Source: Arthrobacter sp. Edens01 (lineage in GTDB: Bacteria; Actinomycetota; Actinomycetes; Actinomycetales; Micrococcaceae). From it: a DNA stretch of 64,000 nucleotides. Position 1 is the first letter of the stretch; each line of letters begins with the position of its first letter. Where the stretch lies: positions 93,811 to 157,810 of the forward strand of contig NZ_LKIU01000004.1 in assembly GCF_001307035.1 (NCBI RefSeq). Direction: 5' to 3'. The notes beneath the pieces were generated by a model. It did no database searches. It had not been told where the DNA came from and saw nothing but the letters and a program-made list of their open reading frames with translations. Shown here one piece after another: positions 1-64,000 of the stretch. A program made the translations under genes and the position numbers.

Positions 1-68
1 CCGCACAGTTCGAGGCCCTCGACCAGGGCCTCGAACTCCTCCGAGACGTCTTCAAGGAACTTCTATGA
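1..68 (+). CDS. C-terminal end of a probable MarR-family regulator (partial)
   Basis: Only the last 21 or so codons are in the window. The frame open from the left edge ends in TGA at 66-68 and reads ...FEALDQGLELLRDVFKELL. This amphipathic leucine-rich helix resembles the C-terminal dimerisation helix of MarR proteins. The stop overlaps the ATG of the downstream efflux pump (ATGA), so the two are translationally coupled. A MarR repressor directly ahead of a DHA2 drug exporter is a common autoregulated arrangement, which supports the call. The family assignment rests on one helix and the context, so it is tentative. Confidence 0.5.
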   Translation, partial: AQFEALDQGLELLRDVFKELL

Positions 69-1702
69 CGAAAACAGCTGCCAAAGCAGCTCCCACGAGC
101 AACGGGAAGAAACCCAGCCTCGTCCTGGTATTCACCGCACTGGTCCTGGCCATGCTCCTTTCAGCGCTGAACCAGACCATCCTCGGCACCGCACTGCCCA
201 CGATCGTGGGTGAACTCAATGGTGCCAACCTCATGCTCTGGGTCATCACGGCCTTCATCCTGGCCTCCACGGTGATGATGCCCATCTACGGCAAACTGGG
301 CGACCTGATCGGACGCAAGTACCTCCTGGTCGCGGCGATCATCATCTTCCTGGCAGGTTCCGTTGTCGGCGCACTGTCACCGGACATGACCTGGCTGATC
401 ATTGCCCGCGTCATCCAGGGCATTGGTGCCGGCGGCCTGATGATCCTGTCCCAGGCGATCATTGCCGACGTCGTGCCTGCCCGTGAGCGCGGCAAGTACA
501 TGGGCTGGATGGGCGGCGTCTTCGCGTTCTCGTCCGTAGTTGGCCCGCTCATCGGCGGCTGGCTGACCGAGGGTCCGGGCTGGCGCTGGGCGTTCTGGTT
601 CAACATCCCCGTCGGCGTGCTGGCACTGCTGGGAGCACTGTTCTTCCTCAAGCCGCGTGCCGTGACGTCACGTCCCAGGATCGACCTGTGGGGCATGGTC
701 TTTATTGCGCTGGCCACCACCGGCCTGGTGCTGGTGAGCAGCTGGGGCGGCAGCACCTACGAATGGACCGACCCGGTAATCCTGGGCCTGGTCGCCGGTA
801 CCATTGTTTCCGCCGTCGTCTTCGTGATGGTTGAACGCCGCACCGCCGAGCCGATCATCCCGATGGAACTGTTCCGGGACCGGAACTTCAACCTCTCCAC
901 CGCCTCCGGCCTGCTGACTTCCGTGGCCATGTTCGGCGCCATCGGCTACCTGCCCACGTACCTGCAGATGGCCACCGGCGCCAGCGCCACCGAGGCCGGC
1001 ATGCTGATGATCCCCATGATGGGTGCCCTCCTGTTCAGCTCAGTGCTGTCCGGTTCACTGGTCTCCAAGACCGGACGCTACAAGTGGATGCCCATTGCAG
1101 GCTCGGCCATCATGATCCTGGCGCTGCTGCTGATGGGGTCCATCACAGCCGACTCGCCTGTCTGGCAGCTGTGCGTCTACATCGCCGTCCTTGGCCTTGG
1201 CCTGGGCCTGAACATGCAGATCCTGGTGCTGGTGGTGCAGAACTCCTTCCCCATGCGGCAGGTGGGCACCGCCACGGCAGCGAACAACTACTTCCGCCAG
1301 ATCGGTGCCACCCTGGGCTCGGCCGTAGTCGGCAGCCTCTTCGCGCACCGGCTTTCGGACCTGCTCGGCGAGCGGCTTCCCGCCAGCGCCGCCTCGGCAA
1401 CCGGAGGCGGCAATTCGCTGACGCCGAAGCTTGTCCATGAGCTGCCCGAAGCCATTCAGGACATCATCATCCGGTCCTACAATGAGGCCCTGATTCCGCT
1501 GTTCCTCTTTATGGTGCCCATGGCAGTTGTAGCGACGATCCTGTGCCTGTTCATCAAGGAGAAGCCGCTGGCTACCCGCCTTGAGCCGGAAGTCATGCCC
1601 GAAGCCATCGGTGAAGGCAACGTCCTGATCAGCGCCGAGGACGAGGGCAACGGCCCCAGCACCACGGAGCTTCGCCAGGTCAGCGCGTCCACTCCGCGCT
1701 AG
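65..1702 (+). CDS. MFS transporter, DHA2 (EmrB/QacA-type) drug:H+ antiporter
   Basis: Inner-membrane proton-driven exporter of 545 residues, the usual length for 14-helix DHA2 pumps. Helix 1 carries the family motif LNQTILGTALPTI (residues 35-47), with Asn where many members have Asp. The loop between helices 2 and 3 has motif A, GKLGDLIGRK (76-85), and antiporter motif C lies near GGVFAFSSVVGPLIGG (about 157-172). The hydrophilic tail (about 510-545) is acidic and low in complexity. The ATG overlaps the stop of the upstream regulator by the ATGA arrangement. The substrate cannot be read from sequence; multidrug or toxic-metabolite export is the family role. Transcription probably stops at the perfect palindrome just downstream. 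Confidence 0.92.
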   Translation: MTKTAAKAAPTSNGKKPSLVLVFTALVLAMLLSALNQTILGTALPTIVGELNGANLMLWVITAFILASTVMMPIYGKLGDLIGRKYLLVAAIIIFLAGSVVGALSPDMTWLIIARVIQGIGAGGLMILSQAIIADVVPARERGKYMGWMGGVFAFSSVVGPLIGGWLTEGPGWRWAFWFNIPVGVLALLGALFFLKPRAVTSRPRIDLWGMVFIALATTGLVLVSSWGGSTYEWTDPVILGLVAGTIVSAVVFVMVERRTAEPIIPMELFRDRNFNLSTASGLLTSVAMFGAIGYLPTYLQMATGASATEAGMLMIPMMGALLFSSVLSGSLVSKTGRYKWMPIAGSAIMILALLLMGSITADSPVWQLCVYIAVLGLGLGLNMQILVLVVQNSFPMRQVGTATAANNYFRQIGATLGSAVVGSLFAHRLSDLLGERLPASAASATGGGNSLTPKLVHELPEAIQDIIIRSYNEALIPLFLFMVPMAVVATILCLFIKEKPLATRLEPEVMPEAIGEGNVLISAEDEGNGPSTTELRQVSASTPR

Positions 1703-1713
1703 CAGACGCTGCA

Positions 1714-1753
1714 CAGAAACTGCCCGTATGAGCGCTCATACGGGCAGTTTCTG
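1714..1753. terminator. Perfect 40-bp palindrome, bidirectional terminator
   Basis: The sequence from CAGAAACTGCCCG to CGGGCAGTTTCTG is a perfect 20+20 inverted repeat centred on AGCGCT. It sits between the stop of the efflux pump and the stop of the convergent mbfA gene. The A-rich and T-rich outer arms make it a plausible Rho-independent terminator in both directions. Confidence 0.8.
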
Positions 1754-1774
1754 TTATCTGGATGGGAGGGGCGG

Positions 1775-2905
1775 CTAGAGCGGGCCGGTCCCGAACAGCA
1801 GGCCCAGGGCGTACGTGACTGCGGCAGCACCCAGTCCAATACCGAGCTGGCGCAGTCCGCGCTTGAGCGGGGACGCCCCGGAGAGCAGCCCGACAATTGA
1901 CCCGGTCAGCAGGAGGGCGATGCCCACCAGGACGCAGGAAAGAACGACGGCGGACAACCCGCCCATCCCGAACAGGTATGGCAGGACGGGAATGATGGCG
2001 CCGGAGGAGAAGAAGCAGAAGCTGGACAGGCCTGCTCCGATACCCGTGCCGACGGTCTCATGGTCCTCTCCGCTGGCTTCCTGCATTTTCTCCGGCTGGA
2101 GGGACAGGGACGGGTCGCAGTCGCAGGTATACAGCCCCATGCGTTCGGCCGCGCGGTGCTCGGCGGCTTCCCTGGACATGCCCCTGGCCCGGTAAACCAG
2201 CACCAGTTCATTGGCATCGATGTCCAGGGATTTCGCAGCGGACAGCGTCACCTGGGTAGGCCGGGAGGCTTCCAGGAGTTCCCGCTGCGAACGGACTGAG
2301 ACGTACTCCCCTGCACCCATCGACAGTGCTCCGGCGAGAAGGCCGGCAATACCGCTGAACAGGACGAAAGTGCTTGATACTCCGGTGGCCCCAATTGCCA
2401 TCACCAGTGCGAGGTTGGAGACCAGGCCGTCGTTCGCACCGAAGACAGCGGCCCGGAAGTTGCCCGAGAGGCGGGTGCGTCCGCGCGTGGCCAGGCCACG
2501 GACCACTTCTTCATGGATCTGTTCATCAGCTGCCATGGCGCTGGTGGCGCTGGGGTCGTCGCTGTAGGGGGAGCGGCCCTCCGCGCGCTGCGCGAGTGCC
2601 AGCACAAAGACAGAACCGAACCGCCGGGCCAGCAGGCCAAGGAGCCGGTTGCGGAAGGAGGGGCGCATCGGCTTGTCCGCTTCCGGTCCGAGCAGGCGGC
2701 GCCAGTGCTCTTCATGGCGGCCCTCCGCCTCGGCCAGGGCCAGAAGGATGTCCCGTTCCTCTCCGTCGCGGCGTTCGGCGAGGTAGCGGTAGGTAGCAGC
2801 TTCAGCCTGCTCATCGGCAAGGTACTGGCGCCAGCGGCGTCGTTCGGCGCTGGTGGGCTTGGATCGCTCAGGGGGTGACTGCCCGTGAGTTGGTGGGATG
2901 TTCAC
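1775..2905 (-). CDS. mbfA: Rubrerythrin-like/VIT1 fusion, MbfA-type iron transporter
   Basis: Predicted membrane iron (or manganese) exporter of 376 residues with an N-terminal ferritin-like diiron domain fused to a VIT1/CCC1 membrane domain. The cytoplasmic half has two helices rich in Glu with ExxH motifs (EGRHEEHW about 61-68, DEQIHEEVV about 127-135). The VIT1 half begins at about 150 with the hallmark FGANDGLVSNLALV and contains five hydrophobic segments. In bacteria with characterised MbfA the protein exports iron and protects from peroxide. Translation starts at GTG 2905 behind AGGAG. A 9-bp perfect stem lies 17 bases upstream of the start. It is convergent with the efflux pump and divergent from fadD. 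Confidence 0.85.
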   Translation of the reverse strand: MNIPPTHGQSPPERSKPTSAERRRWRQYLADEQAEAATYRYLAERRDGEERDILLALAEAEGRHEEHWRRLLGPEADKPMRPSFRNRLLGLLARRFGSVFVLALAQRAEGRSPYSDDPSATSAMAADEQIHEEVVRGLATRGRTRLSGNFRAAVFGANDGLVSNLALVMAIGATGVSSTFVLFSGIAGLLAGALSMGAGEYVSVRSQRELLEASRPTQVTLSAAKSLDIDANELVLVYRARGMSREAAEHRAAERMGLYTCDCDPSLSLQPEKMQEASGEDHETVGTGIGAGLSSFCFFSSGAIIPVLPYLFGMGGLSAVVLSCVLVGIALLLTGSIVGLLSGASPLKRGLRQLGIGLGAAAVTYALGLLFGTGPL

Positions 2906-2921
2906 ACACGCTCCTGGTCAC

Positions 2922-2951
2922 GGCCGGAGCAAAAAAGGGGGCGCTCCGGCC
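2922..2951. promoter_or_regulatory. Inverted repeat upstream of mbfA
   Basis: GGCCGGAGC (2922-2930) and GCTCCGGCC (2943-2951) form perfect 9-bp arms around a 12-base A/G-rich loop. It sits in the promoter or 5' leader of mbfA, upstream of its AGGAG site. It could be an operator or a leader hairpin; it has no T-tract on the mRNA strand, so it is not a classic terminator. The rest of the 333-base gap 2906-3238 holds the fadD promoter region and a short leader ORF. Confidence 0.35.
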
Positions 2952-3062
2952 AGCTTGATAACTGGCCGAAGGTCTCGCTCGCCGGGTGCCGTGCACCGCG
3001 GTGGAGTGCCGGGCTGCTGCTGCAGCCAGTATGTCGACAGTCCTCGGAAATCCGTTCCAATT

Positions 3063-3090
3063 TTTGTGCGGCCGAAGCCGAAACTAAGAT
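3063..3090 (+). promoter_or_regulatory. Possible sigma-70 type promoter for fadD
   Basis: TTTGTG (3063-3068) and TAAGAT (3085-3090), 16 bases apart, lie in the only AT-richer stretch of the gap and point toward the leader ORF and fadD. The -10 fits the actinobacterial TAnnnT pattern; the -35 is weak. Confidence 0.3.
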
Positions 3091-3174
3091 TGGACGTGTA
3101 CCGGAGCTACTCCCCTTCAGCTTTCAAGTGTAGCCCAGGCCAGCCGCGATTCCCCTCAGGAGGGTGAACGAAAA

Positions 3175-3246
3175 ATGCAGGTCTTCCCCGCCCGCCCAGG
3201 GGGCATGCGCCCCGCCCAGCAGCGGATAGAGTTCAACCGTGAGTAA
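3175..3246 (+). CDS. Possible 23-codon leader ORF overlapping the fadD start
   Basis: A short ORF starts at ATG 3175, ten bases after a strong AGGAGGG site (3158-3164). It ends at TAA 3244-3246, eight bases inside fadD, whose GTG is at 3239. fadD itself has no strong ribosome site of its own in the preceding bases. The layout therefore suggests that fadD is translated by coupling to this leader. The peptide (MQVFPARPGG...) matches nothing I know. It is not in frame with fadD, so it is not an N-terminal extension. Confidence 0.4.
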   Translation: MQVFPARPGGMRPAQQRIEFNRE

Positions 3247-4990
3247 AGCTTCCAAGGGATTCCCTGACTTTCACCGGCCGTGGACACGCCATTATGCGGA
3301 AGGCGTGCCGCAGAACCTAAAGCTCCCCGAAGGGTCCCTGGTGGACATGGTCGAGGACTCAATCAGCAAATACGGTTCCAAACCCGCGCTGCAGTTCTTC
3401 GGTGCCACCACAAGCTACCGCGATATGGGCGACCAGATCCGGCGGGCCGCCGCCGGGCTGAAACGCCTTGGGGTCAAGCGCGGTGACCGTGTGGCACTGG
3501 TACTTCCCAACGCCCCGCAGCACGTTGTGGCGTTCTACGCCGTCCTGCGCCTGGGCGCGGTGGTGGTGGAACACAACCCGCTCTACACCGACCGCGAGCT
3601 GCGGCACCAGTTTGAGGACCACGGCGCCACGGTGGCGGTGGTCTGGGACAAGACAGTTGACCGGATCCAGTCCCTGCCGGCAGACATTCCCGTCCGGACC
3701 ATCGTTTCCGTAGACCTGATCAGCGCCATGCCGCGAACCACGCAGCTGGCGCTGAAGCTCCCCATCCCGGCCGCCCGCCGCAGCCGTGCAGCGCTGGCTC
3801 CGGAGAAGAAGCCCCGCAGCGCCGGCCGCCGCGTCGTGGCGTGGAAGGATCTCCTGGACCACAGGCCGCTGCCGCGGCGCCACCCGCATCCTAAGGCAGA
3901 GGACCTGGCTGCCATCCAGTACACCTCCGGCACCACAGCGGACCCCAAGGGGGCGATGCTCACCCACGCCAACCTGATGGCCAATGCTGCCCAGGGACGG
4001 GCATGGATTCCGGGACTTCGGATGGGCAGGGAAACCGTCTACGGCGTACTGCCCATGTTCCACGCGTACGGCCTGACGCTCAGCCTCACCTTCGCGATGA
4101 GCATTGGGGCGAGGCTGGTCCTTTTCCCGAAGTTCGACGTAGACCTGGTCCTGAAGGCGGCCAAGAAGACGCCCCCGACCTTCCTGCCCGCGGTTCCGCC
4201 CATTTACGACCGGATTGTGGCCGGGGCCCAGGAGCAGGGCATCTCCCTGAAGGGAGTCCGGTTCGCGATCTCCGGTGCCATGAACCTCCCGGCAGCAACC
4301 GTGGATGCTTGGGAAAAGGCCACCGGCGGCTATCTGATCGAAGGCTACGGACTGACCGAAACCTCGCCGGTGGCATTGGGAAACCCGATGGGCCCCACCC
4401 GCAAGGCCGGCACCGTGGGAGTGCCGTTCCCGCTGACGGACATCAAGGTGGTTGACCCGGAGGATCCAACCAGGGAACGCCACCGCGGCGAAGCCGGTGA
4501 GCTGCTGATCCGCGGACCCCAGGTCTTCCAGGGGTACTGGAACAAACCCGCCGAAACTCGGGCCGCACTGCTCGACGGCGGCTGGTTCCGTACCGGTGAT
4601 ATCGTCTCGGTGGACGACGACGACTTCGTGACCATCCGGGACCGGATCAAGGAACTTATCATCACGGGCGGTTTCAACGTCTCTCCGACAGAAGTCGAGG
4701 AAGCACTGAAACGCCACCCGGCCGTCGCCGAGGCTGCCGTGGTGGGGCTGACCCGGACCGGCGGCGGAGAAGACGTGGTGGCTGCCGTCGTTGCCCGTCC
4801 TGACATGCAATTCGACCCCGATGAGCTGCGTTCGCACGTCCGCAAGGAGCTGGCAGCGTACAAGGTTCCCCGCCGAATCGTGCAGATACCGGACCTGCCA
4901 AGGTCGCTGATCGGCAAGGTCCTCCGGAGGCACGTCAAGGAATCACTGCAGACCAAGGACGCCGGCCCTGAAGCCGGACCCACAACCTAG
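3239..4990 (+). CDS. fadD: Long-chain fatty-acid--CoA ligase (FadD)
   Basis: ATP-dependent acyl-CoA synthetase of 583 residues, which activates fatty acids as acyl-adenylates and then thioesters for beta-oxidation or lipid synthesis. The AMP-binding core is clear: the phosphate-binding motif YTSGTTADPKGA (about 226-237, with Ala where TTG is usual), GYGLTETSP (about 368), and GWFRTGDI followed by the hinge RIKELIITGGFNVSP (about 455-485). The C-terminal catalytic lysine lies in GKVLRRH (about 560). The length is normal for actinobacterial FadD. The start is GTG 3239, embedded in the end of an upstream leader ORF. A permease gene follows after 12 bases, so the two are probably cotranscribed. 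Chain-length preference cannot be read. Confidence 0.92.
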   Translation: MSKASKGFPDFHRPWTRHYAEGVPQNLKLPEGSLVDMVEDSISKYGSKPALQFFGATTSYRDMGDQIRRAAAGLKRLGVKRGDRVALVLPNAPQHVVAFYAVLRLGAVVVEHNPLYTDRELRHQFEDHGATVAVVWDKTVDRIQSLPADIPVRTIVSVDLISAMPRTTQLALKLPIPAARRSRAALAPEKKPRSAGRRVVAWKDLLDHRPLPRRHPHPKAEDLAAIQYTSGTTADPKGAMLTHANLMANAAQGRAWIPGLRMGRETVYGVLPMFHAYGLTLSLTFAMSIGARLVLFPKFDVDLVLKAAKKTPPTFLPAVPPIYDRIVAGAQEQGISLKGVRFAISGAMNLPAATVDAWEKATGGYLIEGYGLTETSPVALGNPMGPTRKAGTVGVPFPLTDIKVVDPEDPTRERHRGEAGELLIRGPQVFQGYWNKPAETRAALLDGGWFRTGDIVSVDDDDFVTIRDRIKELIITGGFNVSPTEVEEALKRHPAVAEAAVVGLTRTGGGEDVVAAVVARPDMQFDPDELRSHVRKELAAYKVPRRIVQIPDLPRSLIGKVLRRHVKESLQTKDAGPEAGPTT

Positions 4991-5002
4991 ACGGGAAAAC
5001 AC

Positions 5003-6175
5003 ATGGACAGCCAACCCGGCTCCAGTTCGAACCTGACCGAGTCGAGGAGGCTGCAGGGGTACTGGAACGACGGCCTCGGCCACGCTGCGCTGCGTTCGGC
5101 ACAGCTTCTGCTGGTCCTGCTGCTCGTTGGCGTGGCGGTTTATGCCCTGACCCGGGTGACGCTGGTGGTCATTCCGGTGCTGCTCGCCCTGATCCTTGCA
5201 GCGGCTATTGCACCGTTCGTGAACTGGCTGCGGCGCAAGGGCTGGCCGGGAGCACTCGCAACCGGCACATCCTTCCTGCTGCTCCTTATTGTCTTCGGCG
5301 GTTTGGTCACCGGAATCGTGTTTGCGGTGCGGAGCGAGTGGTCCACACTCGTGGACCAGGCGGTCGCGGGATTCGATGAGCTGTACAGGCTGGTGCAGGA
5401 AGGCCCGTTTGCAGTCGACGATTCCGCCATGCAGGAAGCCCGCGACGCCGTACTGGACTTCGCGACGTCCTCGACGGTGGGCAGCGGGGCACTGGCCGGG
5501 TTGTCCGCTGCCGGTTCCTTCGCCACCGGGTTCGTGCTCATGGCCGTGGTGCTGTTCTTCTTCCTGAAGGACGGGGACAAGATCTGGGCGTTCGTCCTGC
5601 GCTGGTTCAGCGGGGAACGGCACCGGAAGGCATCACTTGCCGGCGCGAGGGCCATGGAAGTCCTGGGCGGCTACGTCCGCGGGACGGCCATCGTCGCCGC
5701 CGTCGACGCCATCTGCATCGGCGCTGCCCTGTTCATTCTTGGGGTGCCCCTGGCTCTCCCGCTTTCCGTGATTGTGTTCGTTGGTTCCTTCATCCCGCTG
5801 GTCGGCGCGACTGCGGCCGGCATCCTGGCGGCCCTGATTGCCCTGGTGGCCAACGGCCCGGTGGTGGCCCTGATCGTGGTGATCGTGATCATCGCGGTGA
5901 ACCAGCTCGAAGGCAACTTCCTGCAGCCGGTGGTGATGGGCCGGACCCTGAGCATCCACGCGCTGGTGATCCTTCTTGCACTGACCGCCGGAACGATCCT
6001 TGCCGGCATCGTCGGAGCGATCCTGTCCGTGCCGATAGCAGCCGTCTCGTGGGCCGTGATCAAGGTCTGGATTGGTGAGGACCAGGGCGACCCCGCGGAG
6101 GTCCCTGAAGTTGCGTCCGACGACGCCGAGTCCCCGGAAATGGGAAGCACCGGGGCCGGACAGGCAGGGGATTAA
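5003..6175 (+). CDS. AI-2E family transporter (UPF0118 / PF01594)
   Basis: Integral membrane protein of 390 residues with about eight hydrophobic segments. There are two N-terminal helices (about 33-75), a helix near 85-105, a soluble-looking middle and a long hydrophobic C-terminal half. The segment GTAIVAAVDAICIGAALFIL and the conserved NQLEGNFLQPVVMGRTL motif (about 302-318) identify the family. Members include the autoinducer-2 exporter TqsA and Na+(Li+)/H+ antiporters, so substrate is open. The tail from about 355 is acidic. It follows fadD by 12 bases and is likely cotranscribed. Confidence 0.88.
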   Translation: MDSQPGSSSNLTESRRLQGYWNDGLGHAALRSAQLLLVLLLVGVAVYALTRVTLVVIPVLLALILAAAIAPFVNWLRRKGWPGALATGTSFLLLLIVFGGLVTGIVFAVRSEWSTLVDQAVAGFDELYRLVQEGPFAVDDSAMQEARDAVLDFATSSTVGSGALAGLSAAGSFATGFVLMAVVLFFFLKDGDKIWAFVLRWFSGERHRKASLAGARAMEVLGGYVRGTAIVAAVDAICIGAALFILGVPLALPLSVIVFVGSFIPLVGATAAGILAALIALVANGPVVALIVVIVIIAVNQLEGNFLQPVVMGRTLSIHALVILLALTAGTILAGIVGAILSVPIAAVSWAVIKVWIGEDQGDPAEVPEVASDDAESPEMGSTGAGQAGD

Positions 6176-6395
6176 CCGTCCGGACCCGGTGCAGTACTGG
6201 GGAACCGGCCGCAGCCGGCATATGTCGCTGGGAAACTATTGTTTACTTACGCTAGTGCGCGGCTGTGGCACCGGTCAATTAGTGTGAAGTATGCCGCCTC
6301 GGCACTGCTTGCGTAATGACCGGACGGCGGTTACAAACGCGCTTCCCGGGATCCCGGCGGGCACTGATTACCGGGTTGGAAGGACGGCTGGATTG

Positions 6396-6974
6396 ATGAA
6401 GGCACTGTCGGTGGAACCGAGCAACGCTCCAATCGCCATCGGATCCAGGATCCGCACCGCCAGGCAGGCACGCCACCTCACCATTGAACAGGTCGCGGAG
6501 TCAACCGGACTGACCAAGGGTTTCCTGAGCCGGGTGGAACGGGATCTCACCTCACCGTCCGTGGCGTCGCTGGTCACGCTCTGCCAGGTGCTTTCAATTT
6601 CGATCGGTGACCTGTTCCTTCCGCCGCAGACCACGCTGGTGCGCTGGCCGGACGCGCCGGGAATCAACCTCGGCGGCAGCGGAATCAACGAGCGGCTGCT
6701 GACTCCGCGCACCGAACGCCAGGTCCAGGTGATCCGTTCGGAAATCGGCCCGGGAGGCAGCGGTGAAACGGACCTGTACTCCGTGGACTGTTCGGTTGAG
6801 GTGCTGCACGTCGTCGAGGGCAGGCTTGACCTTATCTTCGCAGCCGAGACCATGAACCTTGCCGCCGGTGACACCGTGACCTTCCCGGGCAAGGAATCAC
6901 ATTCCTGGCGCAACCCCGACACCGGGGCCGCCGCCGTCGTAATTTGGACACTGGTTAGCCCCGGCTCCGCCTAG
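6396..6974 (+). CDS. XRE-family regulator with C-terminal cupin sensor
   Basis: Transcription regulator of 192 residues. A helix-turn-helix of the lambda-repressor type (about 11-66, with IGSRIRTARQARHLTIEQVA and GFLSRVERDLTSPSVASL) is followed by a cupin_2 barrel (about 115-188, LHVVEGRLDLIF and GDTVTFPGKESHSW). Such proteins sense small metabolites and often control amine, amino-acid or sugar use. I chose ATG 6396, preceded by GGAAGGA, over an upstream in-frame start at 6291 because homology begins here. It lies 40 bases ahead of the alpha-mannosidase gene, which is its most likely target. The 220 bases upstream hold no gene. Confidence 0.88.
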   Translation: MKALSVEPSNAPIAIGSRIRTARQARHLTIEQVAESTGLTKGFLSRVERDLTSPSVASLVTLCQVLSISIGDLFLPPQTTLVRWPDAPGINLGGSGINERLLTPRTERQVQVIRSEIGPGGSGETDLYSVDCSVEVLHVVEGRLDLIFAAETMNLAAGDTVTFPGKESHSWRNPDTGAAAVVIWTLVSPGSA

Positions 6975-7014
6975 CAACCTTCCAAACGGGCACCGCTGCG
7001 CGCAGAGTGGGCGC

Positions 7015-10000
7015 ATGCACCCGGACCGCGAGCTTGCTGAACGCCGTATTGCCCGTTTCCTGGCCCAGCGACTGCCTCCGCAGCTGTGGACTTCGCTTTC
7101 GCCCCTGCAGGCGGAGGCCTGGGACTGTCCCGGCGAACCGGTCAGCTTTGCCGAGGCTGCTGAACAGGCATACCAGCCGGTTTTACCGGGCGCACGCTGG
7201 GGTAAACCGTGGCACACCACCTGGTTCCGGTTAACCGGGACCGTCCCCGTTCCGGCCCCCGGCTTCGCGGCTGAAGCGCTGGTCGATTTGGGGTTCAGCG
7301 CCGATATGCCCGGTTTCCAGGCCGAGGGGCTGGTGTACGACGCCGATGGAAGGGTGCTGAAGGCGCTCGAGTCGACCAACATGGCAGTGCCGCTGGAGCA
7401 GGAGCCCGGCAGCGCACTGCTGCTCTGGGTGGAGGCCGCAGCCACCCCGAACGTCATAGGGGATTTCAGCTTCCGCCCCACCCCGCTGGGCAGCTGGGAC
7501 ACTGCCGGTGAAGAACCGCTGTACGTCTTCCGGCGGGCTGACACGGCGCTGCTGGATGAACAGGTTTGGAACCTTGCCCAGGACTTCTCCGTGCTGTGGG
7601 GCCTGATGCATGAGCTGCCGATGGACTCACCCCGCCGGCATGATCTCCTGCGGGCCATGGAACGGGCCGCCGCCGCGGTCGCACCGGAGGACGTTTCCGG
7701 GACGGCGGGCAGGGCCCGGGCGCTGCTGGAAGAGGCACTGAGCGCCCCGGCCGCCTCCAGCGCCCACCGGATCCACGCCGTCGGACATGCCCACATTGAC
7801 AGCGCCTGGCTGTGGCCGGTGCGGGAAACCCGGCGGAAGGTGGCACGCACCTTCTCGAACGTCCTGGCGCTGATGGATACCGATCCCGACTTCGTCTTCA
7901 CAGCCTCCTCCGCGCAGCAGTATGCCTGGCTGGAGGAGGACCATCCGGAGCTGTTCGCACGGGTGGCCGCGCGGGTTGCTGAAGGCCGGTTTGTGCCCGC
8001 CGGGGGTATGTGGGTGGAAGCGGACACGAACCTTCCGTCCGGAGAATCGCTGGTACGGCAATTCACCTTCGGGAAGAGGTATTTCCTGGAGGCGTTTGGG
8101 GTCGAGCCGCTGGACGTCTGGCTGCCGGACTCATTCGGCTATTCCGGTGCCCTTCCGCAGCTGATCCGCGCGGCCGGCTCCCGGTGGTTCCTCACCCAGA
8201 AACTGAGCTGGAACGAGTCCGATGTGATGCCGCACCACACGTTCCTCTGGGAAGGAATCGACGGCACCCGGGTGTTCACGCACTTCCCGCCGGTGGACAC
8301 CTACAACTCTGCGCTAACCGGGCAGGAACTTGCGCGGGCCCAGCGGCAGTTCCGGGAAAAGGGGGCCACGAACCTTTCGCTGGTGCCTTTCGGGTGGGGC
8401 GACGGGGGCGGCGGGCCGACCCGGGAAATGCTGGCGGCCGCCTACCGCACCGCATCCCTGGAGGGATCTCCGCGGGTGCAGCTCTCCAGTCCCCGGTCCT
8501 TCTTCGAGACAGCGGAGCGGGACTATGCCGATCCTCCGGTGTGGTCCGGAGAGATGTACCTGCAGTTCCACCGCGGCACCTACACTTCCCAGGCGCGCAC
8601 CAAACGCGGCAACCGGCGCAGCGAAGCCCTGCTCCACGAGGCTGAACTTTGGGCGGCAACGGCCGCGGTCCGCTGCGGCACGGACTACCCGTACCAGGAG
8701 CTGGACGCTGCGTGGAAAACGGTGCTGCTGGGACAGTTCCATGACATCCTGCCCGGATCTTCCATCGCCTGGGTCTACGAGGACGCAGAGCGGGAGTATG
8801 CCGGGGCAGCCGCGCATTTGGAGCGGATCATTGCCCGGGCCCAGCGGGTTCTGGCGGGGGAGGGGAATGCGGTCCTCACGTTCAATGCCGCGCCGGTAAG
8901 ACTCCGGGGCATCCCGGCTATGGGCGGTGAGGCCGAAATGGCCGCTCCCGCTGCGGCGCGGCTGGAAGCCGGCGACGGCGGGTGGCAGCTGTCCTCGGAT
9001 CATCTCACCGCCCGGGTCAGTTCGACAGGGGCCATCACCTCGCTGCGCGGGGACAGCGGACGGGAGCTGGTGGTTCCCGGTGAAGTAGCCAACCACTTCC
9101 AGCTCTTCCGCGACACTCCCAACCAATGGGACGCCTGGGACATTGACGCGGCAGACCGGACGGCGCCCGTGTCCCTGCACGGGGTGATGACCGGTTCCGG
9201 GGACCGTTCAGTGACATTCAAGTACAAGTTTGGGAGCTCAGCGGTGACCCAGACTCTCTCGCTCAGCCCGGACGGGAGGGCCCTGGACCTGGACATTGAG
9301 GCTGACTGGCATGAGGAGCAGAAACTGCTCAAGCTGGGATTCCCGCTGGCAGTGCTGGCGGACCGGGCCTCAGCTGAGATCCAGTTCGGCCACGTCCAGC
9401 GTCCCACCCACGAAAACACGTCCTGGGACCATGCCCGCTTCGAGGTTCCGGCCCACCGGTGGATCCATGCGGGCGAACACGGAAGGGGTGCCTCGCTGGC
9501 CAACGATTCCACCTACGGCTACGACATCACCCGGACCGGGACCAGGGACGCCGGAACCGGAACCCTGCTGCGTGCCTCCCTGCTGCGTGCACCGCTTTTC
9601 CCGGACCCGGGTGCGGACCAGGGGGTGCATACCTTCAGGTTTTCACTTCGCCCGGACGCGACCGTGGCGGAGGCAGTGCAGGACGGTTACCGGCTCAATC
9701 TCCCGCTGCGGACCGTGGCTGGCGCTGGCGCTGGAAGCGTCCCTCCGCTCGCTGTCCTCACGCCGTCCAGCGTCCTGGTCGAGACAGTGAAGCTGGCGGA
9801 TGACCGCAGCGGCGACGTCGTCCTGCGGCTCTACGAATCGCTGGGAGGCCACACCAGCGCGGTGCTCACAGCCGGCTTCGCCGCCCGGGCGGCAGCAGCG
9901 ACCGATCTGCTGGAACGTCCGGCCGCCGCGGGCGCGGAAATTCCACGCCGCGCGGACGGACGCTGGGACCTCGAGTTCAGGCCCTTTGAAGTGAAGACCG

Positions 10001-10017
10001 TGCGCCTGCTCCGATGA
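7015..10017 (+). CDS. Alpha-mannosidase, glycoside hydrolase family 38
   Basis: Cytoplasmic exo-alpha-mannosidase of 1000 residues; there is no signal peptide. The GH38 catalytic domain starts near 255 with the zinc ligands in VGHAHIDSAWLWP. The nucleophile Asp lies in WLPDSFGYSGALPQ (about 368-381), and further metal and substrate residues lie in the VPFGWGDGGGGPT region (about 460). The alpha-mannosidase middle domain and the beta-sandwich C-terminal domain (from about 630) follow. The length fits bacterial GH38 enzymes that trim mannosides after import. The adjacent XRE-cupin regulator is a likely controller. The last 41 bases overlap, tail to tail, the 3' end of the convergent monooxygenase. 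Confidence 0.9.
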   Translation: MHPDRELAERRIARFLAQRLPPQLWTSLSPLQAEAWDCPGEPVSFAEAAEQAYQPVLPGARWGKPWHTTWFRLTGTVPVPAPGFAAEALVDLGFSADMPGFQAEGLVYDADGRVLKALESTNMAVPLEQEPGSALLLWVEAAATPNVIGDFSFRPTPLGSWDTAGEEPLYVFRRADTALLDEQVWNLAQDFSVLWGLMHELPMDSPRRHDLLRAMERAAAAVAPEDVSGTAGRARALLEEALSAPAASSAHRIHAVGHAHIDSAWLWPVRETRRKVARTFSNVLALMDTDPDFVFTASSAQQYAWLEEDHPELFARVAARVAEGRFVPAGGMWVEADTNLPSGESLVRQFTFGKRYFLEAFGVEPLDVWLPDSFGYSGALPQLIRAAGSRWFLTQKLSWNESDVMPHHTFLWEGIDGTRVFTHFPPVDTYNSALTGQELARAQRQFREKGATNLSLVPFGWGDGGGGPTREMLAAAYRTASLEGSPRVQLSSPRSFFETAERDYADPPVWSGEMYLQFHRGTYTSQARTKRGNRRSEALLHEAELWAATAAVRCGTDYPYQELDAAWKTVLLGQFHDILPGSSIAWVYEDAEREYAGAAAHLERIIARAQRVLAGEGNAVLTFNAAPVRLRGIPAMGGEAEMAAPAAARLEAGDGGWQLSSDHLTARVSSTGAITSLRGDSGRELVVPGEVANHFQLFRDTPNQWDAWDIDAADRTAPVSLHGVMTGSGDRSVTFKYKFGSSAVTQTLSLSPDGRALDLDIEADWHEEQKLLKLGFPLAVLADRASAEIQFGHVQRPTHENTSWDHARFEVPAHRWIHAGEHGRGASLANDSTYGYDITRTGTRDAGTGTLLRASLLRAPLFPDPGADQGVHTFRFSLRPDATVAEAVQDGYRLNLPLRTVAGAGAGSVPPLAVLTPSSVLVETVKLADDRSGDVVLRLYESLGGHTSAVLTAGFAARAAAATDLLERPAAAGAEIPRRADGRWDLEFRPFEVKTVRLLR

Positions 10018-11683
10018 GCCGCTCCAGGTAGGCCACGGCGCCGGTGATGTCCGTGCCAGAAGACCGGTAGCCAATGTAGCCGTCGGGCCGGATCACCAGG
10101 ACTTCCGGCCGGCGCGGTGAGAGGCCCAGCCGCTCAAACGCCAGTCCGCTCACGTCTTCGATGACGCCCGGGCCGGAGGCGGTGAGCTTGCTGCCCACCA
10201 CCAGGCGCTGCACGGTGAGCAGCCGGCCGAGCCCGGCCAGGGCAGCATGGATCTGCTGCGGAGTATCCTCAGGCCAGCCGGGTCCGGTCAGCAGAAGGTG
10301 GAATCCGGGGGCGGCCACCAGGTCCTGCAGCCGCCGTTCCTTCTCCTGGTAATGCACAACGGCGTCAGGCAGCCGGTCGCCGGGCCTCGGCCCGGAGGCC
10401 AGCAGCGCCGGGCGCCGGTTCAGCGCGGATTCAGTCATGGTGCTGCCGCGGTAATGGATGCCGAGCTGGGACATGGTGCGGAACGCCCGGCTGCGCAGCC
10501 GCTCGTTCGCAGCGATGGACGGCGCCAGGGCAGGCAGCAGCTTGGTACGCGGGAGTTTCTTCAGTCCGCTTCGGCTCGTTGCCAGTTTGAAGAGGCGATC
10601 GGTGAACCCGACGATTCCGCGGGCCACCGGCCGGCGTTCAGCGTCGTAGCTGTCGATCAGCTCGTCCGTAGCCAGCCCCCGTGCGCCCAGGGCGAGCTTC
10701 CAGCCCAGGTTCAGCGCATCCTGGATACCGGTGTTCATTCCCTGACCGCCAATGGGGGAATGAACGTGGGCGGCGTCGCCGGCCAGGAACACGGAGCCCG
10801 ACTGGAAGAATTCGGCCATCTGGTGCGAGAGCCGGAAACTGCTGATCCACTTCGGATCGTGCAGGACCAGGCCGCCGCCGGAGAACTTGTCGGCAACCGC
10901 CTGCAGGGATTCAAGGGTCACTGCGCTGTTGTCCCCGCGCTCCTTCAGGCTGATCATCCGCCACGAAGCAGGCCGGCCCAGGGGGAAGAGGACCATAAAA
11001 CCGTCCTCTGTGGGGTAAGCGTGTACAGCGCCGGGATCTGCGCCGTCCACCTCAAGGTCAGCGAGGACAAATGTGTCGGCGTAGCCGGAGCCGCGGAAAT
11101 CCATCCCGGCGCGGCGGCGCACGGTGCTTTCGGCGCCGTCCGCACCCACGATGTACCGGGCGCGGATCCGGTCAATTCCACGGTCCTGGCGCTGTACCCG
11201 TGCTTCCATGCCCGCGAAGGGATCGTCGGGAACCAGGCGTTCAAGTTCCAGCAGCTCGGCTCCCCGCTCAACACGCACTCCGCGGCTGGCCAGGTAGGAG
11301 AGCAGGATCTGTTCGGTCTCGGACTGCGGCAGGAACAGCAGCTGCTGGTGGGCGGAGTCTTCAATGCCGACGTCGAACAGTCCAACCGAGACTGTCTCCT
11401 CCGGAAGGTGCAGCTTCAGCTGATGCGCCGGGGTTCCCCTGCTGGCCATGGCGGCACTGATCCCGAAGGGCCGCAGTGCCTCCAGGGTGCGCGGCTGCAC
11501 TGCCAGTGCACGGGACTGGGTCGAGGGACCCTGCCGCCGGTCGATGATCCTAAAGCTCGTTCCGTAGCCGGAAAGCTGGGCTGCGAGGGCCAGCCCGGTG
11601 GGCCCGGCACCCACGATCAGGACATCGACGTCGTAGTTCATTCCATCATTGTTCGCATAGGAAACCCGGTCCGCCATAGTCAC
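9977..11683 (-). CDS. FAD-dependent aromatic-ring monooxygenase (PheA/TfdB-like)
   Basis: Flavin hydroxylase of up to 568 residues. It shows the dinucleotide motif VLIVGAGPTGLALAAQL (about 20-36), the DG motif GADGAESTVRRRAG (about 170-183) and the GD motif GDAAHVHSPIGGQGMNTG (about 300-317). The C-terminal thioredoxin-like domain of the phenol hydroxylase group follows, with VLVIRPDGYIGYR near 535. Such enzymes use NAD(P)H and oxygen to hydroxylate phenols. GTG 11683 gives the full frame. ATG 11677 or ATG 11641, the latter just before NYDVDVLIVGAG, could be the true start, and ribosome sites do not decide. It is divergent from the agmatinase-family gene and shares a 131-base control region. 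Confidence 0.85.
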   Translation of the reverse strand: MTMADRVSYANNDGMNYDVDVLIVGAGPTGLALAAQLSGYGTSFRIIDRRQGPSTQSRALAVQPRTLEALRPFGISAAMASRGTPAHQLKLHLPEETVSVGLFDVGIEDSAHQQLLFLPQSETEQILLSYLASRGVRVERGAELLELERLVPDDPFAGMEARVQRQDRGIDRIRARYIVGADGAESTVRRRAGMDFRGSGYADTFVLADLEVDGADPGAVHAYPTEDGFMVLFPLGRPASWRMISLKERGDNSAVTLESLQAVADKFSGGGLVLHDPKWISSFRLSHQMAEFFQSGSVFLAGDAAHVHSPIGGQGMNTGIQDALNLGWKLALGARGLATDELIDSYDAERRPVARGIVGFTDRLFKLATSRSGLKKLPRTKLLPALAPSIAANERLRSRAFRTMSQLGIHYRGSTMTESALNRRPALLASGPRPGDRLPDAVVHYQEKERRLQDLVAAPGFHLLLTGPGWPEDTPQQIHAALAGLGRLLTVQRLVVGSKLTASGPGVIEDVSGLAFERLGLSPRRPEVLVIRPDGYIGYRSSGTDITGAVAYLERLIGAGARSSLQRA

Positions 11684-11692
11684 AGCCTAGTC

Positions 11693-11722
11693 TTGACGCC
11701 GATCGCGGTTCCACTTTAGCCT
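11693..11722 (+). promoter_or_regulatory. Possible promoter for the ureohydrolase/TPP operon
   Basis: TTGACG (11693-11698) and TAGCCT (11717-11722) are 18 bases apart, in the AT-richer gap between the divergent monooxygenase and ureohydrolase genes. Hexamer quality is fair. The distance to ATG 11815 leaves a leader of about 85 bases. Confidence 0.35.
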
Positions 11723-11814
11723 TCCGATAAACATTTGATGCCTATTAGATAACTCCTAGCTGGGTTTCCGGTAGGCTCGGGCCCTCGGCACCCAACGAAC
11801 CGGAGAAGCACTCA

Positions 11815-12792
11815 ATGGATTCACCACAGACGCAGCCGCGCATCAACGTGGACGGCAAAGTCGGCCCGATCGACGCCGCCAAAGTCCCGCGCTATGCCGG
11901 TGCCGCCACGTACGCCCGCCTTCCGCGGCTGGACCAGGTGGAACGCGCCGACGTCGCTGTCCTCGGCGTGCCGTTCGACACCGGAGTTTCCTACCGCCCG
12001 GGCGCCCGCTTCGGTGCAAACCACATCCGTGAGGCGTCCCGGCTGCTGCGCCCGTACAACCCGGCGCAGGACACCTCGCCGTTCGCCAACCTGCAGGTTG
12101 CGGATGCCGGTGACCTCGCCGTGAACCCGTTCAACATTAACGAGGCCATTGAAACAGTCCAGGCCGGGGCACTGGACCTGACGGCGGACGGTGCCCGGCT
12201 GCTGACCCTCGGAGGGGACCACACCATCGCCCTGCCCCTGCTGCGCGCCGCGTCCGAACGGGCCGGGGAACCTGTGGCGCTGCTGCACTTTGACGCACAT
12301 CTGGACACCTGGGACAGCTACTTCGGCGCCGAATACACCCACGGCACACCTTTCCGCCGTGCTGTGGAGGAAGGGATCCTGGACACCGAGGCGATCTCCC
12401 ATGTGGGTACCCGCGGCCCGCTGTACGGCAAGAAGGACCTTGAAGACGACCGCCGCTTCGGCTTCGGGATCATCACCAGTTCCGACGTTTTCCGCCAGGG
12501 TGTGGATGAAGTGGTGGCGAAGCTCCGGGACCGGATCGGCGGCCGCCCGCTCTACATCTCCGTTGACATCGACGTGCTGGACCCTGCCCACGCACCCGGA
12601 ACGGGAACTCCGGAAGCCGGCGGCATGACCAGCCGGGAACTGCTGGAGATCCTCCGCGGTCTGCGCGGAATGAACCTTGTTGGAGCGGATGTGGTGGAAG
12701 TGGCACCTGCCTACGATCACGCGGACATTACCGGTGTGGCTGCCTCCCACGTGGCGTACGACCTGATTACGCTCATGGGGCTCACCAAGTGA
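11815..12792 (+). CDS. Agmatinase/guanidinobutyrase-family ureohydrolase
   Basis: Manganese-dependent ureohydrolase of 325 residues that removes urea from a guanidino compound. All metal-site motifs are present: GGDHT (about 139-143), HFDAHLDTW (about 159-167) and [19 protein letters not shown] (about 243-261). The GTGTPE loop and length fit the agmatinase/guanidinobutyrase branch rather than arginase. Its stop overlaps the GTG of a TPP-dependent decarboxylase by four bases (GTGA), so both are made together. That pairing recalls the arginine transaminase pathway, in which 2-ketoarginine is decarboxylated and 4-guanidinobutyrate is finally hydrolysed. Guanidinobutyrate is therefore as likely a substrate as agmatine. 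Family certain, substrate inferred. Confidence 0.88.
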
Positions 12793-14462
12793 GTGCCGGT
12801 ATGGGTGCCGGCAGCACCGTGGCCGACGGCGTGGTCCGCAACGGCGGCGACCTGGTGGTGGAGACCCTGGAAGCGCTGGGCGCCACCACGGTGTTCGGCA
12901 TTCCGGGCCAGCATGCCCTGGGACTGTTCGATGCGCTTTCCCGCTCCACCCTTGAATTCGTCTCCTCGCGGGTCGAAAACAATGCAGCCTTTGCCGCCGA
13001 CGGGTTCACCCGCGCTACGGGCAAGGTGGGTGTGCTCTTCCTTTCAACGGGCCCGGGTGCCCTCACGTCGCTGGCCGGGCTGCAGGAAGCCTATGCCACC
13101 GGGGTGCCCATGATCGTGGTTGCCAGCCAGATCCCGATCGAAGGCCTCGGAGCGCGGCGGCGGGGAATGCTTCACCAGCTGGATGACCAGAAAGCCTCGG
13201 CGGCCAACGTCACCAAGAGCCAGCGCCTCATCCAGCATGCCTCGGGCATTCCGTCGGCTATCCAGGACGCCTGGACCGAAGCTATCTCCGCACCCATGGG
13301 GCCGGTCTGGATCGAGGTGCCGCAGAACGTCCTGCTGGCCCCGGTCGTGGTGCCGGCAGTGGAGGACGCGCTCGCCGAACCGTTCGACAATCCGCCCCGC
13401 AGTGAACTTGTCACTGAAGCGGTGAAGTGGCTGGCCGGCGCCCGCCGTCCGGCAGTCATCGCCGGCGGAGGCACCCGGCGCGGCCGGGGCGAAGAATCGC
13501 TGCTGTCCCTGGCCGAGAAGCTCCGTGCGCCGGTGATCTGCACCCCGGGCGGCAAGGGAGCCTTCCCCTGGAACCATCCGCTGTCCCTGCAGTCCTGGGT
13601 GGAGGACCGGTGGGCCACTGACCTGCTTGAAGACGCGGACGTCCTGCTGGTGGTGGGTTCCTCGCTGGGGGAGATCACCTCCAACTACTTCACCTTCGCG
13701 CCGCGCGGGCGCATCATCCAGATCGATGCCGAGCCTCGGGTCCTTGAGTCCAATGGGCCGGCGCTCGGAATCCGGGCAGATGCCGGACAGGCACTGGCTG
13801 CGCTCGACGCCGCGCTGCCGGTGCCGGCCACGGCTCCGGACTGGCACGGGCAAAGCGCCGCAGAGATCACCGCGGACACCCTGGCAAGGATTTCTGACCG
13901 GCTCGATGCCCAGGACCTGGCGCCGGAGCGCAAGTTCATGGCAGACATCCGCGAGGCGGTTCCGGCGGACATGCAGACCTTTTGGGACATGACAATTGCC
14001 GCGTACTGGGCATGGAGCTGCTGGGACACCAAGACCGGCGCGTTCCACTCCGCCCAGGGTGCGGGCGGGCTCGGCTTTGGCTATCCCGCAGCCCTCGGTG
14101 CCGCTGTGGGAACCGGTGAACGGGTGCTTGCGGTATCCGGCGACGGATCGGCGATGTATTCGATTTCCGAACTTGCCACTGCCCGCCAGCACGGCGCCCC
14201 GGTCACCTGGCTGATTGTTGACGACGGAGGCTACGGGGTGCTGCGTGAGTACATGGTGGACGCGTTCGGGAAAGCCACCGCCACGGAGCTGGCCGGGCCG
14301 GATTTCGTGAAGCTGGCCGAGTCCTTCGGGATTCCGGCGCGGCGTGCAGAACCAGGAGGGGTAAGGGAAGCCCTGGAGGAGTCGTTCGCGCAGGAAGGTC
14401 CGAACGTCGTGGTTGTCCAGACGGTGCTGCGCCTCTTCGCCCCCACCCACCTGGCGCCGTAA
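12789..14462 (+). CDS. TPP-dependent enzyme, possible 2-ketoarginine decarboxylase
   Basis: Acetolactate-synthase-like thiamine diphosphate enzyme of 557 residues with N, M and C domains. The N-terminal catalytic-glutamate region is [18 protein letters not shown] (about 58-75). The cofactor motif is GDGSAMYS...[12 protein letters not shown] (about 451-490), with Asp-Asp where NN is classical. No regulatory subunit is nearby, so biosynthetic acetolactate synthesis is unlikely. Start GTG 12789 overlaps the ureohydrolase stop. Pseudomonas AruI, a 2-ketoarginine decarboxylase, is the same family and about the same length and acts in a pathway that ends with a ureohydrolase. That makes it the best functional guess. 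Other 2-oxoacid decarboxylase or ligase activities remain possible. Confidence 0.75.
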
Positions 14463-14581
14463 CTTCGGAAATCTCCCAGAGTGCTGGGTTAAAGTTCTCT
14501 TAGGCAACTAAACCTGGGAGGTTCCGTGACGAAACCCGGCCGGACTAGGCAGCCGCGTGCTGCCAGGAGAGGATTCCAGGC

Positions 14582-16162
14582 ATGGAATTCCTGATCCTGC
14601 TTATCGGACTGCTCTTTGGCACGGTGCTGGTGGTGGGGATCGGCGAACGCATCCGCCTGCCCTATCCGGTGCTGATGCTGATCTTCTCTGCGCTGTTCGC
14701 TTTCCTGCCGGTCATTCCGGAAATCCATATCGACCCGGAACTGATCCTGCCCCTGTTCCTTCCCCCGCTGCTCTACGCCGCAGCCCAGCGCAGCTCCTGG
14801 TCCGTATTCCGGCTCCGCTGGCGCTCCCTGGTGCTGCTGGCGGTCGCGCTGGTGGCAGTAACGGTGGGAGTGGTTGCCGGAGTCTCGTGGGCCATTGTCC
14901 CCGCGCTGGGCCTGCCGGCCGCGATAGCGCTTGGGGCAATCGTTGCCCCTCCGGACCCCGTGGCCGTCGAAGCCGTGGCCGGCAAGGTGAACATGCCCCG
15001 CAGGCTCATTACCGTCCTGCAGACTGAAGGCCTCTTCAACGACGCCATAGCGATCGTGATCTTCCAGGCGGCCGTGGCCGCTGCGGTGAGCGGCGGGGAC
15101 GTGGGCTGGTCCATTGTTCCGAGTTTCCTCATCGGAGCTGCCGGCGCCGTCGTCCTTGGGCTGGGAATGGGCTGGCTGGTCGGTGCACTGAACCGCTTTG
15201 TGCCCAACCTGGTGGCGAGGTCCGCAGTCACGCTGGTGGCGCCCTACGCGGTGTATGTCCTGTCCGAGGAGCTGCACTTCTCCGGTGTGGTCGCGGTTGT
15301 GGTCACGGCACTGGAACTGGGCCGCCGCGCCCGGCCGCAGGACTCGGAAGAGCGGCTCACCCGTACGGCGTTCTGGGAAGTCGTCGAGCTGCTGACCACC
15401 GGTGTTGCCTTTGGCCTGGTGGGTATCGAAATGCGGTACGTCATCGAAGACGAGGGCCGCGAGATCTTCGGTTACATTCCCGGCGTCGCAGCCGTATGTG
15501 CTGCCGTAGTGCTCGTCCGTTTCCTGTGGATGTACTGCCTGTACCGGTTCGGCGGGACAGAACGGCGTAACCGGGTGCCGGGTTCGGCCAAGGAAGTCCT
15601 GGTGCTTACCTGGTGCGGCATGCGCGGACTGGCGACGCTGGCGCTGGCGCTGGCACTGCCGTCCACCACACTCGCGGGGGAGGCCCTTCCCGGCCGGAAC
15701 TTCATGATCATCGCAGCCGGATCCGTCCTGCTGGTCACCCTGGTGCTGCCCGGCCTCACCCTGCCGTGGCTCATGCGCCGGCTTAAACTGCCCAGCGACC
15801 ACGGAGCTGTAGCCCGGCAGGAACGCGAACTCGCACGGCGGGCTGAACGGGTGGCCATGGAGACCATGAAACGGTCCAAGGCGGGAGACAAACTGCCGCC
15901 TGAACGCCGTGCCGCGCTGGCCCGCCGGATGTCCTCCCTGCACTCCATCCTGGAACGTGACTCCGAAGCCGATCCGCAGAAGATGCTCCAGCTCAAAGCC
16001 ACCCTGGAGATCATGGATGCCGTACAGCGTGAAGCGCTTGCAGCGGCCCGGAAGGAAGTTCTGGCTGCCCGCCGCCAGTCCGGAATGGACCCGGAGGCAG
16101 TGGACAGGGTGCTGCGGCGCCTGGATCTGCGCACCGTGACCCTGGACCGCGGCGGCCACTAG
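14582..16162 (+). CDS. Na+/H+ antiporter, CPA1 family
   Basis: Membrane cation/proton antiporter of 526 residues with about 12 hydrophobic segments up to about residue 400, followed by a charged cytoplasmic tail. Family features are FLPPLLYAAAQ (about 59-69), the ion-site segment VAPPDPVAVEA (about 121-131, with the PDP motif), and EGLFNDAIAIVIF (about 149-161) with the conserved ND pair. A later helix has WCGMRGLATLALALALP, the arginine-containing CPA1 signature. It exports sodium in exchange for protons and supports pH and salt tolerance. ATG 14582 follows AGGAGAGG by nine bases. A 22-codon GTG ORF with its own GGGAGG overlaps this start (see findings). Confidence 0.9.
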   Translation: MEFLILLIGLLFGTVLVVGIGERIRLPYPVLMLIFSALFAFLPVIPEIHIDPELILPLFLPPLLYAAAQRSSWSVFRLRWRSLVLLAVALVAVTVGVVAGVSWAIVPALGLPAAIALGAIVAPPDPVAVEAVAGKVNMPRRLITVLQTEGLFNDAIAIVIFQAAVAAAVSGGDVGWSIVPSFLIGAAGAVVLGLGMGWLVGALNRFVPNLVARSAVTLVAPYAVYVLSEELHFSGVVAVVVTALELGRRARPQDSEERLTRTAFWEVVELLTTGVAFGLVGIEMRYVIEDEGREIFGYIPGVAAVCAAVVLVRFLWMYCLYRFGGTERRNRVPGSAKEVLVLTWCGMRGLATLALALALPSTTLAGEALPGRNFMIIAAGSVLLVTLVLPGLTLPWLMRRLKLPSDHGAVARQERELARRAERVAMETMKRSKAGDKLPPERRAALARRMSSLHSILERDSEADPQKMLQLKATLEIMDAVQREALAAARKEVLAARRQSGMDPEAVDRVLRRLDLRTVTLDRGGH

Positions 16163-16175
16163 GAGCACCGCCCGG

Positions 16176-17339
16176 CTACTGCATGGTGAAGCGCTTTGCC
16201 ACCAGGCCGGCCAGGCGCCGGGACCGGAACAGGCGCGCCAGCCCGGCATTGCGCGCCTGCATCAGCCGCGGCGGCAGCGGACGCCCGAGTGCCATGTTCA
16301 GGCGGGCCTGGGCGGAAGCGACGACGGCGGCCCGCCGGCGCCGCAGGTCAAAGGCAGCCAGCTGCCGGGTTACGTCGGCCCCGCCCACGGCAGCGCTGAG
16401 CAGCGGCGCCAGCTCTGCAGCGTCCAGCCAGCCCAGCGTCATGCCCTGCCCTCCGATTGGACTGACCTCGTGGGCAGCGTCGCCAATCAGCACCGTCCGG
16501 CCGTGCACCAGCTGCCGCAGGGCGGTTGTCCGCACTGAAAAGGCACTGAGCATGGTGCTGGCACCGGCATCGGGTTTCTTCCCGGTGCGGGCGGCCACGA
16601 TTGTTGCCAGGTCCTTGGCATCGGCGTCAGACAGCAGCGTCCGGGTGTGCGCTACCCAGCGGCGTTTTCCGCCGGGAAGCGGGAAGGACTCCACAATTCC
16701 CTCCGGTTCCAGGTACAGGACGCCCACCGGCCCGTCTCCCGTGGTGTCCGGGAAATCACCCATGAGATAGGAATCCCGCAGCAGGGTGCCCGTGGCTTCG
16801 ATCCCCAGCAGCCCCCGGACAGGGGAGCGGGCGCCGTCGGCGGCAACTACCCAGGAAGCGCGAAGGGAGAATTCTCCGCCCGGGCCGGCACCGGTGAGCG
16901 TGACCCCGGCGCCGTCGTCCCTCAGCCCCGTGACCTGGTGCCCTCGCTGCAGCGCATCCGGGTCCAGCTCCCGCAGCCTGGCCTCGAGCACCGTCTCGGT
17001 GCGTTCCTGCGGCAGCGCCAGGACATAGGGATAGGCAGCGGAGGTCTTGCTGAAGCTGATGGAGATCAGGTCCCGGTCCCGGGTCCGGGCTGCCCCGCGG
17101 CGGATCTGCACCCCTTCGGCTGCGAGCTGCCCGGCGACTCCGGTTGCTTCCAGCGCAGCCATGCCGGGGGGATGGATGCCGATGGCCCGGGAATGGGAGC
17201 TGCGCTCCGTCCGCCGTTCCAGCACCCGCACCCGCAGCCCGTCCTGCAGCGCCAGGATGGCCAGTACCAGTCCCACCGGGCCGCCGCCCACAACTGCGAC
17301 GTCAACGTCCCGCAGATTCCCGGGACCGGAAGCAGCCAT
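16176..17339 (-). CDS. FAD-dependent hydroxylase of the type III PKS operon
   Basis: PHBH-type flavin monooxygenase of 387 residues. It has the dinucleotide fold VAVVGGGPVGLVLAILA (about 13-29), the DG motif VVAADGARSPVRGLLG (about 165-180) and the GD motif IGDAAHEVSPIGGQGM (about 280-295). I chose ATG 17339 because it shares its A with the TGA of the preceding methyltransferase (TGATG coupling). Upstream in-frame starts would run into that gene. As the third gene after a type III PKS and a methyltransferase it probably hydroxylates the polyketide aromatic ring, as SrsC does for alkylresorcinols in Streptomyces griseus. It ends 14 bases from the convergent antiporter. Confidence 0.83.
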   Translation of the reverse strand: MAASGPGNLRDVDVAVVGGGPVGLVLAILALQDGLRVRVLERRTERSSHSRAIGIHPPGMAALEATGVAGQLAAEGVQIRRGAARTRDRDLISISFSKTSAAYPYVLALPQERTETVLEARLRELDPDALQRGHQVTGLRDDGAGVTLTGAGPGGEFSLRASWVVAADGARSPVRGLLGIEATGTLLRDSYLMGDFPDTTGDGPVGVLYLEPEGIVESFPLPGGKRRWVAHTRTLLSDADAKDLATIVAARTGKKPDAGASTMLSAFSVRTTALRQLVHGRTVLIGDAAHEVSPIGGQGMTLGWLDAAELAPLLSAAVGGADVTRQLAAFDLRRRRAAVVASAQARLNMALGRPLPPRLMQARNAGLARLFRSRRLAGLVAKRFTMQ

Positions 17340-18067
17340 CACCGGCCGCTCCGGTACAGCAGCAGGTTCTGCCACGGGCGCTGCTGCCGGGTTTCCCACC
17401 CGGCGGGCGCAACCGCAGCCAGTTCCCCGGCGGTATAGCTGCGCCGGATCGAGGTCAGGCCGTCCTCACGGATGAAGGACCCGTGGAAGAACGGAAGGGT
17501 GCCCGCCGAAAACAATGCGTAGCCCCACCGGCTGCGCTCAATGTCGCTGTGCAGGGCCAGTGACCCGGCGAGTTTCTCCGAATCGGCGAGCAGGCCCCGG
17601 AACGCCGCATCATCGAGGTGGTGAAGCACGTGGTTGGAGAGCACGACGTCGAACACCGTACCTTCCGCCACCAGGTCGGAACTGAGCGCGGCGCGGAAGG
17701 ACAGGCCGGGCACCGGCCGCCGCGAGGCATAGGCGTGGGCACGTTCATCGGGATCGATGCCCGTGACCTGCACGGCGAGTCCGTCCCGACGGGCCCAGCG
17801 CGCCAGCGCACGGGCCAGGTCCCCGCCGCCTGCTCCGATATCCAGGACCGTGCCCCCGCCCTTCGCGGCCAGGACCGGGCGCACATACCGCCGGTAGTTG
17901 CGGCGCCAGCCGGACACGACGGCGTTGATCACCGGGAACTGGGCATAGGTGCGTTCCAGCCGGGCCAGGTCGCAGTCGGGGCTGTCCATCTGCTCTGCTG
18001 CGTTCACTGCCCGCCGGCTCAGGTCCGGCGGCAGGAACGGCGGTGTTTCGGTGTTCAGCAGGCTCAC
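17339..18067 (-). CDS. Class I SAM-dependent methyltransferase of the type III PKS operon
   Basis: Rossmann-fold methyltransferase of 242 residues. Motif I is VLDIGAGGGDLARAL (about 66-80). The acidic loop following strand 2 is in TGIDPDERA, and NHVLHHLDD (about 142-150) is the post-II motif typical of UbiE/COQ5-like enzymes. I set the start at GTG 18067, four bases after the PKS stop. A longer frame from 18145 would overlap the PKS by 74 bases. It likely methylates a hydroxyl or carbon of the polyketide product. Its stop overlaps the ATG of the downstream hydroxylase, so the three genes form one coupled operon. Confidence 0.85.
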   Translation of the reverse strand: MSLLNTETPPFLPPDLSRRAVNAAEQMDSPDCDLARLERTYAQFPVINAVVSGWRRNYRRYVRPVLAAKGGGTVLDIGAGGGDLARALARWARRDGLAVQVTGIDPDERAHAYASRRPVPGLSFRAALSSDLVAEGTVFDVVLSNHVLHHLDDAAFRGLLADSEKLAGSLALHSDIERSRWGYALFSAGTLPFFHGSFIREDGLTSIRRSYTAGELAAVAPAGWETRQQRPWQNLLLYRSGR

Positions 18068-18071
18068 CGGA

Positions 18072-19262
18072 TTATCCGACTGGCGCGGGAACCGGCTCAG
18101 CAGCCAGGGTGTGTTCCTCGGCTGCCGCTGCCGTTCCGGGCACACGCGTGAACAGCCCTGTTTCGACCGTCAGGCCGGGGCCAAAGGCCATGGAGCAGAT
18201 CCGCTCGTTGCCCCCGTTGAACGGCTGGTCCAGGATGTGCTTGAGCACGAACATGACGGTAGCGGAGCTCATGTTGCCGAAGTCCCGGAGGGTTTCCCGC
18301 GCGGGCACCAGCTGCTCTTCGCTGAGCTCCAGTTTTGCTTCCACCTTGTCCAGGATGCTGCGGCCGCCGGGATGGATGGCCCAGTGCTCAATGTCGTTGT
18401 ACGCCAGCGGGGCCAGGGAGGGATCCCGGGCCAGCAGCGGTTCAAGGGCGCCGACAATGTGGTCGTCAATGATGTGGGGAACATAGGTGCCCAGCACCAT
18501 TTCGAAACCGTGGTCGCCAATGTTCCAGGCCATCGATTCCTCACCGACCGGCGTCAGTGTGGTTTCAAAGTGGTCCAGGACGATTGCCGGGCTCTCACCG
18601 GGAAGGTCACGAGCGGTGATGACCGCGGCGGCGGCGCCGTCGGCGAACAGGGAGGAACCCATGATGATGTCAGGGTCGTTGGAGGAGCGGACATGCAGGG
18701 AGCAGAGTTCTGCGCTGACAACCAGTACCACGGCGTTGGGGTCGGCGTCGCAGAAGGACTTCGCTGCGCGCATTGCCGGGAAAGCCGCGTAGCAGCCCAT
18801 GAACCCGAGGTGGTAACGCTGCACCGACGGGTTCAGGCCCAGGGCACGTACCAGTTTGTAGTCAGGGCCGGGATTGAAGAACCCGGTGCAGGAAACCGTG
18901 ATGACGTGGGTGACATCCGCGGCAGTGATGCCGGGGCAGTTCTCGACGGCCTTGCGGCCGGCTTCAATAAAGAGTTTGGTGGCTTCGGTGGCAAAAATGT
19001 CGTTGCGGGTCTTGGTGGAGGGCATCAGCAGCAGTCCGGTCTTCGGATCGAAGAACTGCGGGTTTTCAGCCGTGGAGGAGAGAGTCAGCTCCTCCAGTGC
19101 CGTGCGGCGGGTGTCAATGGCAGCGGAATTGAAGCAGGTGTTCACAAGGCGGGTGCCCAGCCGGGTGAGTCCCGGCTGCGCGGCGAAAACATCGCGGACC
19201 TGGTCCTGAACCAGGACAGTAGAAGGGACAGCAGTTTCCAGTGATCTGAGCGTAACTGTCAT
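18072..19262 (-). CDS. Type III polyketide synthase (chalcone/alkylresorcinol synthase family)
   Basis: Homodimeric iterative condensing enzyme of 396 residues, which extends an acyl-CoA starter with malonyl-type units. The full catalytic triad is visible: Cys157 in GFMGCYAAF, His297 in HWAIHPGGRS and Asn330 in GNMSSATV. The gatekeeper stretch SCTGFF (124-129) is intact. Length and motifs fit bacterial alkylresorcinol or alkylpyrone synthases as well as RppA-like enzymes; the product cannot be told from sequence alone. ATG 19262 is directly preceded by GGAGG with no spacer, so initiation may be leaderless or start sites need checking. A methyltransferase and a flavin hydroxylase follow, the same functional order as srsABC of Streptomyces. 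Confidence 0.9.
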   Translation of the reverse strand: MTVTLRSLETAVPSTVLVQDQVRDVFAAQPGLTRLGTRLVNTCFNSAAIDTRRTALEELTLSSTAENPQFFDPKTGLLLMPSTKTRNDIFATEATKLFIEAGRKAVENCPGITAADVTHVITVSCTGFFNPGPDYKLVRALGLNPSVQRYHLGFMGCYAAFPAMRAAKSFCDADPNAVVLVVSAELCSLHVRSSNDPDIIMGSSLFADGAAAAVITARDLPGESPAIVLDHFETTLTPVGEESMAWNIGDHGFEMVLGTYVPHIIDDHIVGALEPLLARDPSLAPLAYNDIEHWAIHPGGRSILDKVEAKLELSEEQLVPARETLRDFGNMSSATVMFVLKHILDQPFNGGNERICSMAFGPGLTVETGLFTRVPGTAAAAEEHTLAAEPVPAPVG

Positions 19263-19499
19263 CCTCCATTGTTAGGTGAACTACCTTCCGGGCACAATGG
19301 CACCGCGTGGCGTACCCGGTGTGTCCGGGGTCTGAAACCGTGCTGGAACACAATGGCCTGTGCATTTGTGCAGATACGCCATGCGGGATTGGCGATTGAG
19401 CGAGGTCACCGCGGGCACCATACTCTTCCTTACTCCGCCGGATGCCTTTGTGCCCGGTTGAGGCCGCAGTGTCAACGTGGACACCAAAGGAGAGAGTGG

Positions 19500-20915
19500 A
19501 TGAGCACTGATAATCCCAGGCGGACCGCACGCCAGAAGGCGCCGGTGCCGGAGGGCCTGCGCAAGGTCGTCGTGGCCTCCATGGCCGGAACAGTCGTTGA
19601 ATGGTACGAATTCTTCCTCTACGCAGCGGCATCGACGCTGGTCTTTGCGCGGCTGTTCTTCCCCAACGCCAACACCGAACTGGACGGCATCATTGCCGCC
19701 TTCGTGACCTACGCCGTCGGGTTCGTTGCCCGCCCGGTGGGCGGAATCGTCTTCGGCCACTTCGGTGACAAGTTCGGCCGGAAGAAGCTGCTGCAGCTAA
19801 GCATCATCCTGGTGGGCGTCTCCACCTTCCTGATGGGCTGCCTGCCCGGCTTCGACTCGATTGGCTACTGGGCTCCGGCCATGCTGGTGGCGCTGCGCTT
19901 TGTCCAGGGCTTTGCCGTGGGCGGGGAATGGGGCGGAGCCGTGCTGCTGGTTGCAGAGCACAGCCCGAACAAATCCCGCGGTTTCTGGTCCAGCTGGCCG
20001 CAGTCAGCGGTTCCCATGGGCAACCTGCTGGCCACCGGTGTGCTGTTCCTGCTCTCCGCCACCCTCACCGATGAGGCCTTCCTGGGCTGGGGCTGGCGCG
20101 TGGCGTTCTGGCTCTCGGCAGTGATTGTGCTGGTGGGCTACTACATCCGCACCAAGGTCTCCGACGCACCGATCTTCCTCGAAGCACAGAAAGAGGTCGA
20201 AACCGAGGCGAAGGGCTACGGCGTCATGGAAGTCTTCCGCCGCTACCCGCGCGGTGTCTTCACCGCCATGGGCCTGCGTTTCGCGGAGAACATCCTCTAC
20301 TACCTGGTGGTCACGTTCTCCATCACGTATCTGAGGACAGTGGTGGAAACGGACACCTCGCGCATCCTCCTGCTGCTGCTGATTGCACACTTTATCCACT
20401 TCTGTGCAGTTCCGGTGGCAGGAAAGATGTCCGATGCGCTGGGCCGGCGGCCGGTATACCTTGCCGGTGCTGTCCTCGGCGCAACGTGGGGTTTCTTCGC
20501 CTTCCCCATGATGGATACGGCAAACGACCTGATGATCCTCTCGGCCGTCACCATCGGACTGCTGTTCCACGCCCTGATGTACGCCGGGCAGCCGTCCATC
20601 ATGGCCGAAATGTTCCCCACCCGGATGCGTTACTCCGGGGTTTCGCTGGGCTACCAGGTCACCTCGATCGTCGCCGGGTCGCTGGCACCGATCATCGCGA
20701 CCTCCCTGCTGGCCCGGTACGACTCGTCCACCCCGGTGGCGCTGTACCTGCTTGGCGCCTGCATTGTGACGGCGATATCAGTCCTGGTGCTGCGGGAAAC
20801 CAACGGCATCTCACTGCACGACGTCGATGCCGCCGACGCGAAGGGCACGGCAGACCTGCTGGCCGCGTCCAAGGCTGCGGAGGAAAAGCCCAGCCAGACC
20901 CCGGCCGACAAGTAG
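19500..20915 (+). CDS. MFS transporter, metabolite:H+ symporter (MHS) family
   Basis: Twelve-helix proton symporter of 471 residues related to ProP, KgtP and ShiA. The N-terminus has the family signature GTVVEWYEFFLYAAAS (about 31-46). The loop between helices 2 and 3 has GHFGDKFGRKKLL (about 86-98), and helix 4 region has FVQGFAVGGEWGGAVLL (about 133-149). These proteins import organic acids, osmolytes or shikimate-like compounds. I use ATG 19500, seven bases after AAAGGAG; an open frame reaching back to 19269 lacks homology. It is divergent from the type III PKS gene across 237 bases. The C-terminal tail is hydrophilic. A strong hairpin follows. Confidence 0.88.
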   Translation: MSTDNPRRTARQKAPVPEGLRKVVVASMAGTVVEWYEFFLYAAASTLVFARLFFPNANTELDGIIAAFVTYAVGFVARPVGGIVFGHFGDKFGRKKLLQLSIILVGVSTFLMGCLPGFDSIGYWAPAMLVALRFVQGFAVGGEWGGAVLLVAEHSPNKSRGFWSSWPQSAVPMGNLLATGVLFLLSATLTDEAFLGWGWRVAFWLSAVIVLVGYYIRTKVSDAPIFLEAQKEVETEAKGYGVMEVFRRYPRGVFTAMGLRFAENILYYLVVTFSITYLRTVVETDTSRILLLLLIAHFIHFCAVPVAGKMSDALGRRPVYLAGAVLGATWGFFAFPMMDTANDLMILSAVTIGLLFHALMYAGQPSIMAEMFPTRMRYSGVSLGYQVTSIVAGSLAPIIATSLLARYDSSTPVALYLLGACIVTAISVLVLRETNGISLHDVDAADAKGTADLLAASKAAEEKPSQTPADK

Positions 20916-20926
20916 GCAGCACGCAA

Positions 20927-20974
20927 AAGCCGCTGCCCGTCAGAAGTCCAGATGCTCCTGACGGGCAGCGGCTT
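20927..20974. terminator. 17-bp perfect stem-loop between MHS transporter and LysR
   Basis: AAGCCGCTGCCCGTCAG (20927-20943) pairs perfectly with 20958-20974 across a 14-base loop. A-rich and T-rich ends suit a bidirectional Rho-independent terminator. The right arm and loop lie inside the last codons of the convergent LysR gene, whose stop is 20940-20942. Confidence 0.75.
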
Positions 20975-21884
20975 CTGCGTGGACGGCTTCAATGACTGCC
21001 TGCACCCGCCGGGAACGCAGGGCCTCCGGGCGGGCCACGGCCCAGATGGGCAGGCGGCGTTCAAAGGATTCCGCCAGCACGGGAACAAAGCCGTCCCGGC
21101 CGGCCACCATGAAGTTCGGCAGCAGCCCAACGCCGGCTTCCCGGCGCACCGCTTCGACCTGGGCGAAGATGCTGGTGGCCTGGAAACTGGAACGAGGTTC
21201 GGGCAGCCCGGTGGAACGGTGGCCGAGTTCCTCGACGAGGAGGGCGGATTCGACGTAGGAGACAAAACAGTGTTTGGCCAGGTCCGCCGGTACATGCGGG
21301 GTTCCGTGGCGCTGGAGGTACCCGGGAGCGGCGTAGAGCCGCAGGACGTAGTGGCCCAGCAGGATCGCCTGCGCGGTCCTGACATCGGTGTGGCCAACCA
21401 CCACCTCCAGGTCAACGCCGGAGCGGTTCTGGCTGACCTTCCGGGTAGCTGAGAACATTTCCACGCTGATGTTCGGATGCGAGGCCTGAAGCCGGACCAG
21501 TGCCGGGGTCACGAACTCGGCGCCGAACCCGTCCACGGTACTGATCCGCACAACTCCTGCCAGCGGGTCAGCGTCCTTGGCCAGTGTGCAGCGCAGCGCG
21601 CCCAGGCTCTCCTCAATGGCTTCGGCTGCCCGGACCGCCTCGGCTCCGAGCGCCGTCAGTTCCCAGCCGCGGGGCGTGCGGGAGAGTGTTCTTCCGCCCA
21701 GCTGTTTCTCCAGGGCGATGATCCGCCGGGAAACGGTGGTGTGCGTGGTTCCGAGGGTTTCGGCCACGGCGGTGAAGCGGCCCAGCCTCGCCACGGTGAG
21801 GAGGATCAGCAAATCGTCGGGACTGGGCAGGCGGCCGGCGGTGTCCAGGATGCTTCCTCCTCCCACAGCTGTGCACGGCTGCAC
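20940..21884 (-). CDS. LysR-family transcriptional regulator (probable mmsBA regulator)
   Basis: LysR regulator of 314 residues. The winged HTH is at about 20-80 (DDLLILLTVARLGRFTAVAE, then TTHTTVSRRIIALEKQLGG), and the substrate-binding domain begins near 108 (GVVRISTVDGFGAEFVTPAL). GTG 21884 opens the frame. A strong GGAGGAGG sits at codons 8-11 with no ATG, GTG or TTG at proper distance behind it, so the start is not settled. It is divergent from mmsB and probably controls mmsB-mmsA. The inverted repeat TGTGCA-N4-TGCACA covers its start codon. The 3' end forms part of a terminator hairpin. Confidence 0.85.
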   Translation of the reverse strand: MQPCTAVGGGSILDTAGRLPSPDDLLILLTVARLGRFTAVAETLGTTHTTVSRRIIALEKQLGGRTLSRTPRGWELTALGAEAVRAAEAIEESLGALRCTLAKDADPLAGVVRISTVDGFGAEFVTPALVRLQASHPNISVEMFSATRKVSQNRSGVDLEVVVGHTDVRTAQAILLGHYVLRLYAAPGYLQRHGTPHVPADLAKHCFVSYVESALLVEELGHRSTGLPEPRSSFQATSIFAQVEAVRREAGVGLLPNFMVAGRDGFVPVLAESFERRLPIWAVARPEALRSRRVQAVIEAVHAEAAARQEHLDF

Positions 21885-21885
21885 A
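21870..21885. promoter_or_regulatory. Inverted repeat TGTGCA-N4-TGCACA at the LysR start
   Basis: Perfect 6-bp arms lie over the presumed LysR start codon, in the LysR-mmsB divergent region. The position suits an autoregulatory operator, but the 4-base spacer is not the classic LysR T-N11-A form. Confidence 0.3.
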
Positions 21886-22022
21886 TAGGGTCTGTGGATT
21901 CTGGTCTTGAACGCACTCTAGCGCAGGTGCCAGTCTGGTTCCGCGGCGGACGCGCGGCAGCACCAGAGCAGCACAGACCCAGCACAACTCAGGCAGCACC
22001 AACTAGGCAAAGGAGCTTAGCG

Positions 22023-22943
22023 ATGGCGGAAGTGGGATGGATCGGACTGGGGAACATGGGTGCCCCGATGGCCGCGAACCTGGTGAAGGCGGGCCACAAT
22101 GTCCGTGGCTTCGACCTCAGCCCCCGGGCAGTGGCCACGGCAGAAGCCGCAGGAGTGCAGGCCGTGGGCAGTATCGCCGAGGCGGTTGCCGGCGCAGACG
22201 TCGTTTTTACGATGCTTCCCAAGGGGGAGCATTCCCGTGCGGTGTACCTTGAGCCGGACGGCGTGCTGGCATCCGCGTCCACGGAGACGCTGCTGGTTGA
22301 CTCCTCGACGATCGACGTCGAGTCTGCACAGGTAATTCACGACGCCGCTGCTGCCGCGGGATTCCGCTTTGTCGATGCCCCGGTCTCCGGCGGGATGAGC
22401 GGCGCCGAGGCCGGAACGCTCACCTTTATGGTGGGCGGGGCCGAGGACGCGGTGGCCGATGCGTCCGGGTTCATTGAGCCGATGGCAGGGAATGTGATTC
22501 CCACCGGAGGACCCACCACCGGGCAGGCCGCAAAGATCTGCAACAACCTCATGCTCTTCATCAACCTCGCCGCGACGGCAGAAGGGGCTGTCCTTGCAGA
22601 CCGGCTCGGACTGGACAAGCAGGTGTTCTGGGACATCGCCTCTGTCTCTTCCGGGGACAGCTGGGCGCTGCGCACCTGGTACCCCGTGCCCGGCGTTGTA
22701 GGCACGGCGGCGTCGAACAATGACTTTGAACCGACCTTCACCACCGAGCTGGCGAACAAGGACATCAACCTGGCGATCGCCGCTGCGCAGGACACCGGCA
22801 CCCCGCTGGAGATCGGTGAGCACGTACAGCAGCTGTTCTCCCGGCTGATCGACGCCGGCCACGCCGGCAAGGACTGCTCCATGATCGTCAAACTCGTGGA
22901 CGGTTCACTCACCGGCACGCCCGACCAGGTCCCCGCGCCCTAA
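22023..22943 (+). CDS. mmsB: 3-hydroxyisobutyrate dehydrogenase
   Basis: NAD-dependent oxidation of 3-hydroxyisobutyrate to methylmalonate semialdehyde in valine breakdown; 306 residues. The N-terminal NAD motif is WIGLGNMGAPMAANLVKAGH (about 5-24). The substrate loop is DAPVSGGMSGAEAGTLTFMVGG (about 117-138), and the catalytic lysine is in GQAAKICNNLML (about 168-179). These define the beta-hydroxyacid dehydrogenase family. ATG 22023 follows AAAGGAG; longer open frames upstream are not supported. mmsA follows 24 bases later, confirming the pathway and an operon. The divergent LysR gene is the likely regulator. Confidence 0.92.
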   Translation: MAEVGWIGLGNMGAPMAANLVKAGHNVRGFDLSPRAVATAEAAGVQAVGSIAEAVAGADVVFTMLPKGEHSRAVYLEPDGVLASASTETLLVDSSTIDVESAQVIHDAAAAAGFRFVDAPVSGGMSGAEAGTLTFMVGGAEDAVADASGFIEPMAGNVIPTGGPTTGQAAKICNNLMLFINLAATAEGAVLADRLGLDKQVFWDIASVSSGDSWALRTWYPVPGVVGTAASNNDFEPTFTTELANKDINLAIAAAQDTGTPLEIGEHVQQLFSRLIDAGHAGKDCSMIVKLVDGSLTGTPDQVPAP

Positions 22944-22967
22944 CGGCGCCGTACGAATCGAGAACCC

Positions 22968-24452
<1,485 letters not shown>

Positions 24453-24457
24453 CCCGG

Positions 24458-25207
24458 TCAGGCGCGTCGGATCTGGGGCAGCAGCGGGGCCGTGCCGCGC
24501 TGCTGCCCCAGCAGGAGAAGTGCCAGCACTGCCTGCACGGCGAGCCCGGATACCAGCAGGACCAGCGCGCCGGCTGTGCTGCTGTTTCCCTCCGGCGGAA
24601 CTACCAGCAGCCCGGCCGCCAGTCCCGCGTGCACGGCCGCAGCTGTCACCAGAGCTGCCGCACGCAGGCGGAAACTGTGGGAGACCGGTGCCGAATCCAG
24701 GACTGAGGCAGTGAAGAGGCAGCCAGTCGCCGCCAGATAGGCGGTGACCATCCAGTGCACCGGCATGGATTCCTGCATGGCACCCAGCAGCGGGGTGTGG
24801 AACATGCCCCACATGCCGGCGGCAACCAGCGCTGTGGCCGTCACCGGGTGCGTGAGGAACCTGGCCAGCGGCCCGTTGACCGCGCGGCGCAGGCGTGCTG
24901 CCGGAACGTCGTCGAGCGTCAGCAGTGCCAGATCGGCCGGGCGTGAAACCACAATCAGCAGCGGCCCGGCCATCCCGGCCAGGACGTGGGAGAGAGCCAG
25001 CGCACCGAAGTCCGAATGTGCCCATCCGGCCAGGGGTTCAAGCACGGTCAGCAGCACGGCCAGGACTCCGGCAATAAAGCACACCAGCCGCCAGGGCGGC
25101 CACTGGCCGGACTTTTTGGAAACCACTCCGGCCCAGTACGCGGCGACGGCTGCAACCGCCGGAATCAGGAACAGGGACTCCGCGGGAAAGTCGCCGTGGT
25201 TATGCAT
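24458..25207 (-). CDS. CtaG-family (caa3-type) cytochrome c oxidase assembly protein
   Basis: Polytopic membrane protein of 249 residues with about seven hydrophobic segments and histidines at helix ends, for example LSHVLAGMAGPLLIV (about 74-88), MWGMFHTPLLGAMQES (about 123-138) and PVHWMVTAYLAATG (about 140-153). This pattern matches the caa3_CtaG family, which helps load copper into or assemble cytochrome oxidase. No oxidase subunit gene is in the window, so the exact client is unknown. The gene is convergent with mmsA, only five bases apart. The start codon is ATG 25207. Confidence 0.8.
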   Translation of the reverse strand: MHNHGDFPAESLFLIPAVAAVAAYWAGVVSKKSGQWPPWRLVCFIAGVLAVLLTVLEPLAGWAHSDFGALALSHVLAGMAGPLLIVVSRPADLALLTLDDVPAARLRRAVNGPLARFLTHPVTATALVAAGMWGMFHTPLLGAMQESMPVHWMVTAYLAATGCLFTASVLDSAPVSHSFRLRAAALVTAAAVHAGLAAGLLVVPPEGNSSTAGALVLLVSGLAVQAVLALLLLGQQRGTAPLLPQIRRA

Positions 25208-25349
25208 GCGGTACTTCCCTGCGGGTCGTGAAACGCACTGCCTGGGAGGCCGTCATGCTTTCGAAGCTAACACCGCGCCGGTCCCGGTTGAACCCTGAAG
25301 CGAAAACCGGAACGTTGACAGATCCGGATCAGCGGCGAGGATGGACACC

Positions 25350-25646
25350 ATGTGGACGGGGACGCTTGAATTCGATCTGCTGCTTGACGATGTCCATTCG
25401 CTGAAGCAAAAACGGTCACTGGTGCGCCCACTGGTTGCTGAACTGCAGCGCAAGTACTCTGTCTCCGCTGCCGAGACGGGCCAGCTGGACCTGCACCGGC
25501 GCGCAGAAGTCGGCATTGGGATCGTGGCTGCGGACCGGGCCCACGTCGTCGAAGTCCTGGACAGTGCTGAACGGCTGGTGGCATACCGGCCAGAAGTACA
25601 GCTGCTCAGTACCCGCAGGCGGGTACTGAGCAGCGAGGACGAGTAA
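25350..25646 (+). CDS. DUF503 (YlxP-like) family protein
   Basis: Small protein of 98 residues. The N-terminal LEFDLLLDDVHSLKQKRSLV, middle AETGQLDLHRRAEVGIGIVA and C-terminal RAHVVEVLDSAERLV match DUF503, a ferredoxin-like fold family of uncertain role, in Firmicutes near ribosome-maturation genes. I chose ATG 25350, nine bases after GAGG, rather than ATG 25341. The last codons form a perfect 16-bp stem palindrome (25601-25634), so the coding end doubles as a terminator-like structure. A membrane-protein gene follows after 34 bases. Confidence 0.85.
   Translation: MWTGTLEFDLLLDDVHSLKQKRSLVRPLVAELQRKYSVSAAETGQLDLHRRAEVGIGIVAADRAHVVEVLDSAERLVAYRPEVQLLSTRRRVLSSEDE
25601..25634. terminator. Perfect 34-bp palindrome inside the end of the DUF503 gene
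   Basis: GCTGCTCAGTACCCGC (25601-25616), AG, and GCGGGTACTGAGCAGC (25619-25634) pair perfectly. It is coding (LLSTRRRVLSS) and ends 12 bases before the stop codon's last base. No T-run follows, so it may be a pausing, stability or binding element rather than a true terminator. Confidence 0.5.
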
Positions 25647-25680
25647 ACGGAACTGGACTGGACGGCGAGGGGAAGAAGCA

Positions 25681-26082
25681 ATGGACCTGAGGAATCGGCG
25701 CGGACAAGTGCTCCTCTTCGCTGCCCTGCCGCTGGCGGCAGGGCTTCTGGCCTTCTTCACCGGGGTGCTGCTTCCGGTGAGCATCATGACCGGGATACTG
25801 GTGACACTGTCCCTCGCCGCATCCCGGGGCCTGGGAGGCCCGGCAGCGGCCGTTCCTGCGGGGGACCCGGGCAGCCGGAAGGGAGTGGCCCCCTGGTGGA
25901 ACCGGCGCCGGCGGACGGGGTTCTACGCAGCCCTTTCGGTGCTGCTCATGCTCGGCCTCACGCTGGCACATTCAGCGCTCACGGATACGTGGGGAGGAGG
26001 GGACCTCCTGTTTGCCGTGGGCCTGGCAGTTCCGCTTTTCGTGATCCTGCGCCCGCCGCCGCGGACCCGAACCCAGGTGTGA
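25681..26082 (+). CDS. Small hypothetical membrane protein
   Basis: Protein of 133 residues that I do not recognise. There are four likely membrane segments: about 8-26 and 27-48 at the N-terminus, and about 81-98 and 106-124 toward the C-terminus. They are separated by a basic linker (WWNRRRRTG near 72-80), and the protein ends in a short proline/arginine tail. It follows the DUF503 gene by 34 bases in the same direction. No catalytic motif is visible. Confidence 0.65.
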   Translation: MDLRNRRGQVLLFAALPLAAGLLAFFTGVLLPVSIMTGILVTLSLAASRGLGGPAAAVPAGDPGSRKGVAPWWNRRRRTGFYAALSVLLMLGLTLAHSALTDTWGGGDLLFAVGLAVPLFVILRPPPRTRTQV

Positions 26083-26101
26083 CGTGATTGGCTGACCGGC
26101 A

Positions 26102-26171
26102 TTCCCACTCCGTGATGCGGGTGTGGGCCTTTGGGGTCCCACCAGTGAACATGTGTCACGGAGTGTGGGAA
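26102..26171. repeat. Long imperfect inverted repeat in an intergenic region
   Basis: TTCCCACTCCGTGA (26102-26115) and TCACGGAGTGTGGGAA (26156-26171) are complementary except for a two-base AC bulge. A smaller GTGGG...CCCAC pair is nested inside. The 264-base gap 26083-26346 has no convincing gene. The structure may be a terminator for the membrane-protein unit or a leader/small RNA. Confidence 0.5.
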
Positions 26172-26305
26172 ACGCGGGAGGACGCTGCCGGGCCTGATTC
26201 GTCCCAGCCCGGCCCGGCCATGGACTGGGCGACGGAGATGCGCTCCGGGTGGTGCCGCGATGGCGAGCTCCTAGCCGTTCATCCTGAACTTGCCGAGGTA
26301 TATGC

Positions 26306-26320
26306 TGTCCGGACGACAGT
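26306..26320. promoter_or_regulatory. Possible operator CTGTC-N5-GACAG upstream of SDR/MarR
   Basis: The 15-base inverted repeat CTGTC CGGAC GACAG lies 27 bases ahead of the short-chain dehydrogenase, whose partner gene encodes a MarR regulator. Autoregulated MarR operators commonly sit here, so this is a candidate site. Confidence 0.4.
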
Positions 26321-26346
26321 AAATTGGACCCCAGAAAGAAGTGGGC

Positions 26347-27090
26347 ATGCTTTTCGAGAACCAGGCAGCACTCGTCACCGCAGCAGGAGCCGGCATCGGC
26401 CGGGCCATCGCCCTGCGGCTGGCGGCCGAAGGAGCCTCCGTCGTCGTATCCGACGTCAATGACCAGGCCGGCGCTGAAACCGTTGCGCTTATCGAAGCTG
26501 CAGGCGGCGCCGCGGCCTATGTGCATGCAGACGTGTCCAGCCCAGACGAAGTAGGCACGCTCGTCCCCTTTGCCCTGGAAACCTTTGGCCGGTTGGATTT
26601 GGCAGTGAACAATGCCGGGGTAGGTGCCATGCCCAAACCGGTACAGGAGATCAGTACCGTGGACTGGGACCGGACCGTCAACGTGACTCTCAGGGGGACC
26701 TTCCTCGCGCTGCAGGGCCAGATGGCCCACTTCACCGGCCAGGGCCGCGGAGCGATCGTCAATATTGCCTCGCTGGCAGGGATCAGTGCCACACCAAACC
26801 TCACCCCGTACGGCGCCGCCAAGCACGGCGTTGTCTCCCTAACGCGCAGTGTTGCCAAGGAATGCGCGGAGGCGGGTATCCGGGTCAACGCCGTGGCGCC
26901 AGGCGCCATTGAAACCGCTGCCTTGGCATCGCTGCCGGAGGATGCCAAGGCCGGCTACGCCGCAGAGATCCCCATGAAGCGCCTGGGACAGCCGGAAGAC
27001 ATCGCCGACGCCGTGGCGTTCCTGCTCTCGGACCAGGCATCCTTCATTACCGGCGTTGTGCTGCCGGTAGACGGAGGCACCGAGGCGTAG
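26347..27090 (+). CDS. Short-chain dehydrogenase/reductase (SDR, classical)
   Basis: NAD(P)-dependent oxidoreductase of 247 residues. It shows the cofactor motif TAAGAGIGRAIAL (about 11-23), NNAG (about 87-90), and the catalytic Ser in NIASLAG (about 138-144) with Tyr/Lys in PYGAAKHG (about 154-161). The C-terminal PVDGGTEA is standard for the classical group. ATG 26347 is preferred to GTG 26341 because the family N-terminus fits. The substrate is unknown. The MarR gene starts three bases after its stop, so the SDR probably acts on the compound that regulator senses. Confidence 0.88.
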   Translation: MLFENQAALVTAAGAGIGRAIALRLAAEGASVVVSDVNDQAGAETVALIEAAGGAAAYVHADVSSPDEVGTLVPFALETFGRLDLAVNNAGVGAMPKPVQEISTVDWDRTVNVTLRGTFLALQGQMAHFTGQGRGAIVNIASLAGISATPNLTPYGAAKHGVVSLTRSVAKECAEAGIRVNAVAPGAIETAALASLPEDAKAGYAAEIPMKRLGQPEDIADAVAFLLSDQASFITGVVLPVDGGTEA

Positions 27091-27092
27091 CC

Positions 27093-27563
27093 ATGGCAAG
27101 CGAGCAGAATGCAGTGCTGATTGAACTCCTGAACCGGCTGCTGGCACAGTGGACGGCGCCGGGCTTCACCACGGCAGTGGCGGCCCGTGAGGGCGTGGTG
27201 CTGGACTCTGCCGCCCTGACGCTGCTGTCGATCCTGAACAATTCGGGTGCTCAGCGGCCTTCGGCGCTGAGCGAGCGCATGGTTACGGGCGCTTCCAACA
27301 TTTCCAAGATCACGGCCCGGCTGGAAGAAGCCGGCCTGGTCCGGCGGATGCCGGATCCGAATGATTCACGTGCCTCGCTGATAGACCTGACAGAGGCAGG
27401 CACACGGGCAGGACAAGCGCTGAGGCGTTCGGGGAATACCCTGGTTGACCTGCTCCTCCAGGGTTGGAGTCCCCGGGACCGGGCGGAGCTCGTTCGCCTG
27501 CTCGCCCGGTTTGAATCCGAGACCCAAAGGGTGGTTGGCACGCTGCGGGACGGCGGTAACTAG
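27093..27563 (+). CDS. MarR-family transcriptional regulator
   Basis: Regulator of 156 residues with the MarR winged-helix core: LTLLSILNNSGAQRPSALSE (about 35-54), the recognition region VTGASNISKITARLEEAGLV (about 57-76), and wing RMPDPNDSRASLIDLTEAG (about 78-96) containing the conserved DxR. It starts three bases after the SDR stop and is surely cotranscribed. It likely represses this two-gene operon through the inverted repeat at 26306-26320. A GC-rich hairpin terminator follows. Confidence 0.88.
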   Translation: MASEQNAVLIELLNRLLAQWTAPGFTTAVAAREGVVLDSAALTLLSILNNSGAQRPSALSERMVTGASNISKITARLEEAGLVRRMPDPNDSRASLIDLTEAGTRAGQALRRSGNTLVDLLLQGWSPRDRAELVRLLARFESETQRVVGTLRDGGN

Positions 27564-27572
27564 CCGGCGGGT

Positions 27573-27602
27573 GTTCCCCGGGGCGAGCAGGGCCCGGGGA
27601 AC
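27573..27602. terminator. GC-rich stem-loop terminator between convergent genes
   Basis: GTTCCCCGGG (27573-27582) and CCCGGGGAAC (27593-27602) form a perfect 10-bp stem with a 10-base loop, between the MarR gene and the convergent TPP-enzyme gene. Confidence 0.65.
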
Positions 27603-27608
27603 GCGTGC

Positions 27609-29285
27609 CTAGTACGCCTTGACCCGCTGCTCCACGAGCAGGTGGATCAGCGCGAACTTCTTCTCGCTGTCGATAGCCCTCAGCGCCGCCTCAACGGCAG
27701 CCGGCACATCGGCGTCGTTCTCCACCCGCACACCAAAGCCGCCGAACGCCTGCGCCATCAGCGCGAAGTCCGGGTTCTTCAGCTGGGTGCCGGAGATCCG
27801 GCCGGGGTAGTGGCGTTCCTGGTGCGTACGGATGGTGCCGTATTCCTGGTTGTCCATCACGATCACCAGCGGTGTGGCACCGTACTGCGCCGCTGTGGCA
27901 AGTTCCTGCCCGTTCATCATGAACTCGCCGTCACCGGCAATCGTGACGACCCTGCGTCCGGGTTCCGCCAGCGACGCCGCGATTGCGGAAGGTACTGAAT
28001 AGCCCATTGAACCGTTCCGGGCGCTGAGCATCGAGGCATAGCGGCGGGTGGGGAAGTAACGGTGAGCCCAGTTGGTGTGTTCTCCGGCGCCCAGCGTGAT
28101 GACCGCATCCTCCGGCAAGGTGGGCACCAGATTGGCCATGAGGGTGTCCATCCGGGCGGGGCCGTTGGCGGGCTCAGCCGGCGGCAGGGCAGCGAACTTC
28201 TCCTGTTCCTGCCGCATGCGGGAGGTCCACGCCTTCCACTCGTCCTTGACCGGCAGGTCCATCATCACCAGGTCCCGGACGAAGACATCCGGCTTGGCGA
28301 CGATCTGGTAGGACACGGGACCGGAGCGGCCCCGCAGCGAGGGGTCGATGGTGACCAGGAAGTTCTTTTTCTCCCAGTCCTGCCGGACCACAAAACCATC
28401 GGTAATCACATCGCCGGGGACGGTGCCCACAAAGATCAGCAGGTCGGTTTCCTCGAGCAGGTCGTAGGTGGGCTTGGGGCGGCCGTAGCCGATCGGCCCA
28501 ACGTACGACGGCGAGTCGAAGGAGACGGTGCCCTCGCAGCGCCATTCCGCGGCGGCGGGAAGGTGGTGTTCTTCCAGCCAGCGGGTGAGGGTTTCGGCAC
28601 CCTCCTGCGTCCAGTCATTGCCGCCGGTGACGAACAACGGCTTGTCCGCGTCCTTCAGCGCTGCCTGCAGGGCCTTCCAGTCCGTTACGGTCATGCCGCC
28701 AGGGGCCACCGGGATGGGCGGATGGAGGGCGCCGCTGATTTCTTCCCGGATGATGTCTTCCGGCAGGCCGATGACGACGGGGCCGGGGCGTCCGCTCATG
28801 GCCGAGAAGAACGCCTCTGCCACGATCTCGGACGCGCGCTCGGGGTGGTCCAGGACCATGACGCGCTTGGCCCCGGTATCAAACCAGGCCTTGATGTCGA
28901 ATTCCTGGAAAGCTTCGCGGTCCCGGTGCTCGAAGGGGATGAGGCCCACGAAAAGCACCATGGGTGTGGAGTCCTGCCACGCAGTATGAAGTCCCACGTG
29001 CGCATTAGCCGCCCCCGGCCCGCGGGTGACCATGGCGACGCCGGGGCGCTGGTTCATTTTTCCGTCAGCCTCGGCCATGTAAGCCGCGCCGCCCTCGTGC
29101 CGGCACACCACGGTCTCGATGGGACTTTCGTGCAGCCCGTCCAGGACGTCAAGGAAGCTTTCTCCGGGCACCACATAGGTGCGCTGAACGCCATGGGCAA
29201 TAAGGGAATCGACAATGACATGGCCGGCGGACTTCACCCCCTGCCCCTGGGCAGCGGAAGGACGTACCGGAGCACTCTGAGTCAT
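27609..29285 (-). CDS. Acetolactate-synthase-like TPP-dependent enzyme
   Basis: Thiamine-diphosphate enzyme of 558 residues with the three-domain fold. The N-domain has YVVPGESFLDVLDGLHES (about 37-54), the catalytic glutamate in CRHEGGAAYMAEADGK (about 61-76) and TRGPGAANAH (about 87-96). The cofactor site is GDGEFMMNGQELATAA...DNQEYGTIR (about 452-485), with Asp-Asn in place of NN. It stands alone, without an acetolactate synthase small subunit or ilvC, so a catabolic or specialised 2-oxoacid carboligase/decarboxylase role is more likely than branched-chain synthesis. The substrate is not predictable. It is divergent from tex across about 200 bases with no other gene. Confidence 0.78.
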   Translation of the reverse strand: MTQSAPVRPSAAQGQGVKSAGHVIVDSLIAHGVQRTYVVPGESFLDVLDGLHESPIETVVCRHEGGAAYMAEADGKMNQRPGVAMVTRGPGAANAHVGLHTAWQDSTPMVLFVGLIPFEHRDREAFQEFDIKAWFDTGAKRVMVLDHPERASEIVAEAFFSAMSGRPGPVVIGLPEDIIREEISGALHPPIPVAPGGMTVTDWKALQAALKDADKPLFVTGGNDWTQEGAETLTRWLEEHHLPAAAEWRCEGTVSFDSPSYVGPIGYGRPKPTYDLLEETDLLIFVGTVPGDVITDGFVVRQDWEKKNFLVTIDPSLRGRSGPVSYQIVAKPDVFVRDLVMMDLPVKDEWKAWTSRMRQEQEKFAALPPAEPANGPARMDTLMANLVPTLPEDAVITLGAGEHTNWAHRYFPTRRYASMLSARNGSMGYSVPSAIAASLAEPGRRVVTIAGDGEFMMNGQELATAAQYGATPLVIVMDNQEYGTIRTHQERHYPGRISGTQLKNPDFALMAQAFGGFGVRVENDADVPAAVEAALRAIDSEKKFALIHLLVEQRVKAY

Positions 29286-29486
29286 CTTCGACCTTTCTTC
29301 ATTAAGACTTACGCCTGTGGCTTTCGGCGCGGCATTGCGGCGGAGCGGGCGTTCCTATGTTGTACCCCATGCGCTCCCAGGTTCCGCAGATGATGTGCCA
29401 ATGTGTCAGCGAAGGCTTTGCATGCAGCATCCGTGGGGGTGCGGGATTCTCGGCAAACGGGACCGTCATGAGGAACAATTGGGCGG

Positions 29487-31904
29487 GTGAGTCTCACCGT
29501 GCCTTCCCAGTCCCAGCCCAGCCCTGCCGCTTCCGCCCAGCTGGACGGCGCCGACCGGATCTATGCGCAGATAGCCGCCGAGCTTGGCGTGGCGTCCTGG
29601 CAGGTGCGTGCCGCCGTCGAACTGCTGGACAGCGGCTCCACCGTTCCCTTCATTGCGCGCTACCGCAAGGAAGCGACCGGCACCCTTGACGACACCCAGC
29701 TGCGGGAACTCGACGAGCGCCTGCGGTACCTGCGCGAACTCAGCGACCGCCGCCGGGCCATCCTGGAAGCCATCCAGTCCCAGGGCAAGCTCACGGACCA
29801 GCTGCGTACGGCGATTGAAGCCGCAGACACCAAGTCCCGGCTGGAAGACATCTACCTGCCCTACAAGACCAAACGGCGGACCAAAGCCCAGATCGCCCGC
29901 GAAGCCGGCCTGGAACCGCTGGCCGATGCCCTGCTCTCCAACCCTTCCCTGGTTCCGGAAACGGAGGCCGCCCGCTATGTAGGGGAGGGCGTCCCGGATG
30001 CTGCCGAAGCCCTTGCCGGTGCCCGCGCAATCCTGGTGGAGCGTGCCGGGCAGGACGCCGACCTGCTGACGGACGCGCGCGAGAAGCTCTGGAAACAGGG
30101 AAGGCTGCGCTCGCAGGTCCGCCCCGGGAAAGAAAGCGAGGGGCAAAAGTACGCCGATTACTTCGACTTCGCGCAGGCGCCGTCGGGCATGCCGTCCCAC
30201 CGGGTGCTGGCCCTGCTGCGTGCTGAAAAGGAAGGCATCGTAGAGCTGGGGCTCGCCGAAGCCGATCCCGCGGACGGGGATGCCCTCGCTGCAGCCCGGC
30301 AGCGCTTTGAGAATTCAGTGGCTTCCCGGTTGGGAGTGGCTGCCCGCGGTGGCGCAGCCGATCCGTGGCTGCGCCAGACCGTGCAGCTGGCCTGGCGCCG
30401 GATCCTGGCCAAGCTCTCCGTTGATCTGCGGGTGCGTCTGTTCCAGGACGCGGAAACCGAGGCTGTCCGGGTCTTCGCCGCGAACCTGCGCGACGTCCTC
30501 CTCGCTGCTCCGGCCGGCAACCGTGCCACCCTCGGGCTGGACCCGGGGCTGCGCACGGGCGTGAAGGTCGCCGTCGTGGACGGCACCGGGAAAGTGGTGG
30601 ACACAGACACCGTCTATCCGCACGCTCCTGCCCGCCGCTGGGACGAGGCACTGTCCCGGCTGGCAGCACTGGTGCGCAAACACCGGGTGGAGCTGGTGGC
30701 CATTGGCAACGGCACAGCGTCGAGGGAAACGGACAAACTGGCTGCTGAACTTATCCTGGCGGTGCCGGAGGCAAAGCTGCAGAAACTGGTCGTCTCCGAG
30801 GCCGGCGCCTCCGTGTACTCGGCGTCGGCACTCGCCGCCGCAGAGCTGCCGGGTATGGACGTGTCCCTCCGCGGCGCCGTCTCGATTGGCCGCCGGCTGC
30901 AGGACCCGCTGGCCGAACTGGTGAAGATCGATCCGAAGTCGATCGGTGTGGGGCAGTACCAGCACGACGTCACCGCAGCGAAGCTGGACCGTTCCCTGGA
31001 CGCGGTGGTGGAAGACTGCGTCAACGCCGTGGGGGTGGACCTGAACACGGCCTCGCCGGCATTGCTGAGCCGGGTGGCCGGCATTGGAGAGCTGCTGAGC
31101 GAGAACATTGTGGCCTACCGCAACGCCAACGGCCCCTTTGCCAGGCGGGCAGACCTGAAGAAGGTTCCGCGCCTGGGCGCCAAGGCCTTTGAACAGTGCG
31201 CGGGATTCCTGCGCATCACCGGAGGAACCGAGCCGCTCGATGCCTCCAGCGTGCACCCGGAGTCCTACCGGATTGCCCGGCGCATCCTCGACGCCGCCAA
31301 CGCCAGGATGTCCCCGGCCGGTGCCGACCTCTCCGGCCTTGACCCTGCGGCCTTCGTCGACGAGTCCACCGGCCTGCCCACGGTCCTGGACATCATGGCG
31401 GAGCTGCGCAAGCCCGGACGTGACCCGCGTCCGGCGTTCCAGACGGCAACCTTCTCCGAGGGGATCGAGAAGATCTCCGACCTGCGGCCGGGGATGGTGC
31501 TCGACGGCGTGGTCACCAACGTGGCAGCCTTCGGCGCCTTCGTGGACATTGGCGTGCACCAGGACGGGCTGGTGCACATCTCGGCCATGTCCTCCAGCTT
31601 TGTTTCAGACCCGCGCGAGGTGGTGAAGTCCGGCCAGGTGGTGAAGGTCAAGGTCATGGAGGCGGACCCTGAACGCAAAAGGATCTCACTGACCCTGCGG
31701 CTGGAGGATGAGGTGCCCGCTGCCGGGGAGAGTTCCGGCGGCCCGCGCCCCCGTGTCTCCAGGCCGCAGGGCAAGAACCAGCAGGGCAAGAACCAGCAGG
31801 GCGGGGCAAAACCCAGGGGAAGCAAGACAGGCAACGCGCCGCGGAAGCCCGCGGCTCCGGACAGCGCAATGGCCGAAGCCCTGCGCCGTGCCGGCCTAGC
31901 CTAG
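29487..31904 (+). CDS. tex: Tex-family S1 RNA-binding protein (transcription accessory protein)
   Basis: Nucleic-acid-binding protein of 805 residues. Domains in order: N-terminal Tex HTH region (about 20-200, AELGVASWQVRAAVELLDSG and VPFIARYRKEATGTLDD); YqgF/RNase H-like fold (LGLDPGLRTGVKVAVVDGTG about 349-368); helix-hairpin-helix region (about 510-560, NTASPALLSRVAGIGELLSE); and an S1 domain (RPGMVLDGVVTNVAAFGAFV about 668-687). The C-terminal tail after about 745 is basic and low in complexity with two GKNQQ repeats. Tex affects transcription and stress tolerance. Start GTG 29487; a longer tail than Escherichia Tex is usual for actinobacteria. Confidence 0.93.
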   Translation: MSLTVPSQSQPSPAASAQLDGADRIYAQIAAELGVASWQVRAAVELLDSGSTVPFIARYRKEATGTLDDTQLRELDERLRYLRELSDRRRAILEAIQSQGKLTDQLRTAIEAADTKSRLEDIYLPYKTKRRTKAQIAREAGLEPLADALLSNPSLVPETEAARYVGEGVPDAAEALAGARAILVERAGQDADLLTDAREKLWKQGRLRSQVRPGKESEGQKYADYFDFAQAPSGMPSHRVLALLRAEKEGIVELGLAEADPADGDALAAARQRFENSVASRLGVAARGGAADPWLRQTVQLAWRRILAKLSVDLRVRLFQDAETEAVRVFAANLRDVLLAAPAGNRATLGLDPGLRTGVKVAVVDGTGKVVDTDTVYPHAPARRWDEALSRLAALVRKHRVELVAIGNGTASRETDKLAAELILAVPEAKLQKLVVSEAGASVYSASALAAAELPGMDVSLRGAVSIGRRLQDPLAELVKIDPKSIGVGQYQHDVTAAKLDRSLDAVVEDCVNAVGVDLNTASPALLSRVAGIGELLSENIVAYRNANGPFARRADLKKVPRLGAKAFEQCAGFLRITGGTEPLDASSVHPESYRIARRILDAANARMSPAGADLSGLDPAAFVDESTGLPTVLDIMAELRKPGRDPRPAFQTATFSEGIEKISDLRPGMVLDGVVTNVAAFGAFVDIGVHQDGLVHISAMSSSFVSDPREVVKSGQVVKVKVMEADPERKRISLTLRLEDEVPAAGESSGGPRPRVSRPQGKNQQGKNQQGGAKPRGSKTGNAPRKPAAPDSAMAEALRRAGLA
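31770..31799 (+). repeat. Tandem 15-bp repeat in the tex C-terminal tail
   Basis: GGCAAGAACCAGCAG occurs twice in tandem (31770-31784 and 31785-31799) and encodes GKNQQGKNQQ. It could vary in copy number by slippage; it keeps frame. Confidence 0.8.
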
Positions 31905-31919
31905 GGCCGTTCGGAGCGG

Positions 31920-32174
31920 CTAACCGTCCGCACTGTCCGGTTCGTTCAAGGCGTCCTCGGGGTGCTGTGCCTGCCCTCCCGGTTCGTCGTCATCGCCGGA
32001 ATGCGCCGGCGGCACCGTTCCGGCTGCATGGGTGCCCTGCGCCTCACGGATGTTTCCGGCGGATTCCTGTTCCTGCCCGGGCATACGCGGAGCGCCGGTG
32101 GGTTCCGGCTGCGGAGCGCTGGGGCCCAGGGGATCCTCGGCCTCGTTGGCCGGACCGGTGGGTTCGGTGGTCAT
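31920..32174 (-). CDS. Small hydrophilic, probably disordered protein
   Basis: Protein of 84 residues rich in Glu, Pro, Gly, Ala and Asp (MTTEPTGPANEAEDPLGPS at the start), with no hydrophobic core or known motif. ATG 32174 follows AAAGGACTT. The open frame continues to 32222, but the extra residues lack support. It resembles in style the 43-residue acidic protein at 34933-35064. It lies 25 bases downstream of the HAD gene on the same strand. Function unknown. Confidence 0.6.
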   Translation of the reverse strand: MTTEPTGPANEAEDPLGPSAPQPEPTGAPRMPGQEQESAGNIREAQGTHAAGTVPPAHSGDDDEPGGQAQHPEDALNEPDSADG

Positions 32175-32199
32175 AGCAAGTCCTTTCGGGTGGGGTGTG

Positions 32200-32889
32200 C
32201 TAGCCGGCGTCGGTCTGGCCAAGCAGGCTGTCCTGCAGGTTCTGCAGCAGCTCGCGCGGCGAGGCGTAGACCTGTTTGGCTCCGGCGTCGAGCAGTTCCG
32301 CTTCGCTGGTACCGCCGCAGGTCAGGCCGATAGTTGGGATCCCAAGAGCCGCAGCGGACTTTACGTCCCACACGGAGTCGCCCACGAATACGGTCGCCTC
32401 CGCCTCCAGATCAGCGGAATCCAGCGCCGCCTGGAGGATGTCCGGAGCAGGTTTGCTCTCATCCGCATCGGAGGAGCTGGTGGCGCTGCTGATCGCATCG
32501 TCGGCATCGATTGCCCGGCGCAGTGCCTGCAGTTCCGGTTCGGAGGCAGAAGAAGCCAGCACGACGGCGAGGTCGCGGGACGCGCACGCGCGCAGGAGTT
32601 CGGCGGCGCCGTCGAAAGCACGGAGGGAAGGCCAGGAGGTGGAGAAGATCGCCCCGTGGCTTGAGTCGAGTTTTTCCTCCACCTCGGCTTCGGGGTCGCT
32701 GCCGAGCAGATGCCCAATCAGTTTGTCCCCGCCCATGCCGATGGCCCGGTGAATGTTCGCCATCGGAATGTCATAGTCCAGCCGCCTGAAGGCCTGCCAC
32801 CAGGCGACGGTGTGGAGGTAATTGGAATCAACGAGTGTGCCGTCCACATCGAACAGCACTCCGCGCAGCGGCCGGGAGCTTTCAGTCAT
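32200..32889 (-). CDS. HAD-family hydrolase (phosphoglycolate phosphatase-like)
   Basis: Haloacid-dehalogenase phosphatase of 229 residues. Motif I is FDVDGTLVDSN (about 13-23), motif II is VVLASSASE (about 106-114), motif III lysine is in ESKPAPDIL (about 142-150), and motif IV is VFVGDSVWDVKSAAALG (about 165-181). A helical C1-type cap lies between (residues about 25-90). This matches the Gph/beta-phosphoglucomutase-like group. ATG 32889 lies eight bases after GAGGG; GTG 32892 is an alternative. Exact substrate unknown. Confidence 0.85.
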   Translation of the reverse strand: MTESSRPLRGVLFDVDGTLVDSNYLHTVAWWQAFRRLDYDIPMANIHRAIGMGGDKLIGHLLGSDPEAEVEEKLDSSHGAIFSTSWPSLRAFDGAAELLRACASRDLAVVLASSASEPELQALRRAIDADDAISSATSSSDADESKPAPDILQAALDSADLEAEATVFVGDSVWDVKSAAALGIPTIGLTCGGTSEAELLDAGAKQVYASPRELLQNLQDSLLGQTDAG

Positions 32890-32937
32890 CACGTATCCCT
32901 CGGGTTGGGTGCAGTGTGTCTGAAGAGTCTAACGAGG

Positions 32938-33393
32938 TCATGCCTCATCGGGTGCGGACACGGGCTTGCCGGGCGGTCCGAGGAAAGCGATCAGCTCATT
33001 TTCCAGGGCACTGGTATTGCGCAGTTCGCATTCCCACACCACAAGCGCTTCCCAGCCTGCTGTCCGCAGTGCCTGCAGCGCAGCCGCGTCGCGGGCTACC
33101 GTCCGGGCCCGTTTGGCGGCCCAGAACTCCGGGTTGGTCGCGGGGGCATGGGTGCCCGCCGGGCATGAGTGGGTGTGCCAGAAACACCCGTTGACGAAAA
33201 TGACTTTGCGCCGGCCGGCGAAAACCAGGTCCGGTTTGCCGGGCAGCGCACCCCCGCGGGCTGCACCGTGCAGCCGGAAGCGGTAGCCGGCCCGGTGCAG
33301 CAGCTGCCTGACCTTGAGCTCGGGTTTGGTGTTCTTGGACCGGATGCGGGACATGTTCCGGCTGCGCTGTTCTGCGGAGACCGTATCTGCCAT
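32938..33393 (-). CDS. vsr: Very short patch repair (Vsr) endonuclease
   Basis: Endonuclease of 151 residues that nicks beside T:G mismatches left by deamination of 5-methylcytosine. The family pattern is complete: RSRNMSRIRSKNTKPEL (about 10-26), GYRFRLHG (about 36-43), catalytic Asp in LPGKPDLVFAGRRKVIFVNG (about 50-69) and CFWHTHSCPAG (about 70-80). In enterobacteria vsr accompanies the Dcm methyltransferase. No cytosine methyltransferase gene is in this window, so it either serves a distant enzyme or acts in general T:G repair. Confidence 0.92.
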   Translation of the reverse strand: MADTVSAEQRSRNMSRIRSKNTKPELKVRQLLHRAGYRFRLHGAARGGALPGKPDLVFAGRRKVIFVNGCFWHTHSCPAGTHAPATNPEFWAAKRARTVARDAAALQALRTAGWEALVVWECELRNTSALENELIAFLGPPGKPVSAPDEA

Positions 33394-33520
33394 GCCGCCA
33401 GTCTAGGTCCAGCTGCAGGTTTGCCGTCGGCAGCCGGCGGAAAGGCCGGAGCTCCTAGGCAACGGGTCCTCCGCGGGCATATGTTGGCTGTGGTGTTGCC
33501 GGCGAGAGGACAGCAGTTCC

Positions 33521-34498
33521 ATGGCCCACATCAGAATCTTGGCGACCGGGGGAACCATCGCGTCGCACTCGGGGCGGGACGGCGCCGCATCGGTTGGACG
33601 CGCGGAGGACATCACGGCATCCCTGTCCGGGCGGCACAGTTACTCCGTCCAGGACATCACGAATGCCAACAGTTTCCGGCTGCGTCTTGCGGAGGTCCGC
33701 GCGGTTGCCGAGGCTGTCCAGGCTGCCGTGGCGGACGAGGGGGTGGACGGCGTCGTAGTTACCCATGGCACGGACACCATGGAAGAAACAGCCTTTCTGC
33801 TGGATCTGGTCCATGACTCGCGCAAACCCGTCGTCTTCACGGGAGCCCAGCGTCCGGCGGACAGCCCGATGGCAGACGGCCCGGCGAACTTGGAAGAGGC
33901 CGTCACCGCCGCTGCGGCCAGTGGGCTGCGCGGAGCGGGTGTCCTCGTGTCCTTTGCCGGTCAGGTCCGGTCCGCCCGCGGCATCCGCAAGACCCATACG
34001 GTGGCAGCAAACCCGTTTGGGGGCGGCGTCGAGGTGGCGCACTTCGTTGCCGGTGCACTTCACATCACCGCCGTTCCGGTCCGCCCGGCCCCGCTGCCGC
34101 TGCCCGGCGAGGACTTCGACAACGTCCGGGTGGAGATCATCGTGTGCGCGTTGGGGACCACCCCGGACCTGTTCAGCCATGCAGTCCATACCGGCGCTGA
34201 CGCCGTTGTGCTGGCCGGCACGGGAGTCGGCAACGCCGGTGCCGGTTTTGCCGAGGCCGTGCAGGACGCCGTGCGCGGCGGATGCCCCGTAATCCTGTGC
34301 AGCCGGGTGCCCGCCGGCCCAGTGGTTCCTGCCTATGGTGCGGGAGGCGGACTGGACCTGGTGCGCGCCGGTGCCATTCCGGGAGGAGACCTGGCACCCA
34401 CCCAGGCGCGGATGCTCGCGGCCCTGCTCACGTCGCTGCCCGCCACACAGGATGAAATCCTCCAGGCACTGACCACCGGCACTTCACGGAATAACTAG
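33521..34498 (+). CDS. ansA: L-asparaginase, type I (AnsA-like)
   Basis: Amidohydrolase of 325 residues converting asparagine to aspartate and ammonia. The first catalytic threonine is in ILATGGTIASHSG (about 5-17), and the second signature is VVTHGTDTMEETAFLLDLV (about 78-96). There is no signal peptide, so it is cytoplasmic. VFTGAQRPADSPMADGP (about 103-119) is also conserved. ATG 33521 is preceded by a purine-rich stretch. It is divergent from vsr and followed by an independent DUF1508 gene. Confidence 0.9.
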   Translation: MAHIRILATGGTIASHSGRDGAASVGRAEDITASLSGRHSYSVQDITNANSFRLRLAEVRAVAEAVQAAVADEGVDGVVVTHGTDTMEETAFLLDLVHDSRKPVVFTGAQRPADSPMADGPANLEEAVTAAAASGLRGAGVLVSFAGQVRSARGIRKTHTVAANPFGGGVEVAHFVAGALHITAVPVRPAPLPLPGEDFDNVRVEIIVCALGTTPDLFSHAVHTGADAVVLAGTGVGNAGAGFAEAVQDAVRGGCPVILCSRVPAGPVVPAYGAGGGLDLVRAGAIPGGDLAPTQARMLAALLTSLPATQDEILQALTTGTSRNN

Positions 34499-34622
34499 GG
34501 CTGCCGTGCCTAGGTCTCGATCCGGCATCGACCGCCAACAGTTGCCGTCCAGGGGGTCCCAAAATCCATCAGTCGGCTTAGTATTAACGGCACTGATGGT
34601 ACCCCTTACAAGGAGGTAAGAG

Positions 34623-34859
34623 ATGTCGGGCTACTTCAAGCTGGTGGACGCCCACGACGGCGCTTTCCGGATTAAGCTCATTTCCGGCGACGGAGCACTC
34701 ATGGCAGTGTCCGCGATGTTCCCCACCAAGGAAGCCGCGGCTGCGGGCATTGAGCAGCTGCGGGAGATCGCAGGAACCGGGCCAGTTGTGGACCACAGCA
34801 GGGATGCCGATGTCGTGGCAGAGGCCAACCGCAATACCGGCAGGGCCAAGGCTTCCTGA
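34623..34859 (+). CDS. DUF1508 (YegP-like) protein
   Basis: Protein of 78 residues with a single DUF1508 unit: GYFKLVDAHDGAFRIKLISG (about 3-22), then FPTKEAAAAGIEQLRE (about 36-51). Many homologues have tandem copies; here only one is present. It has a very strong AAGGAGGTAA ribosome site, suggesting high expression. The family is often stress-induced and of unknown role. It is followed by a hairpin terminator. Confidence 0.85.
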   Translation: MSGYFKLVDAHDGAFRIKLISGDGALMAVSAMFPTKEAAAAGIEQLREIAGTGPVVDHSRDADVVAEANRNTGRAKAS

Positions 34860-34888
34860 CCTGCCGCAGGCAAGACGTTTAGGCCTTT

Positions 34889-34921
34889 CGTTCCCGACGC
34901 CCGTTTAGGACGCCGGGAACG
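34889..34921. terminator. Stem-loop after the DUF1508 gene
   Basis: CGTTCCCGACG pairs with CGCCGGGAACG with one mismatch. AGGCCTTT stretches flank it on both sides. It probably terminates the DUF1508 gene and the convergent small acidic gene. Confidence 0.6.
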
Positions 34922-34932
34922 GGAGGCCTTTG

Positions 34933-35064
34933 TTATGACTGCCCCTCATCTCCCTCCGCGGCGTCCTGGGAATGTTCCCGGCCGGCTTCCGGCTCGGACG
35001 TTTCTCCGCCTTCAGACGGGCTTTCGTTGTGCGTGCGGTCTTCGTCATTCGGAGTGGTGCTCAT
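34933..35064 (-). CDS. 43-residue acidic small protein
   Basis: A short gene on the minus strand, from ATG 35064 to TAA 34933-34935. It begins MSTTPNDEDRTHNESPSEG and is rich in Glu, Asp, Ser and Gly, with no hydrophobic segment. A good GGAGG site lies five bases upstream of the start, and the stop is next to a terminator hairpin, so it has both ends of a real transcription unit. It resembles other short disordered actinobacterial proteins, such as the one at 31920-32174. Function unknown. The rest of the 335-base gap 34860-35194 holds the terminator and the promoter region of the next gene. Confidence 0.6.
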   Translation of the reverse strand: MSTTPNDEDRTHNESPSEGGETSEPEAGREHSQDAAEGDEGQS

Positions 35065-35194
35065 GAGTGCCTCCAATAGCTGGGTTTTGGCCTCGGTGTT
35101 TCAAGTCTAGGAACCTGCGGTCCGTCCCAACAGGGGCGGCGGGTGTCCCGGATGGTCCCTAGGCAGAGTCCGGAAGGGCCGGTAGCGTGGGCGG

Positions 35195-36862
35195 ATGCAG
35201 CCAAAAGACGCAGATGTCATTGTGGTGGGGGCCGGGCTTGCCGGGCTGGTGGCCACGGCCGAACTGGTGGACGCCGGGCGTTCCGTGATCCTGGTGGAGC
35301 AGGAAGGCGAGCAGAGCCTGGGCGGGCAGGCCTGGTGGTCCTTCGGAGGGCTCTTCTTCGTGGACTCCCCTGAACAGCGCCGTCTGCGGGTGAAGGATTC
35401 GGTGGAACTGGCCTGGCAGGACTGGCAGGGGACAGCCGGGTTCGACCGGGATGAGGATTACTGGCCGCGGCGCTGGGCCGAGGCATACGTCCACTTTGCC
35501 GCCGGCGAAAAGCGGGCGTGGCTGCACCAAATGGGACACCGGGTCTTTCCCGTCGTGGGCTGGGCGGAACGTGGCGGCTACGGAGCCACCGGACCGGGCA
35601 ACTCCGTGCCGCGGTTTCACATCACGTGGGGAACCGGTCCCGGAATCACCGCACCCTTTGAATCCAGGGTGCGCGACGGCGTCGAACGCGGTCTGGTGCG
35701 CTTGGCCTGCAATCACCGCATGCAGTCCCTGGTCAGCACCGCAGGAGTGGTCACGGGCGTACGCGGATCGGTCCTGGAAACGACGGCGACGCCGCGGGGC
35801 CGGTTTGCAGAGCGGAACACTGTGGGCGACTTTGAGTACTCCGCCGGCGCTGTAATAGTCACGACCGGCGGGATAGGCGGGGACCATGACCTGGTGCGGT
35901 CCGCGTGGCCGTCACGGCTGGGAACGCCGCCCGGGGCAATGCTCAGCGGCGTGCCCAAACACGTGGACGGACACGGGATCAAAGCTGCCCAGGCAGCAGG
36001 CGGACGGGTGATCAACCCCGACCGCATGTGGCACTACGTAGAGGGAATCAAGAACTGGGATCCGGTTTGGCCAAACCATGGGATCAGGATCCTGCCGGGA
36101 CCGTCCTCCCTGTGGCTCGACGCCTCCGGAAACCGGCTGCCCGTCCCGCTCTTCCCGGGCTTCGACACCCTGGGCACACTCGAGCACCTTCGGCGCACGG
36201 GACATGACTACAGCTGGTTCGTATTGAACAAGGCGATCATCCGCAAGGAATTCGCGCTTTCCGGCTCGGAGCAGAATCCCGACCTGACCGGCAAATCAGT
36301 CCGCGGTGTCCTCGGCCGGGCTACCGCAGACATCCCCGGACCGGTCCAGAAGTTCCTGGACCACGGTGAGGACTTCCTCACGGCCGGCAGCGTCCCGGAA
36401 CTGGTGGCGGCGATGAACGCCCTGGCCAAGTCCTCCACGGACGGCAACGCCCCTGTTCTGTCAGTGGAAGCCGTACTGAACGAACTCCAGGCGCGCGACC
36501 GGGAGATCGCCAACCCATTCAGCAAGGACGGCCAGGTCACTGCCATCCGGGGCGCACGGGCCTACCTGGGGGACCGGCTAATCCGGACCGCAGCCCCCAG
36601 GCCGATCCTGGAGCCCAGGGACGGTCCGCTGATTGCCGTCCGGCTCTCCGTCCTGACGCGCAAGACCCTGGGAGGACTTGAAACCGATCTTGACTCCCGC
36701 GTGCTTGGTGCGGAGGGTAAACCAATTCCGGGCTTGTTCGCCGCCGGGGAGGCTGCAGGCTTTGGCGGCGGAGGCATGCACGGATACCGCTCCCTGGAAG
36801 GAACGTTCCTGGGTGGCTGCCTGTTTAGCGGCCGGGCAGCCGGACGGGCGGCGTCCCGATAA
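35195..36862 (+). CDS. FAD-binding dehydrogenase (fumarate reductase/KsdD-like flavoprotein)
   Basis: Flavoprotein of 555 residues in the FAD_binding_2 family. The N-terminal motif is VIVVGAGLAGLVATAELVDAG (shortened: GAGLAGL, about 12-18), followed by GGQAWWSFGGLFF (about 43-55). The C-terminal FAD loop is FAAGEAAGFGGGGMHGYRS (about 512-530). Actinobacterial homologues are annotated simply as FAD-binding dehydrogenases related to fumarate reductase and ketosteroid dehydrogenases; the substrate is unknown. ATG 35195. No neighbour suggests a pathway. A bidirectional terminator follows. Confidence 0.8.
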   Translation: MQPKDADVIVVGAGLAGLVATAELVDAGRSVILVEQEGEQSLGGQAWWSFGGLFFVDSPEQRRLRVKDSVELAWQDWQGTAGFDRDEDYWPRRWAEAYVHFAAGEKRAWLHQMGHRVFPVVGWAERGGYGATGPGNSVPRFHITWGTGPGITAPFESRVRDGVERGLVRLACNHRMQSLVSTAGVVTGVRGSVLETTATPRGRFAERNTVGDFEYSAGAVIVTTGGIGGDHDLVRSAWPSRLGTPPGAMLSGVPKHVDGHGIKAAQAAGGRVINPDRMWHYVEGIKNWDPVWPNHGIRILPGPSSLWLDASGNRLPVPLFPGFDTLGTLEHLRRTGHDYSWFVLNKAIIRKEFALSGSEQNPDLTGKSVRGVLGRATADIPGPVQKFLDHGEDFLTAGSVPELVAAMNALAKSSTDGNAPVLSVEAVLNELQARDREIANPFSKDGQVTAIRGARAYLGDRLIRTAAPRPILEPRDGPLIAVRLSVLTRKTLGGLETDLDSRVLGAEGKPIPGLFAAGEAAGFGGGGMHGYRSLEGTFLGGCLFSGRAAGRAASR

Positions 36863-36874
36863 AACCCGGGAGGC

Positions 36875-36914
36875 AAGAAGGGCCGGCACCGCACATGCGG
36901 CACCGGCCCTTCTT
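36875..36914. terminator. Bidirectional stem-loop terminator
   Basis: AAGAAGGGCCGG (36875-36886) pairs perfectly with CCGGCCCTTCTT (36903-36914), with more partial pairing inside. It lies between two convergent genes and has A/T-rich outer arms. Confidence 0.8.
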
Positions 36915-36928
36915 CAGACTCGGGAAGG

Positions 36929-37486
36929 TTAGGCTCCCGGGTTGTACTTCCTGAACTGGCGGAAAGCCTTCGACGCGTTGAAGTACTCGGTGGACGGCTT
37001 CATCCACAGCATGACGACGGCGACGATCGGCAGCAGGATGCTGAGCACCGTCAGGAGAGTCATCAGGGCGCCGGCCGTGGACAGGTTAATCAGGCCGAAC
37101 GCACCAAGGGCCGCGAAGACGGTGGCAACGATGCGCGCCCAGTTGTGCCCCTTGCGGATGAAGAAGGCAACCAGGAGTGCGATTACCACGCTGACGGCGG
37201 AGAAGAAGATGGTGATGGCCGCAGTAACCGCAATGATGGCGTCCATCTCCGAGCCGCTGATCGGCGTGGTGCTGGTCTCCGCGAGCATTTCCTTGAACTC
37301 AGAGGAGTTCATCCAGGAAAGAGTCACGGGAATGCTGATGACCGAGACGACTGCCGCGGCGATCAGCAACCAGAATCCCAGGTCAACCTGCTTCGGGCGC
37401 ACCGGCGCAGGCGGTGCTGCGGGTGCCTGGTTGCTTGAGTACGCGTTGTAGCTGTAGTTGTTTGCCGGAGGCTGCTGCTCGGACAT
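36929..37486 (-). CDS. Hypothetical four-helix membrane protein
   Basis: Protein of 185 residues. The N-terminal 35 residues are Pro/Asn/Ala rich and disordered, then four membrane helices follow at about 40-60, 86-110, 118-138 and 143-165, ending with a short basic tail. Such proline-rich-headed membrane proteins are frequent and uncharacterised in Arthrobacter-type genomes. ATG 37486 after GAGGGG is preferred to an upstream start at 37498. The 179 bases between this gene and the acetyltransferase show nothing I can name. Confidence 0.7.
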   Translation of the reverse strand: MSEQQPPANNYSYNAYSSNQAPAAPPAPVRPKQVDLGFWLLIAAAVVSVISIPVTLSWMNSSEFKEMLAETSTTPISGSEMDAIIAVTAAITIFFSAVSVVIALLVAFFIRKGHNWARIVATVFAALGAFGLINLSTAGALMTLLTVLSILLPIVAVVMLWMKPSTEYFNASKAFRQFRKYNPGA

Positions 37487-37665
37487 GATTCCCCTCATTG
37501 AAGTCTGCGATGCACGTATTTACCGGCAGTTGTGGAAACCACCGATGCATGACAAGACCAGCCTACTGAGCAGGAGTTCTTTCTACCTCCCCAAAAAGGC
37601 GGAGTTTTCAGGAAAAGTCCCACTGGTCACTGGGCCGCCGGAACTAGAAACGGCTTTGCCCGTGT

Positions 37666-38271
37666 TTAGGCGGAAGCAATCCGGTGCTTGAGGCCAAGGC
37701 GTACCGAGGACCACTCACTGTCCAGGATCGAAAACACAACCACATCACGCCGTGAGCCGTCCACCCAGATTTCGTTGGACCGCAGCACCCCGTCCTGTTT
37801 GGCTCCCAGCCGGGCTATCGCGGCCCGGGAGGCGTGGTTGTGCCAATGGGTACGGAATTCAACCGCAATGCAGTCCAGTTCCTCGAACGCACGGGTAAGG
37901 AGCAGGTACTTCATCTCTGCGTTGATCCCGGTTCGCTGGGCGCTCGCGGCAAGCCAGGTGGAACCAATCTCTACCCGGCGGTGCTCGGCCTTGATGTTCA
38001 TGTAGGTGGTCATGCCGCAGAGCGCACCGGTATCCAGCCGCCGAATCGCCCAGGGCGCCATTGTCCCGGCTGCCTGCTGCTGCAGTCTGGACTGGACCTC
38101 CGCGGCCATGCCCTCCGGAGTCGGAATGCGGGTGTACCAGAGGTTCCACAGATCCCCGTCCCGGACGCCTTCAATCAATCCGGGAACATGATCAGCAGAG
38201 AGCGGTTCCAGACGGACCGTTTTGCCCTCTATCGGGACGGGCGTTGAAAAACCGGCAACAGGCATCGACAT
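37666..38271 (-). CDS. GNAT-family N-acetyltransferase (RimJ/RimL type)
   Basis: Acetyl-CoA-dependent acyltransferase of 201 residues (199 if ATG 38265 is used). The RimJ/L pattern is seen in VRLEPLSADHVPGL (about 20-33), the middle strands CGMTTYMNIKAEHRRVEIGSTW (86-107, split across two strands), and the acetyl-CoA region NAEMKYLLLTRAFEEL (about 117-132) followed by HWHNHASRAAIARLGAK. It may acetylate a protein N-terminus or a small amine; substrate unknown. It follows the anti-sigma factor gene by only ten bases on the same strand and may be read through from it. Confidence 0.85.
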   Translation of the reverse strand: MSMPVAGFSTPVPIEGKTVRLEPLSADHVPGLIEGVRDGDLWNLWYTRIPTPEGMAAEVQSRLQQQAAGTMAPWAIRRLDTGALCGMTTYMNIKAEHRRVEIGSTWLAASAQRTGINAEMKYLLLTRAFEELDCIAVEFRTHWHNHASRAAIARLGAKQDGVLRSNEIWVDGSRRDVVVFSILDSEWSSVRLGLKHRIASA

Positions 38272-38281
38272 AAGGCCAATC

Positions 38282-39088
38282 CTAGGATTCAGGGAACTCC
38301 ACGGCGGCGATCAGCGGGAACGTCGGAGTGGCGGATCCGCCTTCGGGCTCGATCGTCAGCGCTGCGCCGCCGGCAGGCACAAGATCTCCCGTGAGCCAGG
38401 TCCGGACTGCTCCGCCGGAGAACCGCACATCGGGCAGCGCAGCTCCATCATCCAGGAGCCAGAGCTGATATTCCTTGCCGGTTCCCGGGTCCGGCAGTCC
38501 GGAGGCTACGAACAGGGCGGAATCCTGCTCCCTGGAGTAGACGAGTGTTGCCGGCTCGCCATTGACGTCAACACTCTCCGCGGTGACGTCAGCCGCGGTC
38601 AGCAGCCGATTCTCGCGTTGCTGTTCCTGGGCCGCCGCCTGTTCCTGCTGCTGGCGCTCCTGTTCAGCTCCCAGACTCCAGCCGGCAACGGCGATTCCCG
38701 GTATGAGCACTGCGGCGGCAGCAGCTGCAAGCAGCCGCCGGTTCCGGCGCTGCCTTCGCTCCTGCAGCGAGGAAACCCTATTACCCGGCGGGGCTGCAGG
38801 CTCCTCGGCAGGCACTGCTTTCAGCCGGCTATCGGTCCCGGGCCTAATACCGTGGATAGCTGAAAGCACGGACGCCCTCAGCTCAGCGGGCGGCTCCGTG
38901 GCCGCGGCTGATGCGAGGTGTTCACTGGCCTCGGCGTAGCCCGCAACCTCCTCGCGGCACTGGGGACAACGGGCCAGGTGCTTCTCGAAAGCCGCGCGCT
39001 CCGCAGGTTCAAGTGCATCCACGGCGTACAGGGCAGCCAGCTCATGCAGATCGGCGGCGCCTGCGCCGTCGGTGTAACCGTTGTTCAT
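38282..39088 (-). CDS. rskA: Anti-sigma-K factor (RskA family)
   Basis: Transmembrane anti-sigma factor of 268 residues. The cytoplasmic N-terminus carries the zinc-binding anti-sigma motif H37-x3-C41-x2-C44 (HLARCPQC). A single membrane helix lies near 119-138. The extracytoplasmic C-terminal domain (from about 165) has the RskA-type beta fold, with EYQLWLLDDGAALPDV and FSGGAVRTWL. It should hold SigK inactive until regulated proteolysis releases it. ATG 39088 overlaps the sigma-factor stop by four bases (ATGA), so sigma and anti-sigma are made in step. Confidence 0.9.
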   Translation of the reverse strand: MNNGYTDGAGAADLHELAALYAVDALEPAERAAFEKHLARCPQCREEVAGYAEASEHLASAAATEPPAELRASVLSAIHGIRPGTDSRLKAVPAEEPAAPPGNRVSSLQERRQRRNRRLLAAAAAAVLIPGIAVAGWSLGAEQERQQQEQAAAQEQQRENRLLTAADVTAESVDVNGEPATLVYSREQDSALFVASGLPDPGTGKEYQLWLLDDGAALPDVRFSGGAVRTWLTGDLVPAGGAALTIEPEGGSATPTFPLIAAVEFPES

Positions 39089-39678
39089 GGCTGTCCCCCC
39101 AACGCCGACCGCAGGTTGCGTAAGCCGTCCCGGATCCGTGCCTTGGCTGTGCCCAGGGGGATATCAAGCTGCCGGGCGACCTCTTGGTATGTGCATCCCT
39201 GATAGTAGGCCAGGCCAAGAGCCTCACGTTGAAGCGGCGTCAGCGCGGTAAGCCCGGCACGGACCTCTGTCACGTCCATAGCCTCTTCGACTTCCTGCCA
39301 GGTTTGGTCCGGTGACGTGATGTTCTGGCGGCGTTCATAGACTTCTTCACGGTCCCGTTCCTTCACAACCTGCCGAATCCTGTCCACGGCGCGCCGGTGC
39401 GCCAGCGTACACAGCCAGCCCAGCACGGTGCCGCGTTCCGGGACGAAACTGCCCGACTGCTGCCAGGCCATGAAGTACACCTCCTGGGTGACTTCGGCTG
39501 CCATCTCAGGAGAGCGGGTGACTCGCAGAGCCAAACCGTAGACCTTCGGGGAAGTGGCATCGTAGAGCGCTGCGAAGGCGGCTTCGTCTCCCAGGCTGCT
39601 GCGCTGCATCAGCTCCACGAGCAGCTCAGCGCCTGCCGGATCCCGGGGCTGCCTGCGGCCGGTATCAGGATCGGTCAT
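39085..39678 (-). CDS. sigK: ECF sigma factor SigK
   Basis: Extracytoplasmic-function sigma factor of 197 residues. Region 2 runs from about 33 (SLGDEAAFAALYDATS) through EVTQEVYFMAWQQSG, and region 4 is near 140-190 (LTPLQREALGLAYYQGCTYQ, then ARQLDIPLGTAKARIRDGL). I set the start at ATG 39678, where family homology begins. An in-frame ATG at 39831 would add 51 residues with poor codon usage (TTA, AGA, CGA), yet it lies exactly where the candidate promoter would start transcription, so leaderless initiation there is possible. rskA overlaps its end. Confidence 0.88.
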   Translation of the reverse strand: MTDPDTGRRQPRDPAGAELLVELMQRSSLGDEAAFAALYDATSPKVYGLALRVTRSPEMAAEVTQEVYFMAWQQSGSFVPERGTVLGWLCTLAHRRAVDRIRQVVKERDREEVYERRQNITSPDQTWQEVEEAMDVTEVRAGLTALTPLQREALGLAYYQGCTYQEVARQLDIPLGTAKARIRDGLRNLRSALGGQP

Positions 39679-39838
39679 CGGCTCCCACTGGGTATCCCTT
39701 CGGCGGATCCCCGGCTTCGGGGCGTTTCTGAACTCTGCCACATCCACCTCCGCGGGCGCCACCTCATCCTTCCCGGACAAGGCCCGGGACGGGGAGGGTA
39801 ACAACTCGCTCTGTGAAACCGGATCCGGCATGCCCCTA

Positions 39839-39865
39839 ATTCGGTGCCGGAGGCCCGGCGGATGC
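39839..39865 (-). promoter_or_regulatory. Candidate SigK-type promoter for sigK-rskA
   Basis: On the minus strand GCATCC (39865-39860), 15 bases, then CCGAAT (39844-39839). From memory the mycobacterial SigK promoter pattern is close to CCATCC, about 16 bases, CCGAAT. The match has one mismatch and the same 15-base spacing as the divergent site at 39896-39922, implying autoregulation. Confidence 0.6.
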
Positions 39866-39895
39866 CACCGGCGCAAAAGTATTTTGGCAGGGGAC

Positions 39896-39922
39896 CCATC
39901 CGGCAGATCATCTGCTCCGAAT
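39896..39922 (+). promoter_or_regulatory. Candidate SigK-type promoter for CHRD-sortase operon
   Basis: CCATCC (39896-39901), 15 bases, CCGAAT (39917-39922) matches the remembered SigK -35 and -10 hexamers exactly. It lies 50 bases ahead of ATG 39973 and suggests that the CHRD protein and sortase are SigK targets. Confidence 0.65.
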
Positions 39923-39972
39923 GAGTGCTGTATCCGCGCAAAACGTGCGCACCGTCACAGAAGGAGCACACC

Positions 39973-40749
39973 ATGAACACGAAGACGCGACTGCTTGCCG
40001 TTCCAGCCCTGGCACTGGGTGCGCTGGCGCTCTCCTCCGCTCCAGCGCTTGCCCACGGGGACGACTCGTGGTCCGGCCAGGCCACCCTTGGCACCATGAA
40101 CAACTCCGGAACTACCGGACAGGCCATGGTCGATGTACACGGTATGGACGCCACCGTCACCGTCAATGTGTCCGGAGCGGCCGAGACATTTATGGACGGG
40201 CCCTTTCCCCACGCCCAGCACATCCACATTGCAGCCCAGGGAACCTGCCCGGGGCCGGACGCAGACACGGACGGCGACGGCGTGGTCAACACCACCGAGG
40301 GCCACCCCTTCTATGGGCACATCGGAACATCGCTGACCACTGAAGGCGACACCAGCGCGGACTCAGCGCTCGCCGTCGAACGCTTCCCGGGCGGGTCGTC
40401 CTACACCTACGAGCGGACGCTCGAACTGACTCCCGAGACCGCCGCGTCGCTGAAGGACGGTTCCGCCGTAGTGGTGGTCCATGGTGTGGACCCGGAGCGG
40501 ATGCCTGAGGCAGCAGCGGCCAAGATGTCCGACCTGGACCCCGCACTGCCTGCCGCTGCAACCCTTCCGGCCGCCTGCGGCACCCTTGCCGCCTCCCAGA
40601 TGGCAGCAACGCCGGAAGGGGGAGCTGCCACGGGCATCGAGGCCGGGGCATCGAACTCCGCAGGGCTGACCGTCGCCGGAGCCGGAGCCGGACTCACCGC
40701 GCTGGCCCTGGGAATCGCAGCGGTTGCCCGCCGCCGTACCCGTGCCTGA
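39973..40749 (+). CDS. Exported CHRD-domain protein with C-terminal anchor
   Basis: Secreted protein of 258 residues. The signal peptide is residues 1-27 (ending SSAPALA), and a CHRD-type domain spans about 28-200, with the strand pattern MVDVHGMDATVTVNVSG and AQHIHIAAQG and a D-rich loop PDADTDGDGV that may bind calcium. The C-terminus has a Gly/Ala linker, one hydrophobic segment (about 231-252) and RRRTRA, as in sortase substrates. No LPXTG is present; GGAATG near 212-217 is a candidate class F sorting motif. ATG 39973 follows AGAAGGAG. The sortase gene follows four bases later, and a SigK-like promoter lies upstream. Confidence 0.82.
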   Translation: MNTKTRLLAVPALALGALALSSAPALAHGDDSWSGQATLGTMNNSGTTGQAMVDVHGMDATVTVNVSGAAETFMDGPFPHAQHIHIAAQGTCPGPDADTDGDGVVNTTEGHPFYGHIGTSLTTEGDTSADSALAVERFPGGSSYTYERTLELTPETAASLKDGSAVVVVHGVDPERMPEAAAAKMSDLDPALPAAATLPAACGTLAASQMAATPEGGAATGIEAGASNSAGLTVAGAGAGLTALALGIAAVARRRTRA

Positions 40750-40752
40750 GAT

Positions 40753-41421
40753 ATGGCCGCCTCGGGTTCCGGCCATCGCGCAGGGAGAACTCTCTGCGCG
40801 GTGGCCGGCGTACTTCTCGCTGCGGGCTGCGCTGGCAGTCCTTCTGAAACCGGTCTTTCGGACAGGCCGGAGAGCGCTGCGGCAGCCGCGTCGCCGTCTG
40901 CCGCGCTGCCGCCTCCCGCATCCAGTCCAGCGCCGGAGGCTGCGCAGCGCCCGTCCCCGCCGGAATCCCTGCACATCCCGGCCACCGGCACGCAGTCCCG
41001 GTTGCTGCACCTGGGGCTCCGGGACGACGGGTCACTTGACGTGCCGCCGGAACCGCCTGGATCTCCGGCGGGCTGGTATACCGGTTCACCGGCGCCCGGG
41101 CAGCAGGGTCCGGCAGTGCTCCTGGGACACGTGAACGCCACGGGCGGCGGGCCGGGTGTGTTTGCCGACCTGAAGTCCCTGAAGGCGGGAGACGTCATTG
41201 AAGTGGGACGCGAGGACGGCACCACAGCTGTATTCACCGTTGACCGTGGGGAGCAGTACGGGAAGGAGGGGTTCCCGACCCTCGAGGTCTACGGGAACAC
41301 GGAAGGGGCAGAACTGCGCCTCATAACCTGCGACGGGTTCGATCCCGCCACCGGAGAGTTCGAGGACAACTACGTGGTGTATGCCGTGCTGGATCCCGGG
41401 GCCGGTGGTGCAGGGGAATAA
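40753..41421 (+). CDS. Class F sortase
   Basis: Extracytoplasmic transpeptidase of 222 residues. The N-terminus has a hydrophobic segment ending in LLAAGC, a possible lipobox, then a Pro/Ala-rich spacer (about 40-70). The sortase beta-barrel has His126 in LLGHVN and Cys193 in LITCDG. No arginine occurs after residue 189, although the third sortase catalytic residue normally follows the cysteine in the DNxVVYA strand; here that strand reads FEDNYVVYA. Its gene is four bases after the CHRD gene, the likely substrate. Together with SigK/RskA it forms a recognised actinobacterial surface-protein module. Confidence 0.85.
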   Translation: MAASGSGHRAGRTLCAVAGVLLAAGCAGSPSETGLSDRPESAAAAASPSAALPPPASSPAPEAAQRPSPPESLHIPATGTQSRLLHLGLRDDGSLDVPPEPPGSPAGWYTGSPAPGQQGPAVLLGHVNATGGGPGVFADLKSLKAGDVIEVGREDGTTAVFTVDRGEQYGKEGFPTLEVYGNTEGAELRLITCDGFDPATGEFEDNYVVYAVLDPGAGGAGE

Positions 41422-41436
41422 TCGGGAACCCCAGCC

Positions 41437-41476
41437 CCTTGGATAGATAGATGCAATAACATGTATCTATCCAAGG
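41437..41476. promoter_or_regulatory. Perfect 13-bp inverted repeat, operator-like
   Basis: CCTTGGATAGATA (41437-41449) and TATCTATCCAAGG (41464-41476) are perfectly complementary across a 14-base AT-rich spacer. It sits 17 bases upstream of the GTG start of the FMN reductase. It may be a repressor site or a leader hairpin. Confidence 0.65.
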
Positions 41477-41493
41477 TCGAGGAAGGTGCCGTC

Positions 41494-42123
41494 GTGGCCG
41501 AACGCAGGATTGTTGCAGTAACCGCCGGGTTGGGGACGCCCTCATCCAGCCGAATGCTCTCCGACCAGCTGGGCGTTGCAGTCCAGGCCCGGCTGCAGGA
41601 GCTGGGACACAATGCCGCGCTCACCACGTATGAGCTGCGCGAATACGCCGTGGACATCGCGAACGCGATGGTTTCGGGCTACGCGGCGCCGAAACTGGAG
41701 GCGCTGCTGAACGAAGTGTCCGACGCCGATGCCCTGATCGCCGTCTCGCCTGTCTTCAGTGCTTCGATGAGCGGCCTGTTCAAATCCTTCTTTGATGTCA
41801 TGGACAAGAACGCGCTGGACGGCAAACCCGTACTCGTCGGCGCAACGGGTGGCAGCGCCCGGCACTCGATGGTGCTGGACTTCGCCCTGCGTCCGCTCTT
41901 CGCGTACCTGCGGGCCCGGGTTGCCCCAACGGCTGTTTACGCTGCACCGGATGACTGGGGCGCCGGCAGTGCTGGAGTGCTTGACCTGGACGGGAGGGTT
42001 CGCCGTGCCGGCGCCGAACTGGTGGCCCTGCTCGGCGATGCGCCGGCGGCTAAACCGCGGCGGGCTCCCAGTGAGTCACTGCCCTTTGAGGAACTGCTGG
42101 CCCAAATCCAGCCGCGGAGCTAG
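41494..42123 (+). CDS. NADPH-dependent FMN reductase (CE1759 family)
   Basis: Flavodoxin-fold reductase of 209 residues that supplies reduced FMN to partner monooxygenases. Marks are the N-terminal phosphate loop AGLGTPSSSRML (about 10-21), SPVFSASMSGLFKSFFDVMD (about 87-106) and VLVGATGGSARHSMVLDFAL (about 115-134). I chose GTG 41494 behind GAGGAAGG, not ATG 41461. The latter would place the perfect operator-like inverted repeat inside the coding region. In relatives the gene neighbours a luciferase-like monooxygenase, which is absent here. Confidence 0.82.
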   Translation: MAERRIVAVTAGLGTPSSSRMLSDQLGVAVQARLQELGHNAALTTYELREYAVDIANAMVSGYAAPKLEALLNEVSDADALIAVSPVFSASMSGLFKSFFDVMDKNALDGKPVLVGATGGSARHSMVLDFALRPLFAYLRARVAPTAVYAAPDDWGAGSAGVLDLDGRVRRAGAELVALLGDAPAAKPRRAPSESLPFEELLAQIQPRS

Positions 42124-42126
42124 GCA

Positions 42127-43368
42127 TTATCGGCGGAGGGGATCTAAAGCGCCCAGCTCCGGCGCCGAGGTTCCCTCCGCGATGGAATCTGCCAGGAGGC
42201 GGCCGCTGACAGGGCCGAGGACGACGCCCCACATCCCGTGTCCACCGGCTGCATAGACCCTGTTGGAGCGCAGTCGCCCCAACACGGGCAGGCCGTCTGA
42301 GGTAACCGGACGGGAACCCACCCAGGTGTCCCGGAGGGAGGAGAAATCCACCCCGTGAAGCACGGGACTGGCCGCTGCAACGATGGACTTTACCCGTGCC
42401 TGCACCAGTTGCCCGTCCGGGCTGCGGAATTCCATGGTTCCCGCGATGCGCATGCCGTCTTGGTACGGGGTAGCAACCACACGCTCTTTCGGCAGGTAGA
42501 TCGGCCCGTCCAACGGGAATGCCGAGTCCACGGTGAAGGAATAGCCGCGTCCGGCCTGAAGTGGGACGCGCAGCCCCCATTGGCGGGCCAGGCGGGGGAG
42601 CCAGGCTCCTGAAGCGAGGACCAGCACATCGGCTTGGAGGACCCCTCCCTGGGAAGAAACGACTTGGACACCCTTGGCGGATTCCGCAGTTGTAACGGCC
42701 TTCCAGCCTTCCAGTACGCGCCCGCCCCTTCGGCGGACGGCCGCACACAATCCCTGCACGAAGACTCCGGGGTCCACATAGCCCTGGCCCAGCACTGTAA
42801 GTGAACTGGTGATAGCCCTTGAAAACTGCGGTATGTGGGCTGCGGGACCCACGCTGAGAGGCTGGCCCAGCGCTGCAAGTTCGCCGAGATGCTCCCGAAA
42901 GTGCGCGGCGTCGCCTTCATTGCGAAAACCGACGGCATAGGGAGCCGGGGTGACGGACGGTATTTCGGCCTCCACCGCCATTTCCTTGAACGCTTTGTCC
43001 GCCTGCCTACAGAGCGGCACCAGTGCCTCGGCGGTCCGCCGCCAGCGGGATGGGGTCATGTTCCGGGCAAACCTTGCCAGGAAATGCCATAGCGCCGGAT
43101 TGGGCTGCATTGGTATGTGCAGCGGTGCATCCGGCCGGAAGAGCCCTTCAACGCCGTGTTTCCACGCTCCGGGTTCAGCCAGGGGAGTCACGAGTCCCGG
43201 TACTACCCAACCCGCGTTCCCCCAGCTCGCTCCGGAACCTGGACGGCCGGCATCGACGACCGTTACCTTCAGGCCCCGTTCCTGCAGGTGCCAGGCCGTG
43301 GACAGGCCTACGATCCCCGCCCCGACAATTACGGCACTCGACGGCGCCGTAGAAGATGACTGTTCCAA
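42127..43368 (-). CDS. dadA: D-amino-acid dehydrogenase (DadA-like), probable D-lysine deaminase
   Basis: FAD-dependent DAO-family dehydrogenase of 413 residues, which oxidises D-amino acids to 2-oxoacids and passes electrons to the membrane chain. It has VIVGAGIVGLSTAWHLQERG (about 13-32), the DadA loop SGASWGNAGWVVPGL (about 45-59), and the C-terminal SDGLPVLGRL and AGGHGMWGVVLGPVSGRLL. It ends a compact minus-strand operon with an amino-acid ABC transporter and a mu-crystallin-type reductase. From the context with hglS downstream, D-lysine is a good candidate substrate, giving piperideine-2-carboxylate after cyclisation. Substrate is inferred; other D-amino acids are possible. Confidence 0.82.
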   Translation of the reverse strand: MEQSSSTAPSSAVIVGAGIVGLSTAWHLQERGLKVTVVDAGRPGSGASWGNAGWVVPGLVTPLAEPGAWKHGVEGLFRPDAPLHIPMQPNPALWHFLARFARNMTPSRWRRTAEALVPLCRQADKAFKEMAVEAEIPSVTPAPYAVGFRNEGDAAHFREHLGELAALGQPLSVGPAAHIPQFSRAITSSLTVLGQGYVDPGVFVQGLCAAVRRRGGRVLEGWKAVTTAESAKGVQVVSSQGGVLQADVLVLASGAWLPRLARQWGLRVPLQAGRGYSFTVDSAFPLDGPIYLPKERVVATPYQDGMRIAGTMEFRSPDGQLVQARVKSIVAAASPVLHGVDFSSLRDTWVGSRPVTSDGLPVLGRLRSNRVYAAGGHGMWGVVLGPVSGRLLADSIAEGTSAPELGALDPLRR

Positions 43369-43375
43369 GTTGCTC

Positions 43376-44032
43376 CTAGAGGTGTCGGCTCATCCGTTTT
43401 TCGGCCAGCACTGACAGCCAGGTGGCGGGAATGGATATTGCCGCGTACAGGATTCCGGCTGCTATGAAGGCCGGCAGGTATTTGAAGGTTGACGAGCCTG
43501 TTGAATACGCCTGGCTCATGAGTTCGGGGACTGCAACGGTGTATGCGAGCGAGGTGGCTTGGAAGAGCAGCACAGCGAATCCCATCAGCGATGGCAGCGC
43601 GATCCTTAGCCCCTGCGGGATCACGATGAACCTCAGGCGGTCGCCGGCACTTAGCCCCAGCGCGTCAGCGCCCTCAACTTCTCCGGAGGGGACCGCCTGG
43701 ATACCTCCGCGGATCAGTTCGGCGGTGTACGCGGCGGTGGTCCAGGTCAGGGCCAGGCAGGCCGAAACCAGTGACGACAAAGTGATTTGGACGTTCGGCA
43801 GGCCGTAGTACATAAGCTGCAGGAGCACCAGCGCCGGGGCGCCGCGGCCCACCTCGACGAAGAACACCGAAATCCACCGCAATACCCGGTTGGGGGTTAC
43901 GACGCCGAAGGAAAGAAGGAGGCCAAGCGGAAGACCCAGCAGCAGGCTCGAGACCGTGAGCACCAGGCTTGTCTGGAGTCCTCCCAGCATGGTGGGAAGC
44001 AGGGCTGTGACGTCTGGGAGGAGTCCGTTCAC
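43376..44032 (-). CDS. Amino-acid ABC transporter permease (HisM/GlnP family), second
   Basis: Inner-membrane permease of 218 residues with about five helices and the BPD_transp_1 coupling loop GEVEGADALGLSAGDRLRFI (about 127-146). The signature TAELIRGGIQAVPSG is just before it. GTG 44032 overlaps the stop of the preceding permease (GTGA), so the long open frame further upstream is not real. It should pair with the neighbouring permease as a heterodimer around the ATPase. dadA starts seven bases after its stop. Confidence 0.88.
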   Translation of the reverse strand: MNGLLPDVTALLPTMLGGLQTSLVLTVSSLLLGLPLGLLLSFGVVTPNRVLRWISVFFVEVGRGAPALVLLQLMYYGLPNVQITLSSLVSACLALTWTTAAYTAELIRGGIQAVPSGEVEGADALGLSAGDRLRFIVIPQGLRIALPSLMGFAVLLFQATSLAYTVAVPELMSQAYSTGSSTFKYLPAFIAAGILYAAISIPATWLSVLAEKRMSRHL

Positions 44033-44667
44033 CGGGCCACCACCTTCCGCATCTTGGTGTCGAGGTGTCGGGACAGGATGCCCAGGGGCAGGCTGAGGGC
44101 AATGTAGACACCCGCTGCGATAAAGAAGATGAGAATGCCCTCGCCGGACTGGCGGGCATACTGATTGGACATGTAGACGATTTCCGCCACGCCAATGGTG
44201 GAGGCGATGGAGGAATCCTTCAGCAGGCCGATGCTGTACGTGGTGTAGGAGGGGATCGCGGTGCGCCAGGCCTGGGGACCCACCACGCGGCGCCAAAGGG
44301 TCGTCCGTGTGAACCCCAAGGCACTGGAGGCTTCCCATTGTCCGGAATGCACGGAACTGATCGCCCCGCGGAATATCTCGGCGAGGTAGGCGGCCGAGAC
44401 GAGCCCGAGTCCGATTACTCCGGCCTGCAGGGCGGTAAGGCGGAGCGCGCCGACCGATACGCCGTAGTACAGGATGAAGAGCCAAACGACTGGCGGGACG
44501 CCCCGCAGCAGGTCGATGATTCCACGACTGAGCAGCCACAGCAGGCGGTTTCCGCTGCGCAGGCCTGCCAGCAGCGGCAAAGCGGCGACTGTGCCGAGTG
44601 CCAGGGAAAGCACCGTCACAAGGATGGTCATGGGCAAACCGATCAGGATGGCCTGGAGCATCTGCAT
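44029..44667 (-). CDS. Amino-acid ABC transporter permease (HisQ/GlnP family), first
   Basis: Permease of 212 residues with five helices. The family pattern includes IDLLRGVPPVVWLFILYYG (about 50-68), AEIFRGAISSVHSGQWEASS (about 95-114) and ALGFTRTTLWRRVVGPQ for ATPase coupling. ATG 44667 lies four bases after the ATPase stop; a GTG at 44691 would overlap that gene by 20 bases. The stop overlaps the start of the second permease. Polar or basic amino-acid import is the family role. Confidence 0.88.
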   Translation of the reverse strand: MQMLQAILIGLPMTILVTVLSLALGTVAALPLLAGLRSGNRLLWLLSRGIIDLLRGVPPVVWLFILYYGVSVGALRLTALQAGVIGLGLVSAAYLAEIFRGAISSVHSGQWEASSALGFTRTTLWRRVVGPQAWRTAIPSYTTYSIGLLKDSSIASTIGVAEIVYMSNQYARQSGEGILIFFIAAGVYIALSLPLGILSRHLDTKMRKVVAR

Positions 44668-44671
44668 GGGA

Positions 44672-45445
44672 TCAGCGCTCCAGGACGGCACGCAGGAAGC
44701 GGCGGGTCCGTTCGTGCTGCGGATCGCTCATGACCTCGTGGGGATCTCCGGATTCGATGATGCCGCCGTCGGCCATGACCACCAGCTCATCAGCCACATT
44801 GGCCGCGAAGCCCATCTCGTGGGTGACCACAATCATCGTCATGCCCTCGGCAGCCAGCTCCTTCATTACTTCCAGCACCTCGACGCCGACTTCCGGGTCC
44901 AGCGCGGATGTGGGTTCGTCGAACAGCATGACGCGCGGACCGAGTGCCAGCGCCCTTGCGATCGCGATTCGCTGCTGCTGCCCGCCGGAACACCGGGCGG
45001 GGTACTGGTCGGCCTTATCTGCCAGGCCCATCCTGGTGAGCAGTTCCATTGACTTGGCATTGGCCTCTTCACGGCTGCGCCCGAGTACCCGTTCCTGCGG
45101 CAGGCTGATATTCCGCAGTACGGACATGTGCGGGAACAGGTTGAAGTGCTGGAAGACCATGCCTGCACTGCGCCGAAGCGCGGCCAGATTCCGGGCTGAT
45201 ACCTTGGCCCCGGCATTGATGAGGTGGCCGTCAATCTCAATCTCACCGCTGTCCGGTTTCTCCAGCAGGTTCATGCAGCGCAGCACTGTGCTTTTGCCGG
45301 CGCCGCTGGGACCGATCATTGCTGTTACCGAACCTTCCGGGACGGACAGCGAGACATCACGCAGGACTACGTGGTCGCCGTAGGCCTTGGCGAGGTTCCG
45401 GACCTGGACTACCAGGTTGGTCGATACGGGAGCGATACGGGACAT
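44672..45445 (-). CDS. Amino-acid ABC transporter ATP-binding protein (GlnQ/HisP type)
   Basis: ATPase of 257 residues. Walker A is GPSGAGKST (about 44-52), the Q-loop is in MVFQHFNLFPHMSVL (about 93-107), the ABC signature is CSGGQQQRIAIARAL (about 145-159), Walker B is VMLFDEPTSALDPE (about 165-178), and the H-loop is VTHEMGFA (about 199-206). The polar amino-acid uptake subgroup is clear. I chose ATG 45445, ten bases after AAGGA; upstream starts at 45457 or 45517 have poor spacing. It follows the reductase gene by 16 bases in the same operon. Confidence 0.9.
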   Translation of the reverse strand: MSRIAPVSTNLVVQVRNLAKAYGDHVVLRDVSLSVPEGSVTAMIGPSGAGKSTVLRCMNLLEKPDSGEIEIDGHLINAGAKVSARNLAALRRSAGMVFQHFNLFPHMSVLRNISLPQERVLGRSREEANAKSMELLTRMGLADKADQYPARCSGGQQQRIAIARALALGPRVMLFDEPTSALDPEVGVEVLEVMKELAAEGMTMIVVTHEMGFAANVADELVVMADGGIIESGDPHEVMSDPQHERTRRFLRAVLER

Positions 45446-45461
45446 GGTGCGGTCCATCCTT

Positions 45462-46421
45462 CTACTTCGTGATGCGGACCGGTTGCCCCAGGTCCGCAGC
45501 GGCCACTGCACGGGCAACGGCCAGGTCTTCCCACGGCATGCCTGTGGTCTTGAATACGGCGGGTACGCCTTCCCGACGGGACCTGCGGCCCGTCACCAGG
45601 TCAGTTAGGGTGATCAGGTCCGGCGGGTCAGCCATTGCTCCCAGCTGCACGGCCTGGATGACGTCTCCGGCTTCCCGGAGTGCGGAATCGCAAGATTCGA
45701 CAACGACGGCGCTGCGCCCCATCAGCGCCTCGTCGACTTCACGGGCGCTCGGCTCGTGTGAACCGACGGCGATCACCACAGTGTTGGAAGAAACGAGACC
45801 CGAATCAAAGAGCGGTTCCCTCGCCGCAGTGCAGCAGATGATTACATCCGCTTGCGCTGCTGCTCCGGCGTCCGCAGCGCGTGCAGCAAGCCCGAGTTCA
45901 CGCTGTGCACGCGCTGCGAGCGAGGCCGCCGCCTCGGGATTGCGCCCAACCACTGCAACCTCGCTGATGGTGAAGACGTCGTCGAAGGTCCGGATGTGTT
46001 CCCACGCCTGCACGCCCGTGCCGAAGACCACTATTCTCATTCCGTCGCTCTCCACGAGCAGGCGGGCTCCGAAGGCGGAAACAGCAGAAGTCCTCAGGTT
46101 GGTCAGCTCGATCCCATCCAGCACCGCCCTTGGTTCGTTGTTCGGCCCCCCGAACAGGACATACAGTCCCTGGATCACGGGAGCATTCCGTGACGCGTTC
46201 TCCGGAGTGATGGTCAGCAGTTTCGTGCCGACCGCGCCGTCGAAGGCAGAGGGCATTTGCAGGAACTGGCCGGAGGGAAGCTCCACGCGGGTCCGCGGAG
46301 AGTCCTTCTCCGGATCCAGTCCGGAGAGCAGTGCGGTGTGAAGGGCATCCACCGCTCCGGAAGGACTTAGGGCCCTGCGCAGCCGGGCACCGTCGATAAA
46401 CCGGACCGTTGCGGCATCCAT
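45462..46421 (-). CDS. Ornithine cyclodeaminase/mu-crystallin family, possible piperideine-2-carboxylate reductase
   Basis: NAD(P)-binding protein of 319 residues. The conserved GTKLLTITPEN (about 65-75) and VLDGIELTNLRTSAVSAFGA (about 99-118) start the domain; the nucleotide motif is VVFGTGVQAWEHI (about 129-141), and later VIAVGSHEPSAREVDEAL is typical. Family members are ornithine cyclodeaminases, alanine dehydrogenases and ketimine reductases; human mu-crystallin reduces cyclic ketimines such as piperideine-2-carboxylate. Next to dadA and near hglS and an oxidase, a ketimine-reductase role making L-pipecolate is the simplest reading. That is an inference; ornithine cyclodeaminase or delta-pyrroline-2-carboxylate reductase activity remains possible. 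Confidence 0.83.
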   Translation of the reverse strand: MDAATVRFIDGARLRRALSPSGAVDALHTALLSGLDPEKDSPRTRVELPSGQFLQMPSAFDGAVGTKLLTITPENASRNAPVIQGLYVLFGGPNNEPRAVLDGIELTNLRTSAVSAFGARLLVESDGMRIVVFGTGVQAWEHIRTFDDVFTISEVAVVGRNPEAAASLAARAQRELGLAARAADAGAAAQADVIICCTAAREPLFDSGLVSSNTVVIAVGSHEPSAREVDEALMGRSAVVVESCDSALREAGDVIQAVQLGAMADPPDLITLTDLVTGRRSRREGVPAVFKTTGMPWEDLAVARAVAAADLGQPVRITK

Positions 46422-46436
46422 TTGTTTTCCAGCGCC

Positions 46437-47279
46437 TTACTGGATCAGCCGGGGTTCGCCGGTTTCCGCTGCGGATTCAGGTAGACCGTTGGCGGTCAGG
46501 ATCTCGGCGACCGTGCCGTCCTCCTTCATCTTCTCGATGCTGGCGTCCAGCGCCTCGGTAAGACTTGAGTTTCCCTTCGTGTGCGGGAAGCCGATCTGTG
46601 CAGCGTCCTTGGACGCAATAACCCGGTCGTCCGGCTCAACAACTTCCACCGAGAAGTCTGCGGAATCCTTGTACATCTGTGCTGCGGAGCCGAATCCGTC
46701 CAGGCCTACCTGGATGCGGCCGGACTTCAAGTCAGCCTGCATTTCCACGGCGCTCGGATAGATGGTGAGCGCATCACCCAGCACAGCCTTCATATCGGCA
46801 ACCCACAGGTAACCGTCAACCGTTCCCACCTTGAGCGATTCCATGGCGGGAATGGAGGTAACGCCGTCGGCGGAGATGGATGACATGTCGTCGGTGTAGA
46901 CCGGTGCGGAGAGGTCCACGATTTCGGCGCGCTGGGCGGTGCGGTAATAGCAGCCGATCGCAACGTCGGCGCGGTTGCTCTGGACAGCGGGGATAGTGCC
47001 GGCATATGAGGTTGGTTCGAGCTTGAGCTCCAAGCAGTTCTCTTCCGCGAATGCGGCGATCAGGTCTGCGTCGGCACCCGTTGCCTTGCCGCTGGAGACG
47101 GAGGAGAAGGGTGGGAATTCAGGGGCTGCCACGGTCAGCACGCCCTCCTGCAGCGTCTCGACTTCGTGCTGGGGCACGCAGTCATCGGCAACGGAGGAGG
47201 CAGAGGTATCACCGCCGCAGGCAGTGAGGGCCAGTACCGCAAAGCTGGTGGCGGCGAGGGCGAGAGTGCGTTTAGCCAT
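46437..47279 (-). CDS. Amino-acid ABC transporter substrate-binding lipoprotein
   Basis: Lipoprotein of 280 residues. The signal peptide ends at the lipobox LTACGG (Cys21). The SBP_bac_3 domain is seen in GVLTVAAPEFPPFSSV (about 46-61), ADLIAAFAEENCLEL (about 71-85), and the later VDLSAPVYTDDMSSI region (about 122-136). It captures a polar amino acid outside the membrane. ATG 47279 follows AAAGGAC and gives the signal peptide at the right place; the longer open frame to 47513 is not used. It is the first gene of the operon SBP, reductase, ATPase, two permeases, dadA, and is divergent from a GntR regulator. Confidence 0.9.
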   Translation of the reverse strand: MAKRTLALAATSFAVLALTACGGDTSASSVADDCVPQHEVETLQEGVLTVAAPEFPPFSSVSSGKATGADADLIAAFAEENCLELKLEPTSYAGTIPAVQSNRADVAIGCYYRTAQRAEIVDLSAPVYTDDMSSISADGVTSIPAMESLKVGTVDGYLWVADMKAVLGDALTIYPSAVEMQADLKSGRIQVGLDGFGSAAQMYKDSADFSVEVVEPDDRVIASKDAAQIGFPHTKGNSSLTEALDASIEKMKEDGTVAEILTANGLPESAAETGEPRLIQ

Positions 47280-47325
47280 TGGTCTGTCCTTTGAGTGGAG
47301 TAGGGTGAGATATGACCTGTAATAC

Positions 47326-47337
47326 ACAACCGGTTGT
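47326..47337. promoter_or_regulatory. Palindrome ACAACCGGTTGT, candidate GntR operator
   Basis: A perfect 12-base palindrome lies 47 bases upstream of the binding-protein gene, in the divergent region shared with the FCD-type GntR gene. TTGT...ACAA-like half sites are common for this family. A TTGACA (47411-47416) further right points toward the GntR gene, but I see no well-spaced -10. Confidence 0.45.
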
Positions 47338-47459
47338 CGATAACTCTCGGGGTATGCGGATTCGATGTCAAGGTTTTTCTGTATATGGCGCTGCCCAGAG
47401 GCGAAATTCATTGACAAATATGGCCTATCCTGATTTCGACAAGATAAGGGGCTCTTCTT

Positions 47460-48128
47460 ATGCTCGAAAGTGATTCCGCCCCCGTGATTGGACTTCACGG
47501 GCTCACCCTCCACCGGGGCACCCTCAAAGACGAGGCGCTTGCCGTAGTTCGGTCCGCCTTGCTGTCCGGAGACATGAAGCCGGGACGTATTTATTCGGCA
47601 AACTCACTGGCGGCCCAGTTGGGGGTTTCCAACAGTCCTGTGCGCGAAGCAATGATGGATTTGGCCGGCAAGGGACTGCTCGAAGTCGTACGCAATCGTG
47701 GCTTCCGCGTTGTGGAAATGACGGATGCCGACCGGCAGGAGGTTTACGACCTGCGGATGCTGGTGGAAGTCCCGGCGGTTGTACAGGCAGCGCAGCGCGG
47801 CCTCAGCAACAAGGAGCAGTCGGAGGTCCGGCGTCTGCTGCAGGAAGTGCTGGACACAGCCGAGACCGGCGATCTGCGCAACTATTTGGATGCCGACCAG
47901 GCCCTGCATATGGGCATAGTTGCCCTGCTTGGGAATCGCCGACTGTACGGCATCGTCGAAAACCTGCGCGACCAGAGCCGGGTGCGCGGTTCCTATCACC
48001 TAACTGAACGCGGCGTCCTCGCGCAGAGCGCACAGGAACACCTCCCGATAGTCGAGGCCCTGATTTCCGGCGAGTCAGAGGTGCTTCAGCGGCTCATGGT
48101 GGAGCACCTCTCCTACGCCCGACCGTAA
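47460..48128 (+). CDS. GntR-family regulator with FCD ligand domain
   Basis: Regulator of 222 residues. The winged HTH lies at about 18-85 (RGTLKDEALAVVRSALLSGD, then AAQLGVSNSPVREAMMDLA), and the all-helical FCD domain begins near 92 (DADRQEVYDLRMLVEVPAV) with conserved Asp/His metal-site residues in the stretch ALHMGIVALLGN. FadR/FCD regulators usually repress catabolic operons and respond to the substrate or its oxoacid. It is divergent from the transporter-dadA operon and is its likely controller. Its 3' end overlaps the convergent LysR gene by 54 bases. Confidence 0.88.
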   Translation: MLESDSAPVIGLHGLTLHRGTLKDEALAVVRSALLSGDMKPGRIYSANSLAAQLGVSNSPVREAMMDLAGKGLLEVVRNRGFRVVEMTDADRQEVYDLRMLVEVPAVVQAAQRGLSNKEQSEVRRLLQEVLDTAETGDLRNYLDADQALHMGIVALLGNRRLYGIVENLRDQSRVRGSYHLTERGVLAQSAQEHLPIVEALISGESEVLQRLMVEHLSYARP

Positions 48129-49022
48129 TCCGGAGGAAGGTGCGGCGGCCTCCACCAGTGCCTCCAGGAGCCGCTCGACGCTTGCCCGCCGCAGCATCGC
48201 CGGCCTGGCCATAGCGACAATCGTCCTTTCTGCGCCCGAACCTAACCGCATGATGGTCCTGTCGGCTGGGTACAGGGCGAGCATGGATGCCGTGGCCAGC
48301 GTTGCCCCGGTGCCCTGGTCTGCGAGTGCCAGGGCAAGAGCCGTATCCATAACCGTGTGTTCAGTCTCCGGGACAATGTCCTCGGTTTCGAGGGCGGAGC
48401 GTGCAGCCCGGCCGAACGCTGAGGCAGCTGGCGGCAGTATCCAATGGCGGGCTTCGGCTGGCCGGCCTGCGGCGCCGGGCCGGCCAGCCGCGCACACCAC
48501 CAGAAGGTCTTCCCGCACCAGCGCCCGCCGGGTGATTTCCGCCGGGGTCTTCACCGGAACAGCGCTGTATTCGAGCCCCAGGGCGGCGTCAACACTGCCG
48601 GACAGGATAGCGGCGAGGGCGTGGTCCGGCTCTACTTCCCGGAGTTCAACCCGCAGTTGCGGATCTGTCCTCGCCAGCAGGCCCAGTGCGGGCACCGCGC
48701 AGGCGAGAGCGGCGGAGCCGAACACGCCCAGCCTGACTGCCGAATCGATTCCAGATCCCATCTCGTCCAGGGCGGCCGAGGCTTCCGATTCGGCTGCGAG
48801 CACCCCGAGAATGTGCCGGTGGAGGATTCGGCCGGCATCAGAGAGAAGCAGCCGTCGTCCGTCGCGGATAAAAAGCGACTGGCCGGTTTCCTTTTGCAGT
48901 GCCGTCATCTGCTGCGAAATAGCGCCAACGGTGTAGCCCAGCTGTTCGGCAGCTCCGCGCATGGACCCTTGCTCAGCCACCGCAGCAAGCATCCTCAGTT
49001 GTCCCAAGGTCCAGTTCCTCAT
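48075..49022 (-). CDS. LysR-family regulator of the lysine/aminoadipate operon (probable)
   Basis: LysR regulator of 315 residues. The N-terminal HTH is LGQLRMLAAVAEQGSMRGAA (about 6-25) with GYTVGAISQQMTALQKETGQ (about 29-48); the effector domain starts near 93 (AVRLGVFGSAALACAVPALG). It is divergent from the oxidase-hglS-amaB operon across 209 bases that contain a clean CTTTCC-N11-GGAAAG box and a promoter, so it should activate that operon. The last 54 bases overlap the 3' end of the GntR gene on the other strand. Confidence 0.87.
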   Translation of the reverse strand: MRNWTLGQLRMLAAVAEQGSMRGAAEQLGYTVGAISQQMTALQKETGQSLFIRDGRRLLLSDAGRILHRHILGVLAAESEASAALDEMGSGIDSAVRLGVFGSAALACAVPALGLLARTDPQLRVELREVEPDHALAAILSGSVDAALGLEYSAVPVKTPAEITRRALVREDLLVVCAAGRPGAAGRPAEARHWILPPAASAFGRAARSALETEDIVPETEHTVMDTALALALADQGTGATLATASMLALYPADRTIMRLGSGAERTIVAMARPAMLRRASVERLLEALVEAAAPSSGLRSGVGEVLHHEPLKHL

Positions 49023-49040
49023 GCGAGCTCCTGCGTTTAG

Positions 49041-49063
49041 CTTTCCTAAAGGATTTTGGAAAG
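49041..49063. promoter_or_regulatory. Candidate LysR box CTTTCC-N11-GGAAAG
   Basis: Perfect 6-bp arms with an 11-base AT-rich centre match the T-N11-A rule for LysR sites. It lies between the LysR start and the -35 of the divergent operon, centred near -56 from the predicted start of transcription. Confidence 0.6.
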
Positions 49064-49073
49064 AAAATTTAGC

Positions 49074-49101
49074 TTGACCTTCTCAAGGCGCCATCTAGAG
49101 T
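49074..49101 (+). promoter_or_regulatory. Promoter candidate for the oxidase-hglS operon
   Basis: TTGACC (49074-49079) and TAGAGT (49096-49101) are 16 bases apart. The perfect palindrome GTTATATATAAC (49102-49113) follows directly, over the probable transcription start, and looks like a repressor site, perhaps for the FCD-type GntR protein. Confidence 0.5.
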
Positions 49102-49231
49102 GTTATATATAACCCGTAACCAATAGCCGAAATATTCCACTTAGCTTAGCGGCTTACGGTTTCATCCTTTCTTCTCGTGCTGTTGGATCGACCGCAACGG
49201 CACCCTTCCCCATCTCAAGAGGAGGTCCGCC

Positions 49232-50419
49232 TTGGCGAACCAGGTGGTATCACTCTCCGGAGAAACGACGCAGCCAAGCAGGGCAGACGTCGTCATTATC
49301 GGCGGGGGAATAATGGGGGTCAGCATCGCCTACCACTTGGCGTCCGCAGGAGTCCGCGGGGTTGTTGTCATAGAACGTGCGGCTCTGGGCTCCGGGTCGT
49401 CCGCCAAGCCGTTAGGCGGGGTGCGTGCAACGTTCTCCGATCCGGCGAACGTTGCCCTCGGGAAGCGCAGCTTGGACGCCTACAAACGTTTTGGCGAAGA
49501 ATTCGGAGCAGACATTGGGCTGCGTCAGGTTGGCTACCTCTTTCTCTGCCGCAGCGAGGCTGAAGTGCTGGACTGTGAGGCAAGTGTTGCCGTGCAGAAT
49601 TCGTTTGGCAGCAACTCCAGGATGATCTCCGGCGCCGAGGCAGCGCGGATCAACCCATTCCTTGATCCGGAAGTGCTGCTTGCCGCATCCTTCTCCCCGC
49701 AGGACGGTTATGCCGAGCCTTCCCGTGCAGTTGCGGCATACGCCGCCGCGGCACAGGCGGCCGGGGTCCGGTTCCTGACCGGGACGGAGGTCCTGGCAGT
49801 GGAAACCGCGGCGGGGTCCATTCGCTCGGTCACCACCAACCGGGGGACCATCCGGACGGATTCCGTTATCTGTGCTGCCGGCGCCTGGTCCCGCCACGTT
49901 GGCCAGATGGTGGGAGTGGAGCTGCCTGTCACGCCCGTTCGCAGGCAAATTGGCATGACACGCCAGCAGCCGCAGCCGTATCCGGAAGTCCCGTTCACGT
50001 TGGATCTCTCAACCACGATGTACTTCCACAACTATGGCAACGGCATGCTGCTCGGGATCTCTAACCAGCAGGCACCGGGTTTCGGACGGGATTTCAGTTT
50101 CGAGTGGCTGGGGGAGTTCAACGCGGCCGCACGGATCTGCGCGCCGTCCCTGGCCGAACCGGACCTGGAGTTCGGCTGGGCGGGGCTGTATGAAAACACC
50201 CCGGACCACAACGCCCTGATCGGTGCTTCCGACGAAGTATCGGGCTTCTTCTACGCCACCGGTTTCTCCGGACACGGATTCCTGCAGGGGCCCGCCGTTG
50301 GGGAACTGGTCCGCGACCTCTATCTCGGCAGACAGGGGTTCATGGATGTTTCAACTTTCTCCGTAACCAGGTTCCACAACGACGACGAAGCGCTGGTACG
50401 CGAAGTCCACATCATTTGA
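49232..50419 (+). CDS. DAO-family FAD oxidoreductase, possible L-pipecolate oxidase/dehydrogenase
   Basis: Flavoprotein of 395 residues related to the sarcosine oxidase beta subunit. It has VVIIGGGIMGVSIAYHLASA (about 20-39), the FAD loop GSGSSAKPLGGVRATFSDPA (about 53-72), and the C-terminal TPDHNALIGASDEVSGFFYA (about 328-347) with GFSGHGFLQGPAVGELV. The start is TTG 49232 seven bases after AGGAGG. It heads an operon with hglS, an ALDH7 enzyme and a D-2-hydroxyglutarate dehydrogenase. Pseudomonas AmaA, a sarcosine-oxidase-like enzyme, oxidises L-pipecolate to piperideine-6-carboxylate in the same pathway, so that is the proposed role. Other secondary amines are possible. Confidence 0.8.
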   Translation: MANQVVSLSGETTQPSRADVVIIGGGIMGVSIAYHLASAGVRGVVVIERAALGSGSSAKPLGGVRATFSDPANVALGKRSLDAYKRFGEEFGADIGLRQVGYLFLCRSEAEVLDCEASVAVQNSFGSNSRMISGAEAARINPFLDPEVLLAASFSPQDGYAEPSRAVAAYAAAAQAAGVRFLTGTEVLAVETAAGSIRSVTTNRGTIRTDSVICAAGAWSRHVGQMVGVELPVTPVRRQIGMTRQQPQPYPEVPFTLDLSTTMYFHNYGNGMLLGISNQQAPGFGRDFSFEWLGEFNAAARICAPSLAEPDLEFGWAGLYENTPDHNALIGASDEVSGFFYATGFSGHGFLQGPAVGELVRDLYLGRQGFMDVSTFSVTRFHNDDEALVREVHII

Positions 50420-50468
50420 TTGCCGGACCACGGCCAACCGGACTAGTCACTCCCCAGGAAGGACAAAG

Positions 50469-51905
50469 ATGAGTTTCCACCACCTCTGGCAGCTGAGGGC
50501 GGAGTTCGCCCGCAGGCTGTCAGCCATGTACGGCACAGAGGTCCCGGCCTACAACACCCTGGTAGACGTTTCAACACAGGTGAACCAGGCCTACCTCCTA
50601 CAGCACGGAGCGGACGCGGAGCGCCTAGGCAGCATCGACCGCGTCACAGCGGAAAGGCATGGCGCCATCCGTGTTGGGTCCGAACGCGAAATGTCCCAGG
50701 TGGCACGGATCTTCGCAGCATTCGGCATGTACCCGGTGGGCTTCTACGATCTCCGTGACGCCTCCAAATCAGCAGTGCCCGTGGTCTCTACAGCGTTCCG
50801 TCCCGTCACGGCAGATGAACTGGCCCGCAATCCGTTTCGGGTTTTCACATCAATGCTCGCGGTGGAGGACCCCCGGTTCTTTGACCCGGCCCTGCAGAGC
50901 GAACTCAAGGATTTCTTTGACCGCCGGGAACTCTTCGGCCAGGAGCTCCTGGAGCTGGCTGACCGCGCCGCCGCCGGCAGCGGACTCGAGGAAGAGGAAG
51001 CCGGACGGCTGCTGGAGCTGGCAACCGGGGCCTTCGAGCTCTCCGCTGAACCCGTGGACCATGACTGGTACCGGCGGCTGGAGGCGATCTCCGCGGTCGC
51101 CTCGGACATTGGGGGAGTCACCAGCACCCACATTAACCACCTCACTCCGCGGGTCCTGGACATTGACGCCCTCTATGCAGGCATGGAAGCCCTCGGAATC
51201 ACCATGATCGACGAAATCCAGGGTCCGCCGCGGTGGGACGGACCGGACGTCCTGCTGCGGCAGACATCCTTCCGTGCCTTGGGCGAGGAACGGCTCTTCC
51301 GTTATCCCGACGGTTCCGTCCGGAAAGGGGAACTCCGGGTGCGGTTTGGAGAAGTCGAAGCCCGCGGCATTGCCCTGACGCCTGCCGGCAGGGACCTCTA
51401 CGACCGGATGGTCGCGGATGTGGACCGGCGTCTGCAGGATGACCCTTCCCAGGACAGCCAGGGCGCTGCACGCGCTGTCTGGGAGGAGAACCTGCCCCGC
51501 ACGGAGAAGGAGCTGGCCGCACGCGGCCTGGCCTACTTCACCTTTACCGCGGACAAGGCAGCCGCAGCCGGCCTGCCCCAAGGCCCGTTCACACTGGCTG
51601 AACTGATCGAGTCAGGGGCCGCCGTACCCGAGCCGATCGTCTACGAGGATTTCCTGCCCCGCTCCGCAGCCGGAATCTTCCAGTCCAATCTCACTGACGA
51701 GGGATCGAAAAATGAGTCCGAACTGGCAGCGGACTACGACATGGCGCGGATGTCCGGCATTATCGGGCGCCCCGTGCACGATCCCTATGAGCTGTACCAG
51801 CGCCAGCAGGACGGCTCGGTGCGGGCCCTTGCGGATGCTCTCGGCATAGATCTCCTCCCCTCCACGGCCGAAGCCGCTGCGGCAGCAACCGGCGCCGGCA
51901 ACTGA
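50469..51905 (+). CDS. hglS: 2-oxoadipate dioxygenase/decarboxylase (HglS, DUF1338)
   Basis: Iron(II)-dependent enzyme of 478 residues that converts 2-oxoadipate to D-2-hydroxyglutarate. The DUF1338/VOC pattern is complete: ERHGAIRVGS with a putative iron ligand His64 and an Arg four residues later, matching the spacing I recall for the Pseudomonas enzyme; STHINHLTPR (about 219-228, His221/His224) for the second ligand; and RFGEVEARG (about 292-300) for the glutamate. The N-terminal LWQLRAEFARRLSAMYGTEV also fits. ATG 50469 follows GGAAGGAC. Its presence is the strongest single marker of lysine degradation through aminoadipate in this locus. Confidence 0.92.
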   Translation: MSFHHLWQLRAEFARRLSAMYGTEVPAYNTLVDVSTQVNQAYLLQHGADAERLGSIDRVTAERHGAIRVGSEREMSQVARIFAAFGMYPVGFYDLRDASKSAVPVVSTAFRPVTADELARNPFRVFTSMLAVEDPRFFDPALQSELKDFFDRRELFGQELLELADRAAAGSGLEEEEAGRLLELATGAFELSAEPVDHDWYRRLEAISAVASDIGGVTSTHINHLTPRVLDIDALYAGMEALGITMIDEIQGPPRWDGPDVLLRQTSFRALGEERLFRYPDGSVRKGELRVRFGEVEARGIALTPAGRDLYDRMVADVDRRLQDDPSQDSQGAARAVWEENLPRTEKELAARGLAYFTFTADKAAAAGLPQGPFTLAELIESGAAVPEPIVYEDFLPRSAAGIFQSNLTDEGSKNESELAADYDMARMSGIIGRPVHDPYELYQRQQDGSVRALADALGIDLLPSTAEAAAAATGAGN

Positions 51906-51969
51906 ACGAACACCACGTCCATCTATCCGTTTGGCATTCGGTGCCATCCATCCACAGACAGGAACCCAC

Positions 51970-53496
51970 ATGACTTCGATCGCCCAGACCACGGAGCTGG
52001 CCCCACGCATCCAGAACGCACTTGCTGCCTGCGGTGTTACGAATGACGCCTACGGCGAGGACCGCGCCACCCGTTCGCCGCTGACCGGCGAACCCCTCGT
52101 CAGTCTGCGCAACACTACGGACGAAGAGGTGGAGGCAGCCATCGCGGCAGCCCATTCCGCCTTCCTCTCATGGCGGGAGGTTCCCGCTCCGGTACGCGGA
52201 AATGTGGTCAAGCGGTGGGGCGAGCTGTTGACCGAGCATAAGGAGGACCTGGCCGCGATTGTCCAGGCCGAGGCCGGCAAGATCACCTCGGAAGCGCTCG
52301 GCGAAGTGCAGGAGATGATCGACATCTGCGACTTCGCAGTCGGGCAGTCCCGCATGCTTTACGGCAAGACCATGCCGTCGGAGCGGCCGGGTCACCGGCT
52401 GATGGAAACCTGGCATCCACTCGGGGTGGTGGGTGTGATTTCGGCATTCAACTTCCCGGTCGCCGTGTACTCATGGAACACCGCCCTGGCCTTGATCGCC
52501 GGTGACACAGTGGTCTGGAAGCCGTCCGGCACGACCATGCTCTCCGCGCTGGCCACCAACGCCCTCCTAGCGAGGGCGGTGGCCGAAAGCGGCGCACCGG
52601 CTGAGATCCATCAGCTCATCGTGACTGACCGCGGCGGAGCGCAGCGGCTCATTGAGGACGAGCGTGTAGCACTGGTATCCGCGACCGGGTCCGTGCGAAT
52701 GGGCCGGGAAATCGCTCCGAAGGTGGCAGAGCGCTTTGGCCGGACCATCCTGGAGCTGGGCGGAAACAACGGTGCAATCATCACCCCGAGTGCTGATTTG
52801 GATCTGGCACTGCGCGGCATTGTGTTTGCCGCCGTCGGGACCGCAGGGCAGCGCTGCACCTCGATGCGGCGGCTGATTGTGCACGAATCGATCGTGGAGG
52901 AACTCATCGGGAAACTCGTTGCCGCCTACTCCAGCCTGAACATTGGCCTTCCGCTCGATGAAAACAACCTCGTGGGTCCGCTGATCAACGAAGCGAGCTA
53001 CGACGCAATGCAGCGGGCTCTGGCCCAGGCCAGGGAAGAAGGCGGTACGGTGCTCACCGGCGGGGAACGCGTGCTCGCCGAAACCTACCCGGAGGCGTAC
53101 TACGTGGAGCCGGCCATCGTCCGGATGCCGGAACAGAGCGGCGTGGTGCACGATGAAACCTTCGCTCCGATCCTCTACGTCATGACCTACACCGACTTCG
53201 ATGAGGCCATCGCTCTGCACAATGCCGTTCCGCAGGGACTCTCTTCGGCGGTGTTCACCCAGGACCAGGCCGAAGCGGAGCGGTTCCTCTCCGCCTCCGG
53301 TTCGGACTGCGGGATCGCAAACGTCAACATAGGTACCTCCGGTGCCGAGATCGGCGGGGCCTTCGGCGGCGAAAAGGAGACCGGCGGCGGGCGGGAATCC
53401 GGATCGGACTCGTGGAAGGCATACATGCGCCAGGCCACTAATACCGTCAACTACTCCGGACAGCTGCCGCTGGCCCAGGGCGTGGAGTTCCTCTAA
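51970..53496 (+). CDS. amaB: L-2-aminoadipate-6-semialdehyde dehydrogenase (ALDH7/AmaB)
   Basis: NAD-dependent aldehyde dehydrogenase of 508 residues. The ALDH7 (antiquitin) group is recognised by WHPLGVVGVISAFNFPVAVY (about 150-169), ELGGNNGAII (about 260-269), catalytic Cys in GTAGQRCTSMRRL (about 293-305), and the C-terminal GAEIGGAFGGEKETGGGRES (about 459-478), nearly diagnostic for this subfamily. It oxidises aminoadipate semialdehyde (in equilibrium with piperideine-6-carboxylate) to L-2-aminoadipate. I use ATG 51970 after AGGAA; the open frame to 51931 has no homology. It lies directly downstream of hglS in the same operon. Confidence 0.9.
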   Translation: MTSIAQTTELAPRIQNALAACGVTNDAYGEDRATRSPLTGEPLVSLRNTTDEEVEAAIAAAHSAFLSWREVPAPVRGNVVKRWGELLTEHKEDLAAIVQAEAGKITSEALGEVQEMIDICDFAVGQSRMLYGKTMPSERPGHRLMETWHPLGVVGVISAFNFPVAVYSWNTALALIAGDTVVWKPSGTTMLSALATNALLARAVAESGAPAEIHQLIVTDRGGAQRLIEDERVALVSATGSVRMGREIAPKVAERFGRTILELGGNNGAIITPSADLDLALRGIVFAAVGTAGQRCTSMRRLIVHESIVEELIGKLVAAYSSLNIGLPLDENNLVGPLINEASYDAMQRALAQAREEGGTVLTGGERVLAETYPEAYYVEPAIVRMPEQSGVVHDETFAPILYVMTYTDFDEAIALHNAVPQGLSSAVFTQDQAEAERFLSASGSDCGIANVNIGTSGAEIGGAFGGEKETGGGRESGSDSWKAYMRQATNTVNYSGQLPLAQGVEFL

Positions 53497-53554
53497 AAGC
53501 TGTTGGTCTTACACCTACTACCCAGGCGGGTTACGCAGAAGGAGCAGCGCAAAA

Positions 53555-54730
53555 GTGGTCGATGATGTTTTCAATTTGATGGACGAGTGGGGACCGGAAA
53601 AGATCGTCGCGGTCAGCGACACCAAGACCGGAATGAAGGGCGTCCTGGTCATCGACAACACAGCCCGTGGGATAGGCAAGGGCGGCACCCGCATGCTGCC
53701 GACCGTATCCGTCCGGGAAATCGCCCGGCTCGCGCGGGTGATGACCTGGAAGTGGGCAGGTGTGGACCTGTTCTACGGCGGCGCAAAGGCAGGTATTCAG
53801 GCCGATCCGCAGTCCCCGTACAAAGAGGAAATCCTCCGCGCCTTCGTCCGCCGGCTGAGCAACGAGGTGCCCGCAGAGTACGTCTTCGGGCTGGATATGG
53901 GCCTAACGGAAGACGACGCGGCAATCATCAACGATGAGCTGGGAGACCGGGGCGCTGCGGTGGGAACCCCTTACGAGCTGGGCGGAATACCGTACGACAA
54001 GCTGGGCATCACCGGTTACGGGGTAGCCGAGGTAGTGGACCAGGCCGCCGTCCGGATCGGCTTGGAAGGGCGGCGCGTGGCGCTCCAGGGGTTCGGAGCG
54101 GTGGGCCACGCCGCCGCGGCCCGCCTGCATGCCTTGGGCTACAGTGTGGTCTCGATTTCCACGGCCGCGGGGGCGCTGCATGACCCCGCTGGACTGGATG
54201 TGCCGCTGCTGCTGCAGCTCCGGGAGGACCGGGGAGACACGCTGGTCGATGCTCTGCCGCAGCTTCGGATCGAACCCGGTTCAGAGCTGCTGGTGGACGC
54301 CGACATTGCGGTTCCGGCCGCGCTGCAGGACGTGATCACCGTCAACAACGCGGCGGACATCAAGGCACGCCTTCTAGTAGAGGGGGCCAACCTGCCGACT
54401 TCTCCTGACGCGCAGGCGCTGCTGCACCGGCGTGGAGTGACCGTCATCCCAGACTTTGTAGCCAACGCCGGAGGAGTGGTGAGTGCTGCCTTCGCCATGG
54501 ATGCAAGGTACTCGGCGTTCAGACCGGAAACCGAGCAGATCTTCACCACAGTGTCGGCGAAACTGCGGACGAACGCCGACCAGGTCCTGGATGAGACGCT
54601 CCGGCGCGGCGGGACGAGTCACGAGGCGGCCCGGGCAATGGCACAGGAACGGGTCCTTGTGGCGATGGAGCTGCGGGGCAAACCGCGGCGAAACAGGACG
54701 GCTTTCCCCGCTCTTTCGGCCAGCCGCTAG
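53555..54730 (+). CDS. Glu/Leu/Phe/Val-type amino-acid dehydrogenase, possible 2-aminoadipate deaminase
   Basis: NAD(P)-dependent oxidative deaminase of 391 residues. The N-domain has GGTRMLPTVSVREIARLARV (about 44-63) and the substrate lysine motif FYGGAKAGIQADP (about 74-86); the nucleotide domain has VALQGFGAVGHAAAARLHAL (about 175-194). NAGGVVSAAF (about 303-312) is typical of the C-terminal half. GTG 53555 follows AAGGAG; an open frame reaching back into amaB is spurious. In the lysine route the one step otherwise missing from this operon is deamination of L-2-aminoadipate to 2-oxoadipate, which this enzyme could supply in place of an aminotransferase. Glutamate dehydrogenase activity for nitrogen balance is the main alternative. 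Confidence 0.82.
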   Translation: MVDDVFNLMDEWGPEKIVAVSDTKTGMKGVLVIDNTARGIGKGGTRMLPTVSVREIARLARVMTWKWAGVDLFYGGAKAGIQADPQSPYKEEILRAFVRRLSNEVPAEYVFGLDMGLTEDDAAIINDELGDRGAAVGTPYELGGIPYDKLGITGYGVAEVVDQAAVRIGLEGRRVALQGFGAVGHAAAARLHALGYSVVSISTAAGALHDPAGLDVPLLLQLREDRGDTLVDALPQLRIEPGSELLVDADIAVPAALQDVITVNNAADIKARLLVEGANLPTSPDAQALLHRRGVTVIPDFVANAGGVVSAAFAMDARYSAFRPETEQIFTTVSAKLRTNADQVLDETLRRGGTSHEAARAMAQERVLVAMELRGKPRRNRTAFPALSASR

Positions 54731-54732
54731 CC

Positions 54733-57576
54733 GTGGTGACCGTGAGTGCAGAAACTGACCTGACTGCCCTGCTGGCCGAACTCCGCCAATCGTTGAAAGG
54801 CGAGGTGGACGGCGGCCCTGCGCGCCGTGCGCAGTACTCATCTGATGCGTCCAACTATCGGATCGCACCACTGGCGGTCGTTCTTCCCCGCGATGAGGAC
54901 GATGTCCTTGCTGCTTTGAAGATTGCCGGCCGCCACCAGGTGCCTGTTACTGTCCGAGGCGGAGGGACCTCCTGCGCAGGCAACGCAGTAGGCCCGGGGC
55001 TGGTGCTGGACATGAGCAGGTCTATGAACAGGATCATTTCCATCGACCCGGAGACCCGGACGGCGGTGGTACAGCCGGGCGTCGTACTCTCAGATTTGCA
55101 GGCAGCAGCTGCCGCCTTTGGACTGCGTTTTGGGCCAGACCCGTCCACGGCCACGCGCTGCACGCTGGGCGGGATGATTGGGAACAACGCCTGCGGGCCG
55201 CACGGCCTGGCTTACGGCCGCACGGCAGACAGTGTGCTGGGCCTGCGGCTTCTGACCGGTGACGGCCGGGTGCTGGAACTTGGTGCAGGGCGGGAAAGCT
55301 TCGACCAGGTGCCGGGTTTGGAGCAGTTTGTGCTGGCTCGTCTGGAGACCATACGCACCGAATTTGGTCGGTTCAGCCGTCAGATTTCCGGCTACAGCCT
55401 GGAACACCTCCTGCCGGAGAATGGCAGGAACCTGGTCGCAGCCCTGACGGGAACGGAGGGGACCTGCGGCATCATTCTCGAGGCCCGACTGCAGCTGGTC
55501 CAGCGTTCGCCGGCGCCGGCACTTGCCGTGCTGGGGTACCCGGACATGGCTGCAGCAGCAGATGCTGTTCCGGGCCTGCTCCCGCACGGACCGCTGGCGC
55601 TCGAAGGGCTGGACAGTGCGCTGGTGGAAAGTGTCCGCCGATCCGGCGCCGATTTGCCGGATCTCCCGGCAGGCGGCGGCTGGCTGATGGCGGAAGTCGG
55701 CGGCGCCACCGAATCCGAAGCAGTTGCCTCAGCCCAGGCGATGGTTCGTGATGGCGGGGCGCTGGACGCTGTGGTCCTGCCATCAGGGCCAGAGGCGCGG
55801 AAACTGTGGCAGGTCCGGGCTGATGGTGCCGGACTCGCCGGAAGGACGGCCGGGGGCCTGCAGGCATGGCCGGGTTGGGAAGACTCTGCAGTTCCTCCGG
55901 AACATCTGGGCGATTATCTGCGCTCACTGACGGCGCTGATGGAAAAGCACCGGCTTTCCGGGCTCGCCTACGGCCACTTCGGTGACGGCTGTGTTCACCT
56001 GCGTATCGACTTTCCACTCGACGCGGATGGAAAAGCCATGCGGGCCTTCCTTTTCGCTGCGGCGGAGCTCGCGGCCTCCTACGGCGGTTCCCTCTCCGGC
56101 GAACATGGTGACGGACGGGCGCGCAGTGAACTCCTGGGCGCGATGTATTCCGCAGAAGCTATTGCCGCATTCGCCGCGTTCAAGGCGCTGTTCGATCCGC
56201 AGGGGATTCTTAATCCGGGGGTGGTAGTGGATCCGGACCCACTGGATGCCGCACTGAGACGGCCTCAGGCCGTTGAGGTGCGGGCGGGAGACGGATTCGC
56301 CTTCGCCCACGACGCCGGCAGCGTCACCGATGCGCTGCACCGCTGCGTGGGCGTAGGCAAATGCAGGGCGGATCTTCGCGCTGAAGGAGGGTTTATGTGT
56401 CCTTCCTACCAAGCCACGCGCGACGAGGCAGAATCGACCCGAGGCAGGGCGAGGGTACTGCAGGAGATGCTCAACGGCGGAATCATCGAGATCGGCTGGT
56501 CAGCACCGGAAGTCCATGAGGTCCTCGACCTGTGCCTAAGCTGCAAAGCCTGCGCCAACGATTGCCCCACCGGCATAGACATGGCGATGTACAAGTCCGA
56601 GGCCCTGCATCAGACCTTCAAGGGCCGGGTCCGGCCCTTGACTCACTACACCTTCGGAAGGCTCCCGGCCTGGCTGCGGCTGGCCGGACCCGTGGCACCA
56701 CTGATCAACCTAGCTGGAAGAATCCCCGGCTTTGGGCGGCTTGCCATGCGTCTGGCTGGCGCTGACCCGCGCCGTGCCCTTCCCAAACTCCCTAACCGTC
56801 CGTTCCGAGCCCTGCACCAAGCCCGTAACCGGCCAACGGAGAACGGGCCCGAATCGGGGCACCCGGTGCTGCTCTGGGTAGACTCCTTCTCCGACACACT
56901 CAGCCCCGACGTCGCCAAAGCGGCTTTGAAACTCCTCACCGCGGCCGGCTGCGACGTCCAGCTGGCCGGGCCGGGAGCGTGCTGCGGCCTGACTCTCATC
57001 ACCACCGGCCAGCTGACAGCGGCAAAAGCGAAACTCAGCCGGACCCTTGATCTGCTGTACCCCCATGTCCAGGCTGGTCGAGTCATCGTCGGGCTGGAAC
57101 CATCCTGCACCGCGGTGCTCCGCTCGGACATTCTGGAGCTGTTGCCGCAGGACCCGCGTGCCCAGGCGGTGTCACGGGCGACCAAGACCGTAGCGGAACT
57201 CCTCGACTCCATGGGGTGGACACCGCCGCAGGTTGGGGAGGCACTGCTGGTGCAGCCGCACTGCCATCATCACGCCGTCATGGGCTACAGCGCGGACCTC
57301 GCCTTGCTGGAGAAGGCCGGATGCGACGTCGAAGTATCTTCCGGCTGCTGCGGTCTGGCAGGCAACTTCGGTATGGAAAAGGGACACTACGAAATCTCCG
57401 CGAAGATCGCCGGCGACGGGATCCTTAGCCTGGCTGCCGCAGACCCGGAACGGGCCGTGCTGGCTGACGGGTTCAGCTGCCGAACCCAGGTTGCTGACCT
57501 GGCGGGGCTCCCGGCACGCCACCTGGTGCAGGTCTTGGCTGACGCTTTGGATAAACCGGAGGACTCCCGCCTCTGA
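54733..57576 (+). CDS. FAD- and Fe-S-dependent D-2-hydroxyglutarate dehydrogenase (YdiJ-like)
   Basis: Large flavo-iron-sulfur dehydrogenase of 947 residues. Domains in order: FAD_binding_4 (about 40-220, with PVTVRGGGTSCAGNAVGPG and TLGGMIGNNACGPH); FAD-oxidase C domain (about 260-505, with GHFGDGCVHLRIDFP and SGEHGDGRARSELL); a 4Fe-4S region with CVGVGKCR and CLSCKACANDCPTG (about 538-620); then two CCG-type cysteine modules (GPGACCGLTL about 750 and SGCCGLAGNFGM about 875). The length and all-in-one layout match YdiJ, which oxidises D-2-hydroxyglutarate to 2-oxoglutarate. Behind hglS this gives the last step of the route. The start is GTG 54733 or GTG 54739. D-lactate is a less likely substrate. 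Confidence 0.88.
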   Translation: MVTVSAETDLTALLAELRQSLKGEVDGGPARRAQYSSDASNYRIAPLAVVLPRDEDDVLAALKIAGRHQVPVTVRGGGTSCAGNAVGPGLVLDMSRSMNRIISIDPETRTAVVQPGVVLSDLQAAAAAFGLRFGPDPSTATRCTLGGMIGNNACGPHGLAYGRTADSVLGLRLLTGDGRVLELGAGRESFDQVPGLEQFVLARLETIRTEFGRFSRQISGYSLEHLLPENGRNLVAALTGTEGTCGIILEARLQLVQRSPAPALAVLGYPDMAAAADAVPGLLPHGPLALEGLDSALVESVRRSGADLPDLPAGGGWLMAEVGGATESEAVASAQAMVRDGGALDAVVLPSGPEARKLWQVRADGAGLAGRTAGGLQAWPGWEDSAVPPEHLGDYLRSLTALMEKHRLSGLAYGHFGDGCVHLRIDFPLDADGKAMRAFLFAAAELAASYGGSLSGEHGDGRARSELLGAMYSAEAIAAFAAFKALFDPQGILNPGVVVDPDPLDAALRRPQAVEVRAGDGFAFAHDAGSVTDALHRCVGVGKCRADLRAEGGFMCPSYQATRDEAESTRGRARVLQEMLNGGIIEIGWSAPEVHEVLDLCLSCKACANDCPTGIDMAMYKSEALHQTFKGRVRPLTHYTFGRLPAWLRLAGPVAPLINLAGRIPGFGRLAMRLAGADPRRALPKLPNRPFRALHQARNRPTENGPESGHPVLLWVDSFSDTLSPDVAKAALKLLTAAGCDVQLAGPGACCGLTLITTGQLTAAKAKLSRTLDLLYPHVQAGRVIVGLEPSCTAVLRSDILELLPQDPRAQAVSRATKTVAELLDSMGWTPPQVGEALLVQPHCHHHAVMGYSADLALLEKAGCDVEVSSGCCGLAGNFGMEKGHYEISAKIAGDGILSLAAADPERAVLADGFSCRTQVADLAGLPARHLVQVLADALDKPEDSRL

Positions 57577-57658
57577 GCGGCCCGGGCACTGACACGGCAC
57601 AGGCCCCGGTCCTAGACTGGCGCAGGGGACCACACCGCTACGAGCAGGGGCCAACGCA

Positions 57659-58582
57659 ATGGACGCCGCACCGGTCATAACTATCCTCCCGGAAGCACCA
57701 GCGCATCTGGCTGATGCCGTGCGCGACGGCGGCGGGGTCACCGCACCGCTGTCCGACCAAACCACGGGGCTGATAGTGCTGGCCGGAGAATCCCTGGCTG
57801 ACCTGACGGACATCCTGAAGAGCCACCCGGCCATCCGCTGGATCCAGGTCTACCTTGCCGGAGCGGACGCCTGGGTTCCGCTGATTCAGCAGTACCCGGA
57901 GATTCGGTGGACCAGTGCCAAGGGTGCGTACGGTCAGCCCGTAGGGGAGTATGCGCTGACCCTGACGCTGGCCATGCTCCGTGCGGTCCCCACCTTCGCG
58001 CGGGCCAGGAGCTGGGGCCCGCCGCAGGGGACGTCCCTGTATGGAAAACGGGTGGTGATCGTCGGGGCAGGCGGCGTGGGCCGGGAGATCCTGCGCCTCG
58101 TGGGCATCTTCACCCCGCACATCACGGTGGTCCGCCGCCATGACGAGCCGGTGCCGGGAGCCGAACGCACCGTCACCGACGCCGGGCTGGATGACGCGCT
58201 CGGAGGCAGCGACGTCGTAATCCTGGCCGCAGCGATGACAACCGCAACCCGGCACCTGATCGATGCGAGGCGGCTGGGGCAGATGTCACCGCATGCCGTG
58301 CTCATCAACATTGCCCGCGGCCCCCTGGTGGACACCGACGCCCTGGTCGCAGCACTTGCCGAGGGCCGCCTCGCCGGAGCGGCGCTGGACGTCACGGACC
58401 CGCAGCCGTTGCCGGACGGCCATCCGCTGTGGAGTGAGCCGCACGCCCTGATCAGTCCGCACACAGCCGAAACCGAGGCAATGATCCGCCCGCACCTGGC
58501 CGCGAGGGTCCGCGAGAATGTCCGGAGCTTCCGGAACGGCGATCCGCTGGCCGGCCTGGTGGACCCGGCGAAGGGCTATTAG
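57659..58582 (+). CDS. D-isomer-specific 2-hydroxyacid dehydrogenase family, atypical catalytic Gln
   Basis: NAD-binding dehydrogenase of 307 residues. The Rossmann motif is VVIVGAGGVGREILRLVG (about 130-147). NIARGPLVDTDAL (about 218-230) carries the substrate arginine and SPHTAE (about 268-273) the histidine. The family motif DVTDPEPLP reads DVTDPQPLP, so the usual catalytic glutamate is Gln249. Activity may be reduced or different. It starts 82 bases after the D-2-hydroxyglutarate dehydrogenase gene and could be cotranscribed, but the sequence does not prove a link. It overlaps the convergent cyclase gene by four bases. Confidence 0.82.
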   Translation: MDAAPVITILPEAPAHLADAVRDGGGVTAPLSDQTTGLIVLAGESLADLTDILKSHPAIRWIQVYLAGADAWVPLIQQYPEIRWTSAKGAYGQPVGEYALTLTLAMLRAVPTFARARSWGPPQGTSLYGKRVVIVGAGGVGREILRLVGIFTPHITVVRRHDEPVPGAERTVTDAGLDDALGGSDVVILAAAMTTATRHLIDARRLGQMSPHAVLINIARGPLVDTDALVAALAEGRLAGAALDVTDPQPLPDGHPLWSEPHALISPHTAETEAMIRPHLAARVRENVRSFRNGDPLAGLVDPAKGY

Positions 58583-59379
58583 GGCTGCCGCTCCACGAAC
58601 GCCAGGACGCGGGCGGGGCTGGCTGTGCCTCCCACGATCTTGAGCGGGGACACCACCACCATGGCGCCGGTGGCGGGCAGCTGCGCAAGGTTCTGCAGCA
58701 GCGTGACGCCGTACTTGTTGTTGCCCAGCAGGTAGTAGTGCGCCGGGAAGGGCGGGTCGAAGGCACCCGCGTTGCCGGCGTCGATTCCCACCGTCTCCAC
58801 GCCCAGGCCAGCGATTGGAGTCTCCTCCGCCAGCCACTTGGCGCAGGCGGCGGAGATGCCGGGGGTGTGCGAACCGGTCTCGTCGAAGTTCAGGAAGGCG
58901 TCGGCGTCGTCAACGAATTTGTCCCAGCCGGTGCGCAGCAGCAGCCAGGCACCCTTGGGCAGGGCACCTTGCTCGGCTTCCCAGGCCTGGATGTGTTCCG
59001 GTTCCACCAGGAAATCGGGGTCCGCGGCGGCTTCGGCACTGAAATCCAGCACGACGGCGGGGCCCACCAGCCGCTTCACGGGGATCTGGGAGACATCGTC
59101 ACCGTCGCGCCCGGTGATCCAGTGCGACGGCGCGTCCACGTGGGTGCCAATGTGCTCGCCGGTGTGGATGTTGTTGTGCTTCCAGAACGGTCCCGGCTCA
59201 TCGAAGGCACTGACCTGCTCCAGGCTGAAGTCGATCAGGTTCACGAAGGGATCGGGCAGCTTGAGGGTGGGGATGGTGCTGCTCAACGGTGCGGTGAGGT
59301 CAACAACTTCGAGCGCACCGCCGTCGAGCGCAGCGATGAGGTGTTGGAGCAACCCGGGTTCCGTGCGGGGGAGAGACAT
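58579..59379 (-). CDS. Cyclase-family metal hydrolase (kynurenine formamidase-like)
   Basis: Hydrolase of 266 residues. The family metal motif HxGTHxDxPxH is present as HIGTHVDAPSHW (about 74-85), with VDLTAPLSSTIPTLKLPDPF (about 26-45) before it and GLGVETVGIDAGNAGAF in the C-terminal part. Members include bacterial kynurenine formamidase and isatin hydrolase. No other tryptophan-pathway gene is near, so the substrate is unknown. I chose ATG 59379, nine bases after AGGA; the longer frame to 59502 is not supported. It is divergent from a TPP-dependent enzyme. Confidence 0.85.
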   Translation of the reverse strand: MSLPRTEPGLLQHLIAALDGGALEVVDLTAPLSSTIPTLKLPDPFVNLIDFSLEQVSAFDEPGPFWKHNNIHTGEHIGTHVDAPSHWITGRDGDDVSQIPVKRLVGPAVVLDFSAEAAADPDFLVEPEHIQAWEAEQGALPKGAWLLLRTGWDKFVDDADAFLNFDETGSHTPGISAACAKWLAEETPIAGLGVETVGIDAGNAGAFDPPFPAHYYLLGNNKYGVTLLQNLAQLPATGAMVVVSPLKIVGGTASPARVLAFVERQP

Positions 59380-59549
59380 GGTTCGTATTCCTGTCCGAGG
59401 CCGAAAACGTTTGCCTGAGAATACCCGGCACAGGGACGGGACGGCGTTCATGGGTCGATACATGACGCGGCCCAAGTTGGGCGGGCCCCGCTGCCGGGCC
59501 ATAGAGTTCTAGGAACTAAGCCGCACAGAGTTACAGGAGCTTCCCCTCG

Positions 59550-61211
59550 ATGGACAACGTTGCCGAAGCCATTGGCCGCACCCTCGCCCAGCTCGGAGCC
59601 AGCCACGCCTTTGGTGTGGTCGGCAGCGGCAACTTCCACCTGACCAATGCCCTGCGAGCGAACGGCGTTCCGTTCACCGCCGCCCGGCATGAGGGCGGTG
59701 CCGCCACCATGGCTGATGCCTACTCCCGAATGTCCGGTCTGGTCTCCGTGCTGACCACCCACCAGGGCTGCGGGCTAACCAACGCCGCCACCGGCATCGG
59801 CGAAGCCGCGAAGTCGCGCACGCCCATGATCGTCCTGACCGCCGACGCCGCCGCGCCGGCAGTGCGTTCAAACTTCCGGATCGACCAGGACGGACTGGCA
59901 CGCAGCCTGGGTGCTGTTCCGGAGCGGGTCCATTCGGCCGCCACTGCAGTAGCGGACACCATCCGGGCGTTCCGCACGGCCCAGAACGAACGCCGGACAG
60001 TGGTGCTGAGCGTGCCGCTGGATATCCAGTCCCAGCCGGTTCCCGCAGGCCTCCCGGACCGTGCGGCCGCGGTGCCGCCCACCGGGTTCGTTCGGCCCAA
60101 TGCCACTCTTGTGCGGGGGCTGGCGGACATCCTCGGCACTGCTAAGCGTCCGGTCTTCGTTGCCGGCCGCGGTGCCCGGGACGCGGGTCCGGAGCTGAGG
60201 GCCCTCGCCGTCCAGTCGGGTGCGCTCCTTGCCACCAGCGCCGTCGCGAACGGACTCTTCAACGGCGAGGAATTCAACCTCGGCATCGCCGGAGGCTTCT
60301 CCGCGCCGGAGACTGCAGCGCTTATCAGCGAGGCGGACCTGATTATTGGCTGGGGCTGCACCCTGAATATGTGGACCATGCGGCACGGTTCGCTGATCAA
60401 CCCCGACGCCGTTGTGGTCCAGGTGGACCTGGAGGACTCCGCACTCGGCGCCAACCGGGAGATCCACCTCGGCATTATCGGCGACTGCGCTGCAACCGCC
60501 GCCGATGTCCTGGCAGAGCTGCAGGCAACGGTTTCCGAACCGGCCGAAAAGTACCGGACCCCGGAGACGGCGGCGCGGATCGCCGCTGGTTCACGCTGGC
60601 AGGACGTTCCGGTAGAGGACCTCTCCACCGCAGACCGGATCGACCCGCGGGTCCTCACCCTTGAACTCGACAGCCTGCTGCCCGCCGAACGGCTGGTGTC
60701 CGTGGATTCCGGCAACTTCATGGGCTATCCCTCCACCCACCTCGCAGTGCCGGACGAGTTCGGTTTCTGCTTCACCCAGGCGTTCCAGTCCATTGGCCTG
60801 GGCCTGGGCACCGCGATCGGGGCGGCGCTGGCCCGCCCGGACCGGCTTCCGGTGCTTGGCACCGGCGACGGAGGCTTCCTGATGGCCATCTCCGAGCTCG
60901 AAACAGCTGTACGCCTGAACCTGCCGCTGGTGGCCATCGTCTACAACGACGCCGCCTACGGTGCCGAGGTCCACCACTTTGGGACAGGCGGCGCCGAAGC
61001 GGACATGGAGACGGTGACCTTCCCGGACACGGACATTGCCGCAATCGCCCGCGGCTACGGCGCTGAGGGCATCACCGTCCGCACGCGCGGTGACCTTGCC
61101 GCAGTCCGCCAGTGGCTGGAGGGTCCGCGGACCGTGCCGCTGGTTATCGATGCGAAGATCGCGTCCGACGGCGGCGCCTGGTGGCTGGCCGAGGCGTTCA
61201 AGGGGCACTAG
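59550..61211 (+). CDS. Third acetolactate-synthase-like TPP-dependent enzyme
   Basis: Thiamine-diphosphate enzyme of 553 residues. The N-domain has FGVVGSGNFHLTNALRANG (about 21-39), the catalytic glutamate region ARHEGGAATMADAYSRMSG (about 45-63) and LTTHQGCGLTNA (about 68-79). The cofactor motif is GDGGFLMAISELETAV...YNDAAYGAEV, with Asn-Asp for NN. HQGCG replaces the usual GPG loop, so it is a divergent member. It is divergent from the cyclase-family hydrolase over a 170-base gap and may act with it and the nearby 2-hydroxyacid dehydrogenase, but no pathway is evident. It ends with a four-base tail overlap with the DUF4166 gene. Confidence 0.78.
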   Translation: MDNVAEAIGRTLAQLGASHAFGVVGSGNFHLTNALRANGVPFTAARHEGGAATMADAYSRMSGLVSVLTTHQGCGLTNAATGIGEAAKSRTPMIVLTADAAAPAVRSNFRIDQDGLARSLGAVPERVHSAATAVADTIRAFRTAQNERRTVVLSVPLDIQSQPVPAGLPDRAAAVPPTGFVRPNATLVRGLADILGTAKRPVFVAGRGARDAGPELRALAVQSGALLATSAVANGLFNGEEFNLGIAGGFSAPETAALISEADLIIGWGCTLNMWTMRHGSLINPDAVVVQVDLEDSALGANREIHLGIIGDCAATAADVLAELQATVSEPAEKYRTPETAARIAAGSRWQDVPVEDLSTADRIDPRVLTLELDSLLPAERLVSVDSGNFMGYPSTHLAVPDEFGFCFTQAFQSIGLGLGTAIGAALARPDRLPVLGTGDGGFLMAISELETAVRLNLPLVAIVYNDAAYGAEVHHFGTGGAEADMETVTFPDTDIAAIARGYGAEGITVRTRGDLAAVRQWLEGPRTVPLVIDAKIASDGGAWWLAEAFKGH

Positions 61212-61897
61212 TCCCGGCTTTCCTCCCGGGCCGGACGCAGCCTGGCCGGGGTACCGCCGGGCGCGAGCGGCGGAAACTCACAGGTGAACTCGCCGCGGTA
61301 GCCGAACAGGAAGCCGAAAACAGGGTTCCGCACCTGGAGCTGGATGGTGAAAACCTGGCGCTCGTCGTCGAAGGCCTCATACAGATCCGCGGTGCCGGTC
61401 AGGAACCGCGGCACCGTGAAACGCACCAGACCCTCATAGAAGCGGAGGTCCGTCGACCGCAGGTGCAGGGAGCCGTCCGAGCGCACTGAAAGATCCAGGT
61501 CGGTGGCCAGGTGCTGGTGTGTGCCGAGGTAATCCACCACGGTGCCCCTGCTGCCCAGGATCATGGTCGCATCAAAGCGGCGGGGTCTTCCCGCCCGTGT
61601 TTCAAGGGTCCGCGTGAATGTCACCGTCGTCCGGCCCAGACCGTCCACGTACGGGTAGTTCTCAATAGTGAAGGGAACGTTGTTCCCATGCTCGGGGAAA
61701 AGGATGTTCCGGAAGGCTCCGAGCTTCAGGAACGGCACGGTCCACCATGCTCCGCGGCGCAGCTCGGAGAACACGCCGCGGCCCACGCAGGCATAGCCGG
61801 CACCGGGATCTACTCCGAAACGAAGCTGCAGCATGGGGTGCAGCCGCTCAAAGTCCGCTCCCAGCGCGCGGGCAAAAATGGAGGGTCCGGTATTCAT
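61208..61897 (-). CDS. DUF4166 domain protein
   Basis: Protein of 229 residues. Typical DUF4166 features are SIFARALGADFERLHPMLQL (about 6-25), WTVPFLKLGAFRNILFPEHG (about 51-70) and FGFLFGYRGEFTCEF near the end. The domain is of unknown function and often accompanies saccharopine-dehydrogenase-like or lipid genes. I chose ATG 61897, which overlaps the stop of the preceding gene (ATGA); the long open frame up to 62011 would overlap it heavily. No transmembrane segment is obvious. Confidence 0.78.
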   Translation of the reverse strand: MNTGPSIFARALGADFERLHPMLQLRFGVDPGAGYACVGRGVFSELRRGAWWTVPFLKLGAFRNILFPEHGNNVPFTIENYPYVDGLGRTTVTFTRTLETRAGRPRRFDATMILGSRGTVVDYLGTHQHLATDLDLSVRSDGSLHLRSTDLRFYEGLVRFTVPRFLTGTADLYEAFDDERQVFTIQLQVRNPVFGFLFGYRGEFTCEFPPLAPGGTPARLRPAREESRD

Positions 61898-62613
61898 GCC
61901 GGTTCCTTCAAGGACGCGAGAGACGACGGCGCCACGCCGGTCTTGCCGTCCCGTGCCCGGCGCAGGCACCGGGCGGCCCGGGGGACTTCCCGGCGGGCGG
62001 GAGCCAGACATGCAGCGGCGACGGCGGACCCTGCCGCCAGACCAGCCGCCGGCCCGGGCCGGACGGCACAGAGGGTGACTGCCGCCGCAACCGCGGCGGC
62101 GCGTGCCCCGGCGTCGAGCAGCCAGGCGTTCCGGGTGCGCTCCGGCGCCAGGCCTTCTTCAGCCCACAGCCGCAGGCGGTCAAAGCTCCATGCCGTGGCC
62201 CAGCCAAGCGCTGGCCGGATCAGGGGCGCGTCCAGCCAGCGCCCCAGGCGGCCCCACCCGGGGGAGTAGTCGTATCCGGTGATGAACCGGGTCCTCTTTC
62301 CGTCAGGGACGTAGCGCCAGTAACCTGCGCCGGGGCCGATGGGTGAGAGCGGATCCGCGGTGGTGAACTTTAAGACCGAGGTGGCGTGGCCCTGGACTCC
62401 TGTCCGCGTGCCAAGGGACGTACCGGTTCCATGGATTGTGTGGAAGGGAAGGCGGAATTCGTACCGGAACGTCAGCGGTTCGGCGGCGTTCGTGGGAATG
62501 ATGCGGCTGAACCGAAGGTCCCACCGGGAATGGCAGGACAAATCCTGCGTGAGATGCCACAGCCGGTCCATCGGCGCGCTCACGGGTATTTCAACGTAGA
62601 TCCGTTTCCCCAT
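61894..62613 (-). CDS. SRPBCC-like protein with C-terminal membrane helices
   Basis: Protein of 239 residues. The N-terminal 150 residues look like a START/SRPBCC ligand-binding fold (RIYVEIPVSAPMDRLWHLTQ, then HSRWDLRFSRI). The remainder has two Ala-rich hydrophobic segments (about 172-200) and a basic tail. Its stop overlaps the DUF4166 start by four bases, so the two are translated together and probably act together, perhaps on a lipid or hydrophobic ligand. I do not recognise a specific function. Confidence 0.7.
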   Translation of the reverse strand: MGKRIYVEIPVSAPMDRLWHLTQDLSCHSRWDLRFSRIIPTNAAEPLTFRYEFRLPFHTIHGTGTSLGTRTGVQGHATSVLKFTTADPLSPIGPGAGYWRYVPDGKRTRFITGYDYSPGWGRLGRWLDAPLIRPALGWATAWSFDRLRLWAEEGLAPERTRNAWLLDAGARAAAVAAAVTLCAVRPGPAAGLAAGSAVAAACLAPARREVPRAARCLRRARDGKTGVAPSSLASLKEPA

Positions 62614-62659
62614 CCCCGGAGACTACCGCCATGAGCGGACCCGACCGCGGGACGGCCGG

Positions 62660-63112
62660 TTACATTCCAGGCGTGTCCTGGGTGTCCGGGCCGTCCTTCC
62701 AGCCCAGGTTGGCGGCCATCCGCTGCATTACGGAAACCAGCGCCGTGTACTCTTCCTCCGAAACATCAACGGTCAGCTGCTCCCGGATGCGCTCGACGGC
62801 GCCGCGGAGGTTCTCCAGGCTGCGCGTCCCCAGGTCTGTCAGTGCGTACTCCTGCTCACGCAGTTCCACCCAGCCGCTTTCGGCGAGTTCTTCGATCATC
62901 TCAGCGGAGGTCCCGGCTTCCACCGTGGGAAAGAAGGGTTTGAGCTGATCGGAGAGCTCCTTCTCGCTGGCGGGCCCGTTGGTGAGCAGATTCATCATCT
63001 GCCACTGCCTGCGGGTGACGCCGTGTTCCTCAAAACTTGCGCCGAACTGCTCATCGACCAGCTGGTCCAGCAGTTTGAGCCAAAAGCCTATGGGACGTTC
63101 CTGGGTAGCCAT
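62660..63112 (-). CDS. MarR-family transcriptional regulator
   Basis: Regulator of 150 residues. The winged HTH spans about 35-95 (EEHGVTRRQWQMMNLLTNGP, then ELSDQLKPFFPTVEAGTSAE). The wing is shorter than usual and lacks the classic DxR, which makes it a divergent member. ATG 63112 is preferred to TTG 63127. It lies 46 bases upstream of the SRPBCC/DUF4166 pair on the same strand and may regulate them. Confidence 0.8.
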   Translation of the reverse strand: MATQERPIGFWLKLLDQLVDEQFGASFEEHGVTRRQWQMMNLLTNGPASEKELSDQLKPFFPTVEAGTSAEMIEELAESGWVELREQEYALTDLGTRSLENLRGAVERIREQLTVDVSEEEYTALVSVMQRMAANLGWKDGPDTQDTPGM

Positions 63113-63154
63113 CCACCCACTGTACAAACCGGGACCGGTGCTGGGAATGGCTCC

Positions 63155-63490
63155 CTAGAGGCGGGCCTGCATTCCGCAGGAAGGGCAGGGGCCGGAACGG
63201 GCCAGCTCCACGCACACCACGCAGACCGGCAGGTGGGCGTTGTCGCTGCGCAGCGGCCGGTTGGGCATGGTTTTGCCGCAGTACGGCTTGGGGCGCCTGG
63301 CATGCTGCATAGCCCGGCGCTTGCAGGGGGTGCAGAAGACGTGCACCAGCTCGTCGCTGTCTTCAGGGGGCGTTTCGGCGGGACGGACGTCCGCGTTCGG
63401 ACGGATGGCTTCTTTGAGACTCAAGTCTGTCTTTTCCTTGCTGGTCTTCGGGTGCCGGCCCGGGTCCGGCAACATTCCCAAAATACCCAT
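63155..63490 (-). CDS. Small cysteine-rich (zinc-ribbon-like) protein
   Basis: Protein of about 111 residues. The N-terminal 45 residues are polar and probably disordered. The C-terminal part has CTPCKRRA, YCGK, CVVCVE and CPSCGMQ, four Cys pairs or singles that could bind one or two zinc ions. I know no function; similar proteins occur in Arthrobacter-type genomes. The start may be ATG 63490 or ATG 63475; neither has a strong ribosome site. Confidence 0.6.
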   Translation of the reverse strand: MGILGMLPDPGRHPKTSKEKTDLSLKEAIRPNADVRPAETPPEDSDELVHVFCTPCKRRAMQHARRPKPYCGKTMPNRPLRSDNAHLPVCVVCVELARSGPCPSCGMQARL

Positions 63491-63616
63491 TTCTACAAGG
63501 GGTAGAAATTCTGGCGGAAGCCGCACAAGCGCGGAAATCCGCGGATGCCGGGTGAAACGCTGTGCAGGAATTCACTGCTGAATGTGGCGTGGGCGGAGTT
63601 CGGGCTGATCCGGCGG

Positions 63617-64000
63617 TTACTGCAGGAGTTCCCGGATGTCCTCAGCCGTCAGGGCGGAACTGAACACTGCGTCGTCGTCCAGTACGGATGAGAACAGTGC
63701 GGCCTTCTGCTCCTTGAGTGCCATGACTTTTTCCTCGATGGTTCCGCGGGCCACCATCCGGTAGACCATCACCGAACGGGTCTGTCCGATGCGGTGCGTG
63801 CGGTCCACGGCCTGCGCTTCCGTGGCCGGGTTCCACCAGGGGTCCAGGAGGAAGACGTAGTCGGCTTCAGTTAGGTTCAGCCCGAAACCGCCCGCTTTCA
63901 GGCTGATCAAAAAGACCGGGGCCTGGCCGTCCTTGAAGGCGGCGATGACCTCAGCGCGGTTCCGGGTGGAGCCGTCCAGGTAGGTGTAGGTGATTCCGGC
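63617..64000 (-). CDS. SNF2-family DEAD/DEAH helicase, C-terminal part (cut by window end)
   Basis: The frame is open from the right edge for 127 codons and ends at 63617. It contains the second RecA-like domain of a Swi2/Snf2 ATPase: YLDGSTRNRAEVIAAF, motif V SLKAGGFGLNLTEADYV, then LDPWWNPATEAQAVDRTHRI (motif VI with the QxxxRxxRIGQ pattern), and the family tail GTIEEKVMALKEQK. The rest of the gene lies outside the window. Such proteins remodel DNA-protein complexes in transcription or repair. Confidence 0.9.
   Translation of the reverse strand, partial: AGITYTYLDGSTRNRAEVIAAFKDGQAPVFLISLKAGGFGLNLTEADYVFLLDPWWNPATEAQAVDRTHRIGQTRSVMVYRMVARGTIEEKVMALKEQKAALFSSVLDDDAVFSSALTAEDIRELLQ

Follow-up and report, generated by a model that had tools for sequence, protein, structure and literature searches.

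A two-operon locus of Arthrobacter sp. Edens01 for predicted pipecolate catabolism, with a candidate deaminating L-2-aminoadipate dehydrogenase

The HglS route to 2-oxoglutarate is established in Pseudomonas and plants, as set out in passages of PMC7286885; in the D-lysine catabolism of P. putida described there, 2-oxoadipate is converted by HglS to D-2-hydroxyglutarate and then to 2-oxoglutarate, as we likewise propose for the locus reported here. For the 2-aminoadipate/2-oxoadipate pair, passages of PMC8967036 describe an engineered phenylalanine dehydrogenase, the affinity of the wild-type enzyme being insufficient.

We analysed a window of 64,000 nt from Arthrobacter sp. Edens01, a soil-type actinobacterium of the Micrococcaceae (GCF_001307035.1, contig NZ_LKIU01000004.1, positions 93,811-157,810 of the forward strand); gene coordinates are positions within this 64-kb window. 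Two compact operons at 42127-57576, the import side on the minus strand and the catabolic side on the plus strand, make up a gene cluster that we consider likely to serve the breakdown of pipecolate and the corresponding ketimine, in which an ELFV-family dehydrogenase would act as the deaminating enzyme and which would end at 2-oxoglutarate.

Gene content, regulators and conservation of the locus

A first-pass annotation had placed the genes of a D-lysine pathway here in two back-to-back operons. Every gene it named is present, in the same order and at or near the positions it had reported; a LysR gene and an overlooked GntR/FCD gene are situated between the operons. The stretch it had read as amino-acid import (43376-45445) does consist of ABC transporter parts, but these are three separate genes, namely two permeases and an ATPase. 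The features are as follows.

42127..43368, minus strand: DadA-like FAD amino-acid dehydrogenase, possible D-lysine/D-pipecolate dehydrogenase (PF01266)
43376..44041 (start inferred), minus strand: amino-acid ABC transporter permease 2 (PF00528, TIGR01726)
44029..44691, minus strand: amino-acid ABC transporter permease 1 (PF00528)
44672..45445 (start inferred), minus strand: ABC transporter ATPase, GlnQ/HisP type (PF00005)
45462..46421, minus strand: OCD/mu-crystallin protein, probable Delta1-piperideine-2-carboxylate reductase (PF02423)
46437..47279, minus strand: family-3 amino-acid substrate-binding protein (PF00497, match on a longer ORF)
47326..47337, no strand: palindrome ACAACCGGTTGT, candidate GntR operator
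47460..48128, plus strand: GntR/FCD-family regulator (PF07729, PF00392)
48075..49022, minus strand: LysR-family regulator (PF03466, PF00126)
49232..50419, plus strand: FAD oxidoreductase (DAO), probable L-pipecolate oxidase/dehydrogenase (PF01266)
50469..51905, plus strand: HglS, 2-oxoadipate dioxygenase/decarboxylase (NF050083, PF07063)
51970..53496, plus strand: P6CDH, L-piperideine-6-carboxylate/2-aminoadipate semialdehyde dehydrogenase (NF050084)
53555..54730, plus strand: ELFV-family dehydrogenase, proposed L-2-aminoadipate dehydrogenase, deaminating (PF00208, PF02812)
54733..57576, plus strand: YdiJ-like two-part FAD and Fe-S D-2-hydroxyglutarate dehydrogenase (PF01565, PF02913, PF13183, PF02754)

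Within a longer ORF (to 44539), permease 2 matches PF00528 and TIGR01726 over the C-terminal half; this ORF is probably over-extended, and we infer a start at about 44041.

HglS and the ALDH7-group gene (P6CDH), on which the first-pass annotation had anchored its reading, both exceed curated cut-offs and keep their catalytic residues. HglS scores 724 bits with NF050083 (cut-off 600) and 458 bits with PF07063, and aligns with the solved chain 6w1g. Its HHE metal triad (H64, H224, E295), the substrate residue R68 and S399 are conserved in all 91 rows compared (minimum length 400 columns, minimum identity 50%). Passages of PMC7286885 name the metal triad and a 2-oxoadipate-binding Arg74, and R68 of the window protein lies at the Arg74 site. 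As a member of this family the enzyme is predicted to convert 2-oxoadipate to D-2-hydroxyglutarate. P6CDH scores 811 bits with NF050084 (cut-off 730), has 6rtr (Pcd) as its closest solved chain (732 bits), and has the catalytic residues C296 and E262 conserved throughout a set of 76 rows (at least 400 columns, at least 55% identical); it would convert piperideine-6-carboxylate to L-2-aminoadipate. Substrates beyond those fixed by membership of these two families are ones that we infer. At 54733-57576, FAD-oxidase halves (PF01565, PF02913) are combined with a 4Fe-4S/CCG half (PF13183, PF02754), a make-up that agrees with a YdiJ-like D-2-hydroxyglutarate dehydrogenase, which would convert D-2-hydroxyglutarate to 2-oxoglutarate; the score with the YdiJ model NF049975 is 406 bits, under the cut-off of 1350.

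Conservation across related genomes, a check suggested in the first-pass annotation, was found: the block DAO-HglS-P6CDH-ELFV-D2HGDH is present in 11 of the 16 family loci fetched, and several genera of the family have it. Because related loci share this plus-strand block, with proteins 56-84% identical, we regard it as more than a chance arrangement. Streptomyces, Rhodococcus, Mycolicibacterium and other genera carry it in rearranged form, and the gene organisation is not special to Arthrobacter sp. Edens01; families, active-site residues and gene linkage are direct observations. A D-2-hydroxyacid dehydrogenase gene at 57659-58582 was considered as an operon member and set aside, as it was not found to adjoin the block in related loci.

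The GntR regulator, conserved as cluster C0 in 11 loci, would face the import operon. The LysR gene, divergent from the catabolic operon that its product would face, is present in three of 13 family loci (L083-L095). Among nine intervals compared, the palindrome ACAACCGGTTGT is found also in L109 and L111, and a symmetric variant, ACAATCGATTGT, in L114 and L118; with two mismatches allowed, ACAACCGGTTGT occurs in the window at no lower a frequency than chance predicts. We regard ACAACCGGTTGT as a candidate operator of the GntR regulator. An operator in the LysR-DAO gap, sought by screening for inverted repeats in the window, was not retained.

Entry into the pathway

The ABC importer would take up a lysine-derived amino acid; its ATPase reaches 296 bits with the GlnQ model (cut-off 379), and the substrate-binding protein (46437-47279) has its nearest solved chain at 68 bits.

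In the first-pass annotation the pathway began at D-lysine, which a DadA enzyme would convert to 2-oxo-6-aminocaproate/piperideine-2-carboxylate, the OCD protein then yielding L-pipecolate for the remaining steps. The DadA-like, OCD and ABC transporter genes are indeed neighbours that share a strand, and the best model for the DadA-like protein (42127-43368) is of the PRK00711 D-amino acid dehydrogenase type (DadA, NF001933). However, the score with this model is 171 bits against 383, the protein is under every cut-off, and among solved chains it comes closest to glycine oxidases (77 bits), D-arginine dehydrogenase reaching 23 bits. Moreover, the gene adjoins the transporter in only four of nine comparable loci (adjacency counted only), and in five of the nine the transporter and the OCD reductase stay without an adjacent DadA-like gene. 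We therefore hold a D-lysine start to be possible but somewhat doubtful: the predicted pathway to 2-oxoglutarate is supported from pipecolate downwards, its part from piperideine-6-carboxylate/semialdehyde on being anchored by HglS, P6CDH and synteny, and its beginning at D-lysine is weak. In Arthrobacter sp. Edens01 itself, D-lysine or D-pipecolate may give rise to the ketimine through the DadA-like enzyme.

The best model for the OCD protein (45462-46421), PRK06141 (pyrroline/piperideine-2-carboxylate reductase), gives 180 bits against a cut-off of 322, and LhpI gives 142 against 400. The five loci that keep this gene without an adjacent DadA would suit an L-lysine cyclodeaminase, which would form L-pipecolate directly from L-lysine with no D-amino acid step; yet cyclodeaminase chains are further off (58 bits) than the nearest solved chains, a ketimine reductase (4bv8) and a pyrroline-2-carboxylate reductase (6t3e), at 106 bits each. 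Furthermore, in the 16 rows compared from a set of 23 (at least 250 columns, at least 40% identical), a His occupies the presumed catalytic Asp site of cyclodeaminases. A cyclodeaminase is thus quite improbable, and the protein is probably a Delta1-piperideine-2-carboxylate reductase, which would supply L-pipecolate from the ketimine.

For the DAO protein (49232-50419) no NCBIfam model passes its cut-off, the AmaA pipecolate-oxidase model NF050086 giving 64.6 bits against 600. The nearest solved chain is 1y56_B (227 bits), and the gene is syntenic with HglS. This flavoenzyme is probably an L-pipecolate oxidase or dehydrogenase forming piperideine-6-carboxylate, with gene context pointing to pipecolate as the input.

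The ELFV dehydrogenase and its distribution

The gene at 53555-54730 belongs to the Glu/Leu-type dehydrogenase family (PF00208/PF02812) and is fitted by no NCBIfam model, the best glutamate dehydrogenase (GDH) model giving 182 bits against a cut-off of 620. For the structure, 26 rows were used, with L162 (which carries a stop), L149, L152 and L179 left out. The ELFV fold and the catalytic Lys and Asp, common to GDH, are present. G112 is found in 95 of 95 ELFV rows, a set in which some sequences are repeated (L100 is the window gene itself, and several of L083-L095 recur among L108-L187), and the matching residue is Ala in 18 of 18 paralogs; A311 is likewise found in 95 of 95, matched by Ser in 17 of the 18 paralogs and by a gap in one. 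The Ala163/Ser380-type side-chain pocket of GDH (C. symbiosum numbering) is absent from all 95 rows. K42, the lysine that in GDH serves the side-chain carboxylate, is kept in 95 of 95 rows, a count partly selected by the search: 80 of these rows (the best 80 of 163 confirmed loci) were retrieved with two patterns, one of which contains K42, and only the remaining rows are free of this bias.

Leucine-type dehydrogenases typically have a hydrophobic residue where GDH has the carboxylate Lys, and none of the 95 rows, in part selected for K42, does so. Three proteobacterial plasmids encode relatives, 39-41% identical, with Ile or Val at this site. That the ELFV gene itself is carried on plasmids was considered and rejected, as seven plasmids bear relatives at 39-43% identity only. 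An acidic residue is missing from the enzyme, which may point to a preference for NADP. Passages of PMC8784811 have K92 and S380 of E. coli GDH holding the gamma-carboxylate, and passages of PMC5708825 report that a halophile GDH in which K89, A163 and the matching Ser were changed accepts norleucine, methionine and norvaline.

The most likely function of the ELFV enzyme, judged from its sequence and gene linkage, is that of an NAD(P)+-dependent, deaminating L-2-aminoadipate dehydrogenase, which would convert L-2-aminoadipate and NAD(P)+ to 2-oxoadipate and ammonium and so replace an aminotransferase. Such an enzyme, which would remove the nitrogen directly rather than transfer it to another molecule, seems not to have been described before. 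In the same pipecolate/P6C pathway the ELFV enzyme could instead act as an ordinary GDH, regenerating 2-oxoglutarate for an unlinked aminoadipate aminotransferase, a reading with which the shared GDH fold, the retained carboxylate lysine and the class III aminotransferase homologs in the genome (under the Lat cut-off; class III only searched) are compatible. Nevertheless, a second PF00208 gene in the genome outscores the ELFV gene (291 against 187 bits), and the ELFV rows group apart from GDH-like paralogs with support 92/91 (not starred) in a tree of 100 rows, 82 of them ELFV, with proteobacterial relatives left out and the paralog rows L082 and L099 on very long branches. The glutamate-pocket Ala and Ser are replaced throughout, and profile searches found no aminotransferase among window genes 42127-57576. 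Pocket letters, grouping and the second PF00208 gene make a housekeeping GDH the less likely function, and we consider the reading as a whole unlikely.

Orthologs of the ELFV gene were found in 13 of 245 family genomes, all 13 of which have HglS, as against three of the 232 genomes without the ortholog (Fisher 4e-19, which is no clean probability as the 245 genomes are related). Three of the 16 family genomes with HglS, and all of 24 further class genomes with HglS, are without the ortholog. Among the best 80 of 163 ELFV loci, from named genomes, HglS (at least 50% identity) lies in the flank of 52, HglS or P6CDH (at least 55% identity) in that of 57, and neither is near the remaining 23. Of the 28 genomes that lack a nearby HglS, some of them MAGs, 21 yielded no HglS anywhere. 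As ELFV rows from loci without HglS have unchanged key pocket letters, the enzyme may accept a wider range of substrates or another one.

In five loci (L125, L158, L168, L176, L184) the ELFV gene occurs with P6CDH and no HglS was found in the genome. In two distant genomes (L108, L170) HglS, ELFV and D-2-hydroxyglutarate dehydrogenase genes accompany a CapAB-like (lactamase-like) pair, with no P6CDH nearby. What HglS-only and P6CDH-only loci share is the aminoadipate-to-oxoadipate step. We lean, with reserve, towards the view that the ELFV gene founds a family of deaminating L-2-aminoadipate dehydrogenases in many actinobacterial families, and that with HglS and D-2-hydroxyglutarate dehydrogenase it would form a portable module from 2-aminoadipate to 2-oxoglutarate set on varied aminoadipate sources: pipecolate/P6C in the window or, in the two distant genomes, an ATP-dependent lactamase opening 6-oxopiperidine-2-carboxylate. 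6-Oxo-pipecolate appears in a literature listing as a lysine-derived biomarker in ALDH7A1 deficiency; a limited literature search revealed no bacterial route for its breakdown, and the lactamase-type loci point to a possible one. If the proposed activity is true, a natural enzyme for the 2-aminoadipate/2-oxoadipate pair would be useful given the engineered phenylalanine dehydrogenase (PMC8967036, in the passages cited above). It would also assign a function to a family that no NCBIfam model fits.

Comparison with known systems

P. putida has a P6C dehydrogenase upstream of the HglS step, as does the window locus, and an aminotransferase (PP_4108) acting on 2-aminoadipate, at whose position the window operon has the ELFV dehydrogenase. 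The flavin pipecolate oxidase and OCD-type reductase of the window presumably differ from AmaA and DpkA of P. putida. Actinobacterial loci with Lat, P6C dehydrogenase and HglS match the same HglS model and, like the window, have P6CDH in the same locus; there, however, Lat is the entry point for L-lysine (TIGR03251, 758 bits in L031; homolog cluster C1, nine class loci) and the genomes have no ELFV ortholog, whereas the Arthrobacter sp. Edens01 genome has no Lat above cut-off. Compared with glutamate/leucine dehydrogenase, the ELFV enzyme shares the fold and the catalytic Lys/Asp, but Gly112 and Ala311 replace the Ala and Ser of GDH. Pcd (6rtr), the closest chain to the window P6CDH, is that of Streptomyces clavuligerus, where its product feeds beta-lactam synthesis; the window product would go to catabolism instead. 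The locus would thus be a compact two-operon actinobacterial version of the HglS route, with oxidative deamination apparently in place of transamination.

Gene content of the locus and assignment of its enzymes

The first-pass annotation read two back-to-back operons as a complete pathway from D-lysine and pipecolate to 2-oxoglutarate. The genes it named were found on both strands of the window, together with a GntR/FCD regulator that the annotation did not list. The pathway stands from pipecolate or piperideine-6-carboxylate onward, and its D-lysine start is unproven.

Genes of the locus (coordinates, strand, assignment)
42127-43368, minus: DadA-like flavoprotein
45462-46421, minus: OCD/mu-crystallin protein, import operon; probable Delta1-piperideine-2-carboxylate reductase
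46437-47279, minus: family-3 substrate-binding protein, import operon
47460-48128, plus: GntR/FCD regulator, between the operons
48075-49022, minus: LysR regulator, between the operons
49232-50419, plus: DAO flavoprotein; probable L-pipecolate oxidase/dehydrogenase
50469-51905, plus: HglS, 2-oxoadipate dioxygenase/decarboxylase
51970-53496, plus: P6CDH, piperideine-6-carboxylate dehydrogenase
53555-54730, plus: Glu/Leu-type (ELFV) dehydrogenase
54733-57576, plus: two-part FAD/Fe-S protein, YdiJ-like; D-2-hydroxyglutarate dehydrogenase (D2HGDH)

Genes for an ABC ATPase and two permeases, also on the minus strand, are grouped with the OCD and substrate-binding protein genes. Just outside the locus (38282-42123) lie genes for a SigK-like ECF sigma factor and anti-sigma factor, a class F sortase and a CE1759-type FMN reductase. 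A D-2-hydroxyacid dehydrogenase, a putative cyclase and a TPP-dependent enzyme are encoded 3' of the block (57659-61211) and do not lie beside it in relatives' loci.

Only HglS (724 bits, curated cut-off 600) and P6CDH (811 bits, cut-off 730) exceed curated cut-offs. The remaining enzymes are family-level calls below cut-off: 171 of 383 bits for the DadA-like protein, 180 of 322 for OCD and 406 of 1350 for the YdiJ-like protein. DAO passes no curated model and reaches 65 of 600 bits on the AmaA pipecolate oxidase model. Several pathway steps are assigned from gene context only.

The metal triad and substrate arginine of Pseudomonas HglS (PMC7286885) are kept as H64, H224, E295 and R68 in all 91 aligned rows, as is S399. 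Residue 398 is Arg, Lys or Ala in 76, 6 and 9 of the 91 rows; its counterpart in the P. putida enzyme is Val402, in a mobile substrate loop. The nearest solved chain to P6CDH is Pcd (6rtr, 732 bits), and C296 and E262 are kept in 76 of 76 rows. DAO comes closest to 1y56_B (227 bits), a chain whose deposited name is sarcosine oxidase and which is presumably a proline dehydrogenase subunit. OCD scores 106 bits against solved ketimine and pyrroline-2-carboxylate reductases and 58 against lysine cyclodeaminase. Among solved chains, the substrate-binding protein is closest to a reconstructed ancestor (68 bits), with lysine/arginine/ornithine-binding proteins further off (about 30).

Conservation, entry steps and regulation

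HglS is encoded in 2 of 29 genus, 16 of 245 family (Micrococcaceae) and 25 of 296 class genomes, the window's genome being included in each. Among the 16 family loci fetched (L083-L098), 11 carry the complete DAO-HglS-P6CDH-ELFV-D2HGDH block. The exceptions are G488, with HglS-ELFV-D2HGDH only; G366, with no D2HGDH 3' of the ELFV gene and a 45% identical one elsewhere in the locus; G532, with DAO-HglS-P6CDH only; G422, with HglS and D2HGDH; and G344, with a more distant HglS (56%) in a different context. By its nearest rows in the tree analysis, the window groups with Arthrobacter-type Micrococcaceae.

Besides the window's, 21 of 24 class loci have P6CDH (at least 61%) within the HglS locus, but their entry enzyme differs from the window's. 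Nine hold a member of a lysine 6-aminotransferase cluster (C1; one member identified, 758 bits) and five a member of a saccharopine-dehydrogenase-like cluster (C6; one member identified). No lysine 6-aminotransferase (Lat) above cut-off was found in the window's genome (best 140 of 521 bits).

For the D-lysine start, nine loci were compared in which the ABC operon is present and the sequence continues past its second permease (tblastn, 1e-12). A DadA-like gene follows the operon in four (the window, G320, G498 and G414); at this threshold none lies next to it in the other five (G438, G428, G352, G444 and G483), the search covering the locus itself. Transporter and OCD are present in all nine. 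The common theme is uptake and, probably, ketimine reduction to pipecolate, with a ketimine-making step that may vary. In two family loci an AgcS-type sodium:amino-acid symporter replaces the ABC transporter beside OCD (L092:3296-4759 and L094:10854-12368).

In the window the GntR gene and the import operon are divergently oriented, as are the LysR gene and the catabolic operon. The conserved regulator is GntR (cluster C0, 11 loci); of the 13 family loci L083-L095, three show a LysR gene. A palindrome, ACAACCGGTTGT, lies at 47326-47337, in the gap between the GntR gene and the import operon. With up to two mismatches it occurs at two places in the window against 1.57 expected, which is unremarkable alone. 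Of nine usable intervals from other loci, two hold it unchanged (L109, L111), two hold the symmetric variant ACAATCGATTGT (L114, L118) and five hold a partial, other or no version (L110, L112, L115, L116, L119). Close kinship can explain part of this recurrence, and ACAACCGGTTGT is a candidate operator only.

The Glu/Leu-type dehydrogenase as a proposed aminoadipate dehydrogenase

ELFV orthologs (at least 66% identity) were found in 13 of 245 family genomes, the next matches being at most 41% identical. All 13 genomes encode HglS, versus 3 of the 232 others (Fisher test, 4e-19, across genomes that are related). Counting against a role as aminoadipate dehydrogenase, many HglS genomes manage without the gene: no ortholog was found in 27 further HglS genomes (24 class, 3 family), several of whose assemblies are fragmented. 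Ten paralogs (35-38%) occur in eight of the 27; no paralog shares a contig with HglS at a distance of 10 kb or less, again with several assemblies fragmented.

A scan of a species-genome collection confirmed 163 ELFV loci, of which the best 80 were analysed. All 80 are from Actinomycetota. Within the flank examined, HglS lies in 52 of these best 80, P6CDH (at least 55%) in 45 and one or both in 57; D2HGDH is present in 43. Among the 28 genomes without nearby HglS, it is encoded elsewhere in 7 and was not found in 21; five loci (L125, L158, L168, L176 and L184) have P6CDH in genomes where HglS was not found. The step shared by the HglS-only and P6CDH-only contexts would be L-2-aminoadipate to 2-oxoadipate. 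Of the 23 loci with neither gene nearby, 10 carry an aldehyde dehydrogenase 34-45% identical to P6CDH, for which the best model is P6CDH (347 and 341 of 730 bits, two tested). Key pocket letters are identical in loci lacking both genes; therefore some members may have a broader or different substrate.

Two further observations concern neighbouring genes. At L121:8660-9997 (plus strand), between DAO and ELFV, lies a 445-residue reading frame that matched no Pfam or NCBIfam model under the limits applied, and a dihydrodipicolinate-synthase-family gene lies directly 3' of the ELFV gene at L128:11149-12075, in a locus without HglS.

The predicted ELFV structure (pLDDT 83) matches glutamate dehydrogenases, with TM 0.73-0.81 by query length among the 50 matches listed. 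Residues were assigned by alignment to glutamate dehydrogenase. K42, the side-chain carboxylate lysine, is kept in 95 of 95 ELFV rows, a count partly built in, as this lysine sits in one of the two patterns that found 80 of them; the remaining rows were found without that pattern. Plasmid-borne relatives from three proteobacteria (39-41% identity) have Ile or Val there. Two small-pocket positions outside both search patterns differ from glutamate dehydrogenase in all 95 rows. Gly (G112) replaces the Ala that all 18 paralogs have, and Ala (A311) replaces a Ser that 17 of the 18 paralogs keep, the remaining one having a gap there. In E. coli glutamate dehydrogenase, K92 and S380 are reported to lie at the gamma-carboxylate (PMC8784811), and in a halophile enzyme the changes K89L, A163L and S367A are reported to give activity on methionine, norleucine and norvaline (PMC5708825). 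A retained lysine and a pocket enlarged at the other two positions would fit a dicarboxylic amino acid one carbon above glutamate. We propose that ELFV is an aminoadipate dehydrogenase.

Lactamase-like clusters and comparison with known pathways

Two clusters, at L108:2176-14135 (Arthrobacter sp. VKM Ac-2550, genome G488) and L170:1-11200 (Streptomyces sp. ODS25), encode HglS, ELFV and D2HGDH, with no DAO or P6CDH in the flank examined. Both encode a hydantoinase/oxoprolinase-type pair and an MFS metabolite/H+ symporter-like protein; between the two clusters the CapA-like proteins are 69% and the CapB-like proteins 76% identical. On the caprolactamase models, where each cut-off is 1000 bits, the two CapA-like sequences reach 496 and 495 and the single CapB examined reaches 241, so we regard them as relatives and not proven caprolactamases. 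We infer that the lactam yielding aminoadipate here may be 6-oxopiperidine-2-carboxylate, and the clusters look like a route from this compound. Among 245 family genomes the L108-type CapA form occurs in G488 only, the eight others found being at most 40% identical. In locus L037 a more distant CapAB-like pair (29-36%) lies near HglS on the opposite strand.

Among the papers searched, three use the term aminoadipate dehydrogenase, and judged by title and abstract opening none of them treats such an enzyme; a phenylalanine dehydrogenase has been engineered for 2-aminoadipate (PMC8967036). This locus is not described among the matches listed for HglS/DUF1338, for aminoadipate with glutamate or amino-acid dehydrogenase, or for pipecolate in Streptomyces, and pipecolate with Arthrobacter gave no match. 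An earlier description may exist, most subscription literature lying outside the search. The HglS pathway itself is of a known kind; what would be new is the proposed aminoadipate dehydrogenase and the putative lactamase-fed version.
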